The notes under the pieces were generated by a model that was not told the origin of the DNA, did no database searches, and worked only from the letters and a program-made list of their open reading frames with translations. The position numbers and the translations under genes were made by a program. From positions 1,116,001 through 1,180,000 of the forward strand of contig NZ_RBXA01000001.1 of NCBI RefSeq assembly GCF_003634755.1: DNA of 64,000 bases, given 5' to 3'. Shown here piece by piece: positions 1-64,000 of the stretch (positions are counted from its first letter, which is position 1; every line of letters begins with the position of its first letter). Origin of the DNA: Flavobacterium limicola. Lineage in GTDB: Bacteria; Bacteroidota; Bacteroidia; Flavobacteriales; Flavobacteriaceae.

Positions 1-36
1 GATCAGCTAATTTTACATTAATTAAGAAATTGAGTC

Positions 37-372
37 ATGGGGCAAAACAAAAATAAAGAACAAGTTTTACGATTAATAATTTCAAAAGCATGGGAAGATA
101 TTGATTTTAGAAAAAATTTAATAAGTGATCCAATAATAGCAATTGAGAATCTTACAGGAGCAAAAATCATATTGCCAGAAGGTAAAACACTAGTGGTAAA
201 TGATCAAACGGATAAGTCAAAGGTTTACATGAATATTCCAGTTGAACCCAGTATAGAAGATATAGAGCTTAATGAAGAGCAATTAGAAATTATTGCGGGA
301 GGTGGACAAACGGTATGGGCTGATTTAGTAAATAATTTATTTCCAGAATTGAAAGATATTATTAAAATCTAA
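37..372 (+). CDS. NHLP-leader RiPP precursor 1
   Basis: 111-residue precursor peptide. The leader resembles the nitrile hydratase alpha N-terminal region used by NHLM/proteusin-type precursors: KAWED near residue 18, LPEGKTLVV near 47, DQTD at 56-59, and an acidic ELNEEQLE helix before AGG at 87-89. This is a leader fold, not an enzyme. Cleavage after AGG would free a 22-residue amphipathic core beginning GQTVWADL with no Cys. The first of six tandem precursors, it has a more divergent leader than precursors 2-4. The C39 exporter at 14 kb is the expected leader peptidase. Only 36 bases precede it, so more precursors or the promoter may lie outside. Confidence 0.9.
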   Translation: MGQNKNKEQVLRLIISKAWEDIDFRKNLISDPIIAIENLTGAKIILPEGKTLVVNDQTDKSKVYMNIPVEPSIEDIELNEEQLEIIAGGGQTVWADLVNNLFPELKDIIKI

Positions 373-400
373 CCTCTTTATAATCTAAAAATAAATAAAT

Positions 401-718
401 ATGGAATTCACACAAGATCAAAAACTATACGCAGAAATTGTACAAAAAGCATGGGAAGATAAGAGTTTCAAAGATGAGTTAATGACTAACCCAATAGCTG
501 CAATTGAAAGATTGACTGGAAAAAAAATCAACTTGCCACCTGGAAAGAAAATGGTTGTAAGAGATCAAACAGATGAGTCTACGGTTTATATTAATATACC
601 TGCTAGGGTAGATTTTGACAACATGGAATTAAATGAAGAGCAGTTAGAAGCTGTTGCAGGTGGGAAGTCACCGATTAAAGACTTTCTACTATTTATATGT
701 CCTACTATAAGCGTATAA
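401..718 (+). CDS. NHLP-leader RiPP precursor 2
   Basis: 105 residues. The leader opens MEFTQDQKLYAEIVQKAWED and ends in AGG at 86-88; it is nearly the same in precursors 3 and 4, at DNA level too. The predicted core is only 17 residues, starts KSPIKDF and ends FICPTISV. It holds a single Cys followed by Pro. It lies 28 bases after precursor 1 on the same strand. A nearly invariant leader with an unrelated core is the hallmark of a peptide family sharing one processing and export machine. Family assignment is strong; the mature structure and activity are unknown. Confidence 0.9.
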   Translation: MEFTQDQKLYAEIVQKAWEDKSFKDELMTNPIAAIERLTGKKINLPPGKKMVVRDQTDESTVYINIPARVDFDNMELNEEQLEAVAGGKSPIKDFLLFICPTISV

Positions 719-752
719 CAAGAAAACTATTAATAACTATAAAATTAATCAA

Positions 753-1103
753 ATGGAATTCACACAAGAACAAAAATTGTACGCAGAGATTGTACAAAAA
801 GCATGGGAAGATGCTTCATTTAAACAAGAATTAATAGCAAATCCTGTTGCTGCAATAGAAAAATTAACTGGAAAAAAAATGAACCTTCCAGAAGGCAAAA
901 CATTAATAGTAAGAGATCAAACGGATGAATCTACTGTTTATATCAATATACCTGCAGCATCAAAAAAAGTAGATGATGTTGAGTTGAATGAAGAGCAATT
1001 AGAGGCAGTTGCTGGTGGAATTGAGGGTCCTGGTGGCTGTACTCCAACTTTTCCTTTTCCAGGACCTTGGACCCCGCTGCCAATTTTACCAGAGCTATAT
1101 TAA
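753..1103 (+). CDS. NHLP-leader RiPP precursor 3 (Pro-rich core)
   Basis: 116 residues with the same leader type as precursors 2 and 4 (AGG at 87-89). The 27-residue core is very rich in Pro, Gly and aromatics (IEGPGGCTPTFPFPGPW, then a TPLPILPELY end) and has one Cys. A second Gly-Gly six residues into the core (GPGG|CTP) gives an alternative cleavage site. Pro-rich cores do not resemble lantibiotic or thiazole substrates, which need several Ser/Thr/Cys. They could be hydroxylation substrates for the nearby JmjC oxygenase; that is inference only. Confidence 0.9.
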   Translation: MEFTQEQKLYAEIVQKAWEDASFKQELIANPVAAIEKLTGKKMNLPEGKTLIVRDQTDESTVYINIPAASKKVDDVELNEEQLEAVAGGIEGPGGCTPTFPFPGPWTPLPILPELY

Positions 1104-1132
1104 ACCTAACTAATAATTATAAATTTTATAAA

Positions 1133-1474
1133 ATGGAATTTACACAAGAACAAAAACTGTACGCAGAAATTGTACAAAAAGCATGGGAGGACACAGCATT
1201 TAAAAAAGAATTAATCGAAAACCCAATAGCTGCAATTGAAAAATTTACAGGTAAAAAGATGAATTTACCTGAGGGTAAAACATTAGTTGTGAGAGATCAA
1301 ACAGATGAATCTACGGTATATATTAATATTCCAGCTAATTCACAAAATCCTGTAGATGTCGAGTTGAACGAAGAACAGCTTGAGGCTGTAGCAGGAGGAA
1401 TGATGCCTTTACCAATCATAACAATACCTTGGGGTCCTATTATTTGTTTTCCTCCAGGAACGGTAGAATTCTAG
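1133..1474 (+). CDS. NHLP-leader RiPP precursor 4 (Pro-rich core)
   Basis: 113 residues from the ATG at 1133. An upstream in-frame ATG at 1067 lies inside precursor 3 and would add 22 unrelated residues, so 1133, which starts MEFTQEQKLY exactly like precursor 3, is the real start. The leader ends in AGG at 87-89. The 24-residue core (MMPLPIITIPWGPIICF, then PPGTVEF) is Pro-rich and hydrophobic with one Cys. Leader identity with precursor 3 is nearly complete while the cores share only composition, indicating recent duplication with core diversification. Confidence 0.9.
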   Translation: MEFTQEQKLYAEIVQKAWEDTAFKKELIENPIAAIEKFTGKKMNLPEGKTLVVRDQTDESTVYINIPANSQNPVDVELNEEQLEAVAGGMMPLPIITIPWGPIICFPPGTVEF

Positions 1475-1507
1475 TACATATATAATAATACTTTAAAATT
1501 TGAAGAA

Positions 1508-1873
1508 ATGATATACACTAAAGAAAATCAAGATAAAGGAGCTGAGTTGATGAGAGCTCTAGTAGAAAAAGCATGGGAATCTGCTGAGTTTAAAGAGCAG
1601 CTGGTAAAAAATCCTTTAAGAACCATAAAGGAATTTACTAATAATAGTTTTACTATACCCGAAAATAAAAAACTTTTAGTAGAAGACCAAACTAATGAAT
1701 CTATAATTTATTTGAATATTCCAGCAAAACTTAACTTGGATGAAATGGAGTTGACCGATGATCAATTAGAAATGGTTGCAGGTGGAGATATTATAGCAGC
1801 TTGCGCTATAGTAACAGTTATAGGAATGTTTGCTGGAGGCGGATATTTATTAGGGAAAGATTTAGCACAATAA
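1508..1873 (+). CDS. NHLP-leader RiPP precursor 5 (two-peptide-like core)
   Basis: 121 residues. The leader is more divergent (KAWESAEF, LLVEDQTNES) but keeps the architecture and ends in AGG at 91-93. The 28-residue core starts DIIAACAIV and has two overlapping GxxxG motifs, GMFAG and GYLLG, in a hydrophobic helix with a polar GKDLAQ end. This is typical of unmodified pore-forming peptides of the class IIb bacteriocin kind, where GxxxG mediates helix pairing (family knowledge). It pairs naturally with precursor 6, whose core has the same length and opening residues. Confidence 0.9.
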   Translation: MIYTKENQDKGAELMRALVEKAWESAEFKEQLVKNPLRTIKEFTNNSFTIPENKKLLVEDQTNESIIYLNIPAKLNLDEMELTDDQLEMVAGGDIIAACAIVTVIGMFAGGGYLLGKDLAQ

Positions 1874-1884
1874 AAAAAAATATT

Positions 1885-2244
1885 ATGAATACTTATACAG
1901 AAAGTCAAACAGTTGGGTTAAAAGTTTTAAACAACTTATACCAGATGTCATGGGAAAGTCCAGAGTTCAAAGAAAGATTTATTAATAATCCTTCTATTAT
2001 AATTGAAGAAATTGTTGGGCATAAAATATCTTCTGATTATCGTTATCATGTAGAAGATCAGTCAGATTCATCAATAATCTATTTAAACATTCCACCAAAA
2101 AATGAATTAGATTCATTAGAATTGTCAGATGAACAATTAGAATTAGTTGCTGGAGGAGATGTAATAGCAGCAACTCTTATTATTGGTGGAATTTGCCTAG
2201 TTGCAGGTGCTATTGGATGTGCAGTGGGATATTATACAAATTGA
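1885..2244 (+). CDS. NHLP-leader RiPP precursor 6 (two-peptide-like core)
   Basis: 119 residues from the ATG at 1885; an earlier in-frame ATG at 1801 lies inside precursor 5 and yields non-leader residues, so it was rejected. The leader (MSWESPEFKE, VEDQSDSSIIYLNIP) ends in AGG at 89-91. The 28-residue core begins DVIAATLII, carries GCAVG (GxxxG) and two Cys nine residues apart that could form a disulfide, and ends GYYTN. It lies 11 bases after precursor 5, suggesting coupled production of the two peptides. A small membrane protein follows nine bases later. Confidence 0.9.
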   Translation: MNTYTESQTVGLKVLNNLYQMSWESPEFKERFINNPSIIIEEIVGHKISSDYRYHVEDQSDSSIIYLNIPPKNELDSLELSDEQLELVAGGDVIAATLIIGGICLVAGAIGCAVGYYTN

Positions 2245-2252
2245 AAAATATT

Positions 2253-2438
2253 ATGACACAAAAAGAAAAAAATGATGGAATTATTTTTTTTGTTATCATA
2301 GTTGGAATTGGGTTAGGATATTTTGGTTACCATTTAATTAATAATGACAATAAAAAAATCGGATATACTTTTATCGCATTAGGTCTAGTTATATTATTTA
2401 TTAATGCGATTATTGCAATTTTAAAATTGAAAAAATAG
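2253..2438 (+). CDS. Small two-helix membrane protein, candidate immunity protein
   Basis: 61 residues from the ATG at 2253; an earlier in-frame ATG at 2193 lies within precursor 6. It starts MTQKEKNDG, then has a hydrophobic segment at about 9-28, a short polar loop (NNDNKK) and a second segment at about 37-57, ending KLKK. There is no leader and no Gly-Gly, so it is not another precursor. Small two-helix proteins encoded right after hydrophobic bacteriocin genes are often immunity proteins. That role is inferred from size, topology and position only; no family was recognised. Confidence 0.75.
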   Translation: MTQKEKNDGIIFFVIIVGIGLGYFGYHLINNDNKKIGYTFIALGLVILFINAIIAILKLKK

Positions 2439-2560
2439 GTTTTAAATCTTAAGTATAAAATGATTATTGTAGAAATAATAGTAAGTAAATTTTTGTATAA
2501 TAAATTACATTTCATAAATATACTAAAAAACATTTTTTAATTGGTTGCCTGCCTTTTTTT

Positions 2561-2601
2561 AATAAAATAGTAGAAAAATTTAATTTTTCTACTATTTTAT
2601 T
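2561..2601. terminator. Perfect 20-bp inverted repeat after the precursor array
   Basis: Bases 2561-2580 are exactly reverse-complementary to 2582-2601, with one base between. The arms are almost all A/T. It lies 122 bases after the small membrane protein gene and 85 bases before the oxygenase gene. It may be a terminator or attenuator making precursor mRNA more abundant than enzyme mRNA, or an mRNA 3'-end stabiliser. The T-rich arm makes it plausible as an intrinsic terminator in either direction. Confidence 0.6.
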
Positions 2602-2686
2602 ATATGTAATTCCTAACACCTCTTCTATTTAGCTACATTTTCATTTGGCTTTTTAAAATAGAGCAAAAAACATATAAACAAATTTT

Positions 2687-3901
2687 ATGATTACAAATAT
2701 TGAAACTAATAAAAAACTAGAAAGTTTTGAAGATTTAATTAATCCCATTAGTGTTAGAGATTTTAAAATTAATTATTGGGAGAAACAAGTCTTACACATA
2801 TCTCGAGATGATTCAGATTTTTTTTCAGCATTATTTTCTATTGATGATTTAGATAAACTTCTAGAGTATAGTCGTCCTAGAGGAATAAACCTAAAAGTTG
2901 TGAAAAGCCAGCAAACCTTGAATCCTACTGTATACGAAAACCAAGATGGGAGTTTAAATTTAAACCAGCTCTATGTTGCTTATGCAGATGGTCATACTAT
3001 CGTAGTTAATGAAATTCAACGGTTTTGGGATCCTATTAAAGAATTTGTTCAAAACATGCGATTGCAACTGAATCATAATGTGGTTGCAAATTTGTATTTG
3101 ACTCCCGAAAATGAAAAAGCTTTATCTCCGCATTATGATTCTCATGATGTTTTTGCATTGCAAATTTCGGGAGAAAAACATTGGGTAGTTTATGATGACA
3201 CCAATTTTAAAACACCTCTGTTAAACAGTTTTCAACCTGTTTTTCAAAGAGAACATTTAACTGGGGCGAAAGAAATCACAATGAAAGCGGGAGATATAAT
3301 GTATATTCCTAGGGGTGTGCCTCATGAAGCATATACTAAAGACACTTCTTCAATGCATATTACTATTGGGGTTCAACCTACACAATGGATAGATTTTATT
3401 ACAAAATCTTTATTAAATTTAAGCCAAAGTAATGTAGAATTGAGAAAAGCACTTCCAATAGGTTTTTTAAAATCAGATTTGAATAGTTTGTTAACTCAAG
3501 AAGCTAAAGAAGACTTTATAAAGATCTTACAAGCAGCTTTCAATGAAGATAATATTAAAGGTTCTTTAGGTATTCTAGAAGAAGAATTTAGGCTTAAAGA
3601 ACAACCAAAACCTGACGGACACTTTTTTCATTTGGATAATTTAAATAAAATTACTTTAGAAACTAAATTGACAAAAAGAGATTGTCTTACATCAAAAGTT
3701 GTAAATAATTTTAGTGGTGCTAGAATTTTGTTTCAAGGAAACACCATTAAAGGGCCTTCTCAAATTGTAAGTACCTTAGAATTTATTTCTGAGCAAAAAG
3801 GTATATTTAATGTTAAAGATATTCCATATGTGAATGATGACAACAAAGTGAAATTAGCAAAAAGACTTGTTAGAGGAGGCTTGTTAAAAATTGTTTATTA
3901 A
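2687..3901 (+). CDS. JmjC/cupin 2-oxoglutarate-Fe(II) oxygenase, candidate RiPP hydroxylase
   Basis: 404-residue protein of the bacterial JmjC ribosomal-oxygenase type (YcfD/RoxA-like, MINA53/NO66-like). The iron-binding triad is visible: H149 and D151 in PHYDSHDVFALQISGEKHW, and H213 in IPRGVPHEA. The C-terminal third, ending LAKRLVRGGLLKIVY, fits the winged-helix region of that family. Relatives hydroxylate Arg or His in ribosomal proteins. Here it sits directly between the precursor array and the RiPP export genes, so hydroxylation of a core or leader residue is a reasonable inference. It could still be a displaced ribosomal oxygenase. Fold confidence is high, substrate confidence low. Confidence 0.85.
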   Translation: MITNIETNKKLESFEDLINPISVRDFKINYWEKQVLHISRDDSDFFSALFSIDDLDKLLEYSRPRGINLKVVKSQQTLNPTVYENQDGSLNLNQLYVAYADGHTIVVNEIQRFWDPIKEFVQNMRLQLNHNVVANLYLTPENEKALSPHYDSHDVFALQISGEKHWVVYDDTNFKTPLLNSFQPVFQREHLTGAKEITMKAGDIMYIPRGVPHEAYTKDTSSMHITIGVQPTQWIDFITKSLLNLSQSNVELRKALPIGFLKSDLNSLLTQEAKEDFIKILQAAFNEDNIKGSLGILEEEFRLKEQPKPDGHFFHLDNLNKITLETKLTKRDCLTSKVVNNFSGARILFQGNTIKGPSQIVSTLEFISEQKGIFNVKDIPYVNDDNKVKLAKRLVRGGLLKIVY

Positions 3902-3932
3902 TATTTGTTATTTACTAGATGCATAAAAAGAT

Positions 3933-4670
3933 ATGACCAAAAAATGTCTCAGCTGTAATAGCGAAGTAGAAGATAATTTTTGCCCATTTTGTGGGCAAAA
4001 ATCTTCTACAAAAAGATTTTCTATGAAACATTTTGTTATTCATGACTTTATTCATGGCGTGTTTCATTTAGACAAAGGTTTTTTATTTACTGTGAAGGAA
4101 TTAGTAACTAGACCTGGACATAGTGTTCGAGAATATATACAAGGTAAAAGAGTTGATCATTTTAATTATTTCACAGGCTTTATTCTACTCCTTGCTGTAG
4201 GTCATTTCATTGGTAATTATTCACAAATTACCGGTGATCAATTATTTGAAGATGGTAAAATGTCGGGATTTCATAAAGTGGCAAAAGATTTCGCTAAATT
4301 TATTTTATTAGCCACTGTTCCTTTTTATGCTTTTGCTAGTTATTGCGTCTTTAAAAAAGCTAAATTAAATTACATAGAACATCTTGTAATGGCTATGTAT
4401 TTAATGAATGGGATATTGATAATAGGTTTATTTTTTACAAGCTTAACAGTCTTTTACGGGAACATAAAAGTTTTGAGCGTATTAAATTTGTTTAATCCTT
4501 TGTTAGAATTCATTTATATGTGCTTTTTTTTCTATCAATTTTTTTCAAAATTCCAATACAAAAAAAGTACTCTTTTTATCTTGATTATACTTAATGCGTG
4601 TCTTTTACTTATTTTAAAAGGATTAGTGAATTTTACTGTTGATCAAATAGGAATGGCATACTTTAAGTAA
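3933..4670 (+). CDS. DUF3667-family zinc-ribbon membrane protein
   Basis: 245 residues. An N-terminal zinc ribbon (C5, C8, C17, C20: CLSC...CPFC) is followed by the conserved segment with TRPGHSVREYIQGKR and then several membrane segments, roughly 75-95, 118-142, 148-172, 178-200 and 208-228. This matches the DUF3667 family of Bacteroidota, whose function is not established. It starts 31 bases after the oxygenase gene, probably in the same transcript. Similar proteins occur outside RiPP loci, so a role in peptide processing or immunity is not proven. Confidence 0.75.
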   Translation: MTKKCLSCNSEVEDNFCPFCGQKSSTKRFSMKHFVIHDFIHGVFHLDKGFLFTVKELVTRPGHSVREYIQGKRVDHFNYFTGFILLLAVGHFIGNYSQITGDQLFEDGKMSGFHKVAKDFAKFILLATVPFYAFASYCVFKKAKLNYIEHLVMAMYLMNGILIIGLFFTSLTVFYGNIKVLSVLNLFNPLLEFIYMCFFFYQFFSKFQYKKSTLFILIILNACLLLILKGLVNFTVDQIGMAYFK

Positions 4671-5772
4671 GTTTATTGTATGGAGTGAATAAAATCGTGA
4701 TTTGTAAATTAAACCGGAGTCATATTAATCAGCAATACCTAAGTAATCAATTTTAAATTTAAGTTCTTTAATAATTTTATAATTAAAGGCGGGCCTCCTT
4801 TTTTACTGTTGTTTTAAATTTTAATTTTAACAAATTCTTTTAGCTTTAATAGTATTTTTAAAAACTGTTTGTTCCTTTAAATGATCAGTTAAACCTTTAT
4901 ATGTTAAGCTTTAAGGTTAGTTTTTAAACACTTAAATAAGCTTCTAGCTAAAGATTTACCAGCAACCCTATTTAGCTATCATACATACTCCGAGTTATTT
5001 TTTATAGGTTTCAAGTGAATATACGAAGTTTTTGTTAGGATCTTAAATACCTGTGTCAGATTAAAAAATCGAGACTTCTTCTATATTTCGGTTTTAACTC
5101 CTATTTTACTTCGTTCTAAAGTAGTTTTACTTCATCTATTTGATGAAACATTAGTATTGATATTTTGCATGATAAAAGTTTTGTTTTAAAATAAAACTTG
5201 GGCTTTTTTAATCCTGTTCTGACTACAAAATAAATGAAATTTTACGCTTTTTCATGACACTTTTCGTAACAATCTTCCGATAATTCTTTGATTTTATATC
5301 GTAAATAAGCTCCTCTATTGTTTGAAGTAATTTTGGTGTTTTTTAATGTTCATGTTTTTTCCTTATCCAGGAGTTAATTTTAATTTTTTTTTAGAAAAAT
5401 TCAAACTCCAAAAACCTCAAACACTTTTCTTAATTATATACCTGTGATGGTGTTATGTTTCATTGCTAAGTTTCAATGTCCATGCAGCTTTTATGTTGAT
5501 AAATCATGTTAAAGCAACATTGTTTGCATAAAAAAAGTGTGAAATCAACTACGCCTAGATGTTAATTTGTTTTTAAAATAACAACATACTGAAATATAGG
5601 AATTTTAACATTTTTTACACTATTAGTCTAAAGCCAAACTTTAGAATCGATATAGATTTGTCATGTAATATTACAAGTACAAGGGATTCCTGAAAAGCAT
5701 TTTTAATAACGTAACGGTTTTGAAAAAGCTGTTACCGAAACAAACATTTATTAAATAAAAAACATAAAGACC
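4671..5772. other. 1.1-kb AT-rich spacer without a recognisable gene
   Basis: No reading frame with protein-like composition was seen on the + strand; the longest ATG frame has 33 codons (5346-5447) and low-complexity content. A weak GC-rich hairpin followed by T's (4785-4804) could terminate the DUF3667 transcript. A TAnnTTTG box (TAGATTTG, 5653-5660) lies 112 bases upstream of the lipoprotein gene. The rest may be regulatory DNA, an unseen small RNA or decayed genes. Confidence 0.5.
4785..4804 (+). terminator. Possible weak terminator after DUF3667 gene
   Basis: A short AAAGG/CCTTT stem around CGGGCCT, followed by a T-run, lies 115 bases after the DUF3667 stop codon. The stem is only about five base pairs, so confidence is low. 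Confidence 0.3.
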
Positions 5773-5937
5773 ATGAAACATTTATTTTATATTATAGCCA
5801 TTTTCGCACTAGTTGTAACTTTAAATTCTTGTACTGCAGACGAAATTGAAACAGAAAAACCTAAAGTTCAAGTACAATCTCAAGATGATGTTGATCCACG
5901 TAACAACGGTAGTGTTGTAATACCACCAAAGAAATAA
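5773..5937 (+). CDS. 54-residue lipoprotein upstream of the sensor kinase
   Basis: 54 codons from the ATG at 5773. The N-terminus (MKHLFYIIAIFALVVTLNSC) is a clear lipoprotein signal with lipobox LNSC and Cys at residue 20. The mature part is a short acidic tail, TADEIETEKPKVQ to VVIPPKK. It lies 111 bases upstream of a histidine kinase gene on the same strand. The tail has no room for a folded enzyme. It could be a ligand, anchor or accessory protein of that kinase; this is inferred from position. Confidence 0.7.
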   Translation: MKHLFYIIAIFALVVTLNSCTADEIETEKPKVQVQSQDDVDPRNNGSVVIPPKK

Positions 5938-6048
5938 TCTAGCTATATTGTATAGCTATTAAGAGGTTATTATCTTAATTGATATCCCTTTTATCGTATA
6001 AAAAAGTATAAAAAATGTACTTTTACAATTATTTTTAACTCTTCAGCA

Positions 6049-8103
6049 TTGAAACTATTTCACATAGCATTGATTTTTATTCTATTTTTTTTGGGGTGCC
6101 AGCGTAAAGATGAAAAATTTTACGCTTCGACCACTAATACTATAGATTCCTTAATTTCAAATTCCAGAGACAAAACTAAAACTAAATCGGAAAGACTAGA
6201 AAAAGCATTATTAGCATTTAAAATTATTGAAAATAATAATGCTTTAGTAATATCCGCAGACTATTATTTTGAATTGGTAGATTCGTTTTTACAGCTTGGA
6301 GAGACTGATAAATGTCTTTACTTATTACAAAAATTGTATCGCAAATCAATTTTATTAAAAGATAACGAAGGCATTCAAAATGCAAGCTACAGTATTGCAG
6401 GTTTGTACAATAATGAAACAAAATATGATTCTGCGTATTATTATTACACAAAATCAGAAAAAGTCATTTTAAAAGAAAAAAATGATAATTTATTAGGAAA
6501 CGTTAAAATCCTAAAAGCAGAAATTTTATCATTTAGGAATGATTATATTGGAACCGAAAAACTAGCTATTGAGGCATTAAAAATTGGCATTGTTCAAGAA
6601 AATAATTTATTGATTTACAATTGTTATCTTACATTAGGTACTGCACTCATGGGCTTAAAGGATTATGATAAATCTTTAGAGTATTACAATAAAGCTATTG
6701 AAGCCTCTGAATATCTAAAATCAGAGCCAATGTATTTATCATATAAATGCCAACCCTATAATCATATTGCAAATATTTATGTAAAAAACCAAAAATATAG
6801 TAAGTCCATTGCATTTGCAAAACAGGGATTAGCTTTAGCTGATTTTAAAAAAATAGATCCTCCAATTTATTGTTATCTTATCAATAAATTGGCTTACTCT
6901 AAATTTAAACTAGGTGATAAATCATCATTTAAACAATTTGAAGAAACTTTAAGAATTGGCGACAGCATTGGAAGTACACCTATTCAGATAACTTCTAAAA
7001 TTTATTTAGGCGAATATTATTTAAATCAAAAAAACTACTCAAAAGCGAATTACTTCTTAAAAGAAGCGCAATTTCAAGCACATAAAAATAACCTTTTTGA
7101 AGACGAGCTCACAATTCTTAAATTATTAGCTCTTGTTAATCCTCAAGAGGAATCCTTTTTTTCAAATAAATATATTCAGCTTACTGATAGTCTTCAAGAT
7201 GTAGAGCGTACTTCTCGAGATAAATATGCCCGAATTGAGTTTGAGACTGACCAAATAGTCCAAGAAAAAAAAGTAGTTGAGGATAAAAAAAATGAAATCT
7301 CTAAACAGTTTTATTTATACGCTGCTTTAAGTGGATTTATATTGCTAATATTATTATTTGTTTTATCCATCAAAAACAAAAATATTAAACTTGAAAAATT
7401 GTTCCGTAAACAGGAACAAGCTCTTAATGATTCACAGATATACAATTTGATACTTTCAAATCAACAAAAAATTGAAGAAGGCAAGCTTATTGAAAAGCAA
7501 CGAATTTCCAGGGATCTCCATGATGGAATAATTGGAAAATTGTCAGCAATACGAATGAATTTATATGAAATTAAATACAATCAATCTCAAGAATCCATAA
7601 AAAAGCATTTAGATCATATTGCGGGTATGAAAGATATTGAAGAGGAAATTAGGAACCTTACACACGATTTAAATACTACTGTTTTTTCAGGCTCAGATGA
7701 TTTTGAAGCCATGATTAAAGCATTATTCACAGAGTTAAATCTAAATTCATTAGCTAAAATAAGCATAGAAGTTGATCCAAGAATAGTATGGTCTGTTATT
7801 GATAAAAATGTAAAAATGAATCTTTACAGAATTTTTCAAGAAGCTTTACAGAACATTAATAAATATGCAGACGCTAATTTAATAACGATTGCAATTACTA
7901 AAAATGAAACAAGTATAGGAGTTCAAATTGCTGATAATGGAAAAGGTTTTGAAATACAGCAAATTAAAAAAGGAATTGGTTTAAAAAATATGGAATATCG
8001 CACCATAGAGCTTAACGGACAATTCTCAATAGAGTCTAAACAAAATATAGGAACAAAAATAAATTTGTCAATCCCATTAGAATTCAATAAATTTGAGTTT
8101 TAA
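6049..8103 (+). CDS. TPR-sensor histidine kinase (HisKA_3 type)
   Basis: 684 residues from a TTG start. The N-terminus MKLFHIALIFILFFLGCQ looks like a lipoprotein or signal sequence. Helical TPR-like repeats follow (for example YDKSLEYYNKAIEA), to about residue 410, then one membrane helix at about 421-440, a coiled linker, the phospho-acceptor H491 in QRISRDLHDG, and a HATPase_c domain with EALQNINKYADA and DNGKGF. This is the common Bacteroidota layout in which an extracytoplasmic TPR region senses an unknown signal. The response regulator gene follows after six bases. Its place between RiPP biosynthesis and export genes suggests control of the cluster (inference). Confidence 0.88.
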   Translation: MKLFHIALIFILFFLGCQRKDEKFYASTTNTIDSLISNSRDKTKTKSERLEKALLAFKIIENNNALVISADYYFELVDSFLQLGETDKCLYLLQKLYRKSILLKDNEGIQNASYSIAGLYNNETKYDSAYYYYTKSEKVILKEKNDNLLGNVKILKAEILSFRNDYIGTEKLAIEALKIGIVQENNLLIYNCYLTLGTALMGLKDYDKSLEYYNKAIEASEYLKSEPMYLSYKCQPYNHIANIYVKNQKYSKSIAFAKQGLALADFKKIDPPIYCYLINKLAYSKFKLGDKSSFKQFEETLRIGDSIGSTPIQITSKIYLGEYYLNQKNYSKANYFLKEAQFQAHKNNLFEDELTILKLLALVNPQEESFFSNKYIQLTDSLQDVERTSRDKYARIEFETDQIVQEKKVVEDKKNEISKQFYLYAALSGFILLILLFVLSIKNKNIKLEKLFRKQEQALNDSQIYNLILSNQQKIEEGKLIEKQRISRDLHDGIIGKLSAIRMNLYEIKYNQSQESIKKHLDHIAGMKDIEEEIRNLTHDLNTTVFSGSDDFEAMIKALFTELNLNSLAKISIEVDPRIVWSVIDKNVKMNLYRIFQEALQNINKYADANLITIAITKNETSIGVQIADNGKGFEIQQIKKGIGLKNMEYRTIELNGQFSIESKQNIGTKINLSIPLEFNKFEF

Positions 8104-8109
8104 ATATTT

Positions 8110-8772
8110 ATGACAAAAAAAATATTAATAGTTGAAGATCATCCTTCAATGATTACTGCTTATCAGACTATTCTTTCGCATAATAGATTGGGCCATGATT
8201 TAGAGTTTTATTCAGCTAGCAATTGTGAATCCGCATACGAATGCATTTCAAATGAAATCAATACTATTTCTTTTGATTTGGTTATGCTAGATTATAGTTT
8301 GCCGCCTTTTCCTGATAAAAATATATTTAATGGTGGTGATTTAGCAGTTTTAGTTCATAAATATATTCCTTTAGCAAAAACACTAATTATTACCTCCCAT
8401 TTTGAAAGTGTTATTTTGTACAATATATATCAAAAAACAAAAGTCAATGGAATTTTGGTAAAAACAGATTTTGACGATGAGGAACTGTTATTGGCCTACG
8501 ATAAAATCATGGCTGGTGAAAACTATTTCAGTAAGACAGCTAAAAAAGCAAAAACTGATCGTTTATTAGCTGAAGGACATTTTGATACTATTGATCGTCA
8601 AATCATAACGTTAATATCTAATGGATGTCAAATAAAAACTATTGCCAGTACAATTAAAGTCTCTGAAGATACCGTTAAAAAGCGTAAAAGTAAAATTAAG
8701 GATATTTTAGGTATTGATAAAGGCAATGACGAAGACATTTTACGGGAGTGTAGGATATTAAGAATGATATAA
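8110..8772 (+). CDS. NarL/LuxR-type response regulator
   Basis: 220 residues. The receiver domain starts MTKKILIVEDHPSM, with the likely phospho-acceptor D61 in LVMLDYSLPP. A LuxR/GerE helix-turn-helix lies at about 160-212 (IKTIASTIKVSEDTVKKRKSKI). It is the partner of the upstream kinase by gene pairing and by matching type (HisKA_3 kinases pair with NarL-type regulators). Target promoters cannot be read from this sequence; the two long spacers flanking the pair are natural candidates. Confidence 0.88.
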   Translation: MTKKILIVEDHPSMITAYQTILSHNRLGHDLEFYSASNCESAYECISNEINTISFDLVMLDYSLPPFPDKNIFNGGDLAVLVHKYIPLAKTLIITSHFESVILYNIYQKTKVNGILVKTDFDDEELLLAYDKIMAGENYFSKTAKKAKTDRLLAEGHFDTIDRQIITLISNGCQIKTIASTIKVSEDTVKKRKSKIKDILGIDKGNDEDILRECRILRMI

Positions 8773-9864
8773 ATTTTGATATAAAAATCTCAAAAAAATA
8801 AAAAGAACTTCAAAAGAATAAGTTTTTTTAATAATCAGGAAACATAATACTGTATTTCATGTGTTTTTCAATTTATTATCTAACCTCATTCTAAACCAAC
8901 AAAGCTGTATTTAAAATAGATTGTTATAATGTAGATTTTATTTTTAATTGTTTCATTTGTCATTTTTCCTCTAATTTAAGTTTTAATTATTGTTACAGTT
9001 TCTTAAATTTTTATAAGTATATCTTCTCCAAATACTTTTTACTCAAATTACATTTTCATAAATTTTTAAAAAATTTCATTTAATTTTTATTTTCTATTTC
9101 AATCTAATGTTGATGATATTTTTTTTGTTACCTCATTTACATTTTGGCAACTATAAATATCAATAGCAAAAGGAATTCCTATTACTTTATTTCTTAATAA
9201 AAAATTATAAAATAAGGCTAAGTTGCTATTAAACATTTATTTTTTATTTATAAACCTAATATTAAAATATCATATTAAATGAATTCATGGAACTATTTGA
9301 CCAGCTACAAACAAGTAGTATATCTTATTTAAATGGGATATTAGTTAAAAGGAGTTGTATTTTTTTAATTTAAAATTTTACAGTTTGTTTTGTACCTTTT
9401 TAACAAACTAAAATAACAGAATAATCTACTTGCAAATTTTGCGGTTTGGTTATGACTGAATATTTATCTTTTTTTTAAGGAATCCAAAAGTCTTTAGTTG
9501 TAATTTCTAATGTGTTTTAATATTAGATTTTGTAGCAATTAATGCAATCAATTCTGAGTAAGTTATTTGTATACAGGGTTTTTTGATATTTAACTTTATT
9601 TACACTTTAAGTGTAAAACTTCACTAAACTTCAGTTGTAGTTTTGGCATATAGAATTTCTTAAGAATCATTTTTAGCTAACATTTTGAAGGGCATAAAAT
9701 CAACAAAATAGAATGTTTACATAACAATATAGGTATCTCATTTTACCAATAGTTTTAGGTAATTAAAAATAATGAAGTCAATAGACTTTGAGTTTGCCCA
9801 CGAACATGTTAGTATCCGAATTTTGAAATTTAGTAATCAATAGAATTAATTACCGCTACAATTT
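8773..9864. other. 1.1-kb AT-rich spacer without a recognisable gene
   Basis: No convincing coding region was seen. Short ATG frames exist, for example 23 codons at 9772-9843 starting MKSIDFEFAHEH just before the AraC-type gene, but none is long enough to support. The stretch is extremely AT-rich. It separates the two-component genes from the AraC-export block and probably holds the promoter of the latter. Confidence 0.5.
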
Positions 9865-10518
9865 ATGAATGCAACAGCCAAAAAAACTACGATAGATTGG
9901 TCTTCGCCGGATATTTTAAATCATTTATTCTTACATATAAAGAACCCGTTAGATACGATTATTACTGCTAGCAAGCCTAGCTCAGCTGAGAATAAGATAA
10001 CAAATGAAATAATTTTTTCGAGTAGTAAGCAAATTAATGACCTTATAGAAGAAATATTAAATGAAATTAAATCTAAATCGGTAAGCTTAACAATACAAAG
10101 ACGACCTGATATTTTTGATATTTATGAATCAAATAAGAATGTTCAGCTTTTATGCTCCAACAAGATTACTCCAGAAAAAGTAACAAAAAACGATCAAAAT
10201 TGGTTAATCAACCTAGAAAAAGAAATATATAGTTCCATTTCTAATAGCGACCTTGATCTATATGAATTATCATGTAAAATGGCTGTCAGTGAAAGGCAAC
10301 TTCATAGAAAAATTTCGAATTTAGTTTATTTGACTCCTAATAAATACATACGTGTTTTAAGGTTGCATAAAGCTAAGCAATTAATCGATAATTATATTCA
10401 AGATTCGATCTCTCAAGTTTCATATTCTGTTGGTTATAATGATTCCCACTATTTTTCTAAATTATTTAGTAATCAATACAATATATCACCTAAAGCATTA
10501 ATAAACTCATTATCCTAA
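9865..10518 (+). CDS. AraC-family regulator with degenerate HisKA-like N-terminus
   Basis: 217 residues. The C-terminal 100 residues are an AraC/XylS domain: LYELSCKMAVSERQLHRKIS, then ISQVSYSVGYNDSHYFSKLF and ISPKAL. The N-terminal 70 residues resemble a HisKA dimerisation helix pair (LFLHIKNPLDTIITASKP to QINDLIEEILNEIKSKS). The H-box is shifted: where kinases read SHEIKNPL, this reads FLHIKNPL, so the usual phospho-His position is Leu. It may be a remnant of a hybrid two-component system used as a dimerisation module. It stands 101 bases before the export operon and is probably its regulator. Confidence 0.8.
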   Translation: MNATAKKTTIDWSSPDILNHLFLHIKNPLDTIITASKPSSAENKITNEIIFSSSKQINDLIEEILNEIKSKSVSLTIQRRPDIFDIYESNKNVQLLCSNKITPEKVTKNDQNWLINLEKEIYSSISNSDLDLYELSCKMAVSERQLHRKISNLVYLTPNKYIRVLRLHKAKQLIDNYIQDSISQVSYSVGYNDSHYFSKLFSNQYNISPKALINSLS

Positions 10519-10619
10519 AAATGAGTTTGTTGAAAGAGTAGTGGCAAATCCAGTAATTAAAATAAAATCCATTTTAAATAAACCATAACTAAATAACCAT
10601 AACCTTAAAAATATATACT

Positions 10620-11159
10620 ATGAAACGAGTGCTTTTTTTCTTAGGCCAATTAAACGACAGAGATGTGGAATGGATGATCCACAATGGCCAAAAAATAGAA
10701 CTGAAAACAGGAGATAAATTGATCCAAAAAGGGAACTATGTAGATAATTTGTACATTTTATTATCAGGTCAGCTGTCAATTTTTTCAGATGAGACTGAGG
10801 ATGAAGAAATAGCCATCTTAGGAGCAGGTGAAATTGTAGGTGAAATGTCTTTCTTAGAATCTAGACCTCCATCAGTTTCTGTAATTTCAAAAAAAACAGC
10901 TGTTGTTTATAAAATATCTCGAAATGTAATAGAAGCACGACTTTCATCAAATCCAGATTTCAAAGCTAATTTTTATTACTCGTTAGCATTATTTCTTTCT
11001 AATAGGTTAAGAAAAACTACAGATCAGTTAGGATATGGAGTACCAGAGGAAGAGGATTTAATTGACACAAAAGTATTAGATGTGGTTTCACAAGCAGGTG
11101 CGCGTTTTGGTCAAATATTAAATAGATTTTCAGAAGTAAAGTTAAGTGTCAATTATTAA
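10620..11159 (+). CDS. Cyclic-nucleotide-binding-fold (CAP_ED) protein of the export operon
   Basis: 179 residues. The cNMP-binding beta-barrel is readable at about 20-125: TGDKLIQKGNYVDNLYILLSG, then GEIVGEMSFLESRPPSVSVI. The phosphate-cassette-like GEMSFLESRPPSVSV is close to the CRP pattern. No C-terminal DNA-binding helix-turn-helix follows; the protein ends after a helix and an acidic tail, so it is not a CRP-type transcription factor. Stand-alone CAP_ED proteins occur beside NHLM exporters. It may sense a ligand or control the exporter, whose 968-residue ABC subunit has a related N-terminal domain. First gene of the export operon. Confidence 0.8.
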   Translation: MKRVLFFLGQLNDRDVEWMIHNGQKIELKTGDKLIQKGNYVDNLYILLSGQLSIFSDETEDEEIAILGAGEIVGEMSFLESRPPSVSVISKKTAVVYKISRNVIEARLSSNPDFKANFYYSLALFLSNRLRKTTDQLGYGVPEEEDLIDTKVLDVVSQAGARFGQILNRFSEVKLSVNY

Positions 11160-11166
11160 GTTCAAT

Positions 11167-12732
11167 ATGAGGAATTACTTTTTGTTTTGTATTTTATTTA
11201 TTAGTTATAATCTTTTATATAGTCAGGCTAAAATCAAGTGTGATTTAATTGAGGTTTCAAGTATTGCATTTAATAAAAATCCAACCATTAGAAGTGCTAA
11301 TTACTCCATTCAAAATGCCGAAGCTAATTTACAACTTCAAAAAAGTATTTTTGATTTTAACTTAAATTCTGATGTTACATTTCAAAATAGAAAATACAAT
11401 CTTTTTGATGCAGATCCTAGAAATGATTTCGTCGATAAAACGCTTAGAAATAATTCATTTGATTTTTCAATTGGTTCACAAAAAAGACTTCGAACTGGAC
11501 AATCAATTGATATAGTTTTAAAATATAATTATAATAATACAAATTTTCCGTACAATGCTTTCAATGAACTTGTTGGCAGTTTTTATGGTAATCATTCTAG
11601 TACGCTTAACCTTGTTTTAACTCAACCACTTTTAAGAGGAAGAGGAGCTAAGATAGTTACAGCTTCAGAAAAAGCATCTGCTTTTTATATCAATAAAAGT
11701 AAATATGATTATGAGTTTGCAAATTCTTTTGAAATAGAGCAAATAGGTATTGCTTATTGGGATTATTATACGGCATATAAAAGTCTGTCAATTTATACTC
11801 AAAATGAGAATAGAGTAAGAGAGGTATTAAATATGACTACAGAACTTGTAAAAGCTGATAAAAAACCGCTGAGTGATTTAGATCAAGTCAATGCAGATTT
11901 AAGGAATCAAGAAAGGCTAACTGTAGTTGCAAAACAAAATTTGTATAACTCAAGAATTAATTTAGGAAGAGTTATTGGTCTAATCGATGAAGAAAGTCAA
12001 AGACTAGATATTCCTATTAATGATTTCCCCACTGTTTTAGAATCTGGTTATAATGAGATTATTGATAAAAATGCACTAATTAAAATAGCTAAGAGTAAAA
12101 GAGGTGATGTTAAAGCAATTGGAGAGGAATATAAAGCATTAGAACTTCAATATTTAGTAGCAACAAATAATCTAAAGCCTCAATTAAACTTATCAGCATT
12201 TGGTTTTTATGGGAGTGCAAGCGTAGGAAACGGAGTTGATAAATCATGGTCTTCTCTTGTTAATAATCAAGGTCAAGAACTAGGAGGTGGAGCCAAACTT
12301 TCATTTTCTTTTCCGTTGAATAACAATTTGGCCAAAGGGAATTATTCGATACGTAAAATTGCTTTGCAAAATCAAACTATAATAAATGAAAACATTCATA
12401 GAAATATTGAATTGAATATTGACCTAGCAGTTAATAATCTTATGAATAGTGTTTTAATTCTTCAAAAATCAAAAGAGTCTTTTGATTTTTATCAAAATGC
12501 ATTTAAAAATGAACAGATTAAGTTTCAATCCGGTTTAACTACTCTTTTGAATTTAATCTTATTTCAAGAAAGACTTACTGCTTCAGAATTAGAGAATTTA
12601 AACGCACAGCAACAATTCTCAAATGCAATCTTAATACTTAGGCACGAAACAGGTACGCTTATTTCTAAAGAAGATCTTGGGTTTAAAATTACTCAAAATG
12701 CATTTTATACTATTCCTAACACAGAAAATTAA
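11167..12732 (+). CDS. TolC-family outer-membrane efflux protein
   Basis: About 521 residues from the ATG at 11167, which gives a clean signal peptide (MRNYFLFCILFISYNLLYSQ). An earlier ATG at 11146 overlaps the preceding gene and adds seven residues before the signal. The body shows the long-helix and strand pattern of outer-membrane efflux proteins, with the strand motif LTQPLLRGRGAKIV and coiled helices near 200-260 and 410-500. It provides the outer-membrane exit for the exporter encoded just downstream, giving a complete type I style conduit. It starts seven bases after the previous stop. Confidence 0.88.
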   Translation: MRNYFLFCILFISYNLLYSQAKIKCDLIEVSSIAFNKNPTIRSANYSIQNAEANLQLQKSIFDFNLNSDVTFQNRKYNLFDADPRNDFVDKTLRNNSFDFSIGSQKRLRTGQSIDIVLKYNYNNTNFPYNAFNELVGSFYGNHSSTLNLVLTQPLLRGRGAKIVTASEKASAFYINKSKYDYEFANSFEIEQIGIAYWDYYTAYKSLSIYTQNENRVREVLNMTTELVKADKKPLSDLDQVNADLRNQERLTVVAKQNLYNSRINLGRVIGLIDEESQRLDIPINDFPTVLESGYNEIIDKNALIKIAKSKRGDVKAIGEEYKALELQYLVATNNLKPQLNLSAFGFYGSASVGNGVDKSWSSLVNNQGQELGGGAKLSFSFPLNNNLAKGNYSIRKIALQNQTIINENIHRNIELNIDLAVNNLMNSVLILQKSKESFDFYQNAFKNEQIKFQSGLTTLLNLILFQERLTASELENLNAQQQFSNAILILRHETGTLISKEDLGFKITQNAFYTIPNTEN

Positions 12733-12745
12733 AAATACATAAATT

Positions 12746-14008
12746 ATGTCAGCACCTTTTTTTAGAAAATCGGCATTAGAAAAACTTTCAACTCCAGAAA
12801 AATTAGATCAATTAATTAAGGTCACTGGTACAAAAGCTTGGATAGCTTTAATTACAATTATAGTAGCAATTTTCACAGCGATAATATGGTCTTTTATGGG
12901 CACCGTAAAAACAAAATTAGATGTAATTGGTGTTGTACTGGGAGGGGACGTTCATGAAGTAGTTGCTACAGCACAAGGGCAATTAGTTGAGTTGAGAGTA
13001 GTAATAGGTAGTGCCGTTAAAAAGGGTGATATTATCGCTACAATTCGACAACCAGAACTATTTCAACAAATAGAAGATGCAAAAGCGGTTCTATCTGATA
13101 GAAAATTTGAAATGGAAAAGCTAATGTCTTATGGGAATCAAGGCACTCAACTACAAGGTGAAATAATTAGTCAATCCCGTGTAAGTATTAAAGGTGAAAT
13201 CGAATCAGAAAAAAAGAAGATTATTTTTTTGAATAATCAATTGGAATCAGAGAATGTTTTATTGGATAAAAGTTTAATAACTAAATCGCAAGTTGCCAAT
13301 ACGAAACAACAAATTGAGGTAGCTAAAAATACTATTGAAAGATTAAAAGGACAAATAGCTCAAACCTCAAGTCAACAAAATGATTTAGGTTTTGATATGC
13401 AACAGAAAGTGATATTACAAAAGCAAAGAATTGCGGAAGCTGAAAGAAATCTTCAGTTTTTAACTGAAAGATATGATAATCAAAGAAATATAAAAAGTCC
13501 ATATAGTGGAGAAGTAGTTGAGGTTTTAACTGATGCTGGAATTGTTGTTTCTATAGGGTCTCCATTATTTAAACTTAAAAATACAATCAAAACAAAGCAA
13601 TCTCAATTAAGAGGTATTCTTTATATTCCTTCCAAAGATGGGAAAAAAATCAAAAAAGGAATGGAAGCTTTAATTGTACCTTCGACTGTACAGCCTGAAG
13701 AATATGGGTTTATAAAAGGCAAAGTTACTTATGTGTCTGATTTTCCGATAACCCAACAAGGAATGCTCACATCTGTTAAAAATGATCAACTTACAAAGCA
13801 ACTTTTAGTAGGTGGTCCTTTGTTTGAAGTATATGTAGATTTTGAGAAAGACCCAGTATCGTATAGTGGTTATAAATGGACTTCAGCTAAAGGACCAGAT
13901 ATTTTTCTGAAAGAAGGAACATCATGTTTAGGTAAAATCACAATCAAACGAGAGCCTCCTGTAACATTAGTTGTTCCAGCGTTCAAGAAATTTTTTGACT
14001 TATATTGA
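12746..14008 (+). CDS. NHLM-system HlyD-type membrane-fusion (adaptor) protein
   Basis: 420 residues. A short cytoplasmic N-terminus (SAPFFRKSALEKLSTPEKLD) is followed by one membrane helix at about 33-55 (WIALITIIVAIFTAIIW). A biotinyl-lipoyl-like hairpin (GQLVELRVVIGSAVKKGDII), a long coiled coil from about 105 to 245 and a beta-barrel end complete the adaptor layout. The N-terminal LEKLSTPEKLDQL pattern is typical of the NHLM secretion-protein family. It would bridge the inner-membrane ABC exporter and the TolC-like channel. The intergenic gaps of 13 and 9 bases indicate one operon. Confidence 0.9.
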   Translation: MSAPFFRKSALEKLSTPEKLDQLIKVTGTKAWIALITIIVAIFTAIIWSFMGTVKTKLDVIGVVLGGDVHEVVATAQGQLVELRVVIGSAVKKGDIIATIRQPELFQQIEDAKAVLSDRKFEMEKLMSYGNQGTQLQGEIISQSRVSIKGEIESEKKKIIFLNNQLESENVLLDKSLITKSQVANTKQQIEVAKNTIERLKGQIAQTSSQQNDLGFDMQQKVILQKQRIAEAERNLQFLTERYDNQRNIKSPYSGEVVEVLTDAGIVVSIGSPLFKLKNTIKTKQSQLRGILYIPSKDGKKIKKGMEALIVPSTVQPEEYGFIKGKVTYVSDFPITQQGMLTSVKNDQLTKQLLVGGPLFEVYVDFEKDPVSYSGYKWTSAKGPDIFLKEGTSCLGKITIKREPPVTLVVPAFKKFFDLY

Positions 14009-14017
14009 TCCATTAAA

Positions 14018-16216
14018 ATGAAAAATATCATAAACTTACTTTTAAAAAAACAAAATAGACCTGTCAAAGTGCCTACTGTTCTTCAGATGGAAAGCGTTGA
14101 ATGTGGTGCTGCTGCTTTAAGTATTATTTTAGGACATTTTGGAAAATTTGTTCCATTAGAAAAATTGAGAATAGCTTGTGGGGTATCACGAGATGGATTA
14201 AAGGCTACAAATATTCTAAAAGCGGCTAAAGAGTTTGGGTTAGAGGCAAAAGGATACGCTAAATCTATTGAAAAATTAATGCAAATAGAAGCTCCAGCCA
14301 TTATTTTTTGGAATTTCAATCACTTTTTGGTACTTGAGGGTTTTACAAAAAACAGAGTTTACCTTAGTGACCCAGCTCAAGGTAGATATTACGTAACTCA
14401 CAAAGAATTTGACGATTCTTACACAGGTGTCGTTTTAACCTTTAGCCCTTCAAAAGAATTTGAAAAAGGAAATGATAAAAAAGGATTAATAGCATCACTA
14501 ATTTCAAGAATTACAAATTCTAAATTGAGTATAACCTATATTATTATTGCAAGCTTGTTTTTAGTAATTCCTGGTTTAGTAATTCCATCATTCCTTAAAA
14601 TATTTATAGATAAATATCTAATTAATAATTTTTCAGGTTTTGTAATGCCGCTTTTATTAATTATGAGTGCCCTTCTTATTGTTAATGCATCTTTAGTCTA
14701 TCTGCAGCAATACTTTTTACTTAAATTAGAAACAAAACTAGCATTAGTAACTTCTAGTAAATTTCTTTGGCATGTTTTTCACTTACCTATTGCTTTTTTT
14801 ACTCAGAGATATAGTGGTGAAATAGGTAATAGAGTTTCATTAAATGACAAAGTAGCAAAACTATTAAGTGGTGATTTAGCGAATGCTGCATTAAATGTTA
14901 TTGTTGTAATTTTTTATGCAATTTTAATGTTCTCTTATGATGTTACCCTGACTTTAATAGGTGTTTTTATGGCACTGTTAAATGTTGTTGCCTTAAAATA
15001 TGTTTCGACAGCTAGAAAAGACGGAAGCCGAAGATTGAGTAATGAAACTGGAAAGTTATTAGGAACTACTACTTCTGGAATAAGTATGATTGAAACATTA
15101 AAATCTTCTGGTAGAGAAAATGATTTTTTCACGAATTGGATTGGTTATTTGGCTAAAGTAATGAATGCTCAACAAGAATTTGGGTGGTTGACCATAAGGC
15201 TTAATATACTTCCAAACCTAATTTCATCTTTAACAAATACTTTAATTTTAGGTTTAGGGGCTTTGAGGATAATGGAAGGAGAGATGACTTTAGGAGCTTT
15301 AGTTGCCTTTACCTATTTAATGAATAATTTTATTACGCCAGTAAATCAATTAGTATCAGTAGGAGCTATGTTGCACGAGACGGAAAGCGATATGGCGCGT
15401 ATTGATGATGTAATGAACTATGAAATTGACAAACAATTTATTAATAACGAAGATAAAAATATCCAGCAGCCAAATAAGGATTGCGTAAATAACAAATTAA
15501 TTGGATATTTTGAAATGAAAAATGTGACTTTTGGATATAGTCCTACAATGCCAGCGTTAATAGAGAATTTTAATTTAAAATTAAGACCCGGAAGTAGAGT
15601 AGCACTAGTCGGAGGTTCTGGAAGCGGAAAGTCTACTGTGGCAAGAATAGCCTCAGGACTTTATGATCCCTGGGAAGGTGAGGTATTGCTTGATAATAAA
15701 AACAGAAAAGATATTTCTAGACATATCATTACAGAATCATTAGCAGTAATTGATCAGGAAGTTTTAGTGTTTAATGGTACTATTAAAGAAAATATTTCCT
15801 TTTGGGACGCAATGATTCCTGAAAAAAATATTATAAATTCTGCAAAAGATGCTGATATTCATGATGTTATTGCGGCTAGAAATGAAGGTTACGATAGCTC
15901 AGTTTTAGAAGGCGGTTCAAATTTTAGCGGTGGACAACGTCAACGAATTGAAATTGCTAGAGCTTTAGTTTGCAACCCTACAATTTTAATTATGGATGAA
16001 GCTACTAGCGCCTTGGATTCAACCACAGAAAAAATTGTGATGGATAATATTAAGAAAAGAGGATGTACTTGTTTAATTGTTGCCCATAGATTGAGTACTA
16101 TAATGGACTGTGATGAGATAATTGTAATGGATTTTGGTAAAATCGTAGAACGAGGCTCTCACAAAGAATTATTAAAACTAAATGGTGTTTATTCAAAATT
16201 GATTGAAACAAAATAA
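14018..16216 (+). CDS. NHLM C39-peptidase/ABC exporter
   Basis: 732 residues. Domains: C39 cysteine peptidase at 1-140 with catalytic C29 (VECGAAA), H102 (NFNHFLVL) and D118 (SDPAQG); ABC membrane domain at about 165-455; ATPase with Walker A GGSGSGKS at 532-539, SGGQ at 637-640 and Walker B ILIMDEA. All catalytic residues are present. Family knowledge: this class removes leaders after Gly-Gly and exports the core, matching the AGG sites of the six precursors. It is encoded between the adaptor and the second ABC protein. Confidence 0.95.
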   Translation: MKNIINLLLKKQNRPVKVPTVLQMESVECGAAALSIILGHFGKFVPLEKLRIACGVSRDGLKATNILKAAKEFGLEAKGYAKSIEKLMQIEAPAIIFWNFNHFLVLEGFTKNRVYLSDPAQGRYYVTHKEFDDSYTGVVLTFSPSKEFEKGNDKKGLIASLISRITNSKLSITYIIIASLFLVIPGLVIPSFLKIFIDKYLINNFSGFVMPLLLIMSALLIVNASLVYLQQYFLLKLETKLALVTSSKFLWHVFHLPIAFFTQRYSGEIGNRVSLNDKVAKLLSGDLANAALNVIVVIFYAILMFSYDVTLTLIGVFMALLNVVALKYVSTARKDGSRRLSNETGKLLGTTTSGISMIETLKSSGRENDFFTNWIGYLAKVMNAQQEFGWLTIRLNILPNLISSLTNTLILGLGALRIMEGEMTLGALVAFTYLMNNFITPVNQLVSVGAMLHETESDMARIDDVMNYEIDKQFINNEDKNIQQPNKDCVNNKLIGYFEMKNVTFGYSPTMPALIENFNLKLRPGSRVALVGGSGSGKSTVARIASGLYDPWEGEVLLDNKNRKDISRHIITESLAVIDQEVLVFNGTIKENISFWDAMIPEKNIINSAKDADIHDVIAARNEGYDSSVLEGGSNFSGGQRQRIEIARALVCNPTILIMDEATSALDSTTEKIVMDNIKKRGCTCLIVAHRLSTIMDCDEIIVMDFGKIVERGSHKELLKLNGVYSKLIETK

Positions 16217-16226
16217 AAATTAAGAT

Positions 16227-19133
16227 ATGTCAACGCAAGAAAAAATATATATAGGAGTTGAAGAACCATTGATCCTTAATAGCACAGGTAAATTCTGGAT
16301 GGTAGTCTCTGGTGAAGTAAATGTATTTTATGTAAGAGTTGATGAAAAAGGGGATTATTTATGTGCGTTAAAATATCTATACTCAGCAAAAAAAGGAGAC
16401 TTATTATTTAGTTTACTTTCTGCTGACTCTAAGAATGATACCCGTTTAATTATTTTTTCAAACGAAGCTACTTTATTATCAATAGATAAACATAAACTTA
16501 TTGCTATTGATCATTTTTTTCTAGCAGGTATGATTGATAAATGGATACTAAAAACTTCATTTAAAATTAATTCAATTAATACTCCGAAAACTTATAAAAC
16601 GATTGACAGTTATAATTATTTTTATTTAAATCATGAAACGATTGCATACCCTTCTCATGGAATAAACTGGATAAATTTAATTGATGGTAAACTTTCTATT
16701 TTTTCAGATCATGAGATAATCAATTATAACGATGGTCTTAAATTTCCAATTCCTGTTTGTAATAAGTTATGGGTTAAGTCCTTGTCTGAATGTTCTGAGT
16801 TAAAATCAATGAGTACTAGAGAGGTTCTAGAAGATGAAATTAATTTTTTAATTTCTTTAGAAAAACTACAAGCTCATTTTTACAAACAACTTTGCAAAAA
16901 TATTGAGATCAATAGTTTATCAGAAAGTGATATTCTTAATGATAAATTAATTTATCAAGAAGAGGAATTGAAAAATACTTTAGAAAAAATAAAATCTATA
17001 GTTACAGGTAGTAAAAAAGAATCAGATCACTTCAAGAATAATAAAGCAAAGAAACAAAATATACTTTATTGGACATGTCAATTCATTGGAGAACAAACAG
17101 GTTTTAAATTTGAAGAGCCAAAATACTTTGAGTCAGATAATCATAATACAAATAATTATCTATTTGCAATTGCTCAAAGTTCTAAAGTAAGAATACGAAA
17201 AATTATTTTGCGAGATGTATGGTGGAAAGATGAAAATGGACATTTGTTAGCATTTCTAAAAGAATCTAATGAGCCTGTGGCTCTCATCCAAAAAAATTCT
17301 ACAACTTACTTAATTAAAAACCTTTCAAAAGGTACGGAAACTATAGTTAATAATGAAATAGCCGACTCTTTAGAACCTATTGGTTATATGTTTTTTACTG
17401 GATTTGATGTAAAAATGGATTCCATAAAAAAAGTATTAAGTTTCGCTATGCATGGTGTAAAAAAAGATGCCAGACTATTACTAGTTGCTTCCTTACTTGT
17501 TAGTTTAATAGGTTTATTAATTCCTATATTATCAGGAATGATATACGATGATGTAATACCTACGGCAGATAAATCTATACATTTAGAAATTTTCATGATT
17601 ATGATAATTATCGGTTTCGTATCTGCTGGACTGCAACTTGCACAGGGAGTGTTACAAATGAGGCTAGAGTCAAAATCAAGTGTTAATCTACAAGTAGGTG
17701 TAATGGATTATATACTTCGTTTACCTGTAACTTTTTATAAAAAATATACAGCAGGTGATCTTACAAATAGAGTTTTGAGTATTAATTCAATTAGACAAAT
17801 CTTATCTAATACATTGATGACTGTTGTACTTAGTGGGGCATTCTCATGTGTTAATTTATTACTTCTTTTTTATTATGATTCAAGCTTAGCATGGGTAGGA
17901 GTTGGGCTTGCTTTAATTGCTATTTCTTTTATGATTTTGATGGGCTGGTTAAAACTCAAGTACGATAGAGAGGTGTCAAAATATCAAGGAGATATTCAAG
18001 GTTTCCTTTTCGAATTTTTATCTGGAATTAGTAAAATAAGAATAACTGGAGGTGAAAAAAGAATTTTTTCTTTATGGGGTGAAAAGTTTTCAAAATTAAA
18101 AAAATTGGGCTTTAGTTCAGGTAGTTATCAAAATTTCGTTGAGGTTTTTAATAGTTCTTACCCTCTTTTTACAAGTATATTATTTTTTTCATTCATATAT
18201 TATACGGTTTTAAATTCTAAAGATTCAGCAATGTTGTCTGTAGGCTCATTTATGGCTTTTATGATTTCCTTTAACAAATTTTTAAATGATAGTTTAAGAT
18301 TGAGTATGGCATTTATTTCTTCACTTAGTGTTATCCCTCTTTACGAAAGGGTTAAGCCAATTCTAGAGGAAAAACCAGAATCAATAGAGGAGAGTATTGA
18401 TCCAGGTGAATTAATGGGTGAAATTGAATTGAATTCTATATCTTTTAGGTATTATGAAGATCAGCCTTTAATTTTAAAAAATATTACATTTAAGATAAAA
18501 CCTGGTGAAATGGTTGCTTTTGTAGGAGCTTCAGGCTCTGGAAAATCTACTATTATGAGACTCCTTTTAGGATTTGAACATGCCGAGTTAGGCTCAATAT
18601 TCTATGATGGTAATACATTTGACGTAATGAATAAAGAACTGACAAGACGACAAATAGGTGTGGTGCTACAAAATGGAGCGCTTATGTCAGGTAGTATTTA
18701 TCAAAATATTGTTGGCAATTCAGAATTAACACTAGATGATGCTTGGGCTGCCGCACGTATGGCTGGTATGGAAGATGATATAAAGAATATGCCAATGGAA
18801 ATGCATACGTTTATTAGTGAAGGAGCAGGAACCTTTTCAGGAGGTCAAAGACAAAGATTAATGATTGCGAGAGCAATTGCTCATAAGCCAAGATTATTAT
18901 TTATGGATGAGGCTACAAGTGCTCTTGATAATAAAACTCAAAATATTGTTGCAGAAAGTTTAGATAAACTTCAAGCCACACGTATAGTTATTGCACACAG
19001 GTTAAGTACTATAAAAAATGCTGACCGTATTTTTGTTTTAGAAAAAGGAGAAATAAAAGAATCAGGGAATTATGAAGAGTTAATTCAAAAGGATGGATTA
19101 TTTACAGAACTTGCTAAACGTCAAATTGCTTAA
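16227..19133 (+). CDS. NHLM-system second ABC transporter protein (no peptidase)
   Basis: 968 residues. The N-terminal 120 residues have a cNMP/cupin-like beta pattern (FWMVVSGEVNVFYVRV). A roughly 280-residue middle region of unknown function follows, then an ABC membrane domain at about 415-700 and an ATPase with Walker A GASGSGKS at 767-774, FSGGQRQR and LLFMDEA. There is no C39 peptidase. This layout is the NHLM permease/ATP-binding partner seen beside the peptidase-containing ABC protein; the two may form a heterodimer. The N-terminal fold recalls the stand-alone CAP_ED protein of the same operon. Confidence 0.9.
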   Translation: MSTQEKIYIGVEEPLILNSTGKFWMVVSGEVNVFYVRVDEKGDYLCALKYLYSAKKGDLLFSLLSADSKNDTRLIIFSNEATLLSIDKHKLIAIDHFFLAGMIDKWILKTSFKINSINTPKTYKTIDSYNYFYLNHETIAYPSHGINWINLIDGKLSIFSDHEIINYNDGLKFPIPVCNKLWVKSLSECSELKSMSTREVLEDEINFLISLEKLQAHFYKQLCKNIEINSLSESDILNDKLIYQEEELKNTLEKIKSIVTGSKKESDHFKNNKAKKQNILYWTCQFIGEQTGFKFEEPKYFESDNHNTNNYLFAIAQSSKVRIRKIILRDVWWKDENGHLLAFLKESNEPVALIQKNSTTYLIKNLSKGTETIVNNEIADSLEPIGYMFFTGFDVKMDSIKKVLSFAMHGVKKDARLLLVASLLVSLIGLLIPILSGMIYDDVIPTADKSIHLEIFMIMIIIGFVSAGLQLAQGVLQMRLESKSSVNLQVGVMDYILRLPVTFYKKYTAGDLTNRVLSINSIRQILSNTLMTVVLSGAFSCVNLLLLFYYDSSLAWVGVGLALIAISFMILMGWLKLKYDREVSKYQGDIQGFLFEFLSGISKIRITGGEKRIFSLWGEKFSKLKKLGFSSGSYQNFVEVFNSSYPLFTSILFFSFIYYTVLNSKDSAMLSVGSFMAFMISFNKFLNDSLRLSMAFISSLSVIPLYERVKPILEEKPESIEESIDPGELMGEIELNSISFRYYEDQPLILKNITFKIKPGEMVAFVGASGSGKSTIMRLLLGFEHAELGSIFYDGNTFDVMNKELTRRQIGVVLQNGALMSGSIYQNIVGNSELTLDDAWAAARMAGMEDDIKNMPMEMHTFISEGAGTFSGGQRQRLMIARAIAHKPRLLFMDEATSALDNKTQNIVAESLDKLQATRIVIAHRLSTIKNADRIFVLEKGEIKESGNYEELIQKDGLFTELAKRQIA

Positions 19134-19155
19134 TAATGGTCATTATATCTGAGAT

Positions 19156-20277
19156 ATGTTAAAAGAACTTGACGATAATAGAAGTCTTTGTTTTTCTGAA
19201 GGACTTAAAAAGTACTTAGAGAATAAATTTTTGGTAACAAAAAACGTGACAACACCTTTGTTTGATGAAATGGATCTTGAATATTGGAGAGGGATTTCAA
19301 CGCGAATTTCAAAAGGGAATACAGTTTTTAATGAATTAAAAAAATGTTATCCTCAATTGAATTTCCCAATACAATTAGGCATAGAAAAAACAGAATTTTA
19401 TAAAGATATAGTGTTAAGAGGAAAAATAGTTGATATGAATTTTCCTTTTTTACTAAATTTAAATGATTTTAAAAATATTACATTTAAAATTCATAAAAGT
19501 ATTTCTGGTTCAATATCTATAGTAACGGTTTCAAATATTGAAGACTTCACAACGATTATACAGTCACTTTTATATAAAAATAACCCTAAACATGTTCCGC
19601 AATCTATGGGCGCCGTTTTAATAAATGGCATCAATAATTGGGAGAGATTAACCATTTTAAAAAACAAATGGTTAGCAACGAATACTTTTGGAAATTGGGC
19701 AAAAGAGTTTACTTGTAATGTTTTGCCTAATAAGAACTTATATAAAGATAATTTGATTATATTGAGTACAAAACCCTATAGTAATGTAGCTGCAAAACAA
19801 TTGGGTTTGGCTGAGAGTTTATGGTTATCCTATTCTATTTCGATAAGAGAAGAACATGAATGCACACATCTATATACTCTTAAAAAATTTGGGAGAGCAT
19901 CAAATAATTTACACGATGAGTTAATTGCAGATTATATAGGAATTGTAAAAACAATTGGATACTACAATAAATCATGGATGTTGCTATTTATGGGGCTTGA
20001 GGAGTATCCTAAATACAGAAAAGGAGCAAGATTAGAAAATTATATTTTAGACAATGAATTATCTCAAGAAGACTTTAAACAATTAATCAAAGTAATTAAA
20101 AGTGCTATTGAAAATATTTCTATTTTTGATGAAACCTCTGGAAAATTACTCTCAACGATAGATCAAATGTGCAGGATAGATGCTCTTTGTGAAACAAGTT
20201 TGGAAGAATTATCATCTACAAATGGAGCAACTTTACTTATTTATAATTACTATAAAAGGTTCAAAAAAGAAATTTAA
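19156..20277 (+). CDS. Unrecognised protein with HExxH...E zinc-metallopeptidase signature
   Basis: 373 residues, last gene of the export operon (22 bases after the ABC gene). I recognise no named family for the whole protein. A gluzincin-like signature is clear: HECTH at 234-238, then E255 and D259 in HDELIADYIG, 17 residues after the second His, as in peptidases with an HExxH...ExxxD arrangement. No signal peptide or membrane helix is evident, so it is probably cytoplasmic. Possible roles are second-step leader trimming, core maturation or inactivation of unexported peptide. Alternatively the metal site may serve a non-peptidase function. The motif is visible; the function is inferred. Confidence 0.7.
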   Translation: MLKELDDNRSLCFSEGLKKYLENKFLVTKNVTTPLFDEMDLEYWRGISTRISKGNTVFNELKKCYPQLNFPIQLGIEKTEFYKDIVLRGKIVDMNFPFLLNLNDFKNITFKIHKSISGSISIVTVSNIEDFTTIIQSLLYKNNPKHVPQSMGAVLINGINNWERLTILKNKWLATNTFGNWAKEFTCNVLPNKNLYKDNLIILSTKPYSNVAAKQLGLAESLWLSYSISIREEHECTHLYTLKKFGRASNNLHDELIADYIGIVKTIGYYNKSWMLLFMGLEEYPKYRKGARLENYILDNELSQEDFKQLIKVIKSAIENISIFDETSGKLLSTIDQMCRIDALCETSLEELSSTNGATLLIYNYYKRFKKEI

Positions 20278-20332
20278 TTTTAGTGTTTTTCTTAGACTCC
20301 CTTCTAGTAGATTATAACTATCCGAGGATTAA

Positions 20333-20490
20333 TTACTTAATTGGGATGTGGAGGACAAAATAAGAATTCAAAATTTAGTATTTTCAGAAGGTTTGCTCAT
20401 TAGGGCAGAAAATAGTGAATATCTAACCAAAAAAGTAAACAGTATTTTTGAGCTAATCTCAGTTTTTATAGGGGTTGAGGAAGGCAGTTA
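20333..20490 (+). pseudogene. Decayed C-terminal tail of a serine site-specific recombinase
   Basis: About 52 codons read open after an in-frame stop at 20330-20332 and end at 20490. The translation contains KIRIQNLVFSEGLLI, then KKVNSIFELISV, which looks like the conserved end of large Bacteroidota serine recombinases (pattern KxxxQNLxFPEGI...VNxxFxLI). No start codon, resolvase domain or Cys-rich region precedes it, so it is a remnant. It lies between the RiPP island and the tandem tRNA genes. The match is from memory of the family's C-terminus. Confidence 0.6.
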
Positions 20491-20498
20491 AAACGAAG

Positions 20499-20526
20499 AA
20501 ACCCATCAAAATTTTGATGGGTTTTT
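20499..20526. terminator. Bidirectional intrinsic terminator at the island edge
   Basis: A perfect stem AAACCCATCAAAA/TTTTGATGGGTTT (20499-20524) is followed by T's on the + strand. It is placed to end transcription of the minus-strand tRNA pair and any + strand read-through from the RiPP export operon. Confidence 0.8.
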
Positions 20527-20531
20527 CTAAG

Positions 20532-20604
20532 TAGCGGGAACAGGACTCGAACCTGTGACCTTCGGGTTATGAGCCCGACGAGCTGCCTACTGCTCTATCC
20601 CGCG
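20532..20604 (-). tRNA. Initiator tRNA-fMet (CAT), copy 1
   Basis: 73 nt on the minus strand, starting CGCGGGATAGAGCAG and ending TTCCCGCTA. The anticodon loop is CTCATAA. Initiator features are a C1 that does not pair with position 72 (C:U) and three G:C pairs in the anticodon stem (GGG/CCC). The D- and T-arms closely follow the E. coli fMet pattern. CCA is not encoded. It is identical to the copy 35 bases away. Confidence 0.95.
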
Positions 20605-20639
20605 ATGTGCGTTTTGTAATCTCAATAAGGCTACCTTAG

Positions 20640-20712
20640 TAGCGGGAACAGGACTCGAACCTGTGACCTTCGGGTTATGAGCCCGACGAGCTGCCTACTG
20701 CTCTATCCCGCG
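20640..20712 (-). tRNA. Initiator tRNA-fMet (CAT), copy 2
   Basis: Identical 73-nt sequence to the copy at 20532-20604, in the same orientation, with the same initiator features. As the more upstream of the pair on the minus strand, it is probably transcribed first from a promoter in the short gap before era. Tandem identical copies raise initiator dosage and are a common type of integration target. Confidence 0.95.
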
Positions 20713-20801
20713 TTGTTTCGGGTGCAAATGTACAACGAATTTCCGTATTTCCAATAAAAATTTTTAAAAATGTTTTATTTCGTCTATTGACTTGATATGT
20801 C

Positions 20802-20809
20802 TACCTTTG
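20802..20809 (+). promoter_or_regulatory. Bacteroidota -7 box (TAnnTTTG) for era
   Basis: TACCTTTG matches the Bacteroidota consensus TAnnTTTG and lies 20 bases before the era ATG. No convincing -33 element at the ideal distance was identified. Confidence 0.6.
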
Positions 20810-20829
20810 CACAATAAATTATAATAGAA

Positions 20830-21711
20830 ATGTCACATAAAGCAGGTTTTGTAAACATCATCGGGAATCCAAATGTTGGGAAATCAACACTAATGAATGC
20901 CTTTGTTGGAGAACGATTATCAATTATTACTTCAAAAGCACAGACAACACGTCATAGAATTCTAGGAATTGTAAATGGGGAAGATTTTCAATTAATCTTA
21001 TCGGATACGCCGGGAATCATCAAGCCAGCCTACGAAATGCAGGCGTCCATGATGAATTTCGTTAAGTCCGCTTTTGAAGATGCTGATATCCTTATTTATA
21101 TGGTAGAAATTGGAGAGCAAGAATTGAAAGACGAAGCTTTTTTTAATAAAATCATTCACGCTACAATTCCAGTTTTGTTATTATTGAACAAAATAGATAA
21201 TTCTAACCAAGAACAACTTGAAGAGCAAGTGGCTTTCTGGACTGCGAAAGTTCCTAATGCGGAAATTTTTCCAATATCAGCTTTGCAAAATTTTAATGTT
21301 CCCGAAGTTTTTGGAAGAATAATAGAATTGTTACCTGAATCTCCTGCGTATTATCCAAAAGATCAATTGACAGATAAACCGGAGCGTTTCTTTGTAAATG
21401 AAACGATCCGCGAGAAAATATTGTTGAATTACAGTAAAGAAATTCCATACGCAGTAGAAATTGTAACCGAAGAGTTTTTTGAAGATGAAAACATCATTAG
21501 AATCCGTTCTTTGATTATGGTGGAACGCGATACCCAAAAAGGAATCATCATCGGGCATAAAGGTGCCGCTTTGAAAAAAGTAGGAATGGATGCTCGTGCT
21601 GATTTAGAGAAATTCTTTGGCAAACAAATCCATATTGAGTTGTATGTGAAAGTGAATAAAAACTGGAGAAGCAACGCGAATATGCTGAAACGATTTGGTT
21701 ATAACCAGTAA
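20830..21711 (+). CDS. era: GTPase Era
   Basis: 293 residues, usual length. The N-terminal GTPase has GNPNVGKST (G1, near residue 11), DTPGII (G3) and NKID (G4). The C-terminal KH domain contains the loop IIGHKGAALKKVG. Era binds the 3' end of 16S rRNA and aids small-subunit assembly. It is probably monocistronic, with its own -7 box just upstream and a dispersed repeat downstream. It is the first clearly core gene after the accessory island. Confidence 0.97.
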   Translation: MSHKAGFVNIIGNPNVGKSTLMNAFVGERLSIITSKAQTTRHRILGIVNGEDFQLILSDTPGIIKPAYEMQASMMNFVKSAFEDADILIYMVEIGEQELKDEAFFNKIIHATIPVLLLLNKIDNSNQEQLEEQVAFWTAKVPNAEIFPISALQNFNVPEVFGRIIELLPESPAYYPKDQLTDKPERFFVNETIREKILLNYSKEIPYAVEIVTEEFFEDENIIRIRSLIMVERDTQKGIIIGHKGAALKKVGMDARADLEKFFGKQIHIELYVKVNKNWRSNANMLKRFGYNQ

Positions 21712-21778
21712 TTTTTTCTGGTCCATATTTTCGAAAAATCAATATTTAGAATTCAATTTCTGGTATTGATTTTTTTTT

Positions 21779-21865
21779 AGCCCAGATAGCAGCGGCATCC
21801 TTTTGTGGTGTACCGAAACTTCGGGACACCACAAAAGATATAGCGGAGAGCTGGAATTGCTCCTA
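21779..21865 (-). repeat. Dispersed extragenic repeat, copy A (hairpin)
   Basis: An 87-bp element between era and the next gene. It starts AGCCCAGATAGCAGCGGCAT and ends GCTGGAATTGCTCCT. A perfect 12-bp stem CTTTTGTGGTGT/ACACCACAAAAG (21800-21811/21826-21837) encloses a CCGAA/TTCGG hairpin. Its reverse complement has the same ends (GGAGC...CCGCT...ATGCCGCTGCTATC) as the copies at 32.9, 40.4, 55.9 and 60.7 kb. Confidence 0.75.
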
Positions 21866-21870
21866 AGAAA

Positions 21871-22446
21871 CTAAGATTCTATAATTTCCAAAAATAAATT
21901 TCCCAAATCATTCATTTGGTCGTGACCGTTACTTCGGATTTGTTTAGCTACAATATAGAGTAGAAACCAGGCGAAAATCATTAATCCCATTACGACTAAA
22001 TCGAAAGTAATGGGGTTTTTAAGGATGTAATCAGTGTAAGCAATTCCGGAAAAAATCAGAAATATTCCCGCAATAATAAAATGGAAGAACATAAAAAGTG
22101 TCCATAAGGTTGGGTCAGGGCCAAATAATGCTCTGATATGAGTTTCGTTTTGGTCTATAGATTCCATTTCTATGTGCAAATGAGGCGACCAATAAGCTTT
22201 TTTTGTACCTTTTATGTTCAGCCAAATGTGATAACCACGAATTTTAACGAAGTAATCTTTGGACTTGATTTGGGTGTAATTGGCAAATTTAACTCTCAAA
22301 GCATCTATGTTTTGCGGAACATCTTTGTAAAATCGTAAGCGAAGCCTGAGCTCTTTATTGGCATCCATAGTAGTAAACTTGTAAGTATTAAAAGGATAAG
22401 GGTTTGCTAATATATCAAAAAAATAGATATTCATGGTTTTAAACAC
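21871..22446 (-). CDS. Membrane protein of unknown function
   Basis: 191 residues from the outermost ATG. The start may instead be the in-frame ATG at 22368, giving 165 residues beginning MDANKELRLRLRFYK, because the first 26 residues run up to the promoter box of divergent der. The protein has a soluble N-terminal half (YWSPHLHIEME) and two membrane helices (LWTLFMFFHFIIAGIFLIF and FDLVVMGLMIFAWFLLYIV). It ends in an acidic amphipathic tail. No known family was recognised. It is divergent from der. Confidence 0.7.
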   Translation of the reverse strand: MFKTMNIYFFDILANPYPFNTYKFTTMDANKELRLRLRFYKDVPQNIDALRVKFANYTQIKSKDYFVKIRGYHIWLNIKGTKKAYWSPHLHIEMESIDQNETHIRALFGPDPTLWTLFMFFHFIIAGIFLIFSGIAYTDYILKNPITFDLVVMGLMIFAWFLLYIVAKQIRSNGHDQMNDLGNLFLEIIES

Positions 22447-22454
22447 TACCTTTG
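22447..22454 (+). promoter_or_regulatory. Bacteroidota -7 box (TAnnTTTG) for der
   Basis: TACCTTTG lies 21 bases upstream of the der ATG, the same box and almost the same spacing as for era. It supports the der start and overlaps the doubtful first codons of the divergent membrane protein gene. Confidence 0.6.
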
Positions 22455-22475
22455 CAAAATATTTGAATTTATATT

Positions 22476-23786
22476 ATGAATAACATTGTTGCGATAGTAG
22501 GAAGACCTAATGTAGGGAAATCAACCCTTTTTAATAGGCTGATACAAAGAAGAGAAGCTATTGTAGATTCAGTATCCGGGGTGACCCGAGATAGAAACTA
22601 TGGTAAAAGCGAGTGGAATGGAAAAGAGTTTTCCGTAATTGATACCGGCGGATATGTGCGTGGTTCTGATGATGTTTTTGAAGGAGAAATCCGTAAACAA
22701 GTCGAACTTGCTATTGATGAGGCTGATGTCATCATTTTTGTGGTTGATGTGGAAGAGGGAATTACACCTATGGATGATGTTGTTGCGCGTTTATTGCGTA
22801 AAGTGACTAAGCCAGTTCTTTTAGCGGTAAACAAGGTAGATAATGCCATGCGTGAGAAAGATGCTCTTGAGTTTTATAACTTGGGTTTAGGTGAATATTA
22901 TACATTTGCGAGTATTTCAGGGAGTGGAACGGGTGATTTATTGGATGCATTGATTGATGCTTTTCCTGTGAAACCAGAACCAGTTCAAGAAGAAGTGGTT
23001 TTGCCTCGTTTTGCAGTTGTAGGACGTCCTAATGCAGGTAAATCAAGTTTTATCAATGCATTAATTGGTAAAGAACGTTTTATGGTAACGGATATCGCTG
23101 GTACAACCCGTGATGCAATTGATACAAAGTTTGACCGTTTTGGTTTTGAATTTAATTTAGTTGATACCGCAGGAATCCGTCGTAAAGCTAAGGTAAAAGA
23201 GGATTTAGAATTTTATTCTGTAATGCGTTCCGTTCGTGCGATTGAACATGCTGATATTTGTATCTTGATTATTGATGCTACTCGTGGTTTTGAAGGTCAG
23301 GATCAAAGTATATTTTGGTTAGCTGAGAAAAACCGTAAAGGAGTTGTAATTCTTGTTAATAAATGGGATTTGGTTGAAAAGGAAACCATGTCTACCAGAG
23401 ATTATGAGGAGAAAATTAAAAAAGAATTAATGCCATTTACGGATGTGCCTATTCTTTTCGTTTCAGCATTAACAAAACAACGTTTGTTGAAAGCATTGGA
23501 AGCAACCGTAAAAGTGTATGAGAATAGACAACAACGCATTGCGACTTCAAAATTTAACGAATTTATGTTGAAAGTGATTGAAGCGTATCCGCCGCCAGCA
23601 ACAAAAGGGAAGTATGTGAAAATTAAATATTGCATGCAATTGCCAACACAGACACCACAATTTGTGTTTTTTGCCAATATGCCACAATATGTAAAAGAAC
23701 CGTACAAACGTTATTTGGAAAATAAAATTAGAGAAAAATGGGACTTTTCAGGAGTACCAATCGATATTTATATTAGAGAGAAATAA
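22476..23786 (+). CDS. der: GTPase Der (EngA)
   Basis: 436 residues, normal length. Two consecutive GTPase domains: [11 protein letters not shown] at the N-terminus with DTGGY, and [11 protein letters not shown] near residue 182 with [11 protein letters not shown]-like C-terminal domain follows ([17 protein letters not shown]). Der is an essential 50S ribosome assembly factor. A hairpin with a T-run follows the stop, so it is probably transcribed alone from the TACCTTTG box. Confidence 0.97.
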
Positions 23787-23810
23787 TCTTTATTTCGATA
23801 ATCACACTAG

Positions 23811-23850
23811 AAAGTTTATTGAGTTTGTAAAAGCTCGATAAACTTTTTTT
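23811..23850 (+). terminator. Intrinsic terminator after der
   Basis: A 13-bp stem (AAAGTTTATTGAG pairing with CTCGATAAACTTT, one G:T pair) is followed by T's, directly downstream of der. Confidence 0.75.
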
Positions 23851-23856
23851 ATTTTT

Positions 23857-24657
23857 ATGAAAAAAATGAATGCAATAAATGGCAAAATTGTGTGGATTAC
23901 AGGAGCTTCAAGTGGGATAGGAGAAGCTTTGGCTTATGAATTAGCTAGCAAGAATTGTAAACTAATTCTTTCGGCTCGAAATGCGGAAGCTTTAGAAACT
24001 GTGAAATCGAAGTGTTCAACAGCAGAGGTTGTGATTTTGCCTTTTGATCTGTCTGATTTTGACAATGCTAAAAATCATGTAGAAAATGCCATTGCTGCCT
24101 TTGGGAAAATAGATATTCTAGTGAATAACGGAGGGGTTAGCCAACGCTCACTGATTGCTGACACCGATTTTGAAGTAGATAAAAAACTAATTGAAGTAGA
24201 TTATCTTGGTACAGTTGCGCTGTCAAAAGCTTTGTTACCTCATTTTTTAAAAAATAAGAAAGGGCATTTTGTCACCGTTACTAGTCTAATGGGGAAGTTT
24301 GGGTCGCCATATCGTTCCGGCTATTGTGGTGCAAAACATGCTTTGCATGGTTTTTTTGATGTTTTGAGATTGGAACATCAAAAAGACAATATAAGTGTGA
24401 CGCTTGTCTGTCCTGGATTTATTCAAACGAATGTGGCTAAAAATGCCTTGACTGCAGATGGGTCTAAACAAAATATAGATGATAAAGCAACTCAAAACGG
24501 AATGGCAACAAGTGTTTTTGCCAAAAAATTTGTGAAAGCAGTTGAGTCTGAAAAATTTGAAGTTTATATTGGCGGTAAAGAAGTACTAGGAGTTTATTTA
24601 AAACGATTTTTTCCTAAGTGGTTGCATCATTTTGTTTTAAAAAGTAAAGTGAGATAA
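23857..24657 (+). CDS. Short-chain dehydrogenase/reductase
   Basis: 266 residues (a second possible start is the Met at residue 4). Classical SDR features: NAD(P)-binding GASSGIGEA, NNGG, the active-site Ser in TVTSLMGKFG, and the Tyr-Lys pair in YCGAKHA. The mature part ends in a hydrophobic helix region (LHHFVLKSKVR), as in membrane-associated SDRs of the DHRS7 type. The substrate cannot be told from sequence. It sits alone between two terminators. Confidence 0.88.
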   Translation: MKKMNAINGKIVWITGASSGIGEALAYELASKNCKLILSARNAEALETVKSKCSTAEVVILPFDLSDFDNAKNHVENAIAAFGKIDILVNNGGVSQRSLIADTDFEVDKKLIEVDYLGTVALSKALLPHFLKNKKGHFVTVTSLMGKFGSPYRSGYCGAKHALHGFFDVLRLEHQKDNISVTLVCPGFIQTNVAKNALTADGSKQNIDDKATQNGMATSVFAKKFVKAVESEKFEVYIGGKEVLGVYLKRFFPKWLHHFVLKSKVR

Positions 24658-24700
24658 TCTGAATTTCAATAGTTCAAATTGATATTTATAAAATATAAAG

Positions 24701-24726
24701 AAATCCCGAGGAGTCGGGATTTTTTG
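24701..24726. terminator. Intrinsic terminator between convergent genes
   Basis: A perfect 9-bp stem AAATCCCGA/TCGGGATTT with loop GGAG and a T-run on the + strand. It ends the SDR gene; the A-run on its left side lets it also serve the minus-strand gene. Confidence 0.85.
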
Positions 24727-24747
24727 TGTTAGAATGGATTCTAATGA

Positions 24748-24987
24748 TTAGCTTTCTTCTTCTTTTTCCAAAGTTTCCATTGGATGGTCGCCGTACCAAT
24801 CTTTAAAACTTTTTGTGGTTTTATAATCATCGGTTAGCACGGTGTAAACCATAAATAAGATTAATGGTATACCAACGCAATATAGGGTCATTATTACCGG
24901 TAAAGCAACATTAGTTTGACATAAACCGGCAAAAACAAAAACATAAATGGTAGTGAACCACACGAGTTTAATTGCAAAATTTTTCAT
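24748..24987 (-). CDS. Small two-helix membrane protein, unknown function
   Basis: 79 residues. Two hydrophobic segments (FAIKLVWFTTIYVFVFAGLC and LPVIMTLYCVGIPLILFMVY) are followed by a polar acidic tail (FKDWYGDHPMETLEKEEES). The codon use looks genuine and the frame is isolated between terminator and promoter space. No family was recognised. Confidence 0.65.
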   Translation of the reverse strand: MKNFAIKLVWFTTIYVFVFAGLCQTNVALPVIMTLYCVGIPLILFMVYTVLTDDYKTTKSFKDWYGDHPMETLEKEEES

Positions 24988-25101
24988 GGCTATATCTTTT
25001 AAATAAAGTTACGGCACGAATTGTAAAAGTTTAGTTAATATGTTGATAATCAATATTTAAAATATTATCGATTGTGATTATAAATGCTCTTTATATCTTT
25101 T

Positions 25102-25833
25102 TTAGATTTTAATTTTATGAAAAATGCTAAATCGGATTATGTCTCTGTTGAAATAATCGATTCCATTGCTTCTTCTTTGGAAACTGTTTAGGTAACCGAG
25201 TTCAAATGCTAAATTGCTATTGAGTCCGTAGTGTAGGGCAGCATAAATTCTATTTTGATCAAACGTATTTTTAATTATTTTTTTCCCAAAATTGAACATT
25301 ATTTCATCGGATACTAAGGCTTTTAATAACTGTTTTTCTTTTTTCCAAAAAATATAATCAGCTTGGAGTCGGTATCTGAATCTCCACGAAAATGTAGCAC
25401 CACTCATTAATGATTCTTTATCGGCATTGCGAATAAATCGTTCTTCTAATTGAAAACGTTGCATCAGCGTTACTTTATTAACATTTAATTTCCAAGTAAG
25501 ATCCTGCTGTCCTCTGTATTCAGGTGTATTGTAATCAGGATTAATTTCAGAGACTTGTGTGTCGACAGAGAAATAAGCAAAACCAGAACCGGTCTCTAAA
25601 TGATCATTGATTTTATAGCGACCTTGAATTCGGACGACATATAAGTTTTCTTGCACTGGTTTTAGAAAAAGTCGGTTGTCAAATTCAGAATGCAAAGACC
25701 ATTTTTCGTTTAGCAACAATTGATTGTAATAACGGGTCCAAAGAATACTTTGATGATCTATATTTTTTTCATCCGTTTGCGCTTGGCAAAGAACAGACAG
25801 CAGTAAGAATAAAATGACTCTAAATTTTTTCAC
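25102..25833 (-). CDS. DUF2490-type outer-membrane beta-barrel protein
   Basis: 243 residues. Signal peptide MKKFRVILFLLLSVLCQAQ, then alternating strands typical of a small barrel: WTRYYNQLLLNEKWSLHSEF near the start, RFRYRLQADYIF in the middle, and a final strand FSIFHKIKI ending in a hydrophobic residue. The layout matches the DUF2490 family of Bacteroidota; its function is not established. It is encoded on the same strand as the TonB receptor but 179 bases beyond it, past a terminator, so a separate unit is likely. Confidence 0.8.
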   Translation of the reverse strand: MKKFRVILFLLLSVLCQAQTDEKNIDHQSILWTRYYNQLLLNEKWSLHSEFDNRLFLKPVQENLYVVRIQGRYKINDHLETGSGFAYFSVDTQVSEINPDYNTPEYRGQQDLTWKLNVNKVTLMQRFQLEERFIRNADKESLMSGATFSWRFRYRLQADYIFWKKEKQLLKALVSDEIMFNFGKKIIKNTFDQNRIYAALHYGLNSNLAFELGYLNSFQRRSNGIDYFNRDIIRFSIFHKIKI

Positions 25834-25941
25834 GGAGCTTTATTTCAATTTTGGCAAATTTACATAAAGTCTATAAATCCTATAGGTATTGTTTTGTGTT
25901 TTTAAAAAGTATTTTACTATAACAGCTTTATAGTGTTTTAG

Positions 25942-25987
25942 GAAAAAAAAACAGCACCTTAAAACCTAAGTTTTATGAGTGCTGTTT
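25942..25987 (-). terminator. Intrinsic terminator after the TonB receptor gene
   Basis: A stem AAACAGCAC/GTGCTGTTT (25949-25957/25979-25987) is followed on the minus strand by a T-run at 25942-25948. It lies 26 bases past the receptor stop codon. Confidence 0.8.
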
Positions 25988-26012
25988 CATATTTTAATTT
26001 TTTGAAAGTTTT

Positions 26013-28610
26013 TTAAAGTGAATATTTCAAGGTAATTCCGTATGTTCTTTGGTCGCCTAAAACGCCTGCATAATGTCCTGCATTTCCTCCAGCTGGTAGC
26101 AATTGCTCGAAGTAATCTTTGTTCAATAGGTTACGACCCCAAAAGTTTACAGATAATCCTTCGGTTGCTCTAAATCCAAAACGACCGTTAAAGATAGCGT
26201 AACCTTGTACCACCAAGTATTTTGAAGCTGATGGGCTAGATGAAAATTCAGAACGCGCATAAGAGTCAATTGCTACAAAGAATTTACCTAGGTTGCTAAA
26301 AAACTTAGCTGATTTGGTATATTCTCCGCCTAAACTTCCAGCCCATTTTGATACACCTGGTAAAGTACTTCCAGACACATCTTTGAAAGATACAGGAGCT
26401 CCCGTTTCTTCAAGAGGTAATGGAGCATTGGTGAATTTAACATATTTCCCATCCGTATAACTCAATGCACCGTTGAAGGCAAAATGTTCATTGATTACAA
26501 AACTAGCATCAACTTCGGCACCTCGTACACGTACTTTGTCCGCATTGGCTAGGTAACCACGATTTACCCCTAATTCAGCTGCTTGTACATTGGTTTGGAA
26601 ATCTTTGATATCCGTATTGTACAAAGTCAGGTTTAAAATAGCTCTTTTAAACGGAGACGTTTTTACCCCAATTTCATAATGATTTACATCTTCAGGTCTA
26701 ATGACAGCAAGATCAGCCAATGTTTGTCCTGCAGCAGGAGTAGGTAAACCGGCTACATTTACACCCACTGGTTTGTAACTTTTAGCATATGTAGCGTAGC
26801 CATTAATTTTATCAGTTGCTTTGTAATTCACCGTTATATTTCCTGAAAAGTCAAACTTGTCTTTGTTTGCAGAGAAGGTTTGGTTGGTGTACACCGCTCT
26901 TTTTATTGCTAATAATTGTGGATCGTTGGTTTGTAAACCACCATACGTTTGACGGTCGTAATTCGATTCTTTTTTGTCATAATTGTAGCGCAAGCCTGGA
27001 AGAATATGCAATCTATCAGTAATTTGCCAATCTAATTGACCAAACAAAGCCGCACTAACAGCATGAATATCAGCAATGGTGCGTATTCCGTAGCCCTCAA
27101 GTAATCCTGGTTCAGCCCATCTAGCAAGCGGTACAGGAGTTGTAACCCCATTATTGTTGTAGTTTACTGGCGATTGGGAAAAACGCCATTGTGCATTTCC
27201 AGATTCTTCTGTTCCTCTAATCTTAACCGTTTGATCGATAAAAAAGGCACCGACCACACCACTTAATTTGGATGTCACTTGTCCTGCATAACGAATTTCT
27301 TGTGTCAACTGCGTATGTCTGGCTGGGTTTTGTGATTTAGCCAAAACTTGAAGTCCTGTAAAATCTCTATCGTTTGAAGGATCCCAGTTCCAAAAACGCC
27401 ATGCTGTTGTTGAGGTTAAGGTTCCTTTACCGATTTTAGTATCTACGTTAAGCGAGGCGCCACCTAAATCTTGTCCAGATCGCCATGGTGTATCGTGATC
27501 AATTTTACGGTCAAAAGCATTTCTGCTAGGGAGCTGATAATTTAAATCGGCAATGATGGCGTCAAATTGGCGGTAAGCAGCCCTTTTTGTTGGTGCTACA
27601 CCAGCAATAACTTGTGCATATCCATCAGGACGCTGTGTGGTGATATCAGCTGCAAATAAAATGTTAGTATTTTCAGTAGCATTGTACAATAATTGTCCTC
27701 TAATTCCTTGATTGTTTAAGGTATTTGTTGCTCTTCCAGTCGCCACATTATCAATCAATCCATCTCTTTGTGTTCCCGAAAAAGAGATTCGTCCAGCCAG
27801 TTTTTTGCTCAACCCACCTGTAATGGATGTTTTAGCTTGAAGGAAACCGTAATTTCCGTAGCTTACTTCAAAATCAGCACCAGATGTAAAACTTGGTTTT
27901 CTGGTGGTAATGTTAAAAGCACCAGATGTCGTATTTTTACCAAAAAGAGATCCTTGTGGTCCACGCAATACTTCGATTCGATCAATATCTACAAAGTCTA
28001 AAGTGGTGGCTGCTGGACGCGAATAGTACACACCATCAACATAAAAACCAACTCCAGGATCAATACCATCATTAGTTAGTCCGTAAGGCGAACCAAGTCC
28101 TCTAATGTTGATACCTGTATTTCTGGGGTTTGAGGAATACAATTGTACAGAAGGGATTAATTCTTTCACTCGATTCACGTTGAAAGCGCCTGCTTGTTCA
28201 GCTTGTTTTCCAGTTACTACAGATACGGCAATTGGGATGTCCTGCGCTTTTTCTATTCTTCTGCGAGAAGTAACCACCACTTCAGAGAGTACTTTTTCTT
28301 CTCCGTATGAGATGATAATCTCCAGCGGTTTTACGTTGGTAGGCAATTCGGTAATTTTAATTTCTTTGGTATTGTAGCCCGCATATTGCACAATAAGCGT
28401 GAAGGGAAGTGACTTTGCTTCAATACTGAAGGATCCATCAGGTAGAGTTGTAGTAGTGTTTGTGGTGCCTTTTAGTACGATATTGACACCTACAATTGGA
28501 GTATCTTGTTCGTCTTTTACTTTTCCCTCAAGAATAACTTGAGCAAAAGATGTTGAGAAAACTAGTAAAAGTAATAAAGTGCTGCTTGTTTTTAGATAAA
28601 TATTTTTCAT
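26013..28610 (-). CDS. TonB-dependent outer-membrane receptor
   Basis: 865 residues. Signal peptide (to about 23, STSFAQ), carboxypeptidase-regulatory-like domain (VILEGKVKDEQDTPIVGVNI), then a plug with IPIAVSVVTGKQAEQAG and RIEVLRGPQGSLFGKNTTSG, and a 22-strand-type barrel to the end (GITLKYSL). It carries a ligand across the outer membrane with TonB energy. No SusD partner is adjacent, so it is more a siderophore/vitamin/other-solute type than a SusC pair. The Rrf2 regulator encoded just upstream on the same strand is a plausible controller. Substrate unknown. Confidence 0.92.
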   Translation of the reverse strand: MKNIYLKTSSTLLLLLVFSTSFAQVILEGKVKDEQDTPIVGVNIVLKGTTNTTTTLPDGSFSIEAKSLPFTLIVQYAGYNTKEIKITELPTNVKPLEIIISYGEEKVLSEVVVTSRRRIEKAQDIPIAVSVVTGKQAEQAGAFNVNRVKELIPSVQLYSSNPRNTGINIRGLGSPYGLTNDGIDPGVGFYVDGVYYSRPAATTLDFVDIDRIEVLRGPQGSLFGKNTTSGAFNITTRKPSFTSGADFEVSYGNYGFLQAKTSITGGLSKKLAGRISFSGTQRDGLIDNVATGRATNTLNNQGIRGQLLYNATENTNILFAADITTQRPDGYAQVIAGVAPTKRAAYRQFDAIIADLNYQLPSRNAFDRKIDHDTPWRSGQDLGGASLNVDTKIGKGTLTSTTAWRFWNWDPSNDRDFTGLQVLAKSQNPARHTQLTQEIRYAGQVTSKLSGVVGAFFIDQTVKIRGTEESGNAQWRFSQSPVNYNNNGVTTPVPLARWAEPGLLEGYGIRTIADIHAVSAALFGQLDWQITDRLHILPGLRYNYDKKESNYDRQTYGGLQTNDPQLLAIKRAVYTNQTFSANKDKFDFSGNITVNYKATDKINGYATYAKSYKPVGVNVAGLPTPAAGQTLADLAVIRPEDVNHYEIGVKTSPFKRAILNLTLYNTDIKDFQTNVQAAELGVNRGYLANADKVRVRGAEVDASFVINEHFAFNGALSYTDGKYVKFTNAPLPLEETGAPVSFKDVSGSTLPGVSKWAGSLGGEYTKSAKFFSNLGKFFVAIDSYARSEFSSSPSASKYLVVQGYAIFNGRFGFRATEGLSVNFWGRNLLNKDYFEQLLPAGGNAGHYAGVLGDQRTYGITLKYSL

Positions 28611-28831
28611 TATAGTATGTATATGTAATTAGTAGAGTTTTTAATAAATTTTTTTATTTCTAACACATACACATCATACAAAGGATTGAACTGAATTCTA
28701 ATTTGTTGAAATTTTGTAAAGAATTTTTTTCGTGCATCTTTCTCATGTTGCTTTAAATTAGGGTTACTATTGAAATCGGAGCAAATATATAATTAATTCT
28801 ATAAAACTAGTAGAGTTTAAATTATATTTTT

Positions 28832-29245
28832 TTATTTTTTTACCAATGAAGCAATAGTAATACCTTGCATGGCCTTTAAAGTTTCCTCTCTAATGGTAAT
28901 TAATCCGTGTCGTAGTAGGCATTCCGATTCATCGACGCAATCAGAACAGCGTTCGTAAAAATTCAATGATGCACAAGGAAGTAACGCAATTGCACCATCA
29001 AAAAGACGATGAATGTCGGCTAAAGTAATGTCGTTTTTAGATTTTAAAAGATAATAACCGCCAAATTTTCCTTGTTTACTTCCTACGAAATGGCCACGTT
29101 TTAAATCCAACAGAATCTGTTCCAAAAACTTTTTTGGAATAGAGGCCGCATCCGCAATTTCGATAGTTCGAGAAATATGGGTTTCTTCTTGTTGCGCTAA
29201 ATATAGGAGGGCCTTTAGTGCGTATTTGGCTTTATGTGAAAGCAT
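28832..29245 (-). CDS. Rrf2-family transcriptional regulator
   Basis: 137 residues, usual size. N-terminal winged helix: MLSHKAKYALKALLYLAQQE and IPKKFLEQILLDLKRGHFV with KQGKFGGYYL. The C-terminal half has Cys at PCASLNFYERCSDCVDESEC, a cluster that could bind Fe-S as in IscR/NsrR, though some Rrf2 proteins use such regions differently. It is encoded 221 bases upstream of the TonB receptor on the same strand. Regulation of that receptor, perhaps linked to iron or sulfur status, is inferred. Confidence 0.88.
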   Translation of the reverse strand: MLSHKAKYALKALLYLAQQEETHISRTIEIADAASIPKKFLEQILLDLKRGHFVGSKQGKFGGYYLLKSKNDITLADIHRLFDGAIALLPCASLNFYERCSDCVDESECLLRHGLITIREETLKAMQGITIASLVKK

Positions 29246-29354
29246 TTACTGGATTTGATTTATATTTTTTGAATAAATTAGACATGACAAATATTAAAAA
29301 GAGCTTTTGCTTTTTTGAATCTTGGTCCTTTTTTAGAAAGATGGAAACTGAATA

Positions 29355-30164
29355 TTACCAGTCTCCACCAGATCCACCGCCAGAGAAACCTCCGCCTCCA
29401 AATCCACCGCCGAAACCGCCTCCGCCAAATCCACCACCAGATGAACCTCCGCCGAAACCACCTCCGCCACTGTTTCTTCCTAGGCTACTTAGAATAATTA
29501 CATCCAATAAACTTGGACCTATTCCGCCACCTCTGTTACCGGAATTGCCGCCGTCTTTGTTTCGCGATATCAGCACCAGTATAATGATGACAATAATAAT
29601 GATAGGCAAAATGGGGAATCCTTTATCTTTAGTTGCTTTAACTCGTTCGCCTTTGTATTTCCCTTTGAAAACATCAATAAGTGCATCTGTTCCTTTGTCA
29701 AGTCCTTTGTAATAACTTCCGGCTTTAAATTCAGGAATAATAATATTTCGGGTAATTTCTCCGCCTATACCGGCAGTCAATCGATCCTCAAGACCATAAC
29801 CTGGTGAAATCCATATTTTTCTTTCGGCTTTTGCCAATAAAATAAGAACTCCATTATCTTCTTTAGCAGTTCCTCCAATTCCCCAAGTTTGTCCCCATTT
29901 TGGAGTAAGTATACCAATGTCTTCTCCTTTAAGGGTTTCTATCGTAACAATCACAATTTGGGTGGTTGTAGAATCAGAATATTTAATCAGTTTTTCTTCT
30001 AATTGTGCTTTTTCTGTTGCGCTTAAAACATTCGCATAATCATAAACAGAAGTCTGTAAAGTTGGTTTTTCAGGAATGGTAAATTGCGCAAAGCCAATTT
30101 GTGTGAATAACAAACAAACAAACAGCTTTAGGAAAATTGTAGTATTCTTTTTTTGTAATAGCAT
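29355..30164 (-). CDS. TPM-domain membrane protein with Gly-rich tail (YgcG-like)
   Basis: 269 residues. A signal-anchor N-terminus (IFLKLFVCLLFTQIGFAQ) is followed by a TPM phosphatase-like domain at about 35-175 (YANVLSATEKAQLEEKLIKY, GVLILLAKAERKIWI, GYGLEDRLT). A membrane helix follows (ILPIIIIVIIILVLIS), then a low-complexity tail of Gly with Ser/Phe ending GGDW. The tail is typical of this family and produces a false Pro-rich frame on the other strand. It overlaps the stop of the preceding TPM gene by one base (TAATG), so translation is coupled. With LemA it forms a membrane module of unclear function. Confidence 0.88.
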   Translation of the reverse strand: MLLQKKNTTIFLKLFVCLLFTQIGFAQFTIPEKPTLQTSVYDYANVLSATEKAQLEEKLIKYSDSTTTQIVIVTIETLKGEDIGILTPKWGQTWGIGGTAKEDNGVLILLAKAERKIWISPGYGLEDRLTAGIGGEITRNIIIPEFKAGSYYKGLDKGTDALIDVFKGKYKGERVKATKDKGFPILPIIIIVIIILVLISRNKDGGNSGNRGGGIGPSLLDVIILSSLGRNSGGGGFGGGSSGGGFGGGGFGGGFGGGGFSGGGSGGDW

Positions 30165-30601
30165 TATCCTCTAGATATTTCGTTTGATAATTCATTTGTA
30201 TCGCCTTCCAGCCAAGGGAAATATTTCTGCAATTGTTCTCCGGCTCTGGTAATTCCATCGATAAGACCTTGCTTGAAATCTCCTTTTTTGAACTCAGTCA
30301 CCATAATGTCTCGGGTACAATTCCAAAAATCATCCTGTACGACATCATTAATGCCTTTGTCACCACAAATTACAAAATGTCTGTCTTCTACAGCTAAGTA
30401 AATCAAAACACCATTTTTAAGCTCAGTTTCATCCATTTTTAGTTCATGAAAAACTTCCATGGCGCGATCATACGCATCCATGGAAGTTGTTTTTTCTATA
30501 TGAACTCTAATCTCGCCAGAAGTATTTTTTTCAGCCATACGAATAGCTTCAACAATTTTTTGTTCTTCTTCTTTGCTTAAAAAATCTTCTACTTTTGACA
30601 T
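30164..30601 (-). CDS. TPM-domain cytosolic protein
   Basis: 145 residues made of a single TPM domain: EEEQKIVEAIRMAEKNTSGE, NGVLIYLAVEDRHFVICGDK, and FKKGDFKQGLIDGI near the C-terminus. There is no signal peptide or membrane helix, unlike its neighbour. Related domains occur in thylakoid repair proteins; bacterial function is not settled. It is encoded between lemA and the membrane-bound TPM gene in the same operon. Confidence 0.85.
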   Translation of the reverse strand: MSKVEDFLSKEEEQKIVEAIRMAEKNTSGEIRVHIEKTTSMDAYDRAMEVFHELKMDETELKNGVLIYLAVEDRHFVICGDKGINDVVQDDFWNCTRDIMVTEFKKGDFKQGLIDGITRAGEQLQKYFPWLEGDTNELSNEISRG

Positions 30602-30751
30602 TGAAATATTTTTGAGTTAAGATTAACGATTTTTGATTTCAGAATTATTAAATCCGTAATCAAAAACCGTTAATTTTTAAAGGTTGTTTCTTTAATTTAA
30701 ATTTGATTTATTTTGACTTCTAAAAAATTTAAGAAGTCTAATAATCCAACT

Positions 30752-31339
30752 TTAGAATTTAACTTCAACTGGTTTATCTGCACCTTCAACTGCTGTAAAG
30801 TATGCTTTCTCTTTGAATCCGAATAATCCAGCAAATAAGCTGTTTGGGAACGTTTTGATATGAGAATTATAAGGTTTTACCGCTTCGTTAAAACGTGTTC
30901 TCGCCGTTAGAATTTGATTTTCAGTACTTGCCAATTCGTCTTGTAATTTCAAAAAGTTTTGGTTTGCTTTTAATTCAGGATACGCTTCAACAGTTACTAA
31001 TAATCTTGATAATGCTGACGAAACGCCACTTTGTGCTTTGTTAAATTCCGCTAATTGTTCCGGAGTAATATTGGCAGGATCAACATTTACTGAAGTTGCT
31101 TTAGAACGCGCTTCAATAACTGCTGTCAAAGTTCCTTTTTCAAATTCAGCGGCACCTTTTACGGTATTTACTAAATTCCCAATAAGGTCATTTCTTCTTT
31201 GATATGCTGTTTGCACATCACCCCAAGATTGTTCTACATTTTGGTTTAACGTTACCGCAGTATTGTTAATTCCTTTAACCCAGCTGTAAATTACAAAAAT
31301 TACAACTGCTCCGATAATCCAAGGCAAAAATCTTCTCAT
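30752..31339 (-). CDS. lemA: LemA family protein
   Basis: 195 residues. One N-terminal membrane helix (FLPWIIGAVVIFVIYSWV), then the LemA helical domain: LNQNVEQSWGDVQTAYQRRN, LIGNLVNTVKGAAEFEK and ARTRFNEAVKPYNSHIKTFP. Normal length. It is the first gene of a lemA-TPM-TPM operon that recurs in Bacteroidota; physiological role unknown. Confidence 0.92.
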   Translation of the reverse strand: MRRFLPWIIGAVVIFVIYSWVKGINNTAVTLNQNVEQSWGDVQTAYQRRNDLIGNLVNTVKGAAEFEKGTLTAVIEARSKATSVNVDPANITPEQLAEFNKAQSGVSSALSRLLVTVEAYPELKANQNFLKLQDELASTENQILTARTRFNEAVKPYNSHIKTFPNSLFAGLFGFKEKAYFTAVEGADKPVEVKF

Positions 31340-31404
31340 GTTTATTTAATTTAATGTTTATTATTTAATTGTTTAAAGTTTTAATTGGTAGGTAGTCATG
31401 CTGA

Positions 31405-31737
31405 CTATAATTCGTTTTTAATATTTGTTAATTGTGTGCGTATCGTTTCTAATTTTCGAATTATTTCAAACTTATCTAATGTTTTCTTTTGTCCTTCTTT
31501 CAGATGGGTTTTGGCACCTTCCAGCGTAAAACCTCTTTCCTTTACTAAATGATAAATCAATTGTAAATTAGTGATATCCTCCGGAGTAAACATTCGATTG
31601 CCTTTCGCATTCTTTTTTGGTTTCAGAATATCAAATTCATTGTCCCAAAAACGAATCAGCGATGCATTCACGTCAAATGCTTTGGCTACTTCGCCAATAC
31701 TATAATATCTTTTATCTTTAGAAAGCTCAATATGCAT
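31405..31737 (-). CDS. MerR-family regulator
   Basis: 110 residues. A winged helix-turn-helix at about 10-80: KRYYSIGEVAKAFDVNASLI, RFWDNEFDILKPKKNAKGNR and MFTPEDITNLQLIYHLVKER. A short C-terminal helix follows, with no metal- or drug-binding domain. Encoded just downstream of the M23 peptidase gene on the same strand (89-base gap); such pairs are frequent in Flavobacteria. Target unknown. Confidence 0.88.
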   Translation of the reverse strand: MHIELSKDKRYYSIGEVAKAFDVNASLIRFWDNEFDILKPKKNAKGNRMFTPEDITNLQLIYHLVKERGFTLEGAKTHLKEGQKKTLDKFEIIRKLETIRTQLTNIKNEL

Positions 31738-31826
31738 GTTTCTTTTATTTGACTTTTAATTCTGCAACCTGTAGACTTTTTTTCTATAACACCTGATCAC
31801 TTAAAACTGATCACTTTTCTGGAGCA

Positions 31827-32804
31827 TTAATCTAATGATTGATTCTCCTGGTTCGCCAATTGCGCGATTACAACATATTCCACTGCCGAAATATTTCCGT
31901 AATAAAAATTAAGCGGATTCACCACTTTTTTATCTTTTAAAACTTCATAATGTAAATGTGGAGCTTCAGATCTTCCCGTGCTTCCCACATAACCTATAAC
32001 GTCACCTCGTTTTACGCGTTGTCCCGCTCGGGCTTTATATTTACTCAAATGTGCGTATAAAGTTTCGTATCCAAATCCATGCCGAATAACAATATGATTT
32101 CCATATCCGGAAGCAGTATTGTCTGCTTTTGCTACCACTCCGTCACCCGTAGCATAAATGGGCGTTCCTGTTTTTGCCGTAAAATCCATTCCTTCATGCA
32201 TTTTCCTTGCTTTTGTAAAAGGATCCGTGCGATAACCAAAACCGGAGGCCATTTGTTTTAAATTTTCATTTCGTACTGGCTGAATGGCAGGAATGGCTGA
32301 CAAAAAATCACTTTTGGCTTCTGCCAATTTCAAAATCACATCCAATGATTTGGACTGAACCGCTAATTCTTTACCAAGGACATCAATCCTTTTTGTGGTA
32401 TTGATTACCAACTGTGAATTGTTATATCCTTCTAATAATTGATACCTGTTTTTGCCTGGTAATCCTGCTTTCCGAATAGAATCTGGAATTGCTGATTTGT
32501 TAAAATACACGCGATACAAATTATTATCCCTATCCTCAATAGCTTCAATAACACCATTTACCTGATCCATTTTTTTGTTCAGCAGCGCATAATTCAATTT
32601 CAAATTCTCAATTTCACGCGCTTGCAAACGGTCTTTTGGCGTTTCAAAATAAGGAGTATTTAATAAAACTACAAAACTCAAAAAACCAAACAACGCTGAT
32701 GCCAATAAAAACAAGATAATAACACCAAATTTTATTCTTTTTCGTGTTTTTATTTTTCTATAGGCTAGATTTTCGGAATCGTAATAATATTTTACTTTCG
32801 ACAT
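31827..32804 (-). CDS. M23-family peptidoglycan endopeptidase
   Basis: 325 residues. An N-terminal membrane helix (IKFGVIILFLLASALFGFLS), a coiled-coil stretch (LNYALLNKKMDQVNGVIEAI), then the LytM/M23 domain at about 185-300. Zinc ligands are visible in HEGMDF (HxxxD) and in APHLHYE (HxH). It probably acts on cell-wall peptide cross-links from the inner-membrane surface. It is encoded before the MerR-type gene in one unit. Confidence 0.92.
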   Translation of the reverse strand: MSKVKYYYDSENLAYRKIKTRKRIKFGVIILFLLASALFGFLSFVVLLNTPYFETPKDRLQAREIENLKLNYALLNKKMDQVNGVIEAIEDRDNNLYRVYFNKSAIPDSIRKAGLPGKNRYQLLEGYNNSQLVINTTKRIDVLGKELAVQSKSLDVILKLAEAKSDFLSAIPAIQPVRNENLKQMASGFGYRTDPFTKARKMHEGMDFTAKTGTPIYATGDGVVAKADNTASGYGNHIVIRHGFGYETLYAHLSKYKARAGQRVKRGDVIGYVGSTGRSEAPHLHYEVLKDKKVVNPLNFYYGNISAVEYVVIAQLANQENQSLD

Positions 32805-32850
32805 ATTTTAAAATACCCTATTTTTGCACACTGTAAAAAGGTTAGACGAA

Positions 32851-32858
32851 CAAATTTA
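32851..32858 (-). promoter_or_regulatory. Bacteroidota -7 box (TAAATTTG) for the M23 gene
   Basis: On the minus strand this reads TAAATTTG, matching TAnnTTTG, 47 bases before the peptidase start codon. Confidence 0.45.
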
Positions 32859-32910
32859 AGAAATGTTTCATTTGTTACACCCTTTTTTCAGGAATAAATA
32901 AAATAATGTG

Positions 32911-33050
32911 CCTATTCCAGCTATTCGTTACAAGTTCTCGTTTATAAATCTTTTTTTCTAATGAGCCAGCAGGAGCTTTCTCTAGGCGCTCTACCACCTC
33001 AAGAAAAAATAGATATATAAATCTCGAAGCTTTTCACTGCTATCTGGGGC
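32911..33050 (+). repeat. Dispersed extragenic repeat, copy B (degenerate)
   Basis: About 140 bp upstream of alaS. It contains CCTATTCCAGCTATTCGTTACA, an inner GGAGCTTTCTCTAGGCGCTC and an end CACTGCTATCTGGGGC. These match, with drift, the corresponding parts of the copies at 40.4 and 55.9 kb. It fills most of the 320-base gap between the M23 gene and alaS. Confidence 0.6.
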
Positions 33051-33124
33051 AAAAAATGAATAGTAAAAGATGTAGTTTCAGGGATAATTAACTTTAAACC
33101 TTAAACTTTAAACTAAAATTAATA

Positions 33125-35761
33125 ATGAGATCACAAGACGTACGTAAACAATTTCTGGATTTTTTCGCATCAAAAGGACACTTAATCGTTCCATCAGCAC
33201 CTATAGTTCTTAAGGACGATCCAACATTGATGTTCAACAACTCAGGAATGGCGCAGTTCAAAGAATATTTTTTGGGGAACGGAACTCCAAAAAGCACCAG
33301 AATTGCCGATACACAAAAATGTCTTCGTGTTTCAGGAAAACATAATGATCTTGAAGATGTAGGTTTTGATACCTACCACCACACCATGTTTGAAATGTTG
33401 GGAAACTGGTCTTTTGGAGATTATTTCAAAAAAGAAGCGATCAACTGGGCTTGGCAACTTTTGACTGAAGTGTATAAAATCCCAAAAGAAAATTTATATG
33501 TTTCTGTATTTGAAGGAAATCCGGATGAAAATGTACCGTTCGATCAGGAAGCTTGGGATATATGGAAGGAATTAATTGACGAAGACCGCATCATTCTTGG
33601 AAACAAGAAAGACAACTTTTGGGAAATGGGCGACCAAGGACCTTGCGGACCGTGTTCAGAAATTCACGTTGACATTCGTTCTGCAGAGGAAAAAGCTTTA
33701 GTTTCAGGAAAAAGTTTAGTAAACAATGACCATCCGCAAGTTGTGGAAATTTGGAATAATGTATTTATGGAATTTAACCGTAAAGCTGATGGTTCTTTAG
33801 AAAAACTTCCTGCGAAACACGTTGATACCGGAATGGGTTTCGAACGTTTGTGTATGGCATTACAAGGGAAAACTTCGAATTATGATACCGATGTTTTTAC
33901 GCCACTTATCGAAAAAGTAGAGCAAATTACAGGATTAAAATACACTTCAAACGAAGTTTTAAATATTAGCGAAGAGCAAAACAAAACCAATATTGCTATT
34001 CGTGTAGTGGTTGATCACGTTCGTGCGGTAGCTTTTGCTATTGCTGACGGGCAGTTACCATCAAACACAGGTGCTGGTTATGTAATTCGTAGAATTTTAC
34101 GTCGTGCAATTCGTTACGGATTTACGTTCTTGAACACCAAAGAACCTTTCATCAATCAATTGGTTGCTGTTTTGGCCAATCAAATGGGGGAATTTTTCCC
34201 AGAAATCAAAGCGCAACAACAATTAGTTACCAATGTGATTCGTGAAGAAGAAGCTTCTTTCTTGAGAACACTAGACCAAGGATTACAATTATTAGAAAAT
34301 GTAGTTGCCGAAACTAAAGGTTCAACCGTTTCTGGAACAAAAGCATTTGAATTGTACGATACTTTCGGATTTCCTATTGACTTAACGGCATTGATTCTGA
34401 GAGAAAAAGGATTCGAATTGGACGAAGCTGGTTTTAACGCTGCGATGCAAGAACAAAAAAATCGTTCCCGTGCTGCATCAGAGGTTTCAACTGAAGACTG
34501 GTCCGTTTTAATTCCTGGAAATTTAGAAACATTTGTGGGTTATGATCAATCAGAAAGTGACGTAAAAATCACCCGCATCCGTAAAGTTGACAGTAAAAAA
34601 GATGGTGTTTTATACCAAATCGTTTTAGATAACACGCCATTTTATCCAGAAGGTGGAGGACAAGTGGGTGACAAAGGAACGTTGGTTTCTGCAAATGAAA
34701 CTATTGAAATCATCGACACTAAAAAAGAAAACAACCTGATTTTGCATTTTGCAAAAAAATTGCCAGAGAATGTTAACGCTGGTTTTGTGGCTAAAGTAAA
34801 TCAGGATTTGAGAAGTTTATCTTCCAGAAATCACTCGGCTACACACTTGATGCACCAAGCCTTGAGAAGTATTTTGGGAACTCACGTAGAACAAAAAGGT
34901 TCGTTAGTAAATCCAAACTATTTGCGTTTTGACTTTTCGCATTTTGCTAAAATGACGGAAGCTGAATTGCAACAAGTCGAAGATTTTGTAAATGCAAGAA
35001 TACAAGAGCAATTACCTCTTGTTGAAAGACGAAATATTCCTTTTGCGCAAGCAGTTCAAGAAGGAGCCATGGCACTTTTCGGAGAGAAATATGGCGATGA
35101 GGTTCGTGCGATTAAATTTGGCGAAAGCATGGAATTGTGCGGTGGAATCCACGTGAAAAACACAGCTGAAATCTGGCATTTCAAAATCGTTTCTGAAGGA
35201 GCGGTTGCTGCGGGAATTCGTCGTATCGAAGCGATTACAAGTGATGCGGTAAAAGCACATTTTGCTTCGTATGAAAATACATTGAATGAAGTGAAAGCTG
35301 CGTTGAAAAATCCTCAGGATATTTTGAAAGCTGTTCATTCGATGCAAGAAGAAAACGCCAAATTAGCGAAACAAATTGAGGCTTTGGTAAAAGATAAAGT
35401 CAAAAACTTGAAAGCGGGTTTAATTGCTGAAATTCAGGAAATAAACGGCGTTCAATTTTTGGCAAAACAAGTGGATTTGAATCCGGAAGGAGCAAAAGAT
35501 TTAGCTTATGAATTAGGAAATTTAGGGAATAACTTATTTTTGGTTTTGGCTACAGCCGACCAAGATAAACCTATGTTAACCTGTTATGTTTCTAAAGAAT
35601 TAGTTGCGGAGAAAAATCTAAATGCAGGACAAGTAGTTCGTGAATTGGGAAAATTTATTCAAGGTGGCGGTGGTGGACAGCCGTTTTTCGCTACAGCGGG
35701 AGGAAAGAATGTAGCTGGAATTCAACAAGCTTTGGAAAAAGCAATCGAGTTTGTAAGGTAG
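33125..35761 (+). CDS. alaS: Alanyl-tRNA synthetase
   Basis: 878 residues, normal length. The class II catalytic domain starts [19 protein letters not shown], with motif 2 [18 protein letters not shown] and [12 protein letters not shown]. The editing domain has [11 protein letters not shown] and CGGIHVKNT, giving its metal ligands. The DHHA1 C-terminal domain ends with [16 protein letters not shown]. It charges tRNA-Ala and clears mischarged Ser/Gly. A strong hairpin terminator follows. Confidence 0.97.
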
Positions 35762-35783
35762 AAAAAAATTATTATGTGATAAA

Positions 35784-35825
35784 AACCCTTTTAGTACTGA
35801 TGTTCTAAAAGGGTTCGTTTTTTTA
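35784..35825 (+). terminator. Intrinsic terminator after alaS
   Basis: An 11-bp stem AACCCTTTTAG/CTAAAAGGGTT with a 10-base loop is followed by a T-run. Confidence 0.85.
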
Positions 35826-35993
35826 TTAAAACCCTTGTTTTCTATCTTTATCTGTACTGGAATTTGTTTTAAAAGGAGTAGTTCAACCGAAATATAAGGA
35901 TTACAACGATGAATTTTGTAAAAGAAATTTCATTTGGCTAAATTTACATACCTCTATGCCAAAAAATAATATGGTAGAAGTGATTGATTTATT

Positions 35994-36773
35994 ATGAAAA
36001 ATAAAATAGTTCTACTTTTATTCTTGTCGTTTTTTGTGTTAACACTTACCTCGTGTACAAATGATTCTAACGAGAGTTTTAAATTACTTATGAAAGTTGT
36101 GGAAACAACTGATAAAGGCACTTCAAAAACTTTTTTATATGTGTATAATGGGAGCCAGATAGCGAGTATTGATGGAACTCAGGACCGCACAGACTTTACC
36201 TACACGGATGGTTTAATTTCTAAAATGGTAACCCTTAATAAAACAAATCAACTTGTTGAAACTACTGAGTACAGTTACCTTAATGGTAAATTAATGAGGG
36301 TTGTGTCTTTGGGGAACTATAAAATAAACTACATTCATAATTCAGACAAAACAGTTTCTTATGAGAAACTTACTTTAGGTTCAGGGAATGAGGAAATTAA
36401 AGGATATCACGGAATATTGTACTTCGACAATGAAAATTTGATTAAAGAGGAGAGAACTTATGACAATACGCCTGTTGGAGTTGACTCAAAATACAGCATT
36501 AGTTTTGATTATGACGCTAAGAAAAATCCATTATTTAATGTTTTGGGATTCAGAGAATTATTAAATCAAAATGATAAAATTTCGATAAATAATACCGTAA
36601 TTAGTAGTGTAATTACAAGTGTTTCGAAAGATGACCAAATAACATCATCGGCTAATTTTTATACTAATTCTTTTAAATACGATTTAGATAATTACCCGAT
36701 AGAACGAGTTTCCGAAAATACTGTTGCTACTAATGGAAATGGTGGTTATTTGAAAACAGAATACTTCTATTAA
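35994..36773 (+). CDS. Lipoprotein of unknown function
   Basis: 259 residues. Lipoprotein signal ending LTLTSC (Cys at about 21), then repeated beta-strand pairs of the type FLYVYNGSQIASIDG and FTYTDGLISKMVTL. These resemble the YD-like/DUF4595 lipoproteins common in Flavobacteria. Function unknown; family assignment tentative. It is flanked by terminators on both sides, so monocistronic. Confidence 0.75.
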   Translation: MKNKIVLLLFLSFFVLTLTSCTNDSNESFKLLMKVVETTDKGTSKTFLYVYNGSQIASIDGTQDRTDFTYTDGLISKMVTLNKTNQLVETTEYSYLNGKLMRVVSLGNYKINYIHNSDKTVSYEKLTLGSGNEEIKGYHGILYFDNENLIKEERTYDNTPVGVDSKYSISFDYDAKKNPLFNVLGFRELLNQNDKISINNTVISSVITSVSKDDQITSSANFYTNSFKYDLDNYPIERVSENTVATNGNGGYLKTEYFY

Positions 36774-36795
36774 TAAAAACATTTATGTTTGTAAC

Positions 36796-36832
36796 AACCC
36801 TTTCAAAGTTTAAAACTCTGAAAGGGTTTTTT
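36796..36832 (+). terminator. Intrinsic terminator after the lipoprotein gene
   Basis: AACCCTTTC pairs with GAAAGGGTT around an A/T-rich loop and is followed by T's. Confidence 0.8.
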
Positions 36833-36921
36833 AATTTTAGATTTTTTAATACCAATGAAAAAAGATCTAAATCTCATTTAATTCGCTAAAATTATTCAAA
36901 TTTGTAGTAAATAAAATAGCA

Positions 36922-37872
36922 ATGCAATTCAGAACCCAAATCCCCATTTCTAAAAGTAATTATCCCATAGATTATAATGCTATAATTATGTCTTTAGGTT
37001 CTTGTTTTGCGGTAAATATGGCCGAGAAACTGGACTATTATAAATTTCAAAATAGTTGTAATCCATTTGGTATTTTATTCCATCCGTTGGCGATTGAAAA
37101 GCTAATTGATTTTGTTGTTTCTGGAAAGCAGTTTACAGAAAACGACATTTTTTTTCACAATGAACGCTGGCATAGTTCTGATGTTCATTCGGATTTGAGT
37201 AGTTCAGATAAAGAGGATTTATTAACATCCTTGAATGCCTTAATCAAATCAACTAATCAACAAATAACTGAATCAACGCATATCATTATCACGTATGGCA
37301 CTTCGTGGGTATATCGAAATATAGAAAGCGATTCTATTGTGGCGAATTGCCATAAAGTGCTACAAAAGCAGTTTAAGAAAGAATTGCTTTCTATTGAAGA
37401 AATAAAAAAAAGTATAGTAAATACGCTGGAATTAATTCATGCTGTAAACCCTGATTGCACTATTATTTTTACGGTTTCACCGGTACGACACATCAAAGAT
37501 GGTTTTGTCGAAAACCAATGGAGCAAGGCCAATATAATTAGTGCGCTTCATGGGACTTTTGACTTTCGACTTTCGACTATAAATTACTTTCCCAGCTACG
37601 AGATCATGATGGATGAACTTCGGGATTACCGTTTTTATGCCGAAGACATGTTGCATCCTAATCAAGTGGCAATCGATTATATTTGGAAGCGATTTAAAGA
37701 AACTTCCATTTCAGAAACCGTTTTTGCTGTGATGGATGAAGTAGAAAGTATTCAAAAAAGTCTTTCGCACAAACCTTTTAACCCAAATTCTGAAAGTCAT
37801 TTGAAGTTTGAGTCGAAAGTCAGAGAAAAAATCACTAAATTGGAAAATCAATATTCATTCATGAAATTTTAA
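36922..37872 (+). CDS. GSCFA-domain protein (SGNH-hydrolase-like)
   Basis: 316 residues. The name-giving motif is readable near residue 30 (MSLGSCFAVNMAEKL), then NPFGILFHPLAIEKL, ITYGTSWVY, FTVSPVRH and the DMLHPNQVAIDYIW block with a possible catalytic Asp-His pair. GSCFA proteins are distant SGNH/GDSL-like hydrolases of unknown substrate. It is followed after two bases by the DUF4230 gene, so one operon. Confidence 0.92.
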   Translation: MQFRTQIPISKSNYPIDYNAIIMSLGSCFAVNMAEKLDYYKFQNSCNPFGILFHPLAIEKLIDFVVSGKQFTENDIFFHNERWHSSDVHSDLSSSDKEDLLTSLNALIKSTNQQITESTHIIITYGTSWVYRNIESDSIVANCHKVLQKQFKKELLSIEEIKKSIVNTLELIHAVNPDCTIIFTVSPVRHIKDGFVENQWSKANIISALHGTFDFRLSTINYFPSYEIMMDELRDYRFYAEDMLHPNQVAIDYIWKRFKETSISETVFAVMDEVESIQKSLSHKPFNPNSESHLKFESKVREKITKLENQYSFMKF

Positions 37873-37874
37873 TT

Positions 37875-38495
37875 ATGCTTAAAAGAATACTTATTGGAAT
37901 AGCAGTTATTGGCGGAATATTTTTGTTGTTTAAATATTGCGATTTTAAGAAAAACGATGATGAGGATATCACGTACAACACGAATATTATTCAACAACAA
38001 ATTCTGAACGTAGGGAAATTGGTCGTTACAGAAGGACATTTCTCTGAAGTGATAACCTATAAAAATCAGCAAAAATACTTGATGGACATGCTTTCTTTCG
38101 AGAAAAAAGCTTTGGTTGTTGTCAATGCTGATGTAACTGTAGCGTATGATTTACACAAAATGAAATACGATATCGATGAGGTAAATAAAACCATAACGAT
38201 TGTAAGTATTCCAAAAGAAGAAATAAAAATCAGTCCGGACATTCAATTTTATGATGTAGAGCAAAGTAAACTGAATCCTTTTACGGGAGATGATTACAAT
38301 AAAATCAACAAATCGGTAAAAGCTAATCTGGCTAAGAAAATAGAAAAATCGTCCTTAAAAACGAATGCTCAAAACCGATTGATTAGCGAGTTGTCTAAAC
38401 TATTAATCACAACGAGTCAGTTGGGTTGGACTTTAAAATACGAAGGTAAAATTATCGAAAGCGAGAAAGATTTCGGGCAAAAAATAAAATTATAA
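37875..38495 (+). CDS. DUF4230-family membrane-anchored protein
   Basis: 206 residues. N-terminal membrane anchor (MLKRILIGIAVIGGIFLLFK), then an extracytoplasmic alpha-beta domain (VGKLVVTEGHFSEVITY, VNADVTVAYDLHKMKYDID) matching DUF4230. Function unknown. It is coupled to the GSCFA gene by a two-base gap and ends at a strong bidirectional terminator. Confidence 0.85.
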   Translation: MLKRILIGIAVIGGIFLLFKYCDFKKNDDEDITYNTNIIQQQILNVGKLVVTEGHFSEVITYKNQQKYLMDMLSFEKKALVVVNADVTVAYDLHKMKYDIDEVNKTITIVSIPKEEIKISPDIQFYDVEQSKLNPFTGDDYNKINKSVKANLAKKIEKSSLKTNAQNRLISELSKLLITTSQLGWTLKYEGKIIESEKDFGQKIKL

Positions 38496-38498
38496 TTA

Positions 38499-38567
38499 AA
38501 AAATGAACCGCAAATTCGTAAATTATTAGAGTTGTCTAAAATCTGCGAATTTGAGGTTCATTTTTTT
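38499..38567. terminator. Large bidirectional terminator between convergent genes
   Basis: The outer arms AAATGAACC/GGTTCATTT and inner arms CAAATTCG/CGAATTTG form an 18-bp stem with one mismatch around a long loop, with A's before and T's after. It serves the DUF4230 gene (+) and the hydroxylase gene (-). Confidence 0.85.
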
Positions 38568-40323
38568 AAGCTTTCTCTTTATCAAAAATCAAGTCTAAAC
38601 CACCAGCAATCAAATGCGCTACTTCGGGTCTTTTTACTTTCAATTGATCCAGATAAACCATTATTTCCTGCAATAATTGAGGTTCGTTTCGGTCATTCAG
38701 TAGCTCGGTAATTTCAACAGCTAACAACCAATCGTTTGTATGATTGGTTCGTAATTTATCAAAAATTAGAGCCAAAGAAGTTTCAGTATCCTTCGTTTCT
38801 CTTATGTTTCGAACTGTTTGGTATAAAACCTCTAAATCGTCACGTTCAGCGGTATGTTTTGCCTTGATGGTTTTGCTTGTTGGTACATGCGAAATCAAAT
38901 CAAAACTATTCACATCAGCGGGTCCTGAAAATGCTGAAATCACTTTTTTACCAACAGCCATATCATAAATTCCCCATTCTGGTTGGAACAGAATAGTTGC
39001 TCCATGAGTCACGGTACAATTCTTTAAACTGATTAAAATAATCTCTCCGTGCAAGTTTCTGGATCCAGTGATAATTTCCCCTTTTACAGTAATATCTCCT
39101 TCGAATTCTAAAGTTACAGTTTTACTTTCCGTGATAGAATAAGCGCTTAAATCTCTTGGACTCATGTCTTCAATCGCTAGATTTATACCTTTAAGTTTTC
39201 CAATAGGACTTCCAAAACCTTCGGTATGTTTAGTAGTTCCATGACCAACTAATTCTTTTTCACGGTATGACAATGCCGTTTTTCCAGTTGTTTGGATATA
39301 AACGGGTTTTCCTTCTTCTTCAATTACATTGGTGAAAACGCCCGAAATTTGGATTCCAGTACTCAATTCAATCGTTCCTAAAGCATTCGAATGAATCAAT
39401 TTATTAATTCCTGATAATCCTCCAGTACGCAACGCCATTTTATTAGCAAACTCTTCCAAAACCAAGCTTAAATAAGCAAAATCGGGTGTTACATATAGTT
39501 GCGGTTGCAGTTTTGTAATGTCAAAACTCTGGTTCGCTGCTGATATATCGTAAGGTATTTTCTTCACATTATCCGTCATGCACCATGCACTTTCTCCAAT
39601 CGATGAAAGCAGTCCGGCACCATAAATTTTTGGATTGTCAACAGTTCCTATCAAACCATATTCCACGGTCCACCAATGCAGGTTTCTGATTTGTGCCATT
39701 TCGGATAATTCACCCATGTTATTCTGCAAATCTTCCACTGCTTTTTCGGCAGCATCAATATCAGCTTGCGGCGTATCTTCGGCTTCTTTCAAGATAGAAA
39801 GCAGTCGGATGGCTTCATACATTTGGTAATCTTTGTGCGAAGAAATCGCTTTACAGCCTATTTCCCCAAAACGACGCAGGTATTCCGCATATTCCGGATT
39901 GGCAATAATGGGAGCATGACCGGCACCTTCATGAATAATATCCGGTGCAGGGGTGTATTCTATATGTTCAAGTTGGCGAATGTCAGAAGCAATTACCAGC
40001 ACATTATAAGCCTGAAATTCCATAAAAGCATTCGGCGGAATAAATCCATCCACGGCAACAGCAGCCCAACCTATTTCGGTCAGAATACGGTTCATGCCGT
40101 ACATGCTTGGAATGTTATCTACTTCGATTCCTGTTTTTTTCAATCCTTCCAAGTAAGAACTGTGAGCTACTTTTGATAAGTAATCTACATTTTTGCGCAT
40201 CACATAACGCCAAACCGCTTGATTTATGGGCGTGTAATCGCTATAATCCTGAGGTTTAATGAATTGTTTTAAGTGCTTTGGCAATCGGTCTAATAACGGA
40301 TTGCTTTCTATAGTTGAGTTCAT
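38566..40323 (-). CDS. Aromatic amino acid (phenylalanine) hydroxylase, long form
   Basis: 585 residues. The catalytic domain has the tetrahydrobiopterin-hydroxylase iron site: H131 and H136 in PDIIHEGAGHAP, and probably E221 in HWWTVEYG. The spacing from H136 to E221 is 85 residues rather than the usual 40, because an Ala/Glu-rich helical insertion lies around 172-215 (LKEAEDTPQADIDAAEKA). A C-terminal extension of roughly 250 residues (ALSYREKELVGHG, EFEGDITVKGEII) is absent from short bacterial enzymes. Expected reaction: Phe to Tyr with O2 and pterin. The long form seems usual in Bacteroidota. Confidence 0.9.
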   Translation of the reverse strand: MNSTIESNPLLDRLPKHLKQFIKPQDYSDYTPINQAVWRYVMRKNVDYLSKVAHSSYLEGLKKTGIEVDNIPSMYGMNRILTEIGWAAVAVDGFIPPNAFMEFQAYNVLVIASDIRQLEHIEYTPAPDIIHEGAGHAPIIANPEYAEYLRRFGEIGCKAISSHKDYQMYEAIRLLSILKEAEDTPQADIDAAEKAVEDLQNNMGELSEMAQIRNLHWWTVEYGLIGTVDNPKIYGAGLLSSIGESAWCMTDNVKKIPYDISAANQSFDITKLQPQLYVTPDFAYLSLVLEEFANKMALRTGGLSGINKLIHSNALGTIELSTGIQISGVFTNVIEEEGKPVYIQTTGKTALSYREKELVGHGTTKHTEGFGSPIGKLKGINLAIEDMSPRDLSAYSITESKTVTLEFEGDITVKGEIITGSRNLHGEIILISLKNCTVTHGATILFQPEWGIYDMAVGKKVISAFSGPADVNSFDLISHVPTSKTIKAKHTAERDDLEVLYQTVRNIRETKDTETSLALIFDKLRTNHTNDWLLAVEITELLNDRNEPQLLQEIMVYLDQLKVKRPEVAHLIAGGLDLIFDKEKA

Positions 40324-40347
40324 ATCGAAAACGTTGTAGTTCTGCTA

Positions 40348-40355
40348 CAAAAGTA
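40348..40355 (-). promoter_or_regulatory. Bacteroidota -7 box (TACTTTTG) for the hydroxylase gene
   Basis: On the minus strand this reads TACTTTTG, matching TAnnTTTG, 25 bases before the start codon. Confidence 0.55.
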
Positions 40356-40361
40356 CGAATT

Positions 40362-40511
40362 TCAGGAGCTATTTCCCGCTTTTCATTGCAAGTTTTTACA
40401 AACCCGTTTGTTTTTCTAAAGTTAATAAAAGAGCTTCCTTTGGTCGCTTTTTATAAACAAGAAAAATAAAAACGGCTTTCGCAAAAAGCTTTTCATTGCA
40501 ATCGGGGCTAG
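40362..40511 (+). repeat. Dispersed extragenic repeat, copy C
   Basis: 150 bp between two minus-strand genes. It begins TCAGGAGCTATTTCCCGCTT, has an inner GAGCTTCCTTTGGTCGCTTT and ends TTGCAATCGGGGCTA. The same three landmarks occur in copy D at 55.9 kb, and the ends in copies A and E. It is non-coding and fills most of the 224-base gap. Confidence 0.75.
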
Positions 40512-40547
40512 GGGAGTTGGGGATTGAAAGATGCCCTTTGGAATTTA

Positions 40548-41681
40548 CTACTTCACCAATTCAAACACCAAAACCTGCGTTTTCTGTTTGTCAGAAAAAT
40601 TATTATCCGATACAAAAATGAGAGATGGATTGCCATTTGAGAGTTTTGGTCCAAAAGTAAGTCCTTCGATGTTATCAATAAAAATTCCCAAATCATCCAT
40701 GTTTAGTATCAGTTTTTTAGAAGCCAATTCCAATTTTTGGTTTTGCAAGTAAGGGTGATTTTTAACGTTAGTTGCCTTTTTCAAATCACACAAAAATACT
40801 TTTACCGTGCAGGCTTGTGTTCCGGTCGAGTAGGAGCGTTCCACAACTAGCAATTGGTTTTTAGCATAATGCTGAATTGCCGAAATGCCATTTACAGCAA
40901 AAGCTCCTTTCGGATTGGGTTCACGAGCAATAGGTTCTAGTTGGTAGCCAAATTGAGCGATGTTCTTTTTTGTTTTGGCATCAAATTGATACAATCTGAT
41001 TAAACCTCCTTTGCTGGTATTGGCTTGTTCGCCGTCTTCAAATAAAGGTTCTTCAATGTTGGTGTAGATATTTTTATACTTTTCGTCAAAAGTAATTCCT
41101 TCTAAAGTCCCGTTGTTTCTAGGGCCTTTTTCCAGTTGCTGCATTTTTAAATTTTCAGGCAGTGTAACATTGCCCAGAAAAGTAGCTTTTAAATCCATGA
41201 AATTAATAGAAGGATTTTGTAAAACTTCCTTATCTGCAGTAATCACTCGGGCACCTTCGCTACTCCAAATTAAAGAATTCGTTTTTGGGTTGTATCGCAT
41301 ATCTTCAGGATCTGCAGAAGTGGTTGGATTGGTATTCCAATTGCCATAACTTTTTCCGGTTTCATCTTTCAAATAAGTTACGTTTTGAAAAGCAAAACTT
41401 TTTATTTTGTCTTTGGACAAATTAATCTTTGCCGTATAAAATCTGGAATCGTTAAACACCGATCTATCATCACATATTAGGTAGTACAAATCGTTTTTTG
41501 CATCATAATCGATTCCGGATAATCCGCCCACTTTGGTATTCTGAAATGTTTCCTCAAAAGGAATTTCAATTGAACTGATTAGCTTCAAACTTGGCGTTGC
41601 TTTGTTTTCAGCGGTTTGTTTTAAATTTGAACAAGAAAATAAAAAAGCTGGAAATACTGCAAGAAATAATAATTTACGCAT
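40548..41681 (-). CDS. Lipoprotein of the esterase-like phytase family
   Basis: 377 residues from the ATG at 41681, which gives a lipoprotein signal MRKLLFLAVFPAFLFSC; an outer ATG at 41705 only adds eight residues. Beta-propeller-like blocks follow: GGLSGIDYDAKNDLYYLICD, NPTTSADPEDMRYNPKTNSL, GTLEGITFDEKYKNIYTNIE and IDNIEGLTFGPKLSNG. These match the family named for esterase-like activity of phytase. Enzyme activity here is unproven; phosphate-ester or Ca-dependent binding is possible. Confidence 0.82.
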   Translation of the reverse strand: MRKLLFLAVFPAFLFSCSNLKQTAENKATPSLKLISSIEIPFEETFQNTKVGGLSGIDYDAKNDLYYLICDDRSVFNDSRFYTAKINLSKDKIKSFAFQNVTYLKDETGKSYGNWNTNPTTSADPEDMRYNPKTNSLIWSSEGARVITADKEVLQNPSINFMDLKATFLGNVTLPENLKMQQLEKGPRNNGTLEGITFDEKYKNIYTNIEEPLFEDGEQANTSKGGLIRLYQFDAKTKKNIAQFGYQLEPIAREPNPKGAFAVNGISAIQHYAKNQLLVVERSYSTGTQACTVKVFLCDLKKATNVKNHPYLQNQKLELASKKLILNMDDLGIFIDNIEGLTFGPKLSNGNPSLIFVSDNNFSDKQKTQVLVFELVK

Positions 41682-41742
41682 AAAGGAATGTGTTGCTGTT
41701 TGCAATATGGAACAGGTTTTGGATTAAAAAATACTTTAGAAA

Positions 41743-42144
41743 CTATGAATTGTTCGTTTGGTTTTTTTCAAGATTGCGGAAATAGTCAATTTTGTAATGG
41801 AACATTTCAGCCATATTTTTAGCGCGAAGTTTTGCTTCTTCGGCTAATGTGCCTACAAATAAACTATCGGTAGTTTCTGTGAAAATTTGCATCCAGCGGT
41901 CAAAATGTTCTTTGGAGACTGGCAGTTGTTTATGAGGGGGAAATGGACTTCCGGAATAGGAATGCACTTCAAGTAAAATAGTTTGCCAAAAGCGGTACAT
42001 TTTTTCCAGATGTTCGGGCCATCGATTTCCTATTTTCTCATTGAAAATGAGTCCAATAAATTCGTCTTTTTGAACTTTGGAATAAAAAGTATCAACCAGT
42101 AATTTGATATCGTCGAATGTAGTAATGTCGTTTTGTGGTGTCAT
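41743..42144 (-). CDS. Group III truncated hemoglobin
   Basis: 133 residues from the ATG at 42144; a longer frame to 42171 includes a terminator hairpin and was not used. Globin features: DDIKLLVDTFYSKVQKDEFI, IGNRWPEHLEKMYRFWQTIL, the proximal His probably in PVSKEHFDRWMQIF, and a C-terminal helix. Group III globins bind O2/NO in the cytoplasm; the exact role varies. It follows the DUF4136 gene on the same strand but a hairpin separates them. Confidence 0.88.
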   Translation of the reverse strand: MTPQNDITTFDDIKLLVDTFYSKVQKDEFIGLIFNEKIGNRWPEHLEKMYRFWQTILLEVHSYSGSPFPPHKQLPVSKEHFDRWMQIFTETTDSLFVGTLAEEAKLRAKNMAEMFHYKIDYFRNLEKNQTNNS

Positions 42145-42151
42145 GATTGGG

Positions 42152-42186
42152 TATAAAAAAAGCCTACGCAAAGGTAGACTTTTATG
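42152..42186 (-). terminator. Intrinsic terminator after the DUF4136 gene
   Basis: On the minus strand, AAAAGTCTACC and CGTAGGCTTTT pair around TTTG (one T:G pair) and run into T's. It lies between the DUF4136 gene and the hemoglobin start. Confidence 0.7.
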
Positions 42187-42204
42187 TTTGAATCTGATGG
42201 GAAA

Positions 42205-42741
42205 CTATTTTGCTTTAGGTGGAAATTGCTCTAAAATTTTAGCAACAAATTCGTTGATTCGTTTTTCTTTTTCACTGCGGTTTTCAGTCAAATAACCAAC
42301 GCCTTCTCCTTGCCAAATCAATTCTTTTTTCTTGGCATCTATTAAATCAATATACAACGTTCCTTCTGTTGAGGAAGAAACAAAAGTGCTGCGGCCTCCC
42401 CATAAATAAGGATTCCATCCCCATCCCCAACCGTAACCCCAACCGGCGTTGTATTGGTTTACGTCAATTCGTTCTCTTTCTTTGGTAAGTATATTGATTA
42501 GCAAATCTGGATTTTCACTTTTGGTCATGCCTTTTAAGCTTAATTCTCGGTCTATTGCATTGAGTATTCTTTTTTTATCCAATTCTGAAATCTCAACTTT
42601 ATCGATTCCTTTTTTATGAAAAGCGTATGTTTTATATTGACTAAAATCTACCTTGTTATCATAATCGGAATATACTTTTACGGAACTGCAGGAGACAGCT
42701 AAGAAAAGTAAAAGTACTGGGAGGAGTTTAATTGCTTTCAT
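42205..42741 (-). CDS. DUF4136-family lipoprotein
   Basis: 178 residues. Lipoprotein signal MKAIKLLPVLLLFLAVSCSS with Cys at about 18. The body YSDYDNKVDFSQYKTYAFHK, then ILNAIDRELSLKGMTKSENP, and a Gly/Trp/Tyr-rich loop (GWGYGWGWGWNPYLWGG) match DUF4136. Likely anchored in a membrane facing the periplasm; function unknown. Confidence 0.85.
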   Translation of the reverse strand: MKAIKLLPVLLLFLAVSCSSVKVYSDYDNKVDFSQYKTYAFHKKGIDKVEISELDKKRILNAIDRELSLKGMTKSENPDLLINILTKERERIDVNQYNAGWGYGWGWGWNPYLWGGRSTFVSSSTEGTLYIDLIDAKKKELIWQGEGVGYLTENRSEKEKRINEFVAKILEQFPPKAK

Positions 42742-42789
42742 GGCTTGATTATTAAATTACTAAATGTTATTAAAGATACGTTCAAATTT

Positions 42790-44772
42790 TTAAAAATCCA
42801 ACAAATTGTCGGCTACTATGTTAGGGATGGTGACTTTCAACAAAGGTTGTGTTTCCATTGCTCGTTTGATGGCAAATAGTGCGCCTTCGTTTCTAGCCCA
42901 GCTTCTTCGGGAAATCCCGTTGTTGACATCCCAGAAAAGCATTGATGTTAAACGTTTTGAGGCTTCTTTTGAACCATCAAGAACCATACCAAATCCTCCG
43001 TTAATTACCTCGCCCCAGCCAACTCCTCCGCCATTATGAATAGAAACCCAAGTGGCACCGCGAAAACTGTCTCCAATGACGTTTTGAATTGCCATATCAG
43101 CCGTAAAACGGGAGCCGTCATAGATATTTGAAGTTTCTCTGTACGGCGAATCAGTGCCAGAAACATCGTGGTGATCGCGACCCAAAACGACAGTTCCTAT
43201 TTCGCCTTTTGCAATAGCCTGATTAAAAGCTTCGGCAATTTTTACGCGACCTTCAGCATCAGCGTAAAGAATTCGCGCTTGAGAACCCACAACCAATTTA
43301 TTTTCCTGAGCGCCTTTTATCCAGTGAATGTTATCCTGCATTTGTTGCTGAATTTCTTCGGGAGCCGTTTTTGCCATTTCTTCGAGAACTTGGCAAGCAA
43401 TTATATCTGTTTTGGCTAAATCTTCCGTTTTTCCCGAAGCACAAACCCATCGAAAAGGGCCAAAACCATAATCAAAACACATAGGTCCCATGATATCCTG
43501 TACATAACTCGGATACCTGAAATCGATATGATTTTCTGCCATTACATCAGCACCGGCGCGGGAAGCTTCCAGTAAGAAAGCATTTCCGTAATCAAAGAAA
43601 TACGTTCCTTTGGCGGTATGTTTATTGATAGCAGTCGTATGGCGGCGTAATGTTTCCTGTACTTTTATTTTGAATAAATCAGGTTTTTCAGCCATCATTA
43701 TATTCGCTTCTTCAAAGGAAATATCAGCAGGATAATAACCGCCCGCCCAAGGATTGTGCAACGAAGTCTGATCAGAGCCTAAATCGATATGGATGTTTTC
43801 TTCGTCAAATTTTTCCCAAACATCAACCACGTTTCCAAGATATCCGATGGAAACAACTTCTTTATTGGCTTGCGCCAAAGCGACTCTTTTTACTAGTTCA
43901 TCCACATCATCAATGACTTCATTGATCCATCCCTGACTGTGGCGAATGTTCGTTATTTTTGGGTTTACTTCGGCACAAACTGTGATGCAACCGGCAATAT
44001 TTCCGGCCTTTGGTTGTGCGCCAGACATTCCGCCTAAACCGGAAGTGACGAATAAACCACCTTTTGGACTGCGTTTTATTTTTCGAAAACCATTCAAAAC
44101 CGTAATGGTTGTTCCGTGTACAATACCTTGCGGACCAATGTACATGTAACTTCCTGCTGTCATTTGTCCGTATTGAGAAACGCCCAATGCATTCATTTTT
44201 TCCCAATCGTCCGGTTTAGAATAATTAGGAATTACCATTCCGTTTGTCACGACAACTCGCGGAGCTTCTTTGTGGGAAGGGAACAATCCCATTGGATGCC
44301 CGGAATACATTGTCAAGGTTTGCTCATCGGTCATTTCTGATAAGTATTGCATCGTCAATAAATACTGTGCCCAGTTTTGAAAAACGGCTCCATTTCCACC
44401 GTAAGTAATTAATTCATGCGGATGTTGTGCCACGGCATAATCCAAGTTGTTTTGAATCATCAGCATAATCGCTTTGGCCTGTTCGCTTTTTCCTGGATAT
44501 TCAGTTATTGGTCTTGCATACATTTTATAATCCGGACGAAAGCGATACATATAAATGCGGCCGTAAGTTTCCAGTTCTTCTGAGAATTCTTTGATTAATT
44601 CAGCGTGATGTTGCGGTTCAAAATAGCGTAAAGCATTACAAAGGGCCAGTTTTTTCTCTTCTACCGAAAGAATTTCTTTTCGTTTTGGAGCATGATTTAT
44701 GTCGGTTTCGTATGGTTTTGGTTTTGGTAAAACCGAAGGAATTCCCTGTTGTATTTGTTCTTGAAAAGTCAT
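42790..44772 (-). CDS. hutU: Urocanate hydratase (long Bacteroidota type)
   Basis: 660 residues, about 100 more than the classic 550-residue enzyme, as in the long form common in Bacteroidota. The NAD+ site GGLGGMSGAQPKAGN is conserved, as are YGGNGAVFQNWAQY near residue 121, the catalytic-region Cys in FGPFRWVCASG and the C-terminal IHNGGGVGWGEVINGGFGM. It hydrates urocanate to imidazolone propionate in His breakdown. No other hut gene is adjacent in this window. Confidence 0.95.
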   Translation of the reverse strand: MTFQEQIQQGIPSVLPKPKPYETDINHAPKRKEILSVEEKKLALCNALRYFEPQHHAELIKEFSEELETYGRIYMYRFRPDYKMYARPITEYPGKSEQAKAIMLMIQNNLDYAVAQHPHELITYGGNGAVFQNWAQYLLTMQYLSEMTDEQTLTMYSGHPMGLFPSHKEAPRVVVTNGMVIPNYSKPDDWEKMNALGVSQYGQMTAGSYMYIGPQGIVHGTTITVLNGFRKIKRSPKGGLFVTSGLGGMSGAQPKAGNIAGCITVCAEVNPKITNIRHSQGWINEVIDDVDELVKRVALAQANKEVVSIGYLGNVVDVWEKFDEENIHIDLGSDQTSLHNPWAGGYYPADISFEEANIMMAEKPDLFKIKVQETLRRHTTAINKHTAKGTYFFDYGNAFLLEASRAGADVMAENHIDFRYPSYVQDIMGPMCFDYGFGPFRWVCASGKTEDLAKTDIIACQVLEEMAKTAPEEIQQQMQDNIHWIKGAQENKLVVGSQARILYADAEGRVKIAEAFNQAIAKGEIGTVVLGRDHHDVSGTDSPYRETSNIYDGSRFTADMAIQNVIGDSFRGATWVSIHNGGGVGWGEVINGGFGMVLDGSKEASKRLTSMLFWDVNNGISRRSWARNEGALFAIKRAMETQPLLKVTIPNIVADNLLDF

Positions 44773-44849
44773 GTTTTAAATGTGTATTGTGTTGTTGTAA
44801 ATGCGTATTTATCCAATTAATGATACTGAATAACACGACTTAACACTGC

Positions 44850-45026
44850 TTACTTTTTATTACTTCCTGTTTTTTTATCAAAACCATAAGGACAATGACG
44901 ACAACCACTTTTACAGCAATATCCTCGCTTTAAATGGTGTTTTTCGGTAAAACATTTATATCCTTCCGGTGTGTAATAGAAATCTTCCCCTTCTATTAAT
45001 TTATTTTCATTACTTTGGTCAATCAT
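44850..45026 (-). CDS. DUF5522-type small Cys-rich protein
   Basis: 58 codons from the ATG at 45026 to the stop at 44850. The sequence MIDQSNENKLIEGEDFYYTP is followed by GYKCFTEKHHLKRG and the conserved end GYCCKSGCRHCPYGF. Five Cys in the C-terminal 25 residues suggest a metal or Fe-S site. It matches a small conserved family annotated DUF5522; function unknown. It is transcribed away from the following + strand gene. Confidence 0.8.
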   Translation of the reverse strand: MIDQSNENKLIEGEDFYYTPEGYKCFTEKHHLKRGYCCKSGCRHCPYGFDKKTGSNKK

Positions 45027-45150
45027 ATTTGGGAATGTTCTATTGTAAAATTCATTTAGTTTTTATAATTCAGCAAGGTCAACTCAAACGATTGAGTATT
45101 TCATTAAATAGAACCATTTTATCATTACAAATTTATAAATTTTATAGCGA

Positions 45151-45489
45151 ATGTTTCTGATTGTTGCTAAATATTTAATTCCAAAAGGATTTCGTGGATT
45201 CACACTATTTCCTTTTGTATTGGTAAAATATCCGGGAGACAAACAAAATATAATTTTAGTCAATCACGAAAAAATCCATCTTCGGCAACAGCTTGAATTA
45301 TTAATACTTCCTTTTTTTATTTGGTATTTATTAGAATATCTTGTTCGCTTGGTTCAGTATCAAAATGCAAATTTGGCTTATAGAAATATCAGTTTCGAGC
45401 GTGAAGCGTATTCGAATGAAGCAAATTTAGACTACTTAAAAAACCGATCTATTTTTCAATTTTGTAACTACTTGTTTTTGAAAAAATAG
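45151..45489 (+). CDS. Small HExxH membrane protein (minimal gluzincin-like)
   Basis: 112 residues. It contains HEKIH near residue 39 (VNHEKIHLRQQLE), a hydrophobic helix LLILPFFIWYLLEYLVRL, then FEREAYSNEANLDYL, where an E could be the third zinc ligand. The order HExxH, helix, E/D block resembles a stripped-down M48/M56-like peptidase. It ends at once after that, so catalysis is uncertain. Similar 110-residue proteins seem common in Flavobacteria. The function is not known. Confidence 0.7.
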   Translation: MFLIVAKYLIPKGFRGFTLFPFVLVKYPGDKQNIILVNHEKIHLRQQLELLILPFFIWYLLEYLVRLVQYQNANLAYRNISFEREAYSNEANLDYLKNRSIFQFCNYLFLKK

Positions 45490-45791
45490 TGTTTAATTCA
45501 CAACAAATTTTTTGAAATAAGATTTTATGCTTCAATCTCAGACGGAATTCTATTTTCTTTTCGTTGCAAATTTTCATATTTTAGAGAAGTGTTTTATCTT
45601 CAACGATCAAGCTTTTTTTTGTTAAAATAGCTTTGCAATAATTTCTTTTTTCTGCTTTTTTAAATTTTATTACATAAGAAATTACATGTATAATATGTAA
45701 AAACGTGCATTTAAACGGATTTATATTCTTTTAATCGAGTGTTTTGTCTGGAAAAGTTATATTTTTATTGTGATTTTCAACAATAAATTTT
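45490..45791. other. 302-base AT-rich intergenic stretch
   Basis: No gene or strong hairpin was seen. It must hold the promoter of the T9SS cargo gene, but no perfect TAnnTTTG box was found. Confidence 0.5.
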
Positions 45792-47654
45792 ATGCTTATG
45801 AACTCAAAAATACTTAAAAAAACACTGTTGATTGTTACTGGATTTTTAATTCAAAGCAATGTTAGTGCCCAGATGTATGTAAGTCCAAATAGTTACGTTT
45901 TTGCAAATAACGAAGTTGTTTATGTTAAACAAGATTTGGAATTAAATGACGCTAGCAGTAACTTTTATTTAAGAAAAGATGCACAGTTGTTGCAGGGTTC
46001 TCAATCTACAAGTACAAACAAAGGAATTGGTAGTTTATCTGTTTTTCAGGAAGGGTCTACTAATAATTTTCAATATAATTATTGGTGTTCTCCAGTTGGT
46101 GGAAATATTGCTGCCACAGGAAATTCTCCTTTTGGAATTACCCAACTTAAAGATATTGTCGATTTGACTTCTAGTGTTAGTTCAACGCCTTTAGCAATGA
46201 ATAATTATAATGGCACCGCCAGTCCATTTGCGATAGCGCCTTATTGGATTAATAAATTAGTGACTTCTAATACTTATTCGAGTTGGATTTCCGTGGGTAC
46301 AGCATCTACCATAAATGCAGGAGAAGGATTTACCATGAAAGGAACTTCGGGAACCAATGCGACAACAGTAAATGGCGTTATGAACAATGCAGGGAGTAAG
46401 CAACGATACGATTTTAGAGGAAAACCAAATGATGGAACTATTGCAATTAACGTTCTTAATCTTCAATATACATTAACTGGAAACCCATATCCATCCGCAA
46501 TAGATTTAAAATTATTCTTGTTGGATGCGGCAAAAACAACTGGAATTGCCTATTTCTGGGAGCATGATAAAACTGCTAATTCGCATTATATTGATAATTT
46601 CAGAGGAGGATATGGCGCCTATTCTCCACTTGGAGGTGTAGTAAATGGTGCGAATGGAAATATGGGAGTATACACTCCTGCAAGATTTTACACGTATGAT
46701 GGCAGCGGGAATCAAGTCACTGATTTAGGAAGTTCAGGAAATGTTTTTGAAAGACGATTTTGTCCTGTTGGACAGGGCTTCATGTTAGATGGTACTGCTG
46801 ACGGAATAGTAGAAATGAAAAACAGCTATCGTGTGTTTGTAAAAGAGGATGTTCTAAACTTTTCTCAATTTGAAAGAATTACCAGTTCTAATAAAACTAA
46901 AAATAGCGATGAATTTTTGCCTGTAATTCAATCAGTATCCGGTTTTGATTATACCACAGTAAACACAAAGCCTGCCCCACAAATTAGATTAAATACATTA
47001 TTAAACAATCAAGGAATTCGTCAATTGGTTTTGGCGCTTGTTCCTGATGCTACAGATGGAGTAGATCACGCGATGGATGCTATGTTAGCGGGTGATAGCG
47101 CTGGAGCCGATGTTTATTTTGCAATGAATGACTCAGAATATGTTATTGATGCAAGACCGTTTAATATAGATACAAAAATTCCAATTGGTTTTAAAAATAC
47201 GGACCAAGCCAATTTTAAAATCACAGTGCAAGAAATTTTGAATTTCACGGAAGCTGAAAATATCTATTTGCATGATAAGATTACGGATGTTTATCACGAT
47301 GTAAAAAATGATTTTTATGAATTAACGCTGCCCGGAGGTGTCAATAATACACAGTTTGAATTAACCTTTAGAAATAGAATTACTTTAGGATCGGAAGACT
47401 TAGCTGTTGAAAATTTTGTTGTTTTTCAAAATAATAATGCAAAAAACTTAACCATTAGCAATCCTTTTCAATTAGATATTGCTACTTGTAATTTGTATGA
47501 TATTGTTGGGAAGTTAATTTTTAGTAAAAAAGATTTAGGCATGGATACTACTTATAATTTTTCCACATCCGGTTTAAGTGATGGAATTTATATTGTTAAA
47601 ATTGCAACAGAGGATAAAATAGAACTTGGGAAAAAGATTATAATTAAAAATTAA
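45792..47654 (+). CDS. Type IX secretion cargo protein with C-terminal sorting domain
   Basis: 620 residues. Signal peptide ends near VSAQ. A large beta-rich region has NYWCSPVGG near residue 96 and repeated Gly/Asn/Ser-rich strands. The last 80 residues match a T9SS type A sorting domain: VFQNNNAKNLTISNPFQLDI, YDIVGKLIFSKKDLG and GIYIVKIATEDKIELGKKII. It should be exported through the outer membrane and attached or released. The body function is not recognised. It probably has its own promoter, after a 302-base gap. Confidence 0.88.
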   Translation: MLMNSKILKKTLLIVTGFLIQSNVSAQMYVSPNSYVFANNEVVYVKQDLELNDASSNFYLRKDAQLLQGSQSTSTNKGIGSLSVFQEGSTNNFQYNYWCSPVGGNIAATGNSPFGITQLKDIVDLTSSVSSTPLAMNNYNGTASPFAIAPYWINKLVTSNTYSSWISVGTASTINAGEGFTMKGTSGTNATTVNGVMNNAGSKQRYDFRGKPNDGTIAINVLNLQYTLTGNPYPSAIDLKLFLLDAAKTTGIAYFWEHDKTANSHYIDNFRGGYGAYSPLGGVVNGANGNMGVYTPARFYTYDGSGNQVTDLGSSGNVFERRFCPVGQGFMLDGTADGIVEMKNSYRVFVKEDVLNFSQFERITSSNKTKNSDEFLPVIQSVSGFDYTTVNTKPAPQIRLNTLLNNQGIRQLVLALVPDATDGVDHAMDAMLAGDSAGADVYFAMNDSEYVIDARPFNIDTKIPIGFKNTDQANFKITVQEILNFTEAENIYLHDKITDVYHDVKNDFYELTLPGGVNNTQFELTFRNRITLGSEDLAVENFVVFQNNNAKNLTISNPFQLDIATCNLYDIVGKLIFSKKDLGMDTTYNFSTSGLSDGIYIVKIATEDKIELGKKIIIKN

Positions 47655-47744
47655 TTTTTGATTTTAGTACAAATAATAGAAATGCAATCTGTAGAGGTTG
47701 CATTTTTAGTATATATAAATTTACTTTGTAAAAAATAAAATAGT

Positions 47745-48641
47745 TTGAATCAAAAGTTACTAACATTATTTCCGAACTCTATTTCAGTGCAAATTAAAAG
47801 GGAAGATTTGATACATCCTTTTGTTTCGGGAAATAAATTTAGAAAGTTAAAGTATAATTTGCTTCAGGCAAAAGAAGAAAATCAGGAAACATTACTTACT
47901 TTTGGAGGTGCTTTTTCCAATCATATCGCAGCAGTAGCTTTTGCAGGAAAAGAAAAAGGATTCAAAACGATCGGGATTATTCGTGGGGATGAATTAGGGA
48001 GTAAAATCGCGGAGAATCCCACGTTGTCATTCGCTCAACATTGCGGCATGCAACTGGAATTTATTTCAAGAGAAGAATACCGTTTGAAAAGTGAGAGTTC
48101 ATTTTTAGAAAATTTAAAAGCAAAATTTGGAAGTTTTTATCATATTCCAGAAGGTGGAACTAATGCGTTAGCCATCAAAGGATGTCAGGAAATTCTAACC
48201 GAAGATGATGCTAAATTTGATTATATTGGTTGCTCAATTGGAACTGGCGGAACCATTTCGGGAATCATTAACAGCGTTTTACCGCATCAAAAAGTTTTAG
48301 GTTTTCCCGCCTTAAAAGGTGATTTTTTAAAAGAGGAAATTCATAATTTCACCCAAAATGAGAATTGGGAGTTAATTACCGAGTATCATTTTGGTGGATA
48401 CGGAAAAGTAAATGAAGCATTAATCGGATTCATCAATCAGTTTTATACCGAAAATCAAATTCCTTTGGATCCCATTTATACGGGAAAGATGGTTTTTGGC
48501 GTTATAGATTTAATCAAAAAAAACTATTTTCCGGCTAAATCAAAAATATTACTAATTCATACGGGTGGAATTCAGGGAATCCAAGGAATGAACATTAAAT
48601 TAAAAAACAAACAATTACCAACAATAGATATCTATGTTTAA
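47745..48641 (+). CDS. PLP enzyme of the ACC deaminase / D-cysteine desulfhydrase family
   Basis: 298 residues from a TTG start (MNQKLLTLFPNSISVQIKRE). The likely PLP-binding Lys lies in FVSGNKFRKLKYNL, the substrate-binding FGGAFSNHIAAVAFAG follows, and the phosphate-binding loop GCSIGTGGTISGI lies near residue 163. Family members open ACC or release sulfide from D-Cys; sequence alone does not decide which. It overlaps the next gene by eight bases, so they are co-transcribed. Confidence 0.85.
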   Translation: MNQKLLTLFPNSISVQIKREDLIHPFVSGNKFRKLKYNLLQAKEENQETLLTFGGAFSNHIAAVAFAGKEKGFKTIGIIRGDELGSKIAENPTLSFAQHCGMQLEFISREEYRLKSESSFLENLKAKFGSFYHIPEGGTNALAIKGCQEILTEDDAKFDYIGCSIGTGGTISGIINSVLPHQKVLGFPALKGDFLKEEIHNFTQNENWELITEYHFGGYGKVNEALIGFINQFYTENQIPLDPIYTGKMVFGVIDLIKKNYFPAKSKILLIHTGGIQGIQGMNIKLKNKQLPTIDIYV

Positions 48642-49554
48642 AAAAATCCTACTAGCTTTTACAATAATTTCTTTGATTGGTTGTAATGCCACAAAGCCGG
48701 TTATTGTAACTTCAAAAAAAGCGCCTTTAAAACAAAGAACAGAAATAGTTCAGACTACCAAAAAAACTGCTGCTATACGTTCTAACACAACGAAACAAAT
48801 ACTTTCAAAACCAGTAAAACAACAACAGCAACAACAGAGTAATCAAGAAACGGAGGTAATCGTTTCGACTTCAAAAACACTTGTTACGAATGATGTAATT
48901 AAAACTTATATTTATCAATTTAAGGATATTGCAATGGGAAACATGAAGAATTATGGAATTCCTGCAAGTATTATTTTAGCTCAAGGAATTCTTGAATCTG
49001 GCGCTGGAAGAGGTGATTTAGCTAAAAACTCCAACAATCATTTTGGAATAAAATGCCATGCTGGCTGGACAGGAGAAAGTGTGAAACACGATGATGATGC
49101 CGCACAGGAATGTTTTAGAAAATACGATAATCCATCAGAGTCGTACAAAGATCATGCGTTATTTTTAACCGGCAGAAGCAGATATGCTAAGCTTTTCGGA
49201 TTTTCAAAAGGAGATTACAAAGCTTGGGCAAAGGGGCTTAGAGCTGCGGGATATGCTACAGATCCGAAATATCCAGACAAATTGATTTCTTATATTGAGC
49301 GGTATAATTTGCACGAGTATGACAATCAGGTTTTAGATGTGAATTACGTGTCGAATGAAAAACAAATGGTGGAGGAATTAAGAATAGAATCTAAAAATCC
49401 AATAGATCAAGGTTTAACTTCATATGTGGTTCAAAAAGGAGATACGCTGTATTCTATTTCGAAAAAATTTGAGTTAAGGGTTGAGGATTTAAAACAAAGA
49501 AATAATCTTTCGGACAATGCCCTTTCTATTGGACAAAAATTGGTAGTAAAATAA
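48634..49554 (+). CDS. Lipoprotein N-acetylglucosaminidase with LysM
   Basis: 306 residues. Lipoprotein signal MFKKILLAFTIISLIGC, a Lys/Gln-rich linker, then a glucosaminidase (FlgJ/LytG-like) domain at about 90-230 with PASIILAQGILESGAGRG, NSNNHFGIKCH and FRKYDNPSESYKDHALFL. A LysM at about 262-305 (YVVQKGDTLYSISKKF) binds peptidoglycan. It is probably a cell-wall remodelling enzyme. It overlaps the PLP-enzyme gene upstream; hemL follows after 30 bases. Confidence 0.9.
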   Translation: MFKKILLAFTIISLIGCNATKPVIVTSKKAPLKQRTEIVQTTKKTAAIRSNTTKQILSKPVKQQQQQQSNQETEVIVSTSKTLVTNDVIKTYIYQFKDIAMGNMKNYGIPASIILAQGILESGAGRGDLAKNSNNHFGIKCHAGWTGESVKHDDDAAQECFRKYDNPSESYKDHALFLTGRSRYAKLFGFSKGDYKAWAKGLRAAGYATDPKYPDKLISYIERYNLHEYDNQVLDVNYVSNEKQMVEELRIESKNPIDQGLTSYVVQKGDTLYSISKKFELRVEDLKQRNNLSDNALSIGQKLVVK

Positions 49555-49584
49555 TTTTAAATAACTATAATTCATAATTCATAA

Positions 49585-50871
49585 ATGTTGTATAAAAGAA
49601 GCAGTCAGCTTTTTGCTGAAGCAGAAAAACTAATACCGGGAGGTGTAAATTCACCAGTAAGAGCATTTAAAGCAGTAGGAGGAACTCCAATTTTTGTCAA
49701 AAGTGCCAAAGGTGCTTATTTGTACGATGAAGATGGAAACCGTTTGATTGACTATATCAATTCTTGGGGACCAATGATTTTAGGACACGCTTACGAACCG
49801 GTAGTACAAGCCGTGATTGAGAAAGCGAAGTTAGGAACTTCATTTGGAATGCCAACAGAATTGGAAACTCAAATTGCTGCTTTAGCCGTTGCTATGGTTC
49901 CAAATATCGATAAAATTAGATTTGTAAATTCCGGTACCGAAGCTTGTATGAGCGCTGTACGATTGGCACGCGGATTTACCAAAAGAGACAAAATAATAAA
50001 ATTTGCAGGTTGTTACCACGGTCACTCGGATTCGTTTTTAATCCAAGCGGGAAGTGGAGCCATTACTTTTGGTTCACCAAACAGCCCTGGAGTTACGGCA
50101 GGAACAGCCAAAGATACTTTGCTTGCAAAATACAATGATTTAGAAAATGTAGCCACTTTAATCGAAGCAAATAAAAATGAAATTGCAGCCATAATCGTAG
50201 AACCTGTTGCGGGGAACATGGGTTGTATTCCGCCTAATAAAGGCTTTTTAGAAGGCTTGCGCCAATTGTGTACCGATAATAATATTTTGTTGATTTTTGA
50301 TGAGGTAATGACTGGTTTCAGGCTTGCTGCTGGTGGTGTTCAGGAATTGCTTAACATAACTGCTGATATTGTTTGTTTTGGGAAAGTAATTGGTGGAGGA
50401 TTGCCTGTTGGTGCTTTTGCCGCCCGCGAAGAAATCATGAATTATCTTGCTCCGTTAGGTCCCGTTTATCAGGCAGGAACATTGTCTGGAAATCCATTGG
50501 CAATGGCAGCAGGATTAGCCATGTTACAGGCTTTACATAATGACCGTGCTATTTTTCAAAGATTAGAGGAGAAAACAGCGTATTTGGCTGCAGGAATTGA
50601 TAAAGTGCTGAAAGCAAATAATGTTACCTTTACAATCAACAGCATTGGCTCGATGATTTCAGTTCATTTTGACGCAGCTCCGGTTGTTGATTTTAAAACC
50701 GCTGCAAATGGCGATAATGAAACGTTCAAAAAATTCTTCCACGGATTATTGCAGGAAGGAATATATATTGCGCCTTCCGCTTATGAAACGTGGTTTATTA
50801 CTGATGCTTTAACCTATGAGGATTTGGATTTTACCATTCGAGCGATAGACAAAGTATCGAAAACATTTTAA
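49585..50871 (+). CDS. hemL: Glutamate-1-semialdehyde 2,1-aminomutase
   Basis: 428 residues, normal length. It begins with [19 protein letters not shown], has the substrate/PLP segment [20 protein letters not shown] and [10 protein letters not shown], the Schiff-base Lys in [16 protein letters not shown], and [19 protein letters not shown]. It makes 5-aminolevulinate for haem by the C5 route. A terminator hairpin follows immediately. Confidence 0.96.
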
Positions 50872-50876
50872 ATGAA

Positions 50877-50903
50877 AAAAAGCCCCAAATTTGGGGCTTT
50901 TTT
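50877..50903. terminator. Intrinsic terminator after hemL
   Basis: Palindromic AAGCCCCAAATTTGGGGCTT flanked by A's on the left and T's on the right. It can serve both hemL (+) and the convergent minus-strand gene. Confidence 0.9.
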
Positions 50904-50936
50904 ATGAACTAAGATGAAATAGTTTAAGTAAATAGA

Positions 50937-51401
50937 TTATTTTTTATCACCTATTTGTGCTGGTTTTCTATTCTGATGGTATGCCATTCTTTTTTTCATT
51001 CCATTGTGTCTTTTCCCTTTCATGTCATCCCATTTGTTATATTGATCAGCTGAAAGAATTTTTTTCATTTTCTCTTTCATCACAATTTGCTCCTCTAGCA
51101 TTTGGCTTTTTTTAGCAAAAAGTTCATCAGAAGTAAGTTGTTTTTTAGCCGAATCTTTGTTTGCTTTTCTCTCTGCCATTCGGGCCTCTCTTTTAGTATT
51201 TTGTTCCGCAATGATTTTACTCATTTCTTTTTGTTGAGAAGCATTCAAATCTAATTCTAGAGTCATCTTTTTCAAGTGCAATTGGTTTCTTTGCTCTGGA
51301 GTCATTTGCTCCATTTTGGCTCTTTCCGGTCTTGCTTTTCTTTCTTGTGCAAAGCTTGTCATTCCGACAACTAATAATGCAACGATAAATAATTTTTTCA
51401 T
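50937..51401 (-). CDS. Periplasmic Spy/CpxP-like (DUF4890-type) protein
   Basis: 154 residues. Signal peptide MKKLFIVALLVVGMTSFAQ, then a highly charged helical domain with two LTxxQ-like motifs: MTPEQRNQLHLKKMTLELDL and LSADQYNKWDDMKG near the end. It is rich in Lys, Arg, Glu and Met. This fits Spy/CpxP-like periplasmic proteins that bind unfolded proteins or metals; the Bacteroidota members are poorly studied. Confidence 0.82.
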   Translation of the reverse strand: MKKLFIVALLVVGMTSFAQERKARPERAKMEQMTPEQRNQLHLKKMTLELDLNASQQKEMSKIIAEQNTKREARMAERKANKDSAKKQLTSDELFAKKSQMLEEQIVMKEKMKKILSADQYNKWDDMKGKRHNGMKKRMAYHQNRKPAQIGDKK

Positions 51402-51633
51402 TTTTGTTTTTTTAAGTTTTATAGATATAAGACAGGAATAGAACTAAAAAGTTTAATCGTTAACAAAAGTTTATCGTTTTGGTTTTAGGATTAAATGTAA
51501 AGTTGAAGTTATTTTTTTTCTATAAAAAGACACAAAATAAGTGTTGTTTATAGATTTGAAAGCATGATATTTATCAGTTTTTATACGGTTTTGTTTCTCG
51601 ATTTTTGTGGTTTATTTATTTAAATCATTTAAC

Positions 51634-53448
51634 ATGACAACACGTAAACCACTACATACTTTTCATATCCCGGTTATGGGACTTGCTTATACGATTGATA
51701 GTCCGATACGAGTGGCAAAGTATGGAATTTCGTCCGTGATTTCAATTATGGATGATGAACTTATCGAAAAAATGAATGCTTTTTATAGCAAGAAATTCGA
51801 TTTACCGTATCAGGAAATTACCCAAAAAATACATGATTACCGCGCAGAACGCATTACTTCTTATTTGAATTTGGTAGACAAAATCGTTAAGGAAAAATTT
51901 GAAAACTTCAAGACGGAATTATCCGAAAGCAAATCAGCTTTGGAAAATTACATCGCGATGCTACCCAACAAATCAGAAATTAAAGCAGGCCTGCAAAACT
52001 TGATGGAAGACGGTTTCGCTTTCAAAGAAAACATCAAAAATTATCTGGAGAAAAATCTTTATCCGGGCGATATTGATGTCAATATTATGACCAAATTAGA
52101 TAAGGATAATTTCATCAAAGACGAACAATTGCCAATTGCTTTTAATGATGCACATGCGGCGCTGCGTGGGTTTGTGAACAGTACATTAGAATCTTCAGTA
52201 GTTTTATCGGCTGGGATGAATCCAAGATTATACAGCTATTTTGAAAGTTTTTCGGCTTTCTTTCCGGATGCGAATAATGCATTGAAAAAGAAAATCACGC
52301 TGAAAGTAAGCGACTTTCGTTCGGCGATGATTCAAGGGAATTTTTTAGCTAAAAAAGGACTTTGGGTTTCTGAATATCGAATCGAATCCGGACTGAATTG
52401 CGGTGGACATGCTTTTGCAACCGAAGGCTATTTGTTGGGACCAATTCTTGAAGAATTCAAACAGAAAAAAGAGCAATTGATTCAATCCGCACATGAGTTG
52501 ATGGTGAAAGCATTAGGACAAAAACAAATGCATGTTCCGGAACAGCCTTTGGATTTAAAAATCACGGTTCAGGGCGGTGTAGGAACTGCTGAAGAACACA
52601 ATTTTCTATTGGATCATTATGATGTGGATTCTGTAGGTTGGGGTTCGCCTTTTTTATTGGTTCCAGAAGCAACATCGGTTGATAAGCACACCAGAGATTT
52701 ATTGGCTGGAGCCAAAGAAGATGATCTTTATTTAAGTCATATTTCGCCGTTGGGAATTCCTTTCAATACGTTACGAGGAACAACGAATGAAAAATTGAAA
52801 TTGAAACGAATTGAGGAAAGTAAAGCGGGAAGTTCATGTCCAAAACGATTTTTGGTGCTAAGCAAAGAATATGATGCTAAAGGAATTTGTACGTCTTCCA
52901 AGAAATACCAAGACTTAAAACTGGAAGAATTACTTCTCGAAAAAGATATTTTAACTGCTGAAATTTTCGAAAAAAAGAAAAACAGTATTACGGAGAAAGC
53001 CTGTCTTTGTGTGGGTTTAGCCAATGCTTCGTATCTTGAAAATGACATTAAGATAAAAGGGCAGGCGCAAGGCGTAATCATTTGTCCAGGGCCCAACATG
53101 GCATATTTTGATAAAGAAGTTTCACTTTCTAAAATGGTGCAACACATTTATGGAAATGCATCAGTATTGACGGTTACTAATCGACCAAATCTATTTGTGA
53201 AAGAGCTAAAAATGTATTTGGATTATCTGAAAAATGAAATCACTGCCGTTACGGAAGAAATAACTTTGGGACAAATTAAAAAATGGAATTCGTTCAAAAA
53301 TAATTTGCTCTCAGGAATAGGATATTATGAGGATTTATTCACAGCAACTCCTTTTTTCGAAAGCACTAAAAAAGAGATTTTCAGTCAATTCGATTGCTAT
53401 AAAACGGAATTAAACGAGATTGAAATCCCCGAATTAAAATTGGCGTAA
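51634..53448 (+). CDS. Large conserved-looking protein of unknown function
   Basis: 604 residues from the ATG at 51634 (MTTRKPLHTFHIPVMGLAYT); a GTG at 51607 would add nine. No signal peptide. The middle has striking motifs: LNCGGHAFATEGYLLGPILE, TVQGGVGTAEEHNFLLDHYD and VGWGSPFLLVPEATSVDKHT, plus Cys-containing KAGSSCPKRFLVL, KACLCVGLANASYL and CPGPNMAYF. Gly-rich loops and a GWGSPFLLVPEA turn suggest a TIM-barrel, possibly flavin-linked, enzyme, but I cannot name it. It appears monocistronic. Confidence 0.75.
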   Translation: MTTRKPLHTFHIPVMGLAYTIDSPIRVAKYGISSVISIMDDELIEKMNAFYSKKFDLPYQEITQKIHDYRAERITSYLNLVDKIVKEKFENFKTELSESKSALENYIAMLPNKSEIKAGLQNLMEDGFAFKENIKNYLEKNLYPGDIDVNIMTKLDKDNFIKDEQLPIAFNDAHAALRGFVNSTLESSVVLSAGMNPRLYSYFESFSAFFPDANNALKKKITLKVSDFRSAMIQGNFLAKKGLWVSEYRIESGLNCGGHAFATEGYLLGPILEEFKQKKEQLIQSAHELMVKALGQKQMHVPEQPLDLKITVQGGVGTAEEHNFLLDHYDVDSVGWGSPFLLVPEATSVDKHTRDLLAGAKEDDLYLSHISPLGIPFNTLRGTTNEKLKLKRIEESKAGSSCPKRFLVLSKEYDAKGICTSSKKYQDLKLEELLLEKDILTAEIFEKKKNSITEKACLCVGLANASYLENDIKIKGQAQGVIICPGPNMAYFDKEVSLSKMVQHIYGNASVLTVTNRPNLFVKELKMYLDYLKNEITAVTEEITLGQIKKWNSFKNNLLSGIGYYEDLFTATPFFESTKKEIFSQFDCYKTELNEIEIPELKLA

Positions 53449-53532
53449 AGCCTCCAAATATTTGTTTTTAAATAGAATGATTTTTACAGGATTATTCTAT
53501 TTAAAAACATTTTTTTTTACTGTATGATGTTG

Positions 53533-53540
53533 TAAATTTG
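53533..53540 (+). promoter_or_regulatory. -7 box (TAAATTTG) almost abutting a GTG start
   Basis: TAAATTTG ends five bases before the GTG start codon at 53545, so transcription would begin at or near that codon, giving a leaderless mRNA. Confidence 0.5.
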
Positions 53541-53544
53541 CACC

Positions 53545-53919
53545 GTGAAAAAAATCATATTTATAATTGTACTGATCATGCTTATAAAGCCCGTTCTTCC
53601 GGTTTTAGAGTATGTTGTTAATTATGAATACATTTCAAAAGTACTTTGTATCAATAAGGATAAACCTAAAATGCAATGTAATGGAAAATGTCATTTGATG
53701 AAAGAACTAGCCAAAGCTTCTGATGCTGAAAAGCCACTTTCTTCCGATAAAAAAGGAAATGCTCCTATACTTGATGTGATCATTTTTGAGGAAATCAAAT
53801 CTTTCGAAATTGCAACAGTTTTTTTTGATACTAAAGAAAAAATAAACCCATACTATTCTAATTTATACTTTTATTTGAATAGTGCTTCTGTTTTTCACCC
53901 ACCCACTTTTATTTCTTAA
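53545..53919 (+). CDS. Small CNGKC protein of the MbnP/MbnH-like locus
   Basis: 124 residues from a GTG start. N-terminal hydrophobic anchor or signal (KKIIFIIVLIMLIKPVLPVL), then VNYEYISKVLCINKDKPKMQ and CNGKCHLMKELAKAS: three Cys and a His in a short region that could bind a metal such as copper. The rest is unstructured-looking, ending NSASVFHPPTFIS. A Met at 53578 is a possible later start but would cut the signal. It is first in a row of four same-strand genes. No named family recognised. Confidence 0.7.
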   Translation: MKKIIFIIVLIMLIKPVLPVLEYVVNYEYISKVLCINKDKPKMQCNGKCHLMKELAKASDAEKPLSSDKKGNAPILDVIIFEEIKSFEIATVFFDTKEKINPYYSNLYFYLNSASVFHPPTFIS

Positions 53920-54052
53920 ATTTTTAAGCACGTAGTGTGCTTTATTTCTTCTGTTTTAAACAACGGATGAAAATTTGTTTGCTTTTTTTGGAAATAATAA
54001 TCCAAAAATCGCATGCGAAACAGTACTTAATTCAAAATAAAAACTTTAAGAA

Positions 54053-54835
54053 ATGAAATTTCAATTAAAAAATATACTAGCTGTAATGGCTATCTCAGTT
54101 ACCTTGTTTTCTTGCTCTAATGACAATGATAATGAAATGATTACCGGAAACGGAAATTTAAAATTAGAATTTGATAACGTGTACAAATCGGCTAATTTTG
54201 CTTTCAATACGAACTACACCAATTCGAATGCTGAGGTTGTAGCGGTTTCAAAAGTGAAGTACATTGTGAGTAATATTGTCTTGACAAAAGAAGATGGAAC
54301 TACCTTTACGTACCCAAAAAGTCAAAGCTATTTTATTGTAGATGAAGCTACGCCTGCAACATTAGTATTAAATCTTTCAAACATTCCTGCTGGAAATTAC
54401 ACTAAAGTAAAATACGGAATTGGAGTCGATAAAACCCAGTGGGAAGCAGGAGCAACGGGCCAAGGAGATTTCTTGGCAACAGCCCAAACTGCCGGAATGA
54501 TGTGGTCTTGGAGTGCAGGTTATAAGTTTGTGGCTTTCGAAGGTACTTTTACAGCTCCTACGGTTACAACGGCAAAAGAGTTTAAAGTACATACCGGACA
54601 AACTGGAACCGATTATAATTATGCTGAAGTTACTTTGAGTTTTCCTGAAAATGCTTTGGTACGAACTACAATTACGCCACAAGTACACATCATGACTGAC
54701 TTGTCTCAAGTTATAGATGGAACTAATAAAATCAGTCTTACTGAAGCGGCAACCGTTATGGGTGGCGCTAAACTGGCTTTGGTTACTACTAACGTTTCTT
54801 CTATGTTCAAAATAGATCACGTTCACAACGATTAA
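54053..54835 (+). CDS. MbnP-family lipoprotein
   Basis: 260 residues. Lipoprotein signal ends VTLFSC (Cys at 21). The domain has LKLEFDNVYKSANFAFNTNY, VKYIVSNIVLTKEDGTTFTY and NYTKVKYGIGVDKTQWEAGA. The MMWSWSAGYKF block at 149-159, with W151 and W153, matches the Trp-rich signature of MbnP-like proteins. In studied relatives a Trp of MbnP is oxidised to kynurenine by MbnH and the protein binds Cu(I) (family knowledge). A MauG/MbnH-type gene follows on the same strand, so a similar job is likely. Confidence 0.85.
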   Translation: MKFQLKNILAVMAISVTLFSCSNDNDNEMITGNGNLKLEFDNVYKSANFAFNTNYTNSNAEVVAVSKVKYIVSNIVLTKEDGTTFTYPKSQSYFIVDEATPATLVLNLSNIPAGNYTKVKYGIGVDKTQWEAGATGQGDFLATAQTAGMMWSWSAGYKFVAFEGTFTAPTVTTAKEFKVHTGQTGTDYNYAEVTLSFPENALVRTTITPQVHIMTDLSQVIDGTNKISLTEAATVMGGAKLALVTTNVSSMFKIDHVHND

Positions 54836-54897
54836 TTTTTTAATCAAAAAGCGGTTTGAAATTAAATCTCCGACCGCTTTTATAAAAAAAATATAAA

Positions 54898-55938
54898 ATG
54901 AAAGCAAAATATATCATATTGCTCATTTTTCCGTTGCTGTGGTCTTGTTCTACTGATGAAAGCGAAGACTATCAGGACGTTCCTCTAAACTTTCAGGTTC
55001 CGGCAAATTTCCCGCCTTTGGCATACGATCTGGCGAATAATCCACCCACCGAAAAAGGATTTGAACTTGGGAAAAAACTTTTCTATGACGGCCGATTGGC
55101 CTCGGATGGGATTGTTTCCTGCGGATTTTGTCACATTCAGGAAGATGCATTTACGCATCACGGACATACCTTGAGTCACGGAGTAGATGATGCTATTGGA
55201 ACCCGAAACACGCCACCAATCCAGAATTTAGCCTATCAAACCACTTTTATGTATGATGGAGCAGCATCACATTTAGACCTACAACCTATTATTCCGTTCA
55301 CAAGTCCTATAGAAATGAATGGCGATTTTGCAAAAGCGATTGCTATGATGAAAGGAGATTCAGCCTATCAAAAGCTATTCAAAGTTGCTTTTACGGATGG
55401 ACAGATCAATTCCGAAAACATGCTCAAAGCCTTGGGACAATTTATGGTTATGGTTACGTCCTCGAATTCCCGTTTTGACAAGTACCGACGCAATGAATCT
55501 GGCGGAACGCTCACGCAAGATGAGAAGGATGGATATGCTATTTTCAACCAAAAATGTTCCAGTTGCCATGCTACGGATTTGTTTACGGACAATTCTTTTA
55601 GAAACAATGGCTTGCTAATTGATCCCGCGTACAATGATATCGGGCGTTTTCGAGTGACGGAGTTGCCACAAGATAAGTACAAATTCAAAGTGCCAAGTCT
55701 TAGAAACATAGAAAAAACAGCGCCTTACATGCATGATGGACGCTTATTTACATTAGAAGCCGTCATGGATCATTACAATTCCGGTGTAGTCAATTCAGCT
55801 ACTTTAGACCCAATTTTGAGTAAAAACGGATCACTCGGAATTCCTTTAACAGCGACAGAAAAATTAAAAATTATTGCTTTTCTAAAAACATTGACAGACA
55901 CGCAATACCTAACGGACAAACGCTTTTCTGAATATTAA
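54898..55938 (+). CDS. Diheme cytochrome c peroxidase of the MauG/MbnH type
   Basis: 346 residues. Lipoprotein signal MKAKYIILLIFPLLWSC. Two haem c sites: CGFCH at 75-79 and CSSCH at 220-224. Family blocks include ELGKKLFYDGRLASDG, GTRNTPPIQNLAYQ, FMYDGAASHLDLQ and KTAPYMHDGRLFTLEAVMDH. Paired with MbnP, members act as MbnH, oxidising Trp in the partner rather than reducing H2O2. It is encoded 62 bases after the MbnP-like gene. Confidence 0.92.
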   Translation: MKAKYIILLIFPLLWSCSTDESEDYQDVPLNFQVPANFPPLAYDLANNPPTEKGFELGKKLFYDGRLASDGIVSCGFCHIQEDAFTHHGHTLSHGVDDAIGTRNTPPIQNLAYQTTFMYDGAASHLDLQPIIPFTSPIEMNGDFAKAIAMMKGDSAYQKLFKVAFTDGQINSENMLKALGQFMVMVTSSNSRFDKYRRNESGGTLTQDEKDGYAIFNQKCSSCHATDLFTDNSFRNNGLLIDPAYNDIGRFRVTELPQDKYKFKVPSLRNIEKTAPYMHDGRLFTLEAVMDHYNSGVVNSATLDPILSKNGSLGIPLTATEKLKIIAFLKTLTDTQYLTDKRFSEY

Positions 55939-55942
55939 TTTT

Positions 55943-56090
55943 AGAAGCTATTTCCTGCTGTACACTGCAAGTCCTCGCTACAAAAGCCATTTTTCTATGT
56001 CCTGAAAAGAGCTTCCTCCGGTCGCTTTTTTAGGACAAGAAAAACAAGCTTTTACCGCTCCGGGCTTTCCGTTTCCATCAGGGCTAAAAA
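55943..56090 (+). repeat. Dispersed extragenic repeat, copy D
   Basis: 148 bp filling the gap before the next gene. It starts AGAAGCTATTTCCTGCTGTA, has inner GAGCTTCCTCCGGTCGCTTT and ends TTTCCATCAGGGCTA. The landmarks match copy C at 40.4 kb and, more weakly, copy B at 32.9 kb. Confidence 0.75.
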
Positions 56091-56098
56091 CAACAAAC

Positions 56099-57058
56099 AT
56101 GAAAATATACACATTGCTTTTAGTACTTCTTTTTCAATTGGCAAACGCCACCGAAAAAGACAGTTTAAATACCGTTAATCCATTTACAAAATACCATTCC
56201 TTCCTTGAAGAAGAGGATTTTTGCGATGCCTGCGGTTGCTCCGCCAGTGGCGGAAGCATGGGATTCGCCTCGATGTTGAACTCTAATTTCGTTGGGATTC
56301 GGTATTTCAATCAACAATACAAATCCATGGATGGCTTGTACAGCAATTCGCCTTGGTACAAAGAAAATTTCAACACCGTTCAGGTTTGGGGCCGAATTCC
56401 GGTTAGCCAAAAAGTTCAGGTTTCGGCATTATTACCCTTTCATTTTCATGAAAGAGAAACCGCCACCGGTAACAAAAGCATCAATGGAATTGGCGACATC
56501 ACCGTTTTGGCGATGTATCGTTTGTATCAAACCCATAAAGACAGTACGTTTTTGGTACATACATTACAATTGGGAGGCGGAATCAAAGCGCCAACCGGAA
56601 AATTTAATGAAGCAAATTCCGGTAGTATAAATCCAAGTTTTCAAGTAGGAACAGGAAGTTGGGATTATCTTTTTGCTACCGAATATGTGGTTAAAAGAAA
56701 ACAATTTGGTTTAAACTCGATGCTGAATTATGTAATAAAAACAGAAAACCAAAAGAGTTACCGTTTTGGAAATCAACTCAATTACGCCGGAACTTTTTTC
56801 TATTTATACGAAAAAAATAGTTTTTCTATTGTTCCGCAACTTGGTTTTGCTGGTGAAGTTTATGAAAGTAATTACCAGTACAATCAAAAATTAAGAAATA
56901 CAAGTGGTGATATTTTGTTTGGGAAAGTAGGTTTTGAGGTAGGAAAGGATAGGTTTTCTTTTGGAGCTAATGTCATGTTGCCTATCAATCAAAATCTTAC
57001 CGGTGGCAATGTAGAAGCGAATTATCGCTGGAGTGTAAATTTGAATTATAGTTTGTAA
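56099..57058 (+). CDS. Outer-membrane beta-barrel with CDACGC motif
   Basis: 319 residues. Signal peptide MKIYTLLLVLLFQLANA. Right after the N-terminal linker comes FCDACGCSASGGSMGF, with three Cys, then long alternating strands of a barrel (VQVWGRIPVSQKVQVSALLP, LQLGGGIKAPTGKF, and the end YRWSVNLNYSL). It is the fourth gene of the MbnP/MbnH-like row, so transport of a metal or metallophore is possible. The repeat separates it from the peroxidase gene, so co-transcription is not certain. Confidence 0.78.
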   Translation: MKIYTLLLVLLFQLANATEKDSLNTVNPFTKYHSFLEEEDFCDACGCSASGGSMGFASMLNSNFVGIRYFNQQYKSMDGLYSNSPWYKENFNTVQVWGRIPVSQKVQVSALLPFHFHERETATGNKSINGIGDITVLAMYRLYQTHKDSTFLVHTLQLGGGIKAPTGKFNEANSGSINPSFQVGTGSWDYLFATEYVVKRKQFGLNSMLNYVIKTENQKSYRFGNQLNYAGTFFYLYEKNSFSIVPQLGFAGEVYESNYQYNQKLRNTSGDILFGKVGFEVGKDRFSFGANVMLPINQNLTGGNVEANYRWSVNLNYSL

Positions 57059-57260
57059 AATCATAAAAGTTTATTGAAGTTTTTTAGTTATTGGTATTAT
57101 GTTCTCAAGGTGACTTGAGTCCGCTTATACCGGTCAAGTCGGAGGTGTTTTTTACTCTTGTTATACGTTACGATTTAGTAGTTATGTAAGTTTTTTTTAA
57201 AATTTTAAAACCATAATGAAGTATGTTTCGTATGTAAATACATAACTAAATAAACAAACG

Positions 57261-58784
57261 ATGAAAAACAAACAACAAAAATTAGGTTTTGCTTCCATTA
57301 TTGGATTGGTACTGTTATCTATTACTGCAATTTCATGTAATGATGATGATAGTAATGAAATGATGATGCCTGTATCGGCACCAGATGTAAATTTTACGGC
57401 ATTAGCCAGTAACAATACCATTCTTACATTCAATGCACGAAATTTAGGAACTCCAACTTCAACCACTCCAATTGTTGGTTTACCAGCATCAGAGAGTATT
57501 GTAAGTATTGATTACAGACCTGCAACAGGGCAGTTATATGCCTTAGGTTCTTCTAGTCGTCTCTATTTTATTAATGAGAAAAGTGGAGCTGCAACTGCAT
57601 TAGGCGCTGGATCGTTTTCTCCTATTGTTGCCGGAGCTAATGCTTCATTGGATTTTAATCCAACAGTAGATAGAATTCGCTTGGTAACAGAATCTGGTCA
57701 AAATTTAAGATTACACCCGGAATTGGGAACTGTTGTAGCAACTGATGGAGTTATTAATGGTGGTACAAATCCTAAAATTGGTGCGGTAGCCTACACAAAT
57801 AGTATGGCAGGTGCAGCAACAACGATGTTGTTTGATATAGATTTCGAACAAGACAAACTATATGTTCAAACACCGCCAAATGATGGTGGACTTCAACTTG
57901 TTGGTGACTTAGGCGTGAACTTTCAAGGTGTAGGCGACATGGATATTTTAGCGGATAATTCTACTGCTTTGGCTGTAACTAATAATGCTAATGTATCCAC
58001 ATTATATACAATTGATTTAACTACCGGAAAAGCTGTTGATGTTGGGAAATTCACTGCTCCAGTGATAAGCATAGCATTCAAAACTAACCCAATTGCTTAT
58101 GCTACAACTTCCGGAAATATGTTGGTTCGCTTTAATCCTACAAGCGGAAATAATAATTCTGTTGCATTAACTGGTTTGGCTACCAATGAAAGTATTGTAG
58201 GTTTAGATTTTAGACCTGCAAACGGAGGTTTATATGCTATTTCAAATCAAAGCAGATTGTTTTCTGTGAATACAGCTAGCGGAGCATTAACAGTAATTGG
58301 GTCTCCTTTGTTAACGGCATTGTCAGGTACTTCTTTTGGGTTTGATTTTAATCCAACAGTAGATAGAATCAGGTTGGTGAGTAATACAGGTCAAAACTTA
58401 CGTTTACACCCAGATTTAGGAACAGTATTGTCAGTTGATGGTAATTTAAACCCTGGAACACCATTTGTGAATGGAGCTGCTTACACCAATAATATTGCTG
58501 GAGCTACAACAACTACTTTATTTGTAATTGACTCACAAACGGATATGATATATCGTCAAGATCCACCAAACAACGGGACATTAGTAGCTATTGGAAGTTT
58601 AGGGGTAAATGTTGATGCTGATAGCGGATTTGACATCGGTGGAAACAGTGCTGCTGCATTTGCTTTATTGAAAGTAAATAATGTTACATCAGTGTACAGT
58701 ATTAACTTGGCAACTGGCGCAGCTACTAAAGTTTCCGATATAAATATTCAAGCTACAGCGATGGCTGTTGGCTTAGGGTTTTAA
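57261..58784 (+). CDS. DUF4394 lipoprotein with internal duplication
   Basis: 507 residues. The signal ends ITAISC (Cys near 26). Two copies of a roughly 230-residue DUF4394 beta domain: VDYRP-like block SIVSIDYRPATGQLYALGSS, then SIVGLDFRPANGGLYAISNQ; and FNPTVDRIRLVTESGQNLRL, then FNPTVDRIRLVSNTGQNLRL. The copies differ mainly in loops. It is probably a surface beta-propeller-like protein; function unknown. A terminator follows. Confidence 0.88.
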   Translation: MKNKQQKLGFASIIGLVLLSITAISCNDDDSNEMMMPVSAPDVNFTALASNNTILTFNARNLGTPTSTTPIVGLPASESIVSIDYRPATGQLYALGSSSRLYFINEKSGAATALGAGSFSPIVAGANASLDFNPTVDRIRLVTESGQNLRLHPELGTVVATDGVINGGTNPKIGAVAYTNSMAGAATTMLFDIDFEQDKLYVQTPPNDGGLQLVGDLGVNFQGVGDMDILADNSTALAVTNNANVSTLYTIDLTTGKAVDVGKFTAPVISIAFKTNPIAYATTSGNMLVRFNPTSGNNNSVALTGLATNESIVGLDFRPANGGLYAISNQSRLFSVNTASGALTVIGSPLLTALSGTSFGFDFNPTVDRIRLVSNTGQNLRLHPDLGTVLSVDGNLNPGTPFVNGAAYTNNIAGATTTTLFVIDSQTDMIYRQDPPNNGTLVAIGSLGVNVDADSGFDIGGNSAAAFALLKVNNVTSVYSINLATGAATKVSDINIQATAMAVGLGF

Positions 58785-58805
58785 AATAGAATATAATTGA
58801 AATAA

Positions 58806-58840
58806 AAAGTCGGCTCTTTGATTAGAGCCGACTTTTTTGT
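58806..58840 (+). terminator. Intrinsic terminator after the DUF4394 gene
   Basis: A 12-bp stem AAAGTCGGCTCT/AGAGCCGACTTT with a six-base loop, followed by T's. Confidence 0.9.
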
Positions 58841-58876
58841 TTGAACCGAAATAACATCAATATTGTTTTAGAAATA

Positions 58877-58908
58877 AAAAAAGGAGCTTCAATTGAAGCT
58901 CCTTTTTT
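58877..58908 (-). terminator. Intrinsic terminator of lysS
   Basis: Palindrome AAGGAGCTTCAATTGAAGCTCCTT flanked by A-runs and T-runs, 24 bases past the lysS stop on the minus strand. Its symmetry allows use in both directions. Confidence 0.85.
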
Positions 58909-58931
58909 ATAAATATATTTCTCGAATAGAC

Positions 58932-60641
58932 TTATTCTTTCAATCTACACGCTTTGGTATCTCCATCAACTACTACTTCAGTCAGTCCCAAAGCAGATAA
59001 GTTTTTCATGGCTTTGTCCCATTTTTTACCACTCAATCCAGAATTAATTTTAAGTAGACCAAATTCCATTTGGTTATTGTTAGTTTGCAATAGCACAACA
59101 ATCAATTTTTCGTCTTCTTCCAATTCAATTTTCACTTGTTTTTTCTCTGGTCTCATTTGTGGAAACAATAATACTTCTTGAATAGATGAATTATTGGTTA
59201 AAAACATCATCAAACGGTCCATTCCAATTCCTAATCCAGATGTTGGTGGCATTCCGTATTCTAAGGCTCTCAAGAAATCTTCATCGATAATTCCGGTTGC
59301 TTCATCATCTCCTTTTTCAGACAAGCGCATTTGCTCTTCAAAACGCTCTCTTTGATCAATTGGGTCATTCAATTCAGAATAGGCATTCGCCACTTCTTTT
59401 CCGCAAACCATCAACTCAAAACGTTCTGTCAATTCCGGATTGTCTCGGTGTTGCTTGCAAAGCGGAGACATTTCCTTTGGATAATCCGTGATAAAAGTAG
59501 GCTGAATATAATTTCCTTCACATTTAGCTCCAAAAATCTCATCAATTAATTTTCCTTTACCCATGGTTTTATCCACGTCAATTCCCATTCCTCTTGCAGC
59601 GTCAAATAATTCTGCTTCATTTTTTCCTGAAATATCAAATCCAGTAAAATGCTTAATAGAATCAGTCATTGTAACACGAGCATAAGGCGCTTTGAAGTTC
59701 ACAGTGTGTTCTCCAAAAGTCGCTTCGCTGGTCCCGTTTACGCCAATCGCGCAATGTTCTAAAAGGTTTTCGGTGAAATTCATCATCCAGTTGTAGTCTT
59801 TGTAGGCTACATATATTTCCATGGCAGTAAATTCTGGGTTATGCGTTCGGTCCATTCCTTCATTACGGAAATTTTTAGAAAACTCATAAACCCCATCAAA
59901 ACCACCAACAATCAATCTTTTTAAGTACAACTCATTTGCAATACGCATGTACAATGGCATGTCAAGCGAGTTGTGGTGCGTGATAAAAGGACGGGCTGCA
60001 GCACCACCGGGAATCGGTTGCAAAACAGGAGTTTCTACCTCAAGATACCCTTTGTCATTAAAAAAGGAACGCATCGCATTAAACAATTTAGTTCTTTTGA
60101 TAAACGTTTCTTTTACATGGTCGTTCACCGTTAAATCCACGTAACGACGACGGTATCTTTGTTCCGGATCAGCAAAAGCATCATGCGTTTTTCCATCAGC
60201 ATCCGTTTTTACTACAGGAAGCGGTTTCAAGGCTTTTGCCAAGACTGTTAATCCATAAACATGAACTGAGATTTCACCCACTTGAGTTTTAAAAACCGTA
60301 CCGCGAACCCCAATGAAATCACCAATATCCAATAGTTTTTTGAAAACTACATTGTACATTGTTTTTTCTTCATCAGTTGAAATATCATCTCTCGAAACAT
60401 ACACCTGAATACGTCCTTCAGCATCTTTCAATTCCGCAAATGACGCCTTTCCCATGATTCGCTTCCCCATCAAACGGCCTGCTAAAACAACTTCTTTTCC
60501 TTCGTACTTCTCGAAATCGGCTAGGATTTCGCTGGAATAGGCGGTTGTGATAAATTCGGCTGCCGGATAAGGCTCAATGTCTAAATTGCGTAATTCGGTA
60601 AGTGCTTCTCTGCGTAATATTTCTTGTTCGGATAATGCCAT
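58932..60641 (-). CDS. lysS: Lysyl-tRNA synthetase (class II)
   Basis: 569 residues. An OB-fold anticodon domain (VVLAGRLMGKRIMGKASFAE) is followed by the class II core: motif 2 FRNEGMDRTHNPEFTAMEIY and motif 3 GLGIGMDRLMMFLTNN. The usual enzyme ends soon after motif 3, at about 500 residues. Here about 65 residues follow (LLQTNNNQMEFGLLKINSGL to the end), a small extra domain frequent in Bacteroidota. A -7 box lies 22 bases upstream. Confidence 0.96.
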   Translation of the reverse strand: MALSEQEILRREALTELRNLDIEPYPAAEFITTAYSSEILADFEKYEGKEVVLAGRLMGKRIMGKASFAELKDAEGRIQVYVSRDDISTDEEKTMYNVVFKKLLDIGDFIGVRGTVFKTQVGEISVHVYGLTVLAKALKPLPVVKTDADGKTHDAFADPEQRYRRRYVDLTVNDHVKETFIKRTKLFNAMRSFFNDKGYLEVETPVLQPIPGGAAARPFITHHNSLDMPLYMRIANELYLKRLIVGGFDGVYEFSKNFRNEGMDRTHNPEFTAMEIYVAYKDYNWMMNFTENLLEHCAIGVNGTSEATFGEHTVNFKAPYARVTMTDSIKHFTGFDISGKNEAELFDAARGMGIDVDKTMGKGKLIDEIFGAKCEGNYIQPTFITDYPKEMSPLCKQHRDNPELTERFELMVCGKEVANAYSELNDPIDQRERFEEQMRLSEKGDDEATGIIDEDFLRALEYGMPPTSGLGIGMDRLMMFLTNNSSIQEVLLFPQMRPEKKQVKIELEEDEKLIVVLLQTNNNQMEFGLLKINSGLSGKKWDKAMKNLSALGLTEVVVDGDTKACRLKE

Positions 60642-60662
60642 TTTATGCTGATTTTAAGAGCG

Positions 60663-60670
60663 CAAAGATA
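60663..60670 (-). promoter_or_regulatory. Bacteroidota -7 box (TATCTTTG) for lysS
   Basis: On the minus strand this reads TATCTTTG, matching TAnnTTTG, 21-22 bases before the lysS ATG. Confidence 0.6.
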
Positions 60671-60730
60671 CTATATAAGTTTTAAAATGTAAAGTTTAAA
60701 ATGTACCGTTTTTTGGAGCATAATATTTCG

Positions 60731-60806
60731 TTTTTTCAAGGCGATTTGTCCCGCTATTCGCTGTATCCACGCCCAAAAGCGTGGGATGCCGCTGCTATCG
60801 GGGCTA
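60731..60806 (+). repeat. Dispersed extragenic repeat, copy E (hairpin)
   Basis: About 76 bp: TTTGTCCCGCTATTCGCTGT, a hairpin CCACGC/GCGTGG (60767-60772/60779-60784), then ATGCCGCTGCTATCGGGGCT. It is the short form of the family, similar in length to copy A. An ATG at 60786 lies inside it and is not a credible gene start. Confidence 0.75.
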
Positions 60807-60855
60807 TCTTACGACTTTTATTCTCAAAACATCATGAAAAATAGTACAAATAATG

Positions 60856-60863
60856 TATATTTG
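60856..60863 (+). promoter_or_regulatory. Bacteroidota -7 box (TATATTTG)
   Basis: TATATTTG lies 27 bases before the ATG at 60891 and supports that start for the lipoprotein gene. Confidence 0.5.
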
Positions 60864-60890
60864 AAATCAAATCATTTTGTAAACATCCCA

Positions 60891-61616
60891 ATGAAAAAAT
60901 ATATTGCGTTATTTCTATTAGTATTTCTAAGCAGTTGCCAAGTAACAGAAACCATTCATTTGAACCAAGACGGAACCGGAAAAATTGAAATCAGTAAACT
61001 TCGGGAAGAACAAAGTTACATGCAGCTTATGGGTGAGGAATATTCTAAAGAAGAAATTTTTCGGGATACGACCTACGTTTTTCAGGATTTAATAGCAAAG
61101 CATTCCGAAACGTTTTCTAGATTGCCGGCATTTGAAAAAGCCATTTTTCAAAAATTTAACACGGTAAAAGTACACAATAAGAAAAGCTCATTCGAAAAAG
61201 AATTTCGCACAACAATAACTCAAAATTTTACTAGAATAGCAGAAGTAGCTGATTTATACAAAACCGAAGAATACGCGGATGATATCGAAAATAATTACGC
61301 ATTGGTTGCCGAAGAGCACTATTATAGTGTCAACTTTACTTTTGACGGCAGTACTTTTAAACGACTTGTCAAAATTACTGATGCAGTAGAACTAAAAAAG
61401 CAACAAGAAGAAATTGAAAGATTAAAAATACGCTTCTCTAAGTTTAAAGTTGTTCAAAATTTTATTTTGAAATATCATTTTCCTCGAAAAATAAAATCAG
61501 TATCGAACGCAAACGCGAAAATAAGCGAAGACAAAAAATCACTTGAATTGCAATTTCTGATAACCGATTGTTTAGTAAATCCGGAGAGCACCAATCTGGA
61601 AGTGATTTTAGAGTAA
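60891..61616 (+). CDS. Lipoprotein of unknown function
   Basis: 241 residues from the ATG at 60891, which gives MKKYIALFLLVFLSSC, a clean lipoprotein signal. An upstream in-frame ATG at 60786 lies in a repeat and would bury the signal, so it was rejected. The body has TETIHLNQDGTGKIEISKLR near the start, a long charged helix (ELKKQQEEIERLKIRFSKFK) and no known motif. Function unknown. Transcribed from its own box, before lipB. Confidence 0.8.
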   Translation: MKKYIALFLLVFLSSCQVTETIHLNQDGTGKIEISKLREEQSYMQLMGEEYSKEEIFRDTTYVFQDLIAKHSETFSRLPAFEKAIFQKFNTVKVHNKKSSFEKEFRTTITQNFTRIAEVADLYKTEEYADDIENNYALVAEEHYYSVNFTFDGSTFKRLVKITDAVELKKQQEEIERLKIRFSKFKVVQNFILKYHFPRKIKSVSNANAKISEDKKSLELQFLITDCLVNPESTNLEVILE

Positions 61617-61661
61617 TTCATTCGAAGCTTTTCTTAGGTTTAACTTCTCTTAAAAACTTTG

Positions 61662-61669
61662 TACCTTTG
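61662..61669 (+). promoter_or_regulatory. Bacteroidota -7 box (TACCTTTG) for lipB
   Basis: TACCTTTG, the same box as at era and der, lies 29 bases before the lipB ATG. Confidence 0.6.
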
Positions 61670-61698
61670 TTCCTTAAAACCTTTGCGCCTCATTAAAA

Positions 61699-62418
61699 AT
61701 GAACAAAACCATCCAACTTCAAGATTTAGGAACTAGAGATTATAAAGAAACTTGGGAATACCAAGAAGAATTGTTCAAAGGAATCGTAGACTTAAAAATT
61801 CGAAATCGCAGAGAAGAACTTGAATTAGAGACTCCAAATTATTTTCTTTTTGTGGAACATCCTCATGTGTATACATTAGGGAAAAGCGGTGATTTAACTA
61901 ATTTACTTTTATCTGAAAAGCAATTGGAAGCGAAAGGAGCAACTTTCTACAAAATCAATCGTGGTGGAGATATTACGTATCACGGTCCTGGGCAAATTGT
62001 AGGATATCCTATTATAGATTTAGAAAATTTTTTTACTGATATTCATAAGTATTTGCGTTTTCTGGAAGAAGCCATTATTCTTACTCTTAATGAATATGGA
62101 ATTTCTTGCGGGAGAAGCGAAGGTGAAACAGGAGTTTGGTTAGGCGCAGGAACTCCATTTGCCAGAAAAATTTGTGCTATGGGCGTTCGCGCTTCGCGTT
62201 GGGTAACCATGCACGGATTTGCTTTAAACGTAAATGCCGATTTGGGTTATTTTGATAATATCATTCCGTGTGGGATTCGCGGAAAAGCGGTAACTTCATT
62301 AAACGTTGAACTTGGAGTAAAAAAAGTTAATGAAGAAGAAGTCAAAGAAAAGATTCTGAAACATTTCTCCATTCTTTTTGAAGCGACTTTTGAGAAATCT
62401 GCAATCAAAAATCATTAA
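61699..62418 (+). CDS. lipB: Octanoyl-(acyl carrier protein):protein transferase LipB
   Basis: 239 residues, normal length. The family blocks are clear: HVYTLGKSGD, RGGDITYHGPGQIVGYPIID, a Lys in ARKICAMGVRASRW and the acyl-carrying Cys in IIPCGIRGKAVTSL. It moves octanoate onto lipoyl domains in lipoate synthesis. It converges on rnhB with only seven bases between them. Confidence 0.95.
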   Translation: MNKTIQLQDLGTRDYKETWEYQEELFKGIVDLKIRNRREELELETPNYFLFVEHPHVYTLGKSGDLTNLLLSEKQLEAKGATFYKINRGGDITYHGPGQIVGYPIIDLENFFTDIHKYLRFLEEAIILTLNEYGISCGRSEGETGVWLGAGTPFARKICAMGVRASRWVTMHGFALNVNADLGYFDNIIPCGIRGKAVTSLNVELGVKKVNEEEVKEKILKHFSILFEATFEKSAIKNH

Positions 62419-62425
62419 TCTACAA

Positions 62426-63085
62426 TCAAAAATCAAAAGAATACTGTTCCGGCAATAACCGAAATGTCATTCGGTGGTATTTTGTAACACCATAGATTCG
62501 TATTGCTTCTCGGTGCTCTTTGGTAGGGTAGCCTTTGTTTTTTTTCCAATTATACATTGGGAATTGCTCATGAATACGATTCATATATTCATCCCGATAC
62601 GTTTTTGCCAATACAGAAGCGGCTGCAATACTCATGTATTTTGAATCTCCTTTAATAATACTCGCATTCGGAATTGAATTTAAGATTTCAATTTCAGCAT
62701 CGGTAAATATCTTTCCTCCTCGATTTTTAATTCCGCTTTTAGGAATCAACGGACTATTTCCGTCTACTATAATATGCAGCGGTCTTGGATCTAACTTTAA
62801 AATACTTTCCTGCATTGCTTTTATGGAGGCATTCAGAATATTTATTTCGTCAATAACTAAAGGTTCTAGATGGGTTACTGCAAATGAAATACATTCTTGC
62901 TCTATAATAGGTCTTAAATTTTCTCTAGCTTTTTCCGATAATTGCTTACTGTCATTCAAAAGCTCGTTTTGAAAATTTTCTGGTAATAGTACAGCGGCAG
63001 CAGTAACAGGTCCGGCCAGACAACCACGACCGGCTTCATCTGTTCCTGTTTCTAAATGTGGTGTTAAAAAGAAGGGGCTTAACAT
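62426..63085 (-). CDS. rnhB: Ribonuclease HII
   Basis: 219 residues, usual size. The acidic active site starts with D16-E17 in [14 protein letters not shown], and the downstream Asp in [11 protein letters not shown] is conserved, with [20 protein letters not shown] and [11 protein letters not shown] near the C-terminus. It removes ribonucleotides from DNA and RNA-DNA hybrids. It converges with lipB. Confidence 0.95.
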
Positions 63086-63283
63086 TAAATTGATTTTGAC
63101 AAAAATATAGTTTTATATCTAAATATGTACATATAATTAGGTTTGATACTTTCTACTATTGCGATATGTGTTTTGTTTAACTCAAAGTCTTGTTAAATTA
63201 ATTATGTTAATTTTTGTAAAAATTTGTTTCTTTAAGAAATTATTATGATTTTTGTGAAATAACTAATTCAAAACAAATTTAAT

Positions 63284-64000
63284 ATGAGATCAAAATTCAA
63301 ATGGATTTTTTCATTGCTAATGGCATTGTCCATGCAATTTGCGTTTGCACAAGAAAGAACTATCACGGGTACTGTTTCTGATGCGACGGGACCTGTTCCT
63401 GGTGTGAATGTTACTGTAAAAGGCACCAAGGTTGGGGTGCAAACTAATTTCGATGGTACTTATTCTATAAAAGCTAAAACGGGAGATGTTTTAGTATATT
63501 CTTTTGTAGGGATGACTGATACATCTAGATCAGTTGGTACAACTAATGTTGTTAATGTTTCAATGCAAGATTCAGCAAAAGTGCTTGCTGAAGTTGTTGT
63601 TCAAGGGTACAGAACAGGAACAAAGAAATCTGCTATTGCAGCCGTAGCAACGGTTGCTGCTGCAACTATCGAGAATCGACCAAATGCTAATGTGGTGAAT
63701 ACGTTGCAAGGTCAATTGGCCGGTGTTAATATTACATCTTCAACGGGTCAGCCTGGAGCCAAATCAACAGTAATAATTAGAGGGTATGGTACTATTAATG
63801 GTAATACTGACCCTTTGTATGTTATTGATGGATTTCCAACAAATGCTGATAATTTTAGATCTATTAACCCGAATGACATCGAGAGTCTTACAGTTTTGAA
63901 AGATGCTGCTGCAACTTCACAATACGGTAACAGAGGGTCTAATGGTGTTATTTTAATTACAACAAAAAGACCTGCGTTGGGTGAAGCAAAATCTTCATTT
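63284..64000 (+). CDS. SusC/RagA-family TonB-linked outer-membrane protein (5' part)
   Basis: 239 codons from the ATG at 63284, open at the window edge. Signal peptide MRSKFKWIFSLLMALSMQFA with cleavage after FAFAQ. A carboxypeptidase-regulatory-like domain follows (ITGTVSDATGPVPGVNVTVK, then FDGTYSIKAKTGDVL). The plug has VVVQGYRTGTKKS, NVVNTLQGQLAGVNI, PLYVIDGFPT and SINPNDIESLTVLKDAAATS with YGNRGSNGVILITTK. This is a SusC-type channel; a SusD partner would be expected to the right. The substrate is unknown. Confidence 0.93.
   Translation, partial: MRSKFKWIFSLLMALSMQFAFAQERTITGTVSDATGPVPGVNVTVKGTKVGVQTNFDGTYSIKAKTGDVLVYSFVGMTDTSRSVGTTNVVNVSMQDSAKVLAEVVVQGYRTGTKKSAIAAVATVAAATIENRPNANVVNTLQGQLAGVNITSSTGQPGAKSTVIIRGYGTINGNTDPLYVIDGFPTNADNFRSINPNDIESLTVLKDAAATSQYGNRGSNGVILITTKRPALGEAKSSF

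Follow-up and report, generated by a model that had tools for sequence, protein, structure and literature searches.

Gene content of the locus

The window, by which we mean the whole 64 kb stretch of Flavobacterium limicola DNA analysed here (G000:C1:1116001-1180000), opens with a run of NHLP-leader precursor genes, behind which lie a small membrane protein, a JmjC_2 oxygenase, regulators and the export genes of an NHLM system, the last of these followed by a DUF7005 protein (Table 1). ABC1 with its C39 domain, ABC2 and the HlyD adaptor all scored above the curated cut-offs, which places the locus among the NHLP/NHLM systems. The initial annotation, made from the letters alone, had named the NHLM ABC pair, HlyD, TolC, CAP_ED and regulators in the window, and profile searches bear this out (the response regulator was named by eye); its six NHLP-leader precursors are likewise confirmed as six ORFs with TIGR03793 matches, four of which pass the cut-off of 50.9 bits. 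Seven NHLP leaders were found in the whole genome, every one of them in this locus (four above cut-off). A 54-aa lipoprotein-like ORF (window 5774-5937) lies 5' of the kinase gene and is kept in G091 and G112.

Table 1 Features of the locus, in window coordinates except where contig (C1) coordinates are given.
Feature	Position	Strand	Evidence and remarks
Seventh NHLP precursor, left of window	C1:1113065-1113403 (= L005:17065-17403)		TIGR03793 42.9 bits
TPR adenylate/guanylate cyclase, left of window	C1:1113496-1115460		Profile match
NHLP precursor 1, core (G)QTVWADLVNNLFPELKDIIKI	37..372	+	TIGR03793 52.5 bits; core type also in dehydratase loci
NHLP precursor 2	401..718	+	TIGR03793 58.9 bits
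NHLP precursor 3, proline-rich core	753..1103	+	TIGR03793 59.1 bits; similar cores in dehydratase loci
NHLP precursor 4, proline-rich core	1133..1474	+	TIGR03793 61.1 bits
NHLP precursor 5, hydrophobic core, Asp start, pair member 1	1508..1873	+	TIGR03793 48.4 bits, below cut-off
NHLP precursor 6, hydrophobic core, Asp start, pair member 2	1885..2244	+	TIGR03793 42.8 bits, below cut-off
61-aa protein, two predicted membrane stretches, candidate immunity protein	2253..2438	+	Small membrane ORFs track hydrophobic cores
JmjC_2 oxygenase, NO66/MINA53-type fold, C-terminal winged-helix-like part	2687..3901	+	PF08007 1e-27
DUF3667 membrane protein	3933..4670	+	PF12412 2e-10; also in G178 and G164 loci
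TPR sensor histidine kinase	6049..8103	+	HisKA_3, HATPase_c and TPR profiles
Response regulator	8110..8772	+	Named by eye; homologues adjoin kinase in G091 and G112
AraC-type regulator	9865..10518	+	HTH_18 4e-16; present in 7/7 close loci
CAP_ED cyclic-nucleotide-binding protein	10620..11159	+	PF00027 2e-16; TIGR03896 121.1 bits, below cut-off 161.05
TolC-type outer-membrane channel	11167..12732	+	OEP 3e-27
HlyD adaptor, NHLM type	12746..14008	+	TIGR03794 301.9 bits, cut-off 156.2
ABC1, NHLM: C39 peptidase, permease and ATPase	14018..16216	+	TIGR03796 1038.7 bits, cut-off 853.3; Peptidase_C39 2.5e-38; Cys motif present
ABC2, NHLM: permease and ATPase	16227..19133	+	TIGR03797 850.1 bits, cut-off 709.4
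DUF7005 HExxH protein, predicted peptidase of export module	19156..20277	+	PF22541 2e-119

Precursors 5 and 6 form a hydrophobic, GxxxG-bearing pair whose matches to class IIb bacteriocin models are weak and below cut-off (precursor 5 against TIGR03949, 18.9 bits, cut-off 21.5). The 61-aa membrane protein matched no NCBIfam model; of 28 loci, those with hydrophobic cores (best 16-residue hydropathy >= 1.6) had a small membrane ORF 3' of the precursors in 14 of 15 cases and those without in 1 of 13, the sole match among the latter being an ORF that overlaps the dehydratase gene of G008. One locus with a hydrophobic core, L058, fell beyond the script limits of this count, and L062 was anchored on a later precursor. 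Core types recur in the core tables, and the precursor 1 and proline-rich types occur with JmjC or dehydratase alike.

Search for classical maturases

The initial annotation had seen no classical maturase in the window, allowed that one might lie left of base 1, and proposed a profile search there. The search, carried out over 20 kb (L005, whose ORFs were judged by eye except where profiled), turned up no such gene; the seventh NHLP precursor and the TPR cyclase were found instead, and the locus is completed by them. Across the genome there was no match at E <= 1 to the LanM dehydratase domain DUF4135 (one control genome responded, below cut-off) or to YcaO (seven control genomes responded), and none at E <= 0.01 to SPASM radical SAM or MNIO (PF05114) proteins (10 and 2 control genomes responded, respectively); LanB (PF04738) matched nothing in this genome and likewise nothing in any control genome. 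The lack of a classical maturase therefore holds genome-wide for DUF4135, YcaO, SPASM radical SAM and MNIO, and for the ORFs of the 20 kb to the left.

A rare JmjC oxygenase beside the precursors

The protein encoded behind the precursors has a JmjC_2 domain, the HxD...H triad with the 2-oxoglutarate lysine, and the NO66 fold. Its predicted metal triad (H149, D151, H213) and K164, which we take to be the 2-oxoglutarate lysine, were kept in 63 of 63 aligned rows, and the structural model (pLDDT 91) matched NO66 best (E 1e-28, TM 0.78 by query, 22% identity in the structural alignment). Fold and predicted metal ligands are as in NO66, MINA53 and YcfD, which act on ribosomal proteins, whereas the JmjC here is linked to peptide export. 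In the model the C-terminal part runs through strands and then helices, an order like that of the RRE-like domains on PF08007 proteins, which the accessible part of PMC12710340 describes together with bacterial homologues in RiPP-like contexts.

Homologues of the JmjC are scarce, occurring in 3 of 199 genomes at E 1e-15 (the third, G164, 28% identical), in 2 of 397 at E 1e-60 and in 4 of 390 at E 1e-40 (the fourth, G459, 30% identical), these three samples overlapping. Where close homologues were inspected (G000, which is this genome, G178 and G283) they were linked to the exporter; G283 carries JmjC, LanB, NHLP and export genes in one locus, and a Pseudanabaena plasmid has a JmjC of 42% identity flanked by Nif11/LanM genes on one side and by NHLM genes on the other. 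G459 and two other plasmids gave hits without NHLM genes nearby.

The ribosomal substrates of the best solved relatives (NO66, MINA53, YcfD) support a reading in which no core is modified, the products being bacteriocins whose leader is unusually long, and the JmjC has a part in regulation or in protecting the producer itself, for instance through hydroxylation of a ribosomal or target protein; the weak, sub-cut-off class IIb matches of the hydrophobic pair and the lack of any other tailoring enzyme in view would also fit. We regard this as unlikely: 196 of 199 relatives lack the JmjC (E 1e-15), which is therefore no housekeeping enzyme; it sits behind the precursors in the position of a dehydratase, and the core start varies with it (see below). 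The genomic context speaks for peptides, not a ribosomal protein, as the predicted JmjC substrate.

Two side observations concern JmjC loci. In G459 (L127) the JmjC_2 gene (8084-9271) lies directly 3' of a 74-aa Asp-Gly-repeat ORF (7755-7979), perhaps a precursor with Asp as substrate. In G164:C2 (L110:279-3782) two tandem JmjC-like ORFs are accompanied by a DUF4135 gene and by a 93-aa ORF of NHLP-like type, a putative second JmjC-peptide cluster, in Chryseobacterium.

Apparent exchange of the enzyme on a shared export frame

NHLM ABC1 was detected in 7 of 199 genomes at E 1e-150, this one included, and we compared 40 kb around ABC1 in the other six. The seven loci have a common frame of cyclase, NHLP genes, AraC, CAP_ED, TolC, HlyD, ABC1, ABC2 and DUF7005. 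In 6/6 near relatives with the exporter a DUF4135 protein of 499-630 aa is encoded 3' of the precursors, none of the six having a LANC domain (Pfam, E 0.05), and the one scanned with NCBIfam covers LanM positions 1-519 of 932. This genome has the JmjC 3' of the precursors and no DUF4135, and G178 has both, a JmjC (70-71% identical) and then DUF4135. As the JmjC occupies the slot of the relatives' LanM dehydratase, the same export frame seems able to serve different chemistries.

A wider sample was drawn with a CAP_ED-alignment scan of genome contigs, which gave at least 327 confirmed stretches; the best 80 were used, of which 39 were treated as Bacteroidota, and with the seven loci above these make 46 entries, including four repeats of genomes already compared (L029, L032, L036, L039, all with DUF4135) and L089, which looks unlike the other loci yet was kept in both the 39 and the 46. 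Counting only the stretch at each locus (~10 kb upstream of CAP_ED for named loci), and for these Bacteroidota among the best 80 of at least 327 plus the seven, JmjC was present in 9/46 entries, seven of them without DUF4135 (one of the seven with LanB) and two with it; DUF4135 without JmjC made up 25 (three also with LanB), LanB alone two, and ten had none of the three in the stretch. Loci that have JmjC but no LanM dehydratase come from Flavobacterium, Spirosoma, Aquimarina and Tenacibaculum.

The comparison of homologous Bacteroidota clusters that the initial annotation had suggested thus reveals a modification gene that varies on a shared export frame, and it divides that annotation's proposal of an oxygenase-only RiPP class. 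The oxygenase-only part is reasonable, because neither the 20 kb to the left nor, for four families, the genome yielded a classical maturase, and JmjC loci lacking a LanM dehydratase occur in other genera as well; a class of its own it is not, because the same locus in 6/6 near relatives has a LanM dehydratase half, and we therefore see here one setting of an exchangeable-enzyme locus. Two minor observations concern the same loci: a ThiF/E1-like protein of ~250 aa (PF00899 3e-29; L051:6701-7456 and similar, 8 ORFs in named Bacteroidota loci) is a possible further exchangeable enzyme, and a Rudanella NHLM locus (L046:7440-9050) has a C39-like domain fused to a VKOR domain.

The dehydratase in six near relatives, and the presence of both genes in G178, could also mean that the locus has lost its maturase and is decaying, with the JmjC gene as a bystander. 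We consider this very unlikely, as the genes are intact ORFs, tblastn found no DUF4135 remnant (best E 0.22), and F. tiangeerense (L026) has the same arrangement with a JmjC only 71% identical to that here and a different precursor set. The two genomes share 91% identity in the frame (17.6 kb), and the six flanking proteins compared show 94 to 99%, whereas nucleotide identity within the JmjC gene is 58 to 82% in eleven 100-base blocks and returns to 98% in the last full block. The precursor-enzyme cassette looks to have been replaced between them, and a diverged JmjC with other cores beside near-identical flanks suggests both exchange and use.

The start of hydrophobic cores varies with the enzyme

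Core starts were compared between loci with and without JmjC, leaving out the four repeats, cores shorter than 18 residues or not parsed, and L062; at a Gly-Gly-Gly site the parser may take one Gly into the core. With loci drawn partly from the best 80 of at least 327, hydrophobic cores began with Asp or Glu in 9 of 10 cases with JmjC (G000, G178, L026, L052; the sole exception is a Thr-rich core of G178) versus 0 of 22 without, while Ser or Thr stood in the first three positions of 1/10 versus 20/22. By locus, in the same sample, an acidic start was seen in 4/4 versus 0/11 (p 7e-4, a value too small because the compared rows are related). L062, with a divergent JmjC and DUF4135, has one ITP core; its inclusion gives 9/11 acidic JmjC cores (p 1e-6 by core) and 4/5 versus 0/11 loci (p 3e-3), again for loci partly from the best 80 of at least 327 and with p-values too small for related rows. 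Both kinds of core occur within Flavobacterium and Spirosoma (L026 and L052 versus L030-L038 and L053).

Leader ancestry fails to account for the acidic start, since in the leader tree the precursor 5 leader falls within a group whose cores begin with LTP/ITP (supports 97/80 and 96/89). The core-start label is hardly clustered on this tree, requiring 8 changes, at least 2 of them forced by strong branches, versus a shuffled mean of 9.4 to 9.5. Covariation in four loci with related cores makes the Asp/Glu directly after Gly-Gly the best candidate substrate residue.

Two JmjC loci, L057 and L060, carry NHLP genes with amphipathic cores, and the stretch analysed at each contains no hydrophobic core; the JmjC there must therefore have another substrate or role, and the hydrophobic pair cannot be the only substrate of the JmjC family. 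These loci, together with the presence of precursor 1 both here and elsewhere, lend weight to a reading in which the JmjC tailors another core, of the amphipathic precursor 1 type or proline-rich, and the hydrophobic pair is exported unmodified in the manner of class IIb peptides. Against it, those same core types also occur in dehydratase loci lacking JmjC, and what changes with JmjC is the acidic start of the hydrophobic cores, so that we give it a low probability.

DUF7005 follows the exporter

The residues H234, E235, H238, D254, E255 and D259 of DUF7005 were invariant in 55 rows. The D-E-x-x-x-D stretch resembles that of zinc peptidases (a thermolysin likeness); a structure search gave weak zincin matches, no NCBIfam model matched up to E 0.1, and structure searches spoke neither for nor against the 2-oxoglutarate HExxH hydroxylases (IPR026337). 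Among the 39 Bacteroidota loci from the best 80 of at least 327, DUF7005 lies directly 3' of ABC2 in 35, be they with dehydratase, JmjC, LanB or none; of the four exceptions in that set, two lie on contigs that stop at ABC2 or soon behind it, L059 has a cyclase in that place, and L089 is different. In the phylum sample DUF7005 was present in 11/395 genomes at 12 places, with ABC2 adjoining in the short flank at 8/12. At one of the four places without ABC2 (L115), ORFs 323-739 and 2095-2358 look, by eye, like Nif11-leader precursors.

The JmjC and the HExxH protein had been proposed as the sole candidate processing enzymes. The JmjC stands as a candidate; DUF7005 is an unlikely maturase, since it follows ABC2 whichever enzyme is present (35 of the 39 loci from the best 80 of at least 327), and is probably a processing peptidase, as its invariant HExxH and D-E-x-x-x-D residues, its weak zincin matches and its place behind the exporter suggest.

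Proposed mechanism and relation to known systems

We favour, by a little over an even chance, a reading in which the JmjC 2-oxoglutarate oxygenase in the LanM-half slot hydroxylates peptides, most likely the hydrophobic pair, which is predicted to act as a two-peptide bacteriocin. In this scheme the JmjC would oxygenate the core while binding the precursor, perhaps by means of its C-terminal winged helix; cleavage behind Gly-Gly would fall to the C39 domain of ABC1, and export of the peptides to ABC1/ABC2-HlyD-TolC. Two GxxxG-bearing helices may then pair in the target membrane, the 61-aa membrane protein may protect the producer, DUF7005 may dispose of or trim leaders as the peptidase of the export module, and the cyclase and CAP_ED may couple the system to a cyclic nucleotide; we infer immunity, cyclic-nucleotide control and pore formation from gene company. 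A narrower version, offered tentatively and with a clearly minority chance, would make the JmjC the sole maturase of an NHLP class, acting by hydroxylation on the Asp/Glu that opens the core of a pore-forming two-peptide bacteriocin, and cassette-exchanged with cyclase-less LanM dehydratases on a conserved, cyclic-nucleotide-linked export frame.

Two-peptide class IIb bacteriocins consist of two hydrophobic GxxxG-type peptides behind Gly-Gly, with a small membrane protein adjoining. The Gly-Gly, the GxxxG pair and the membrane protein are alike here, whereas the long NHLP leader, the Gram-negative exporter and the JmjC set this locus apart from them. The leader family, C39 ABC1, ABC2 and HlyD match the models that define NHLP/NHLM systems in the accessible part of Haft, Basu and Mitchell 2010 (PMC2887384); measured against the systems in that text, the JmjC as only candidate tailoring enzyme, the hydrophobic pair with its small membrane protein, DUF7005 and the cyclase are different, and the cores do not belong to its heterocyclisable type. 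The same source already noted NHLPs for which no enzyme was known.

According to the sections of PMC10676384 available to us, CcaM of carnazolamide is a Chryseobacterium LanM variant acting on an NHLP precursor. Both CcaM and the DUF4135 proteins of the relatives go with NHLP precursors; CcaM has a fused cyclase-like domain and works with YcaO, whereas the relatives' proteins are DUF4135 only and this genome has none. BipG, in the portion of PMC12707348 available, is the JmjC ornithine hydroxylase of biphenomycin and was shown to hydroxylate a RiPP peptide; its pathway has an MNIO and a radical SAM enzyme and its substrate is ornithine, and we liken it to the JmjC here by description only. A published HExxH protein, as far as the accessible part of its description goes, also lies in a cluster with an NHLP-type precursor, but DUF7005 differs from it in the D-E-x-x-x-D stretch, in having no NCBIfam match and in tracking the exporter. 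A literature search that covered few subscription papers found no description of a JmjC in an NHLP/NHLM locus. As enzyme-less NHLPs and JmjC proteins in RiPP pathways or contexts are already known, what may be new is the combination, together with the exchange.

If the proposed hydroxylation is correct, the loci would amount to a natural swap experiment, combining related leaders and a single exporter with two chemistries and with a core residue that differs according to the enzyme. The RiPP toolbox would gain a peptide hydroxylase, one group of NHLP systems lacking a known maturase would be explained, and DUF7005, a family of no assigned function, would find its place at peptide export; the cyclase-less LanM halves of the relatives would predict dehydrated, uncyclised peptides in Flavobacterium and Chryseobacterium.

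The cyclase-adjacent precursor (L005:17065-17403 and homologues) has a core of TPPII- type that is conserved in loci with either enzyme, and its role may be signalling and not attack.
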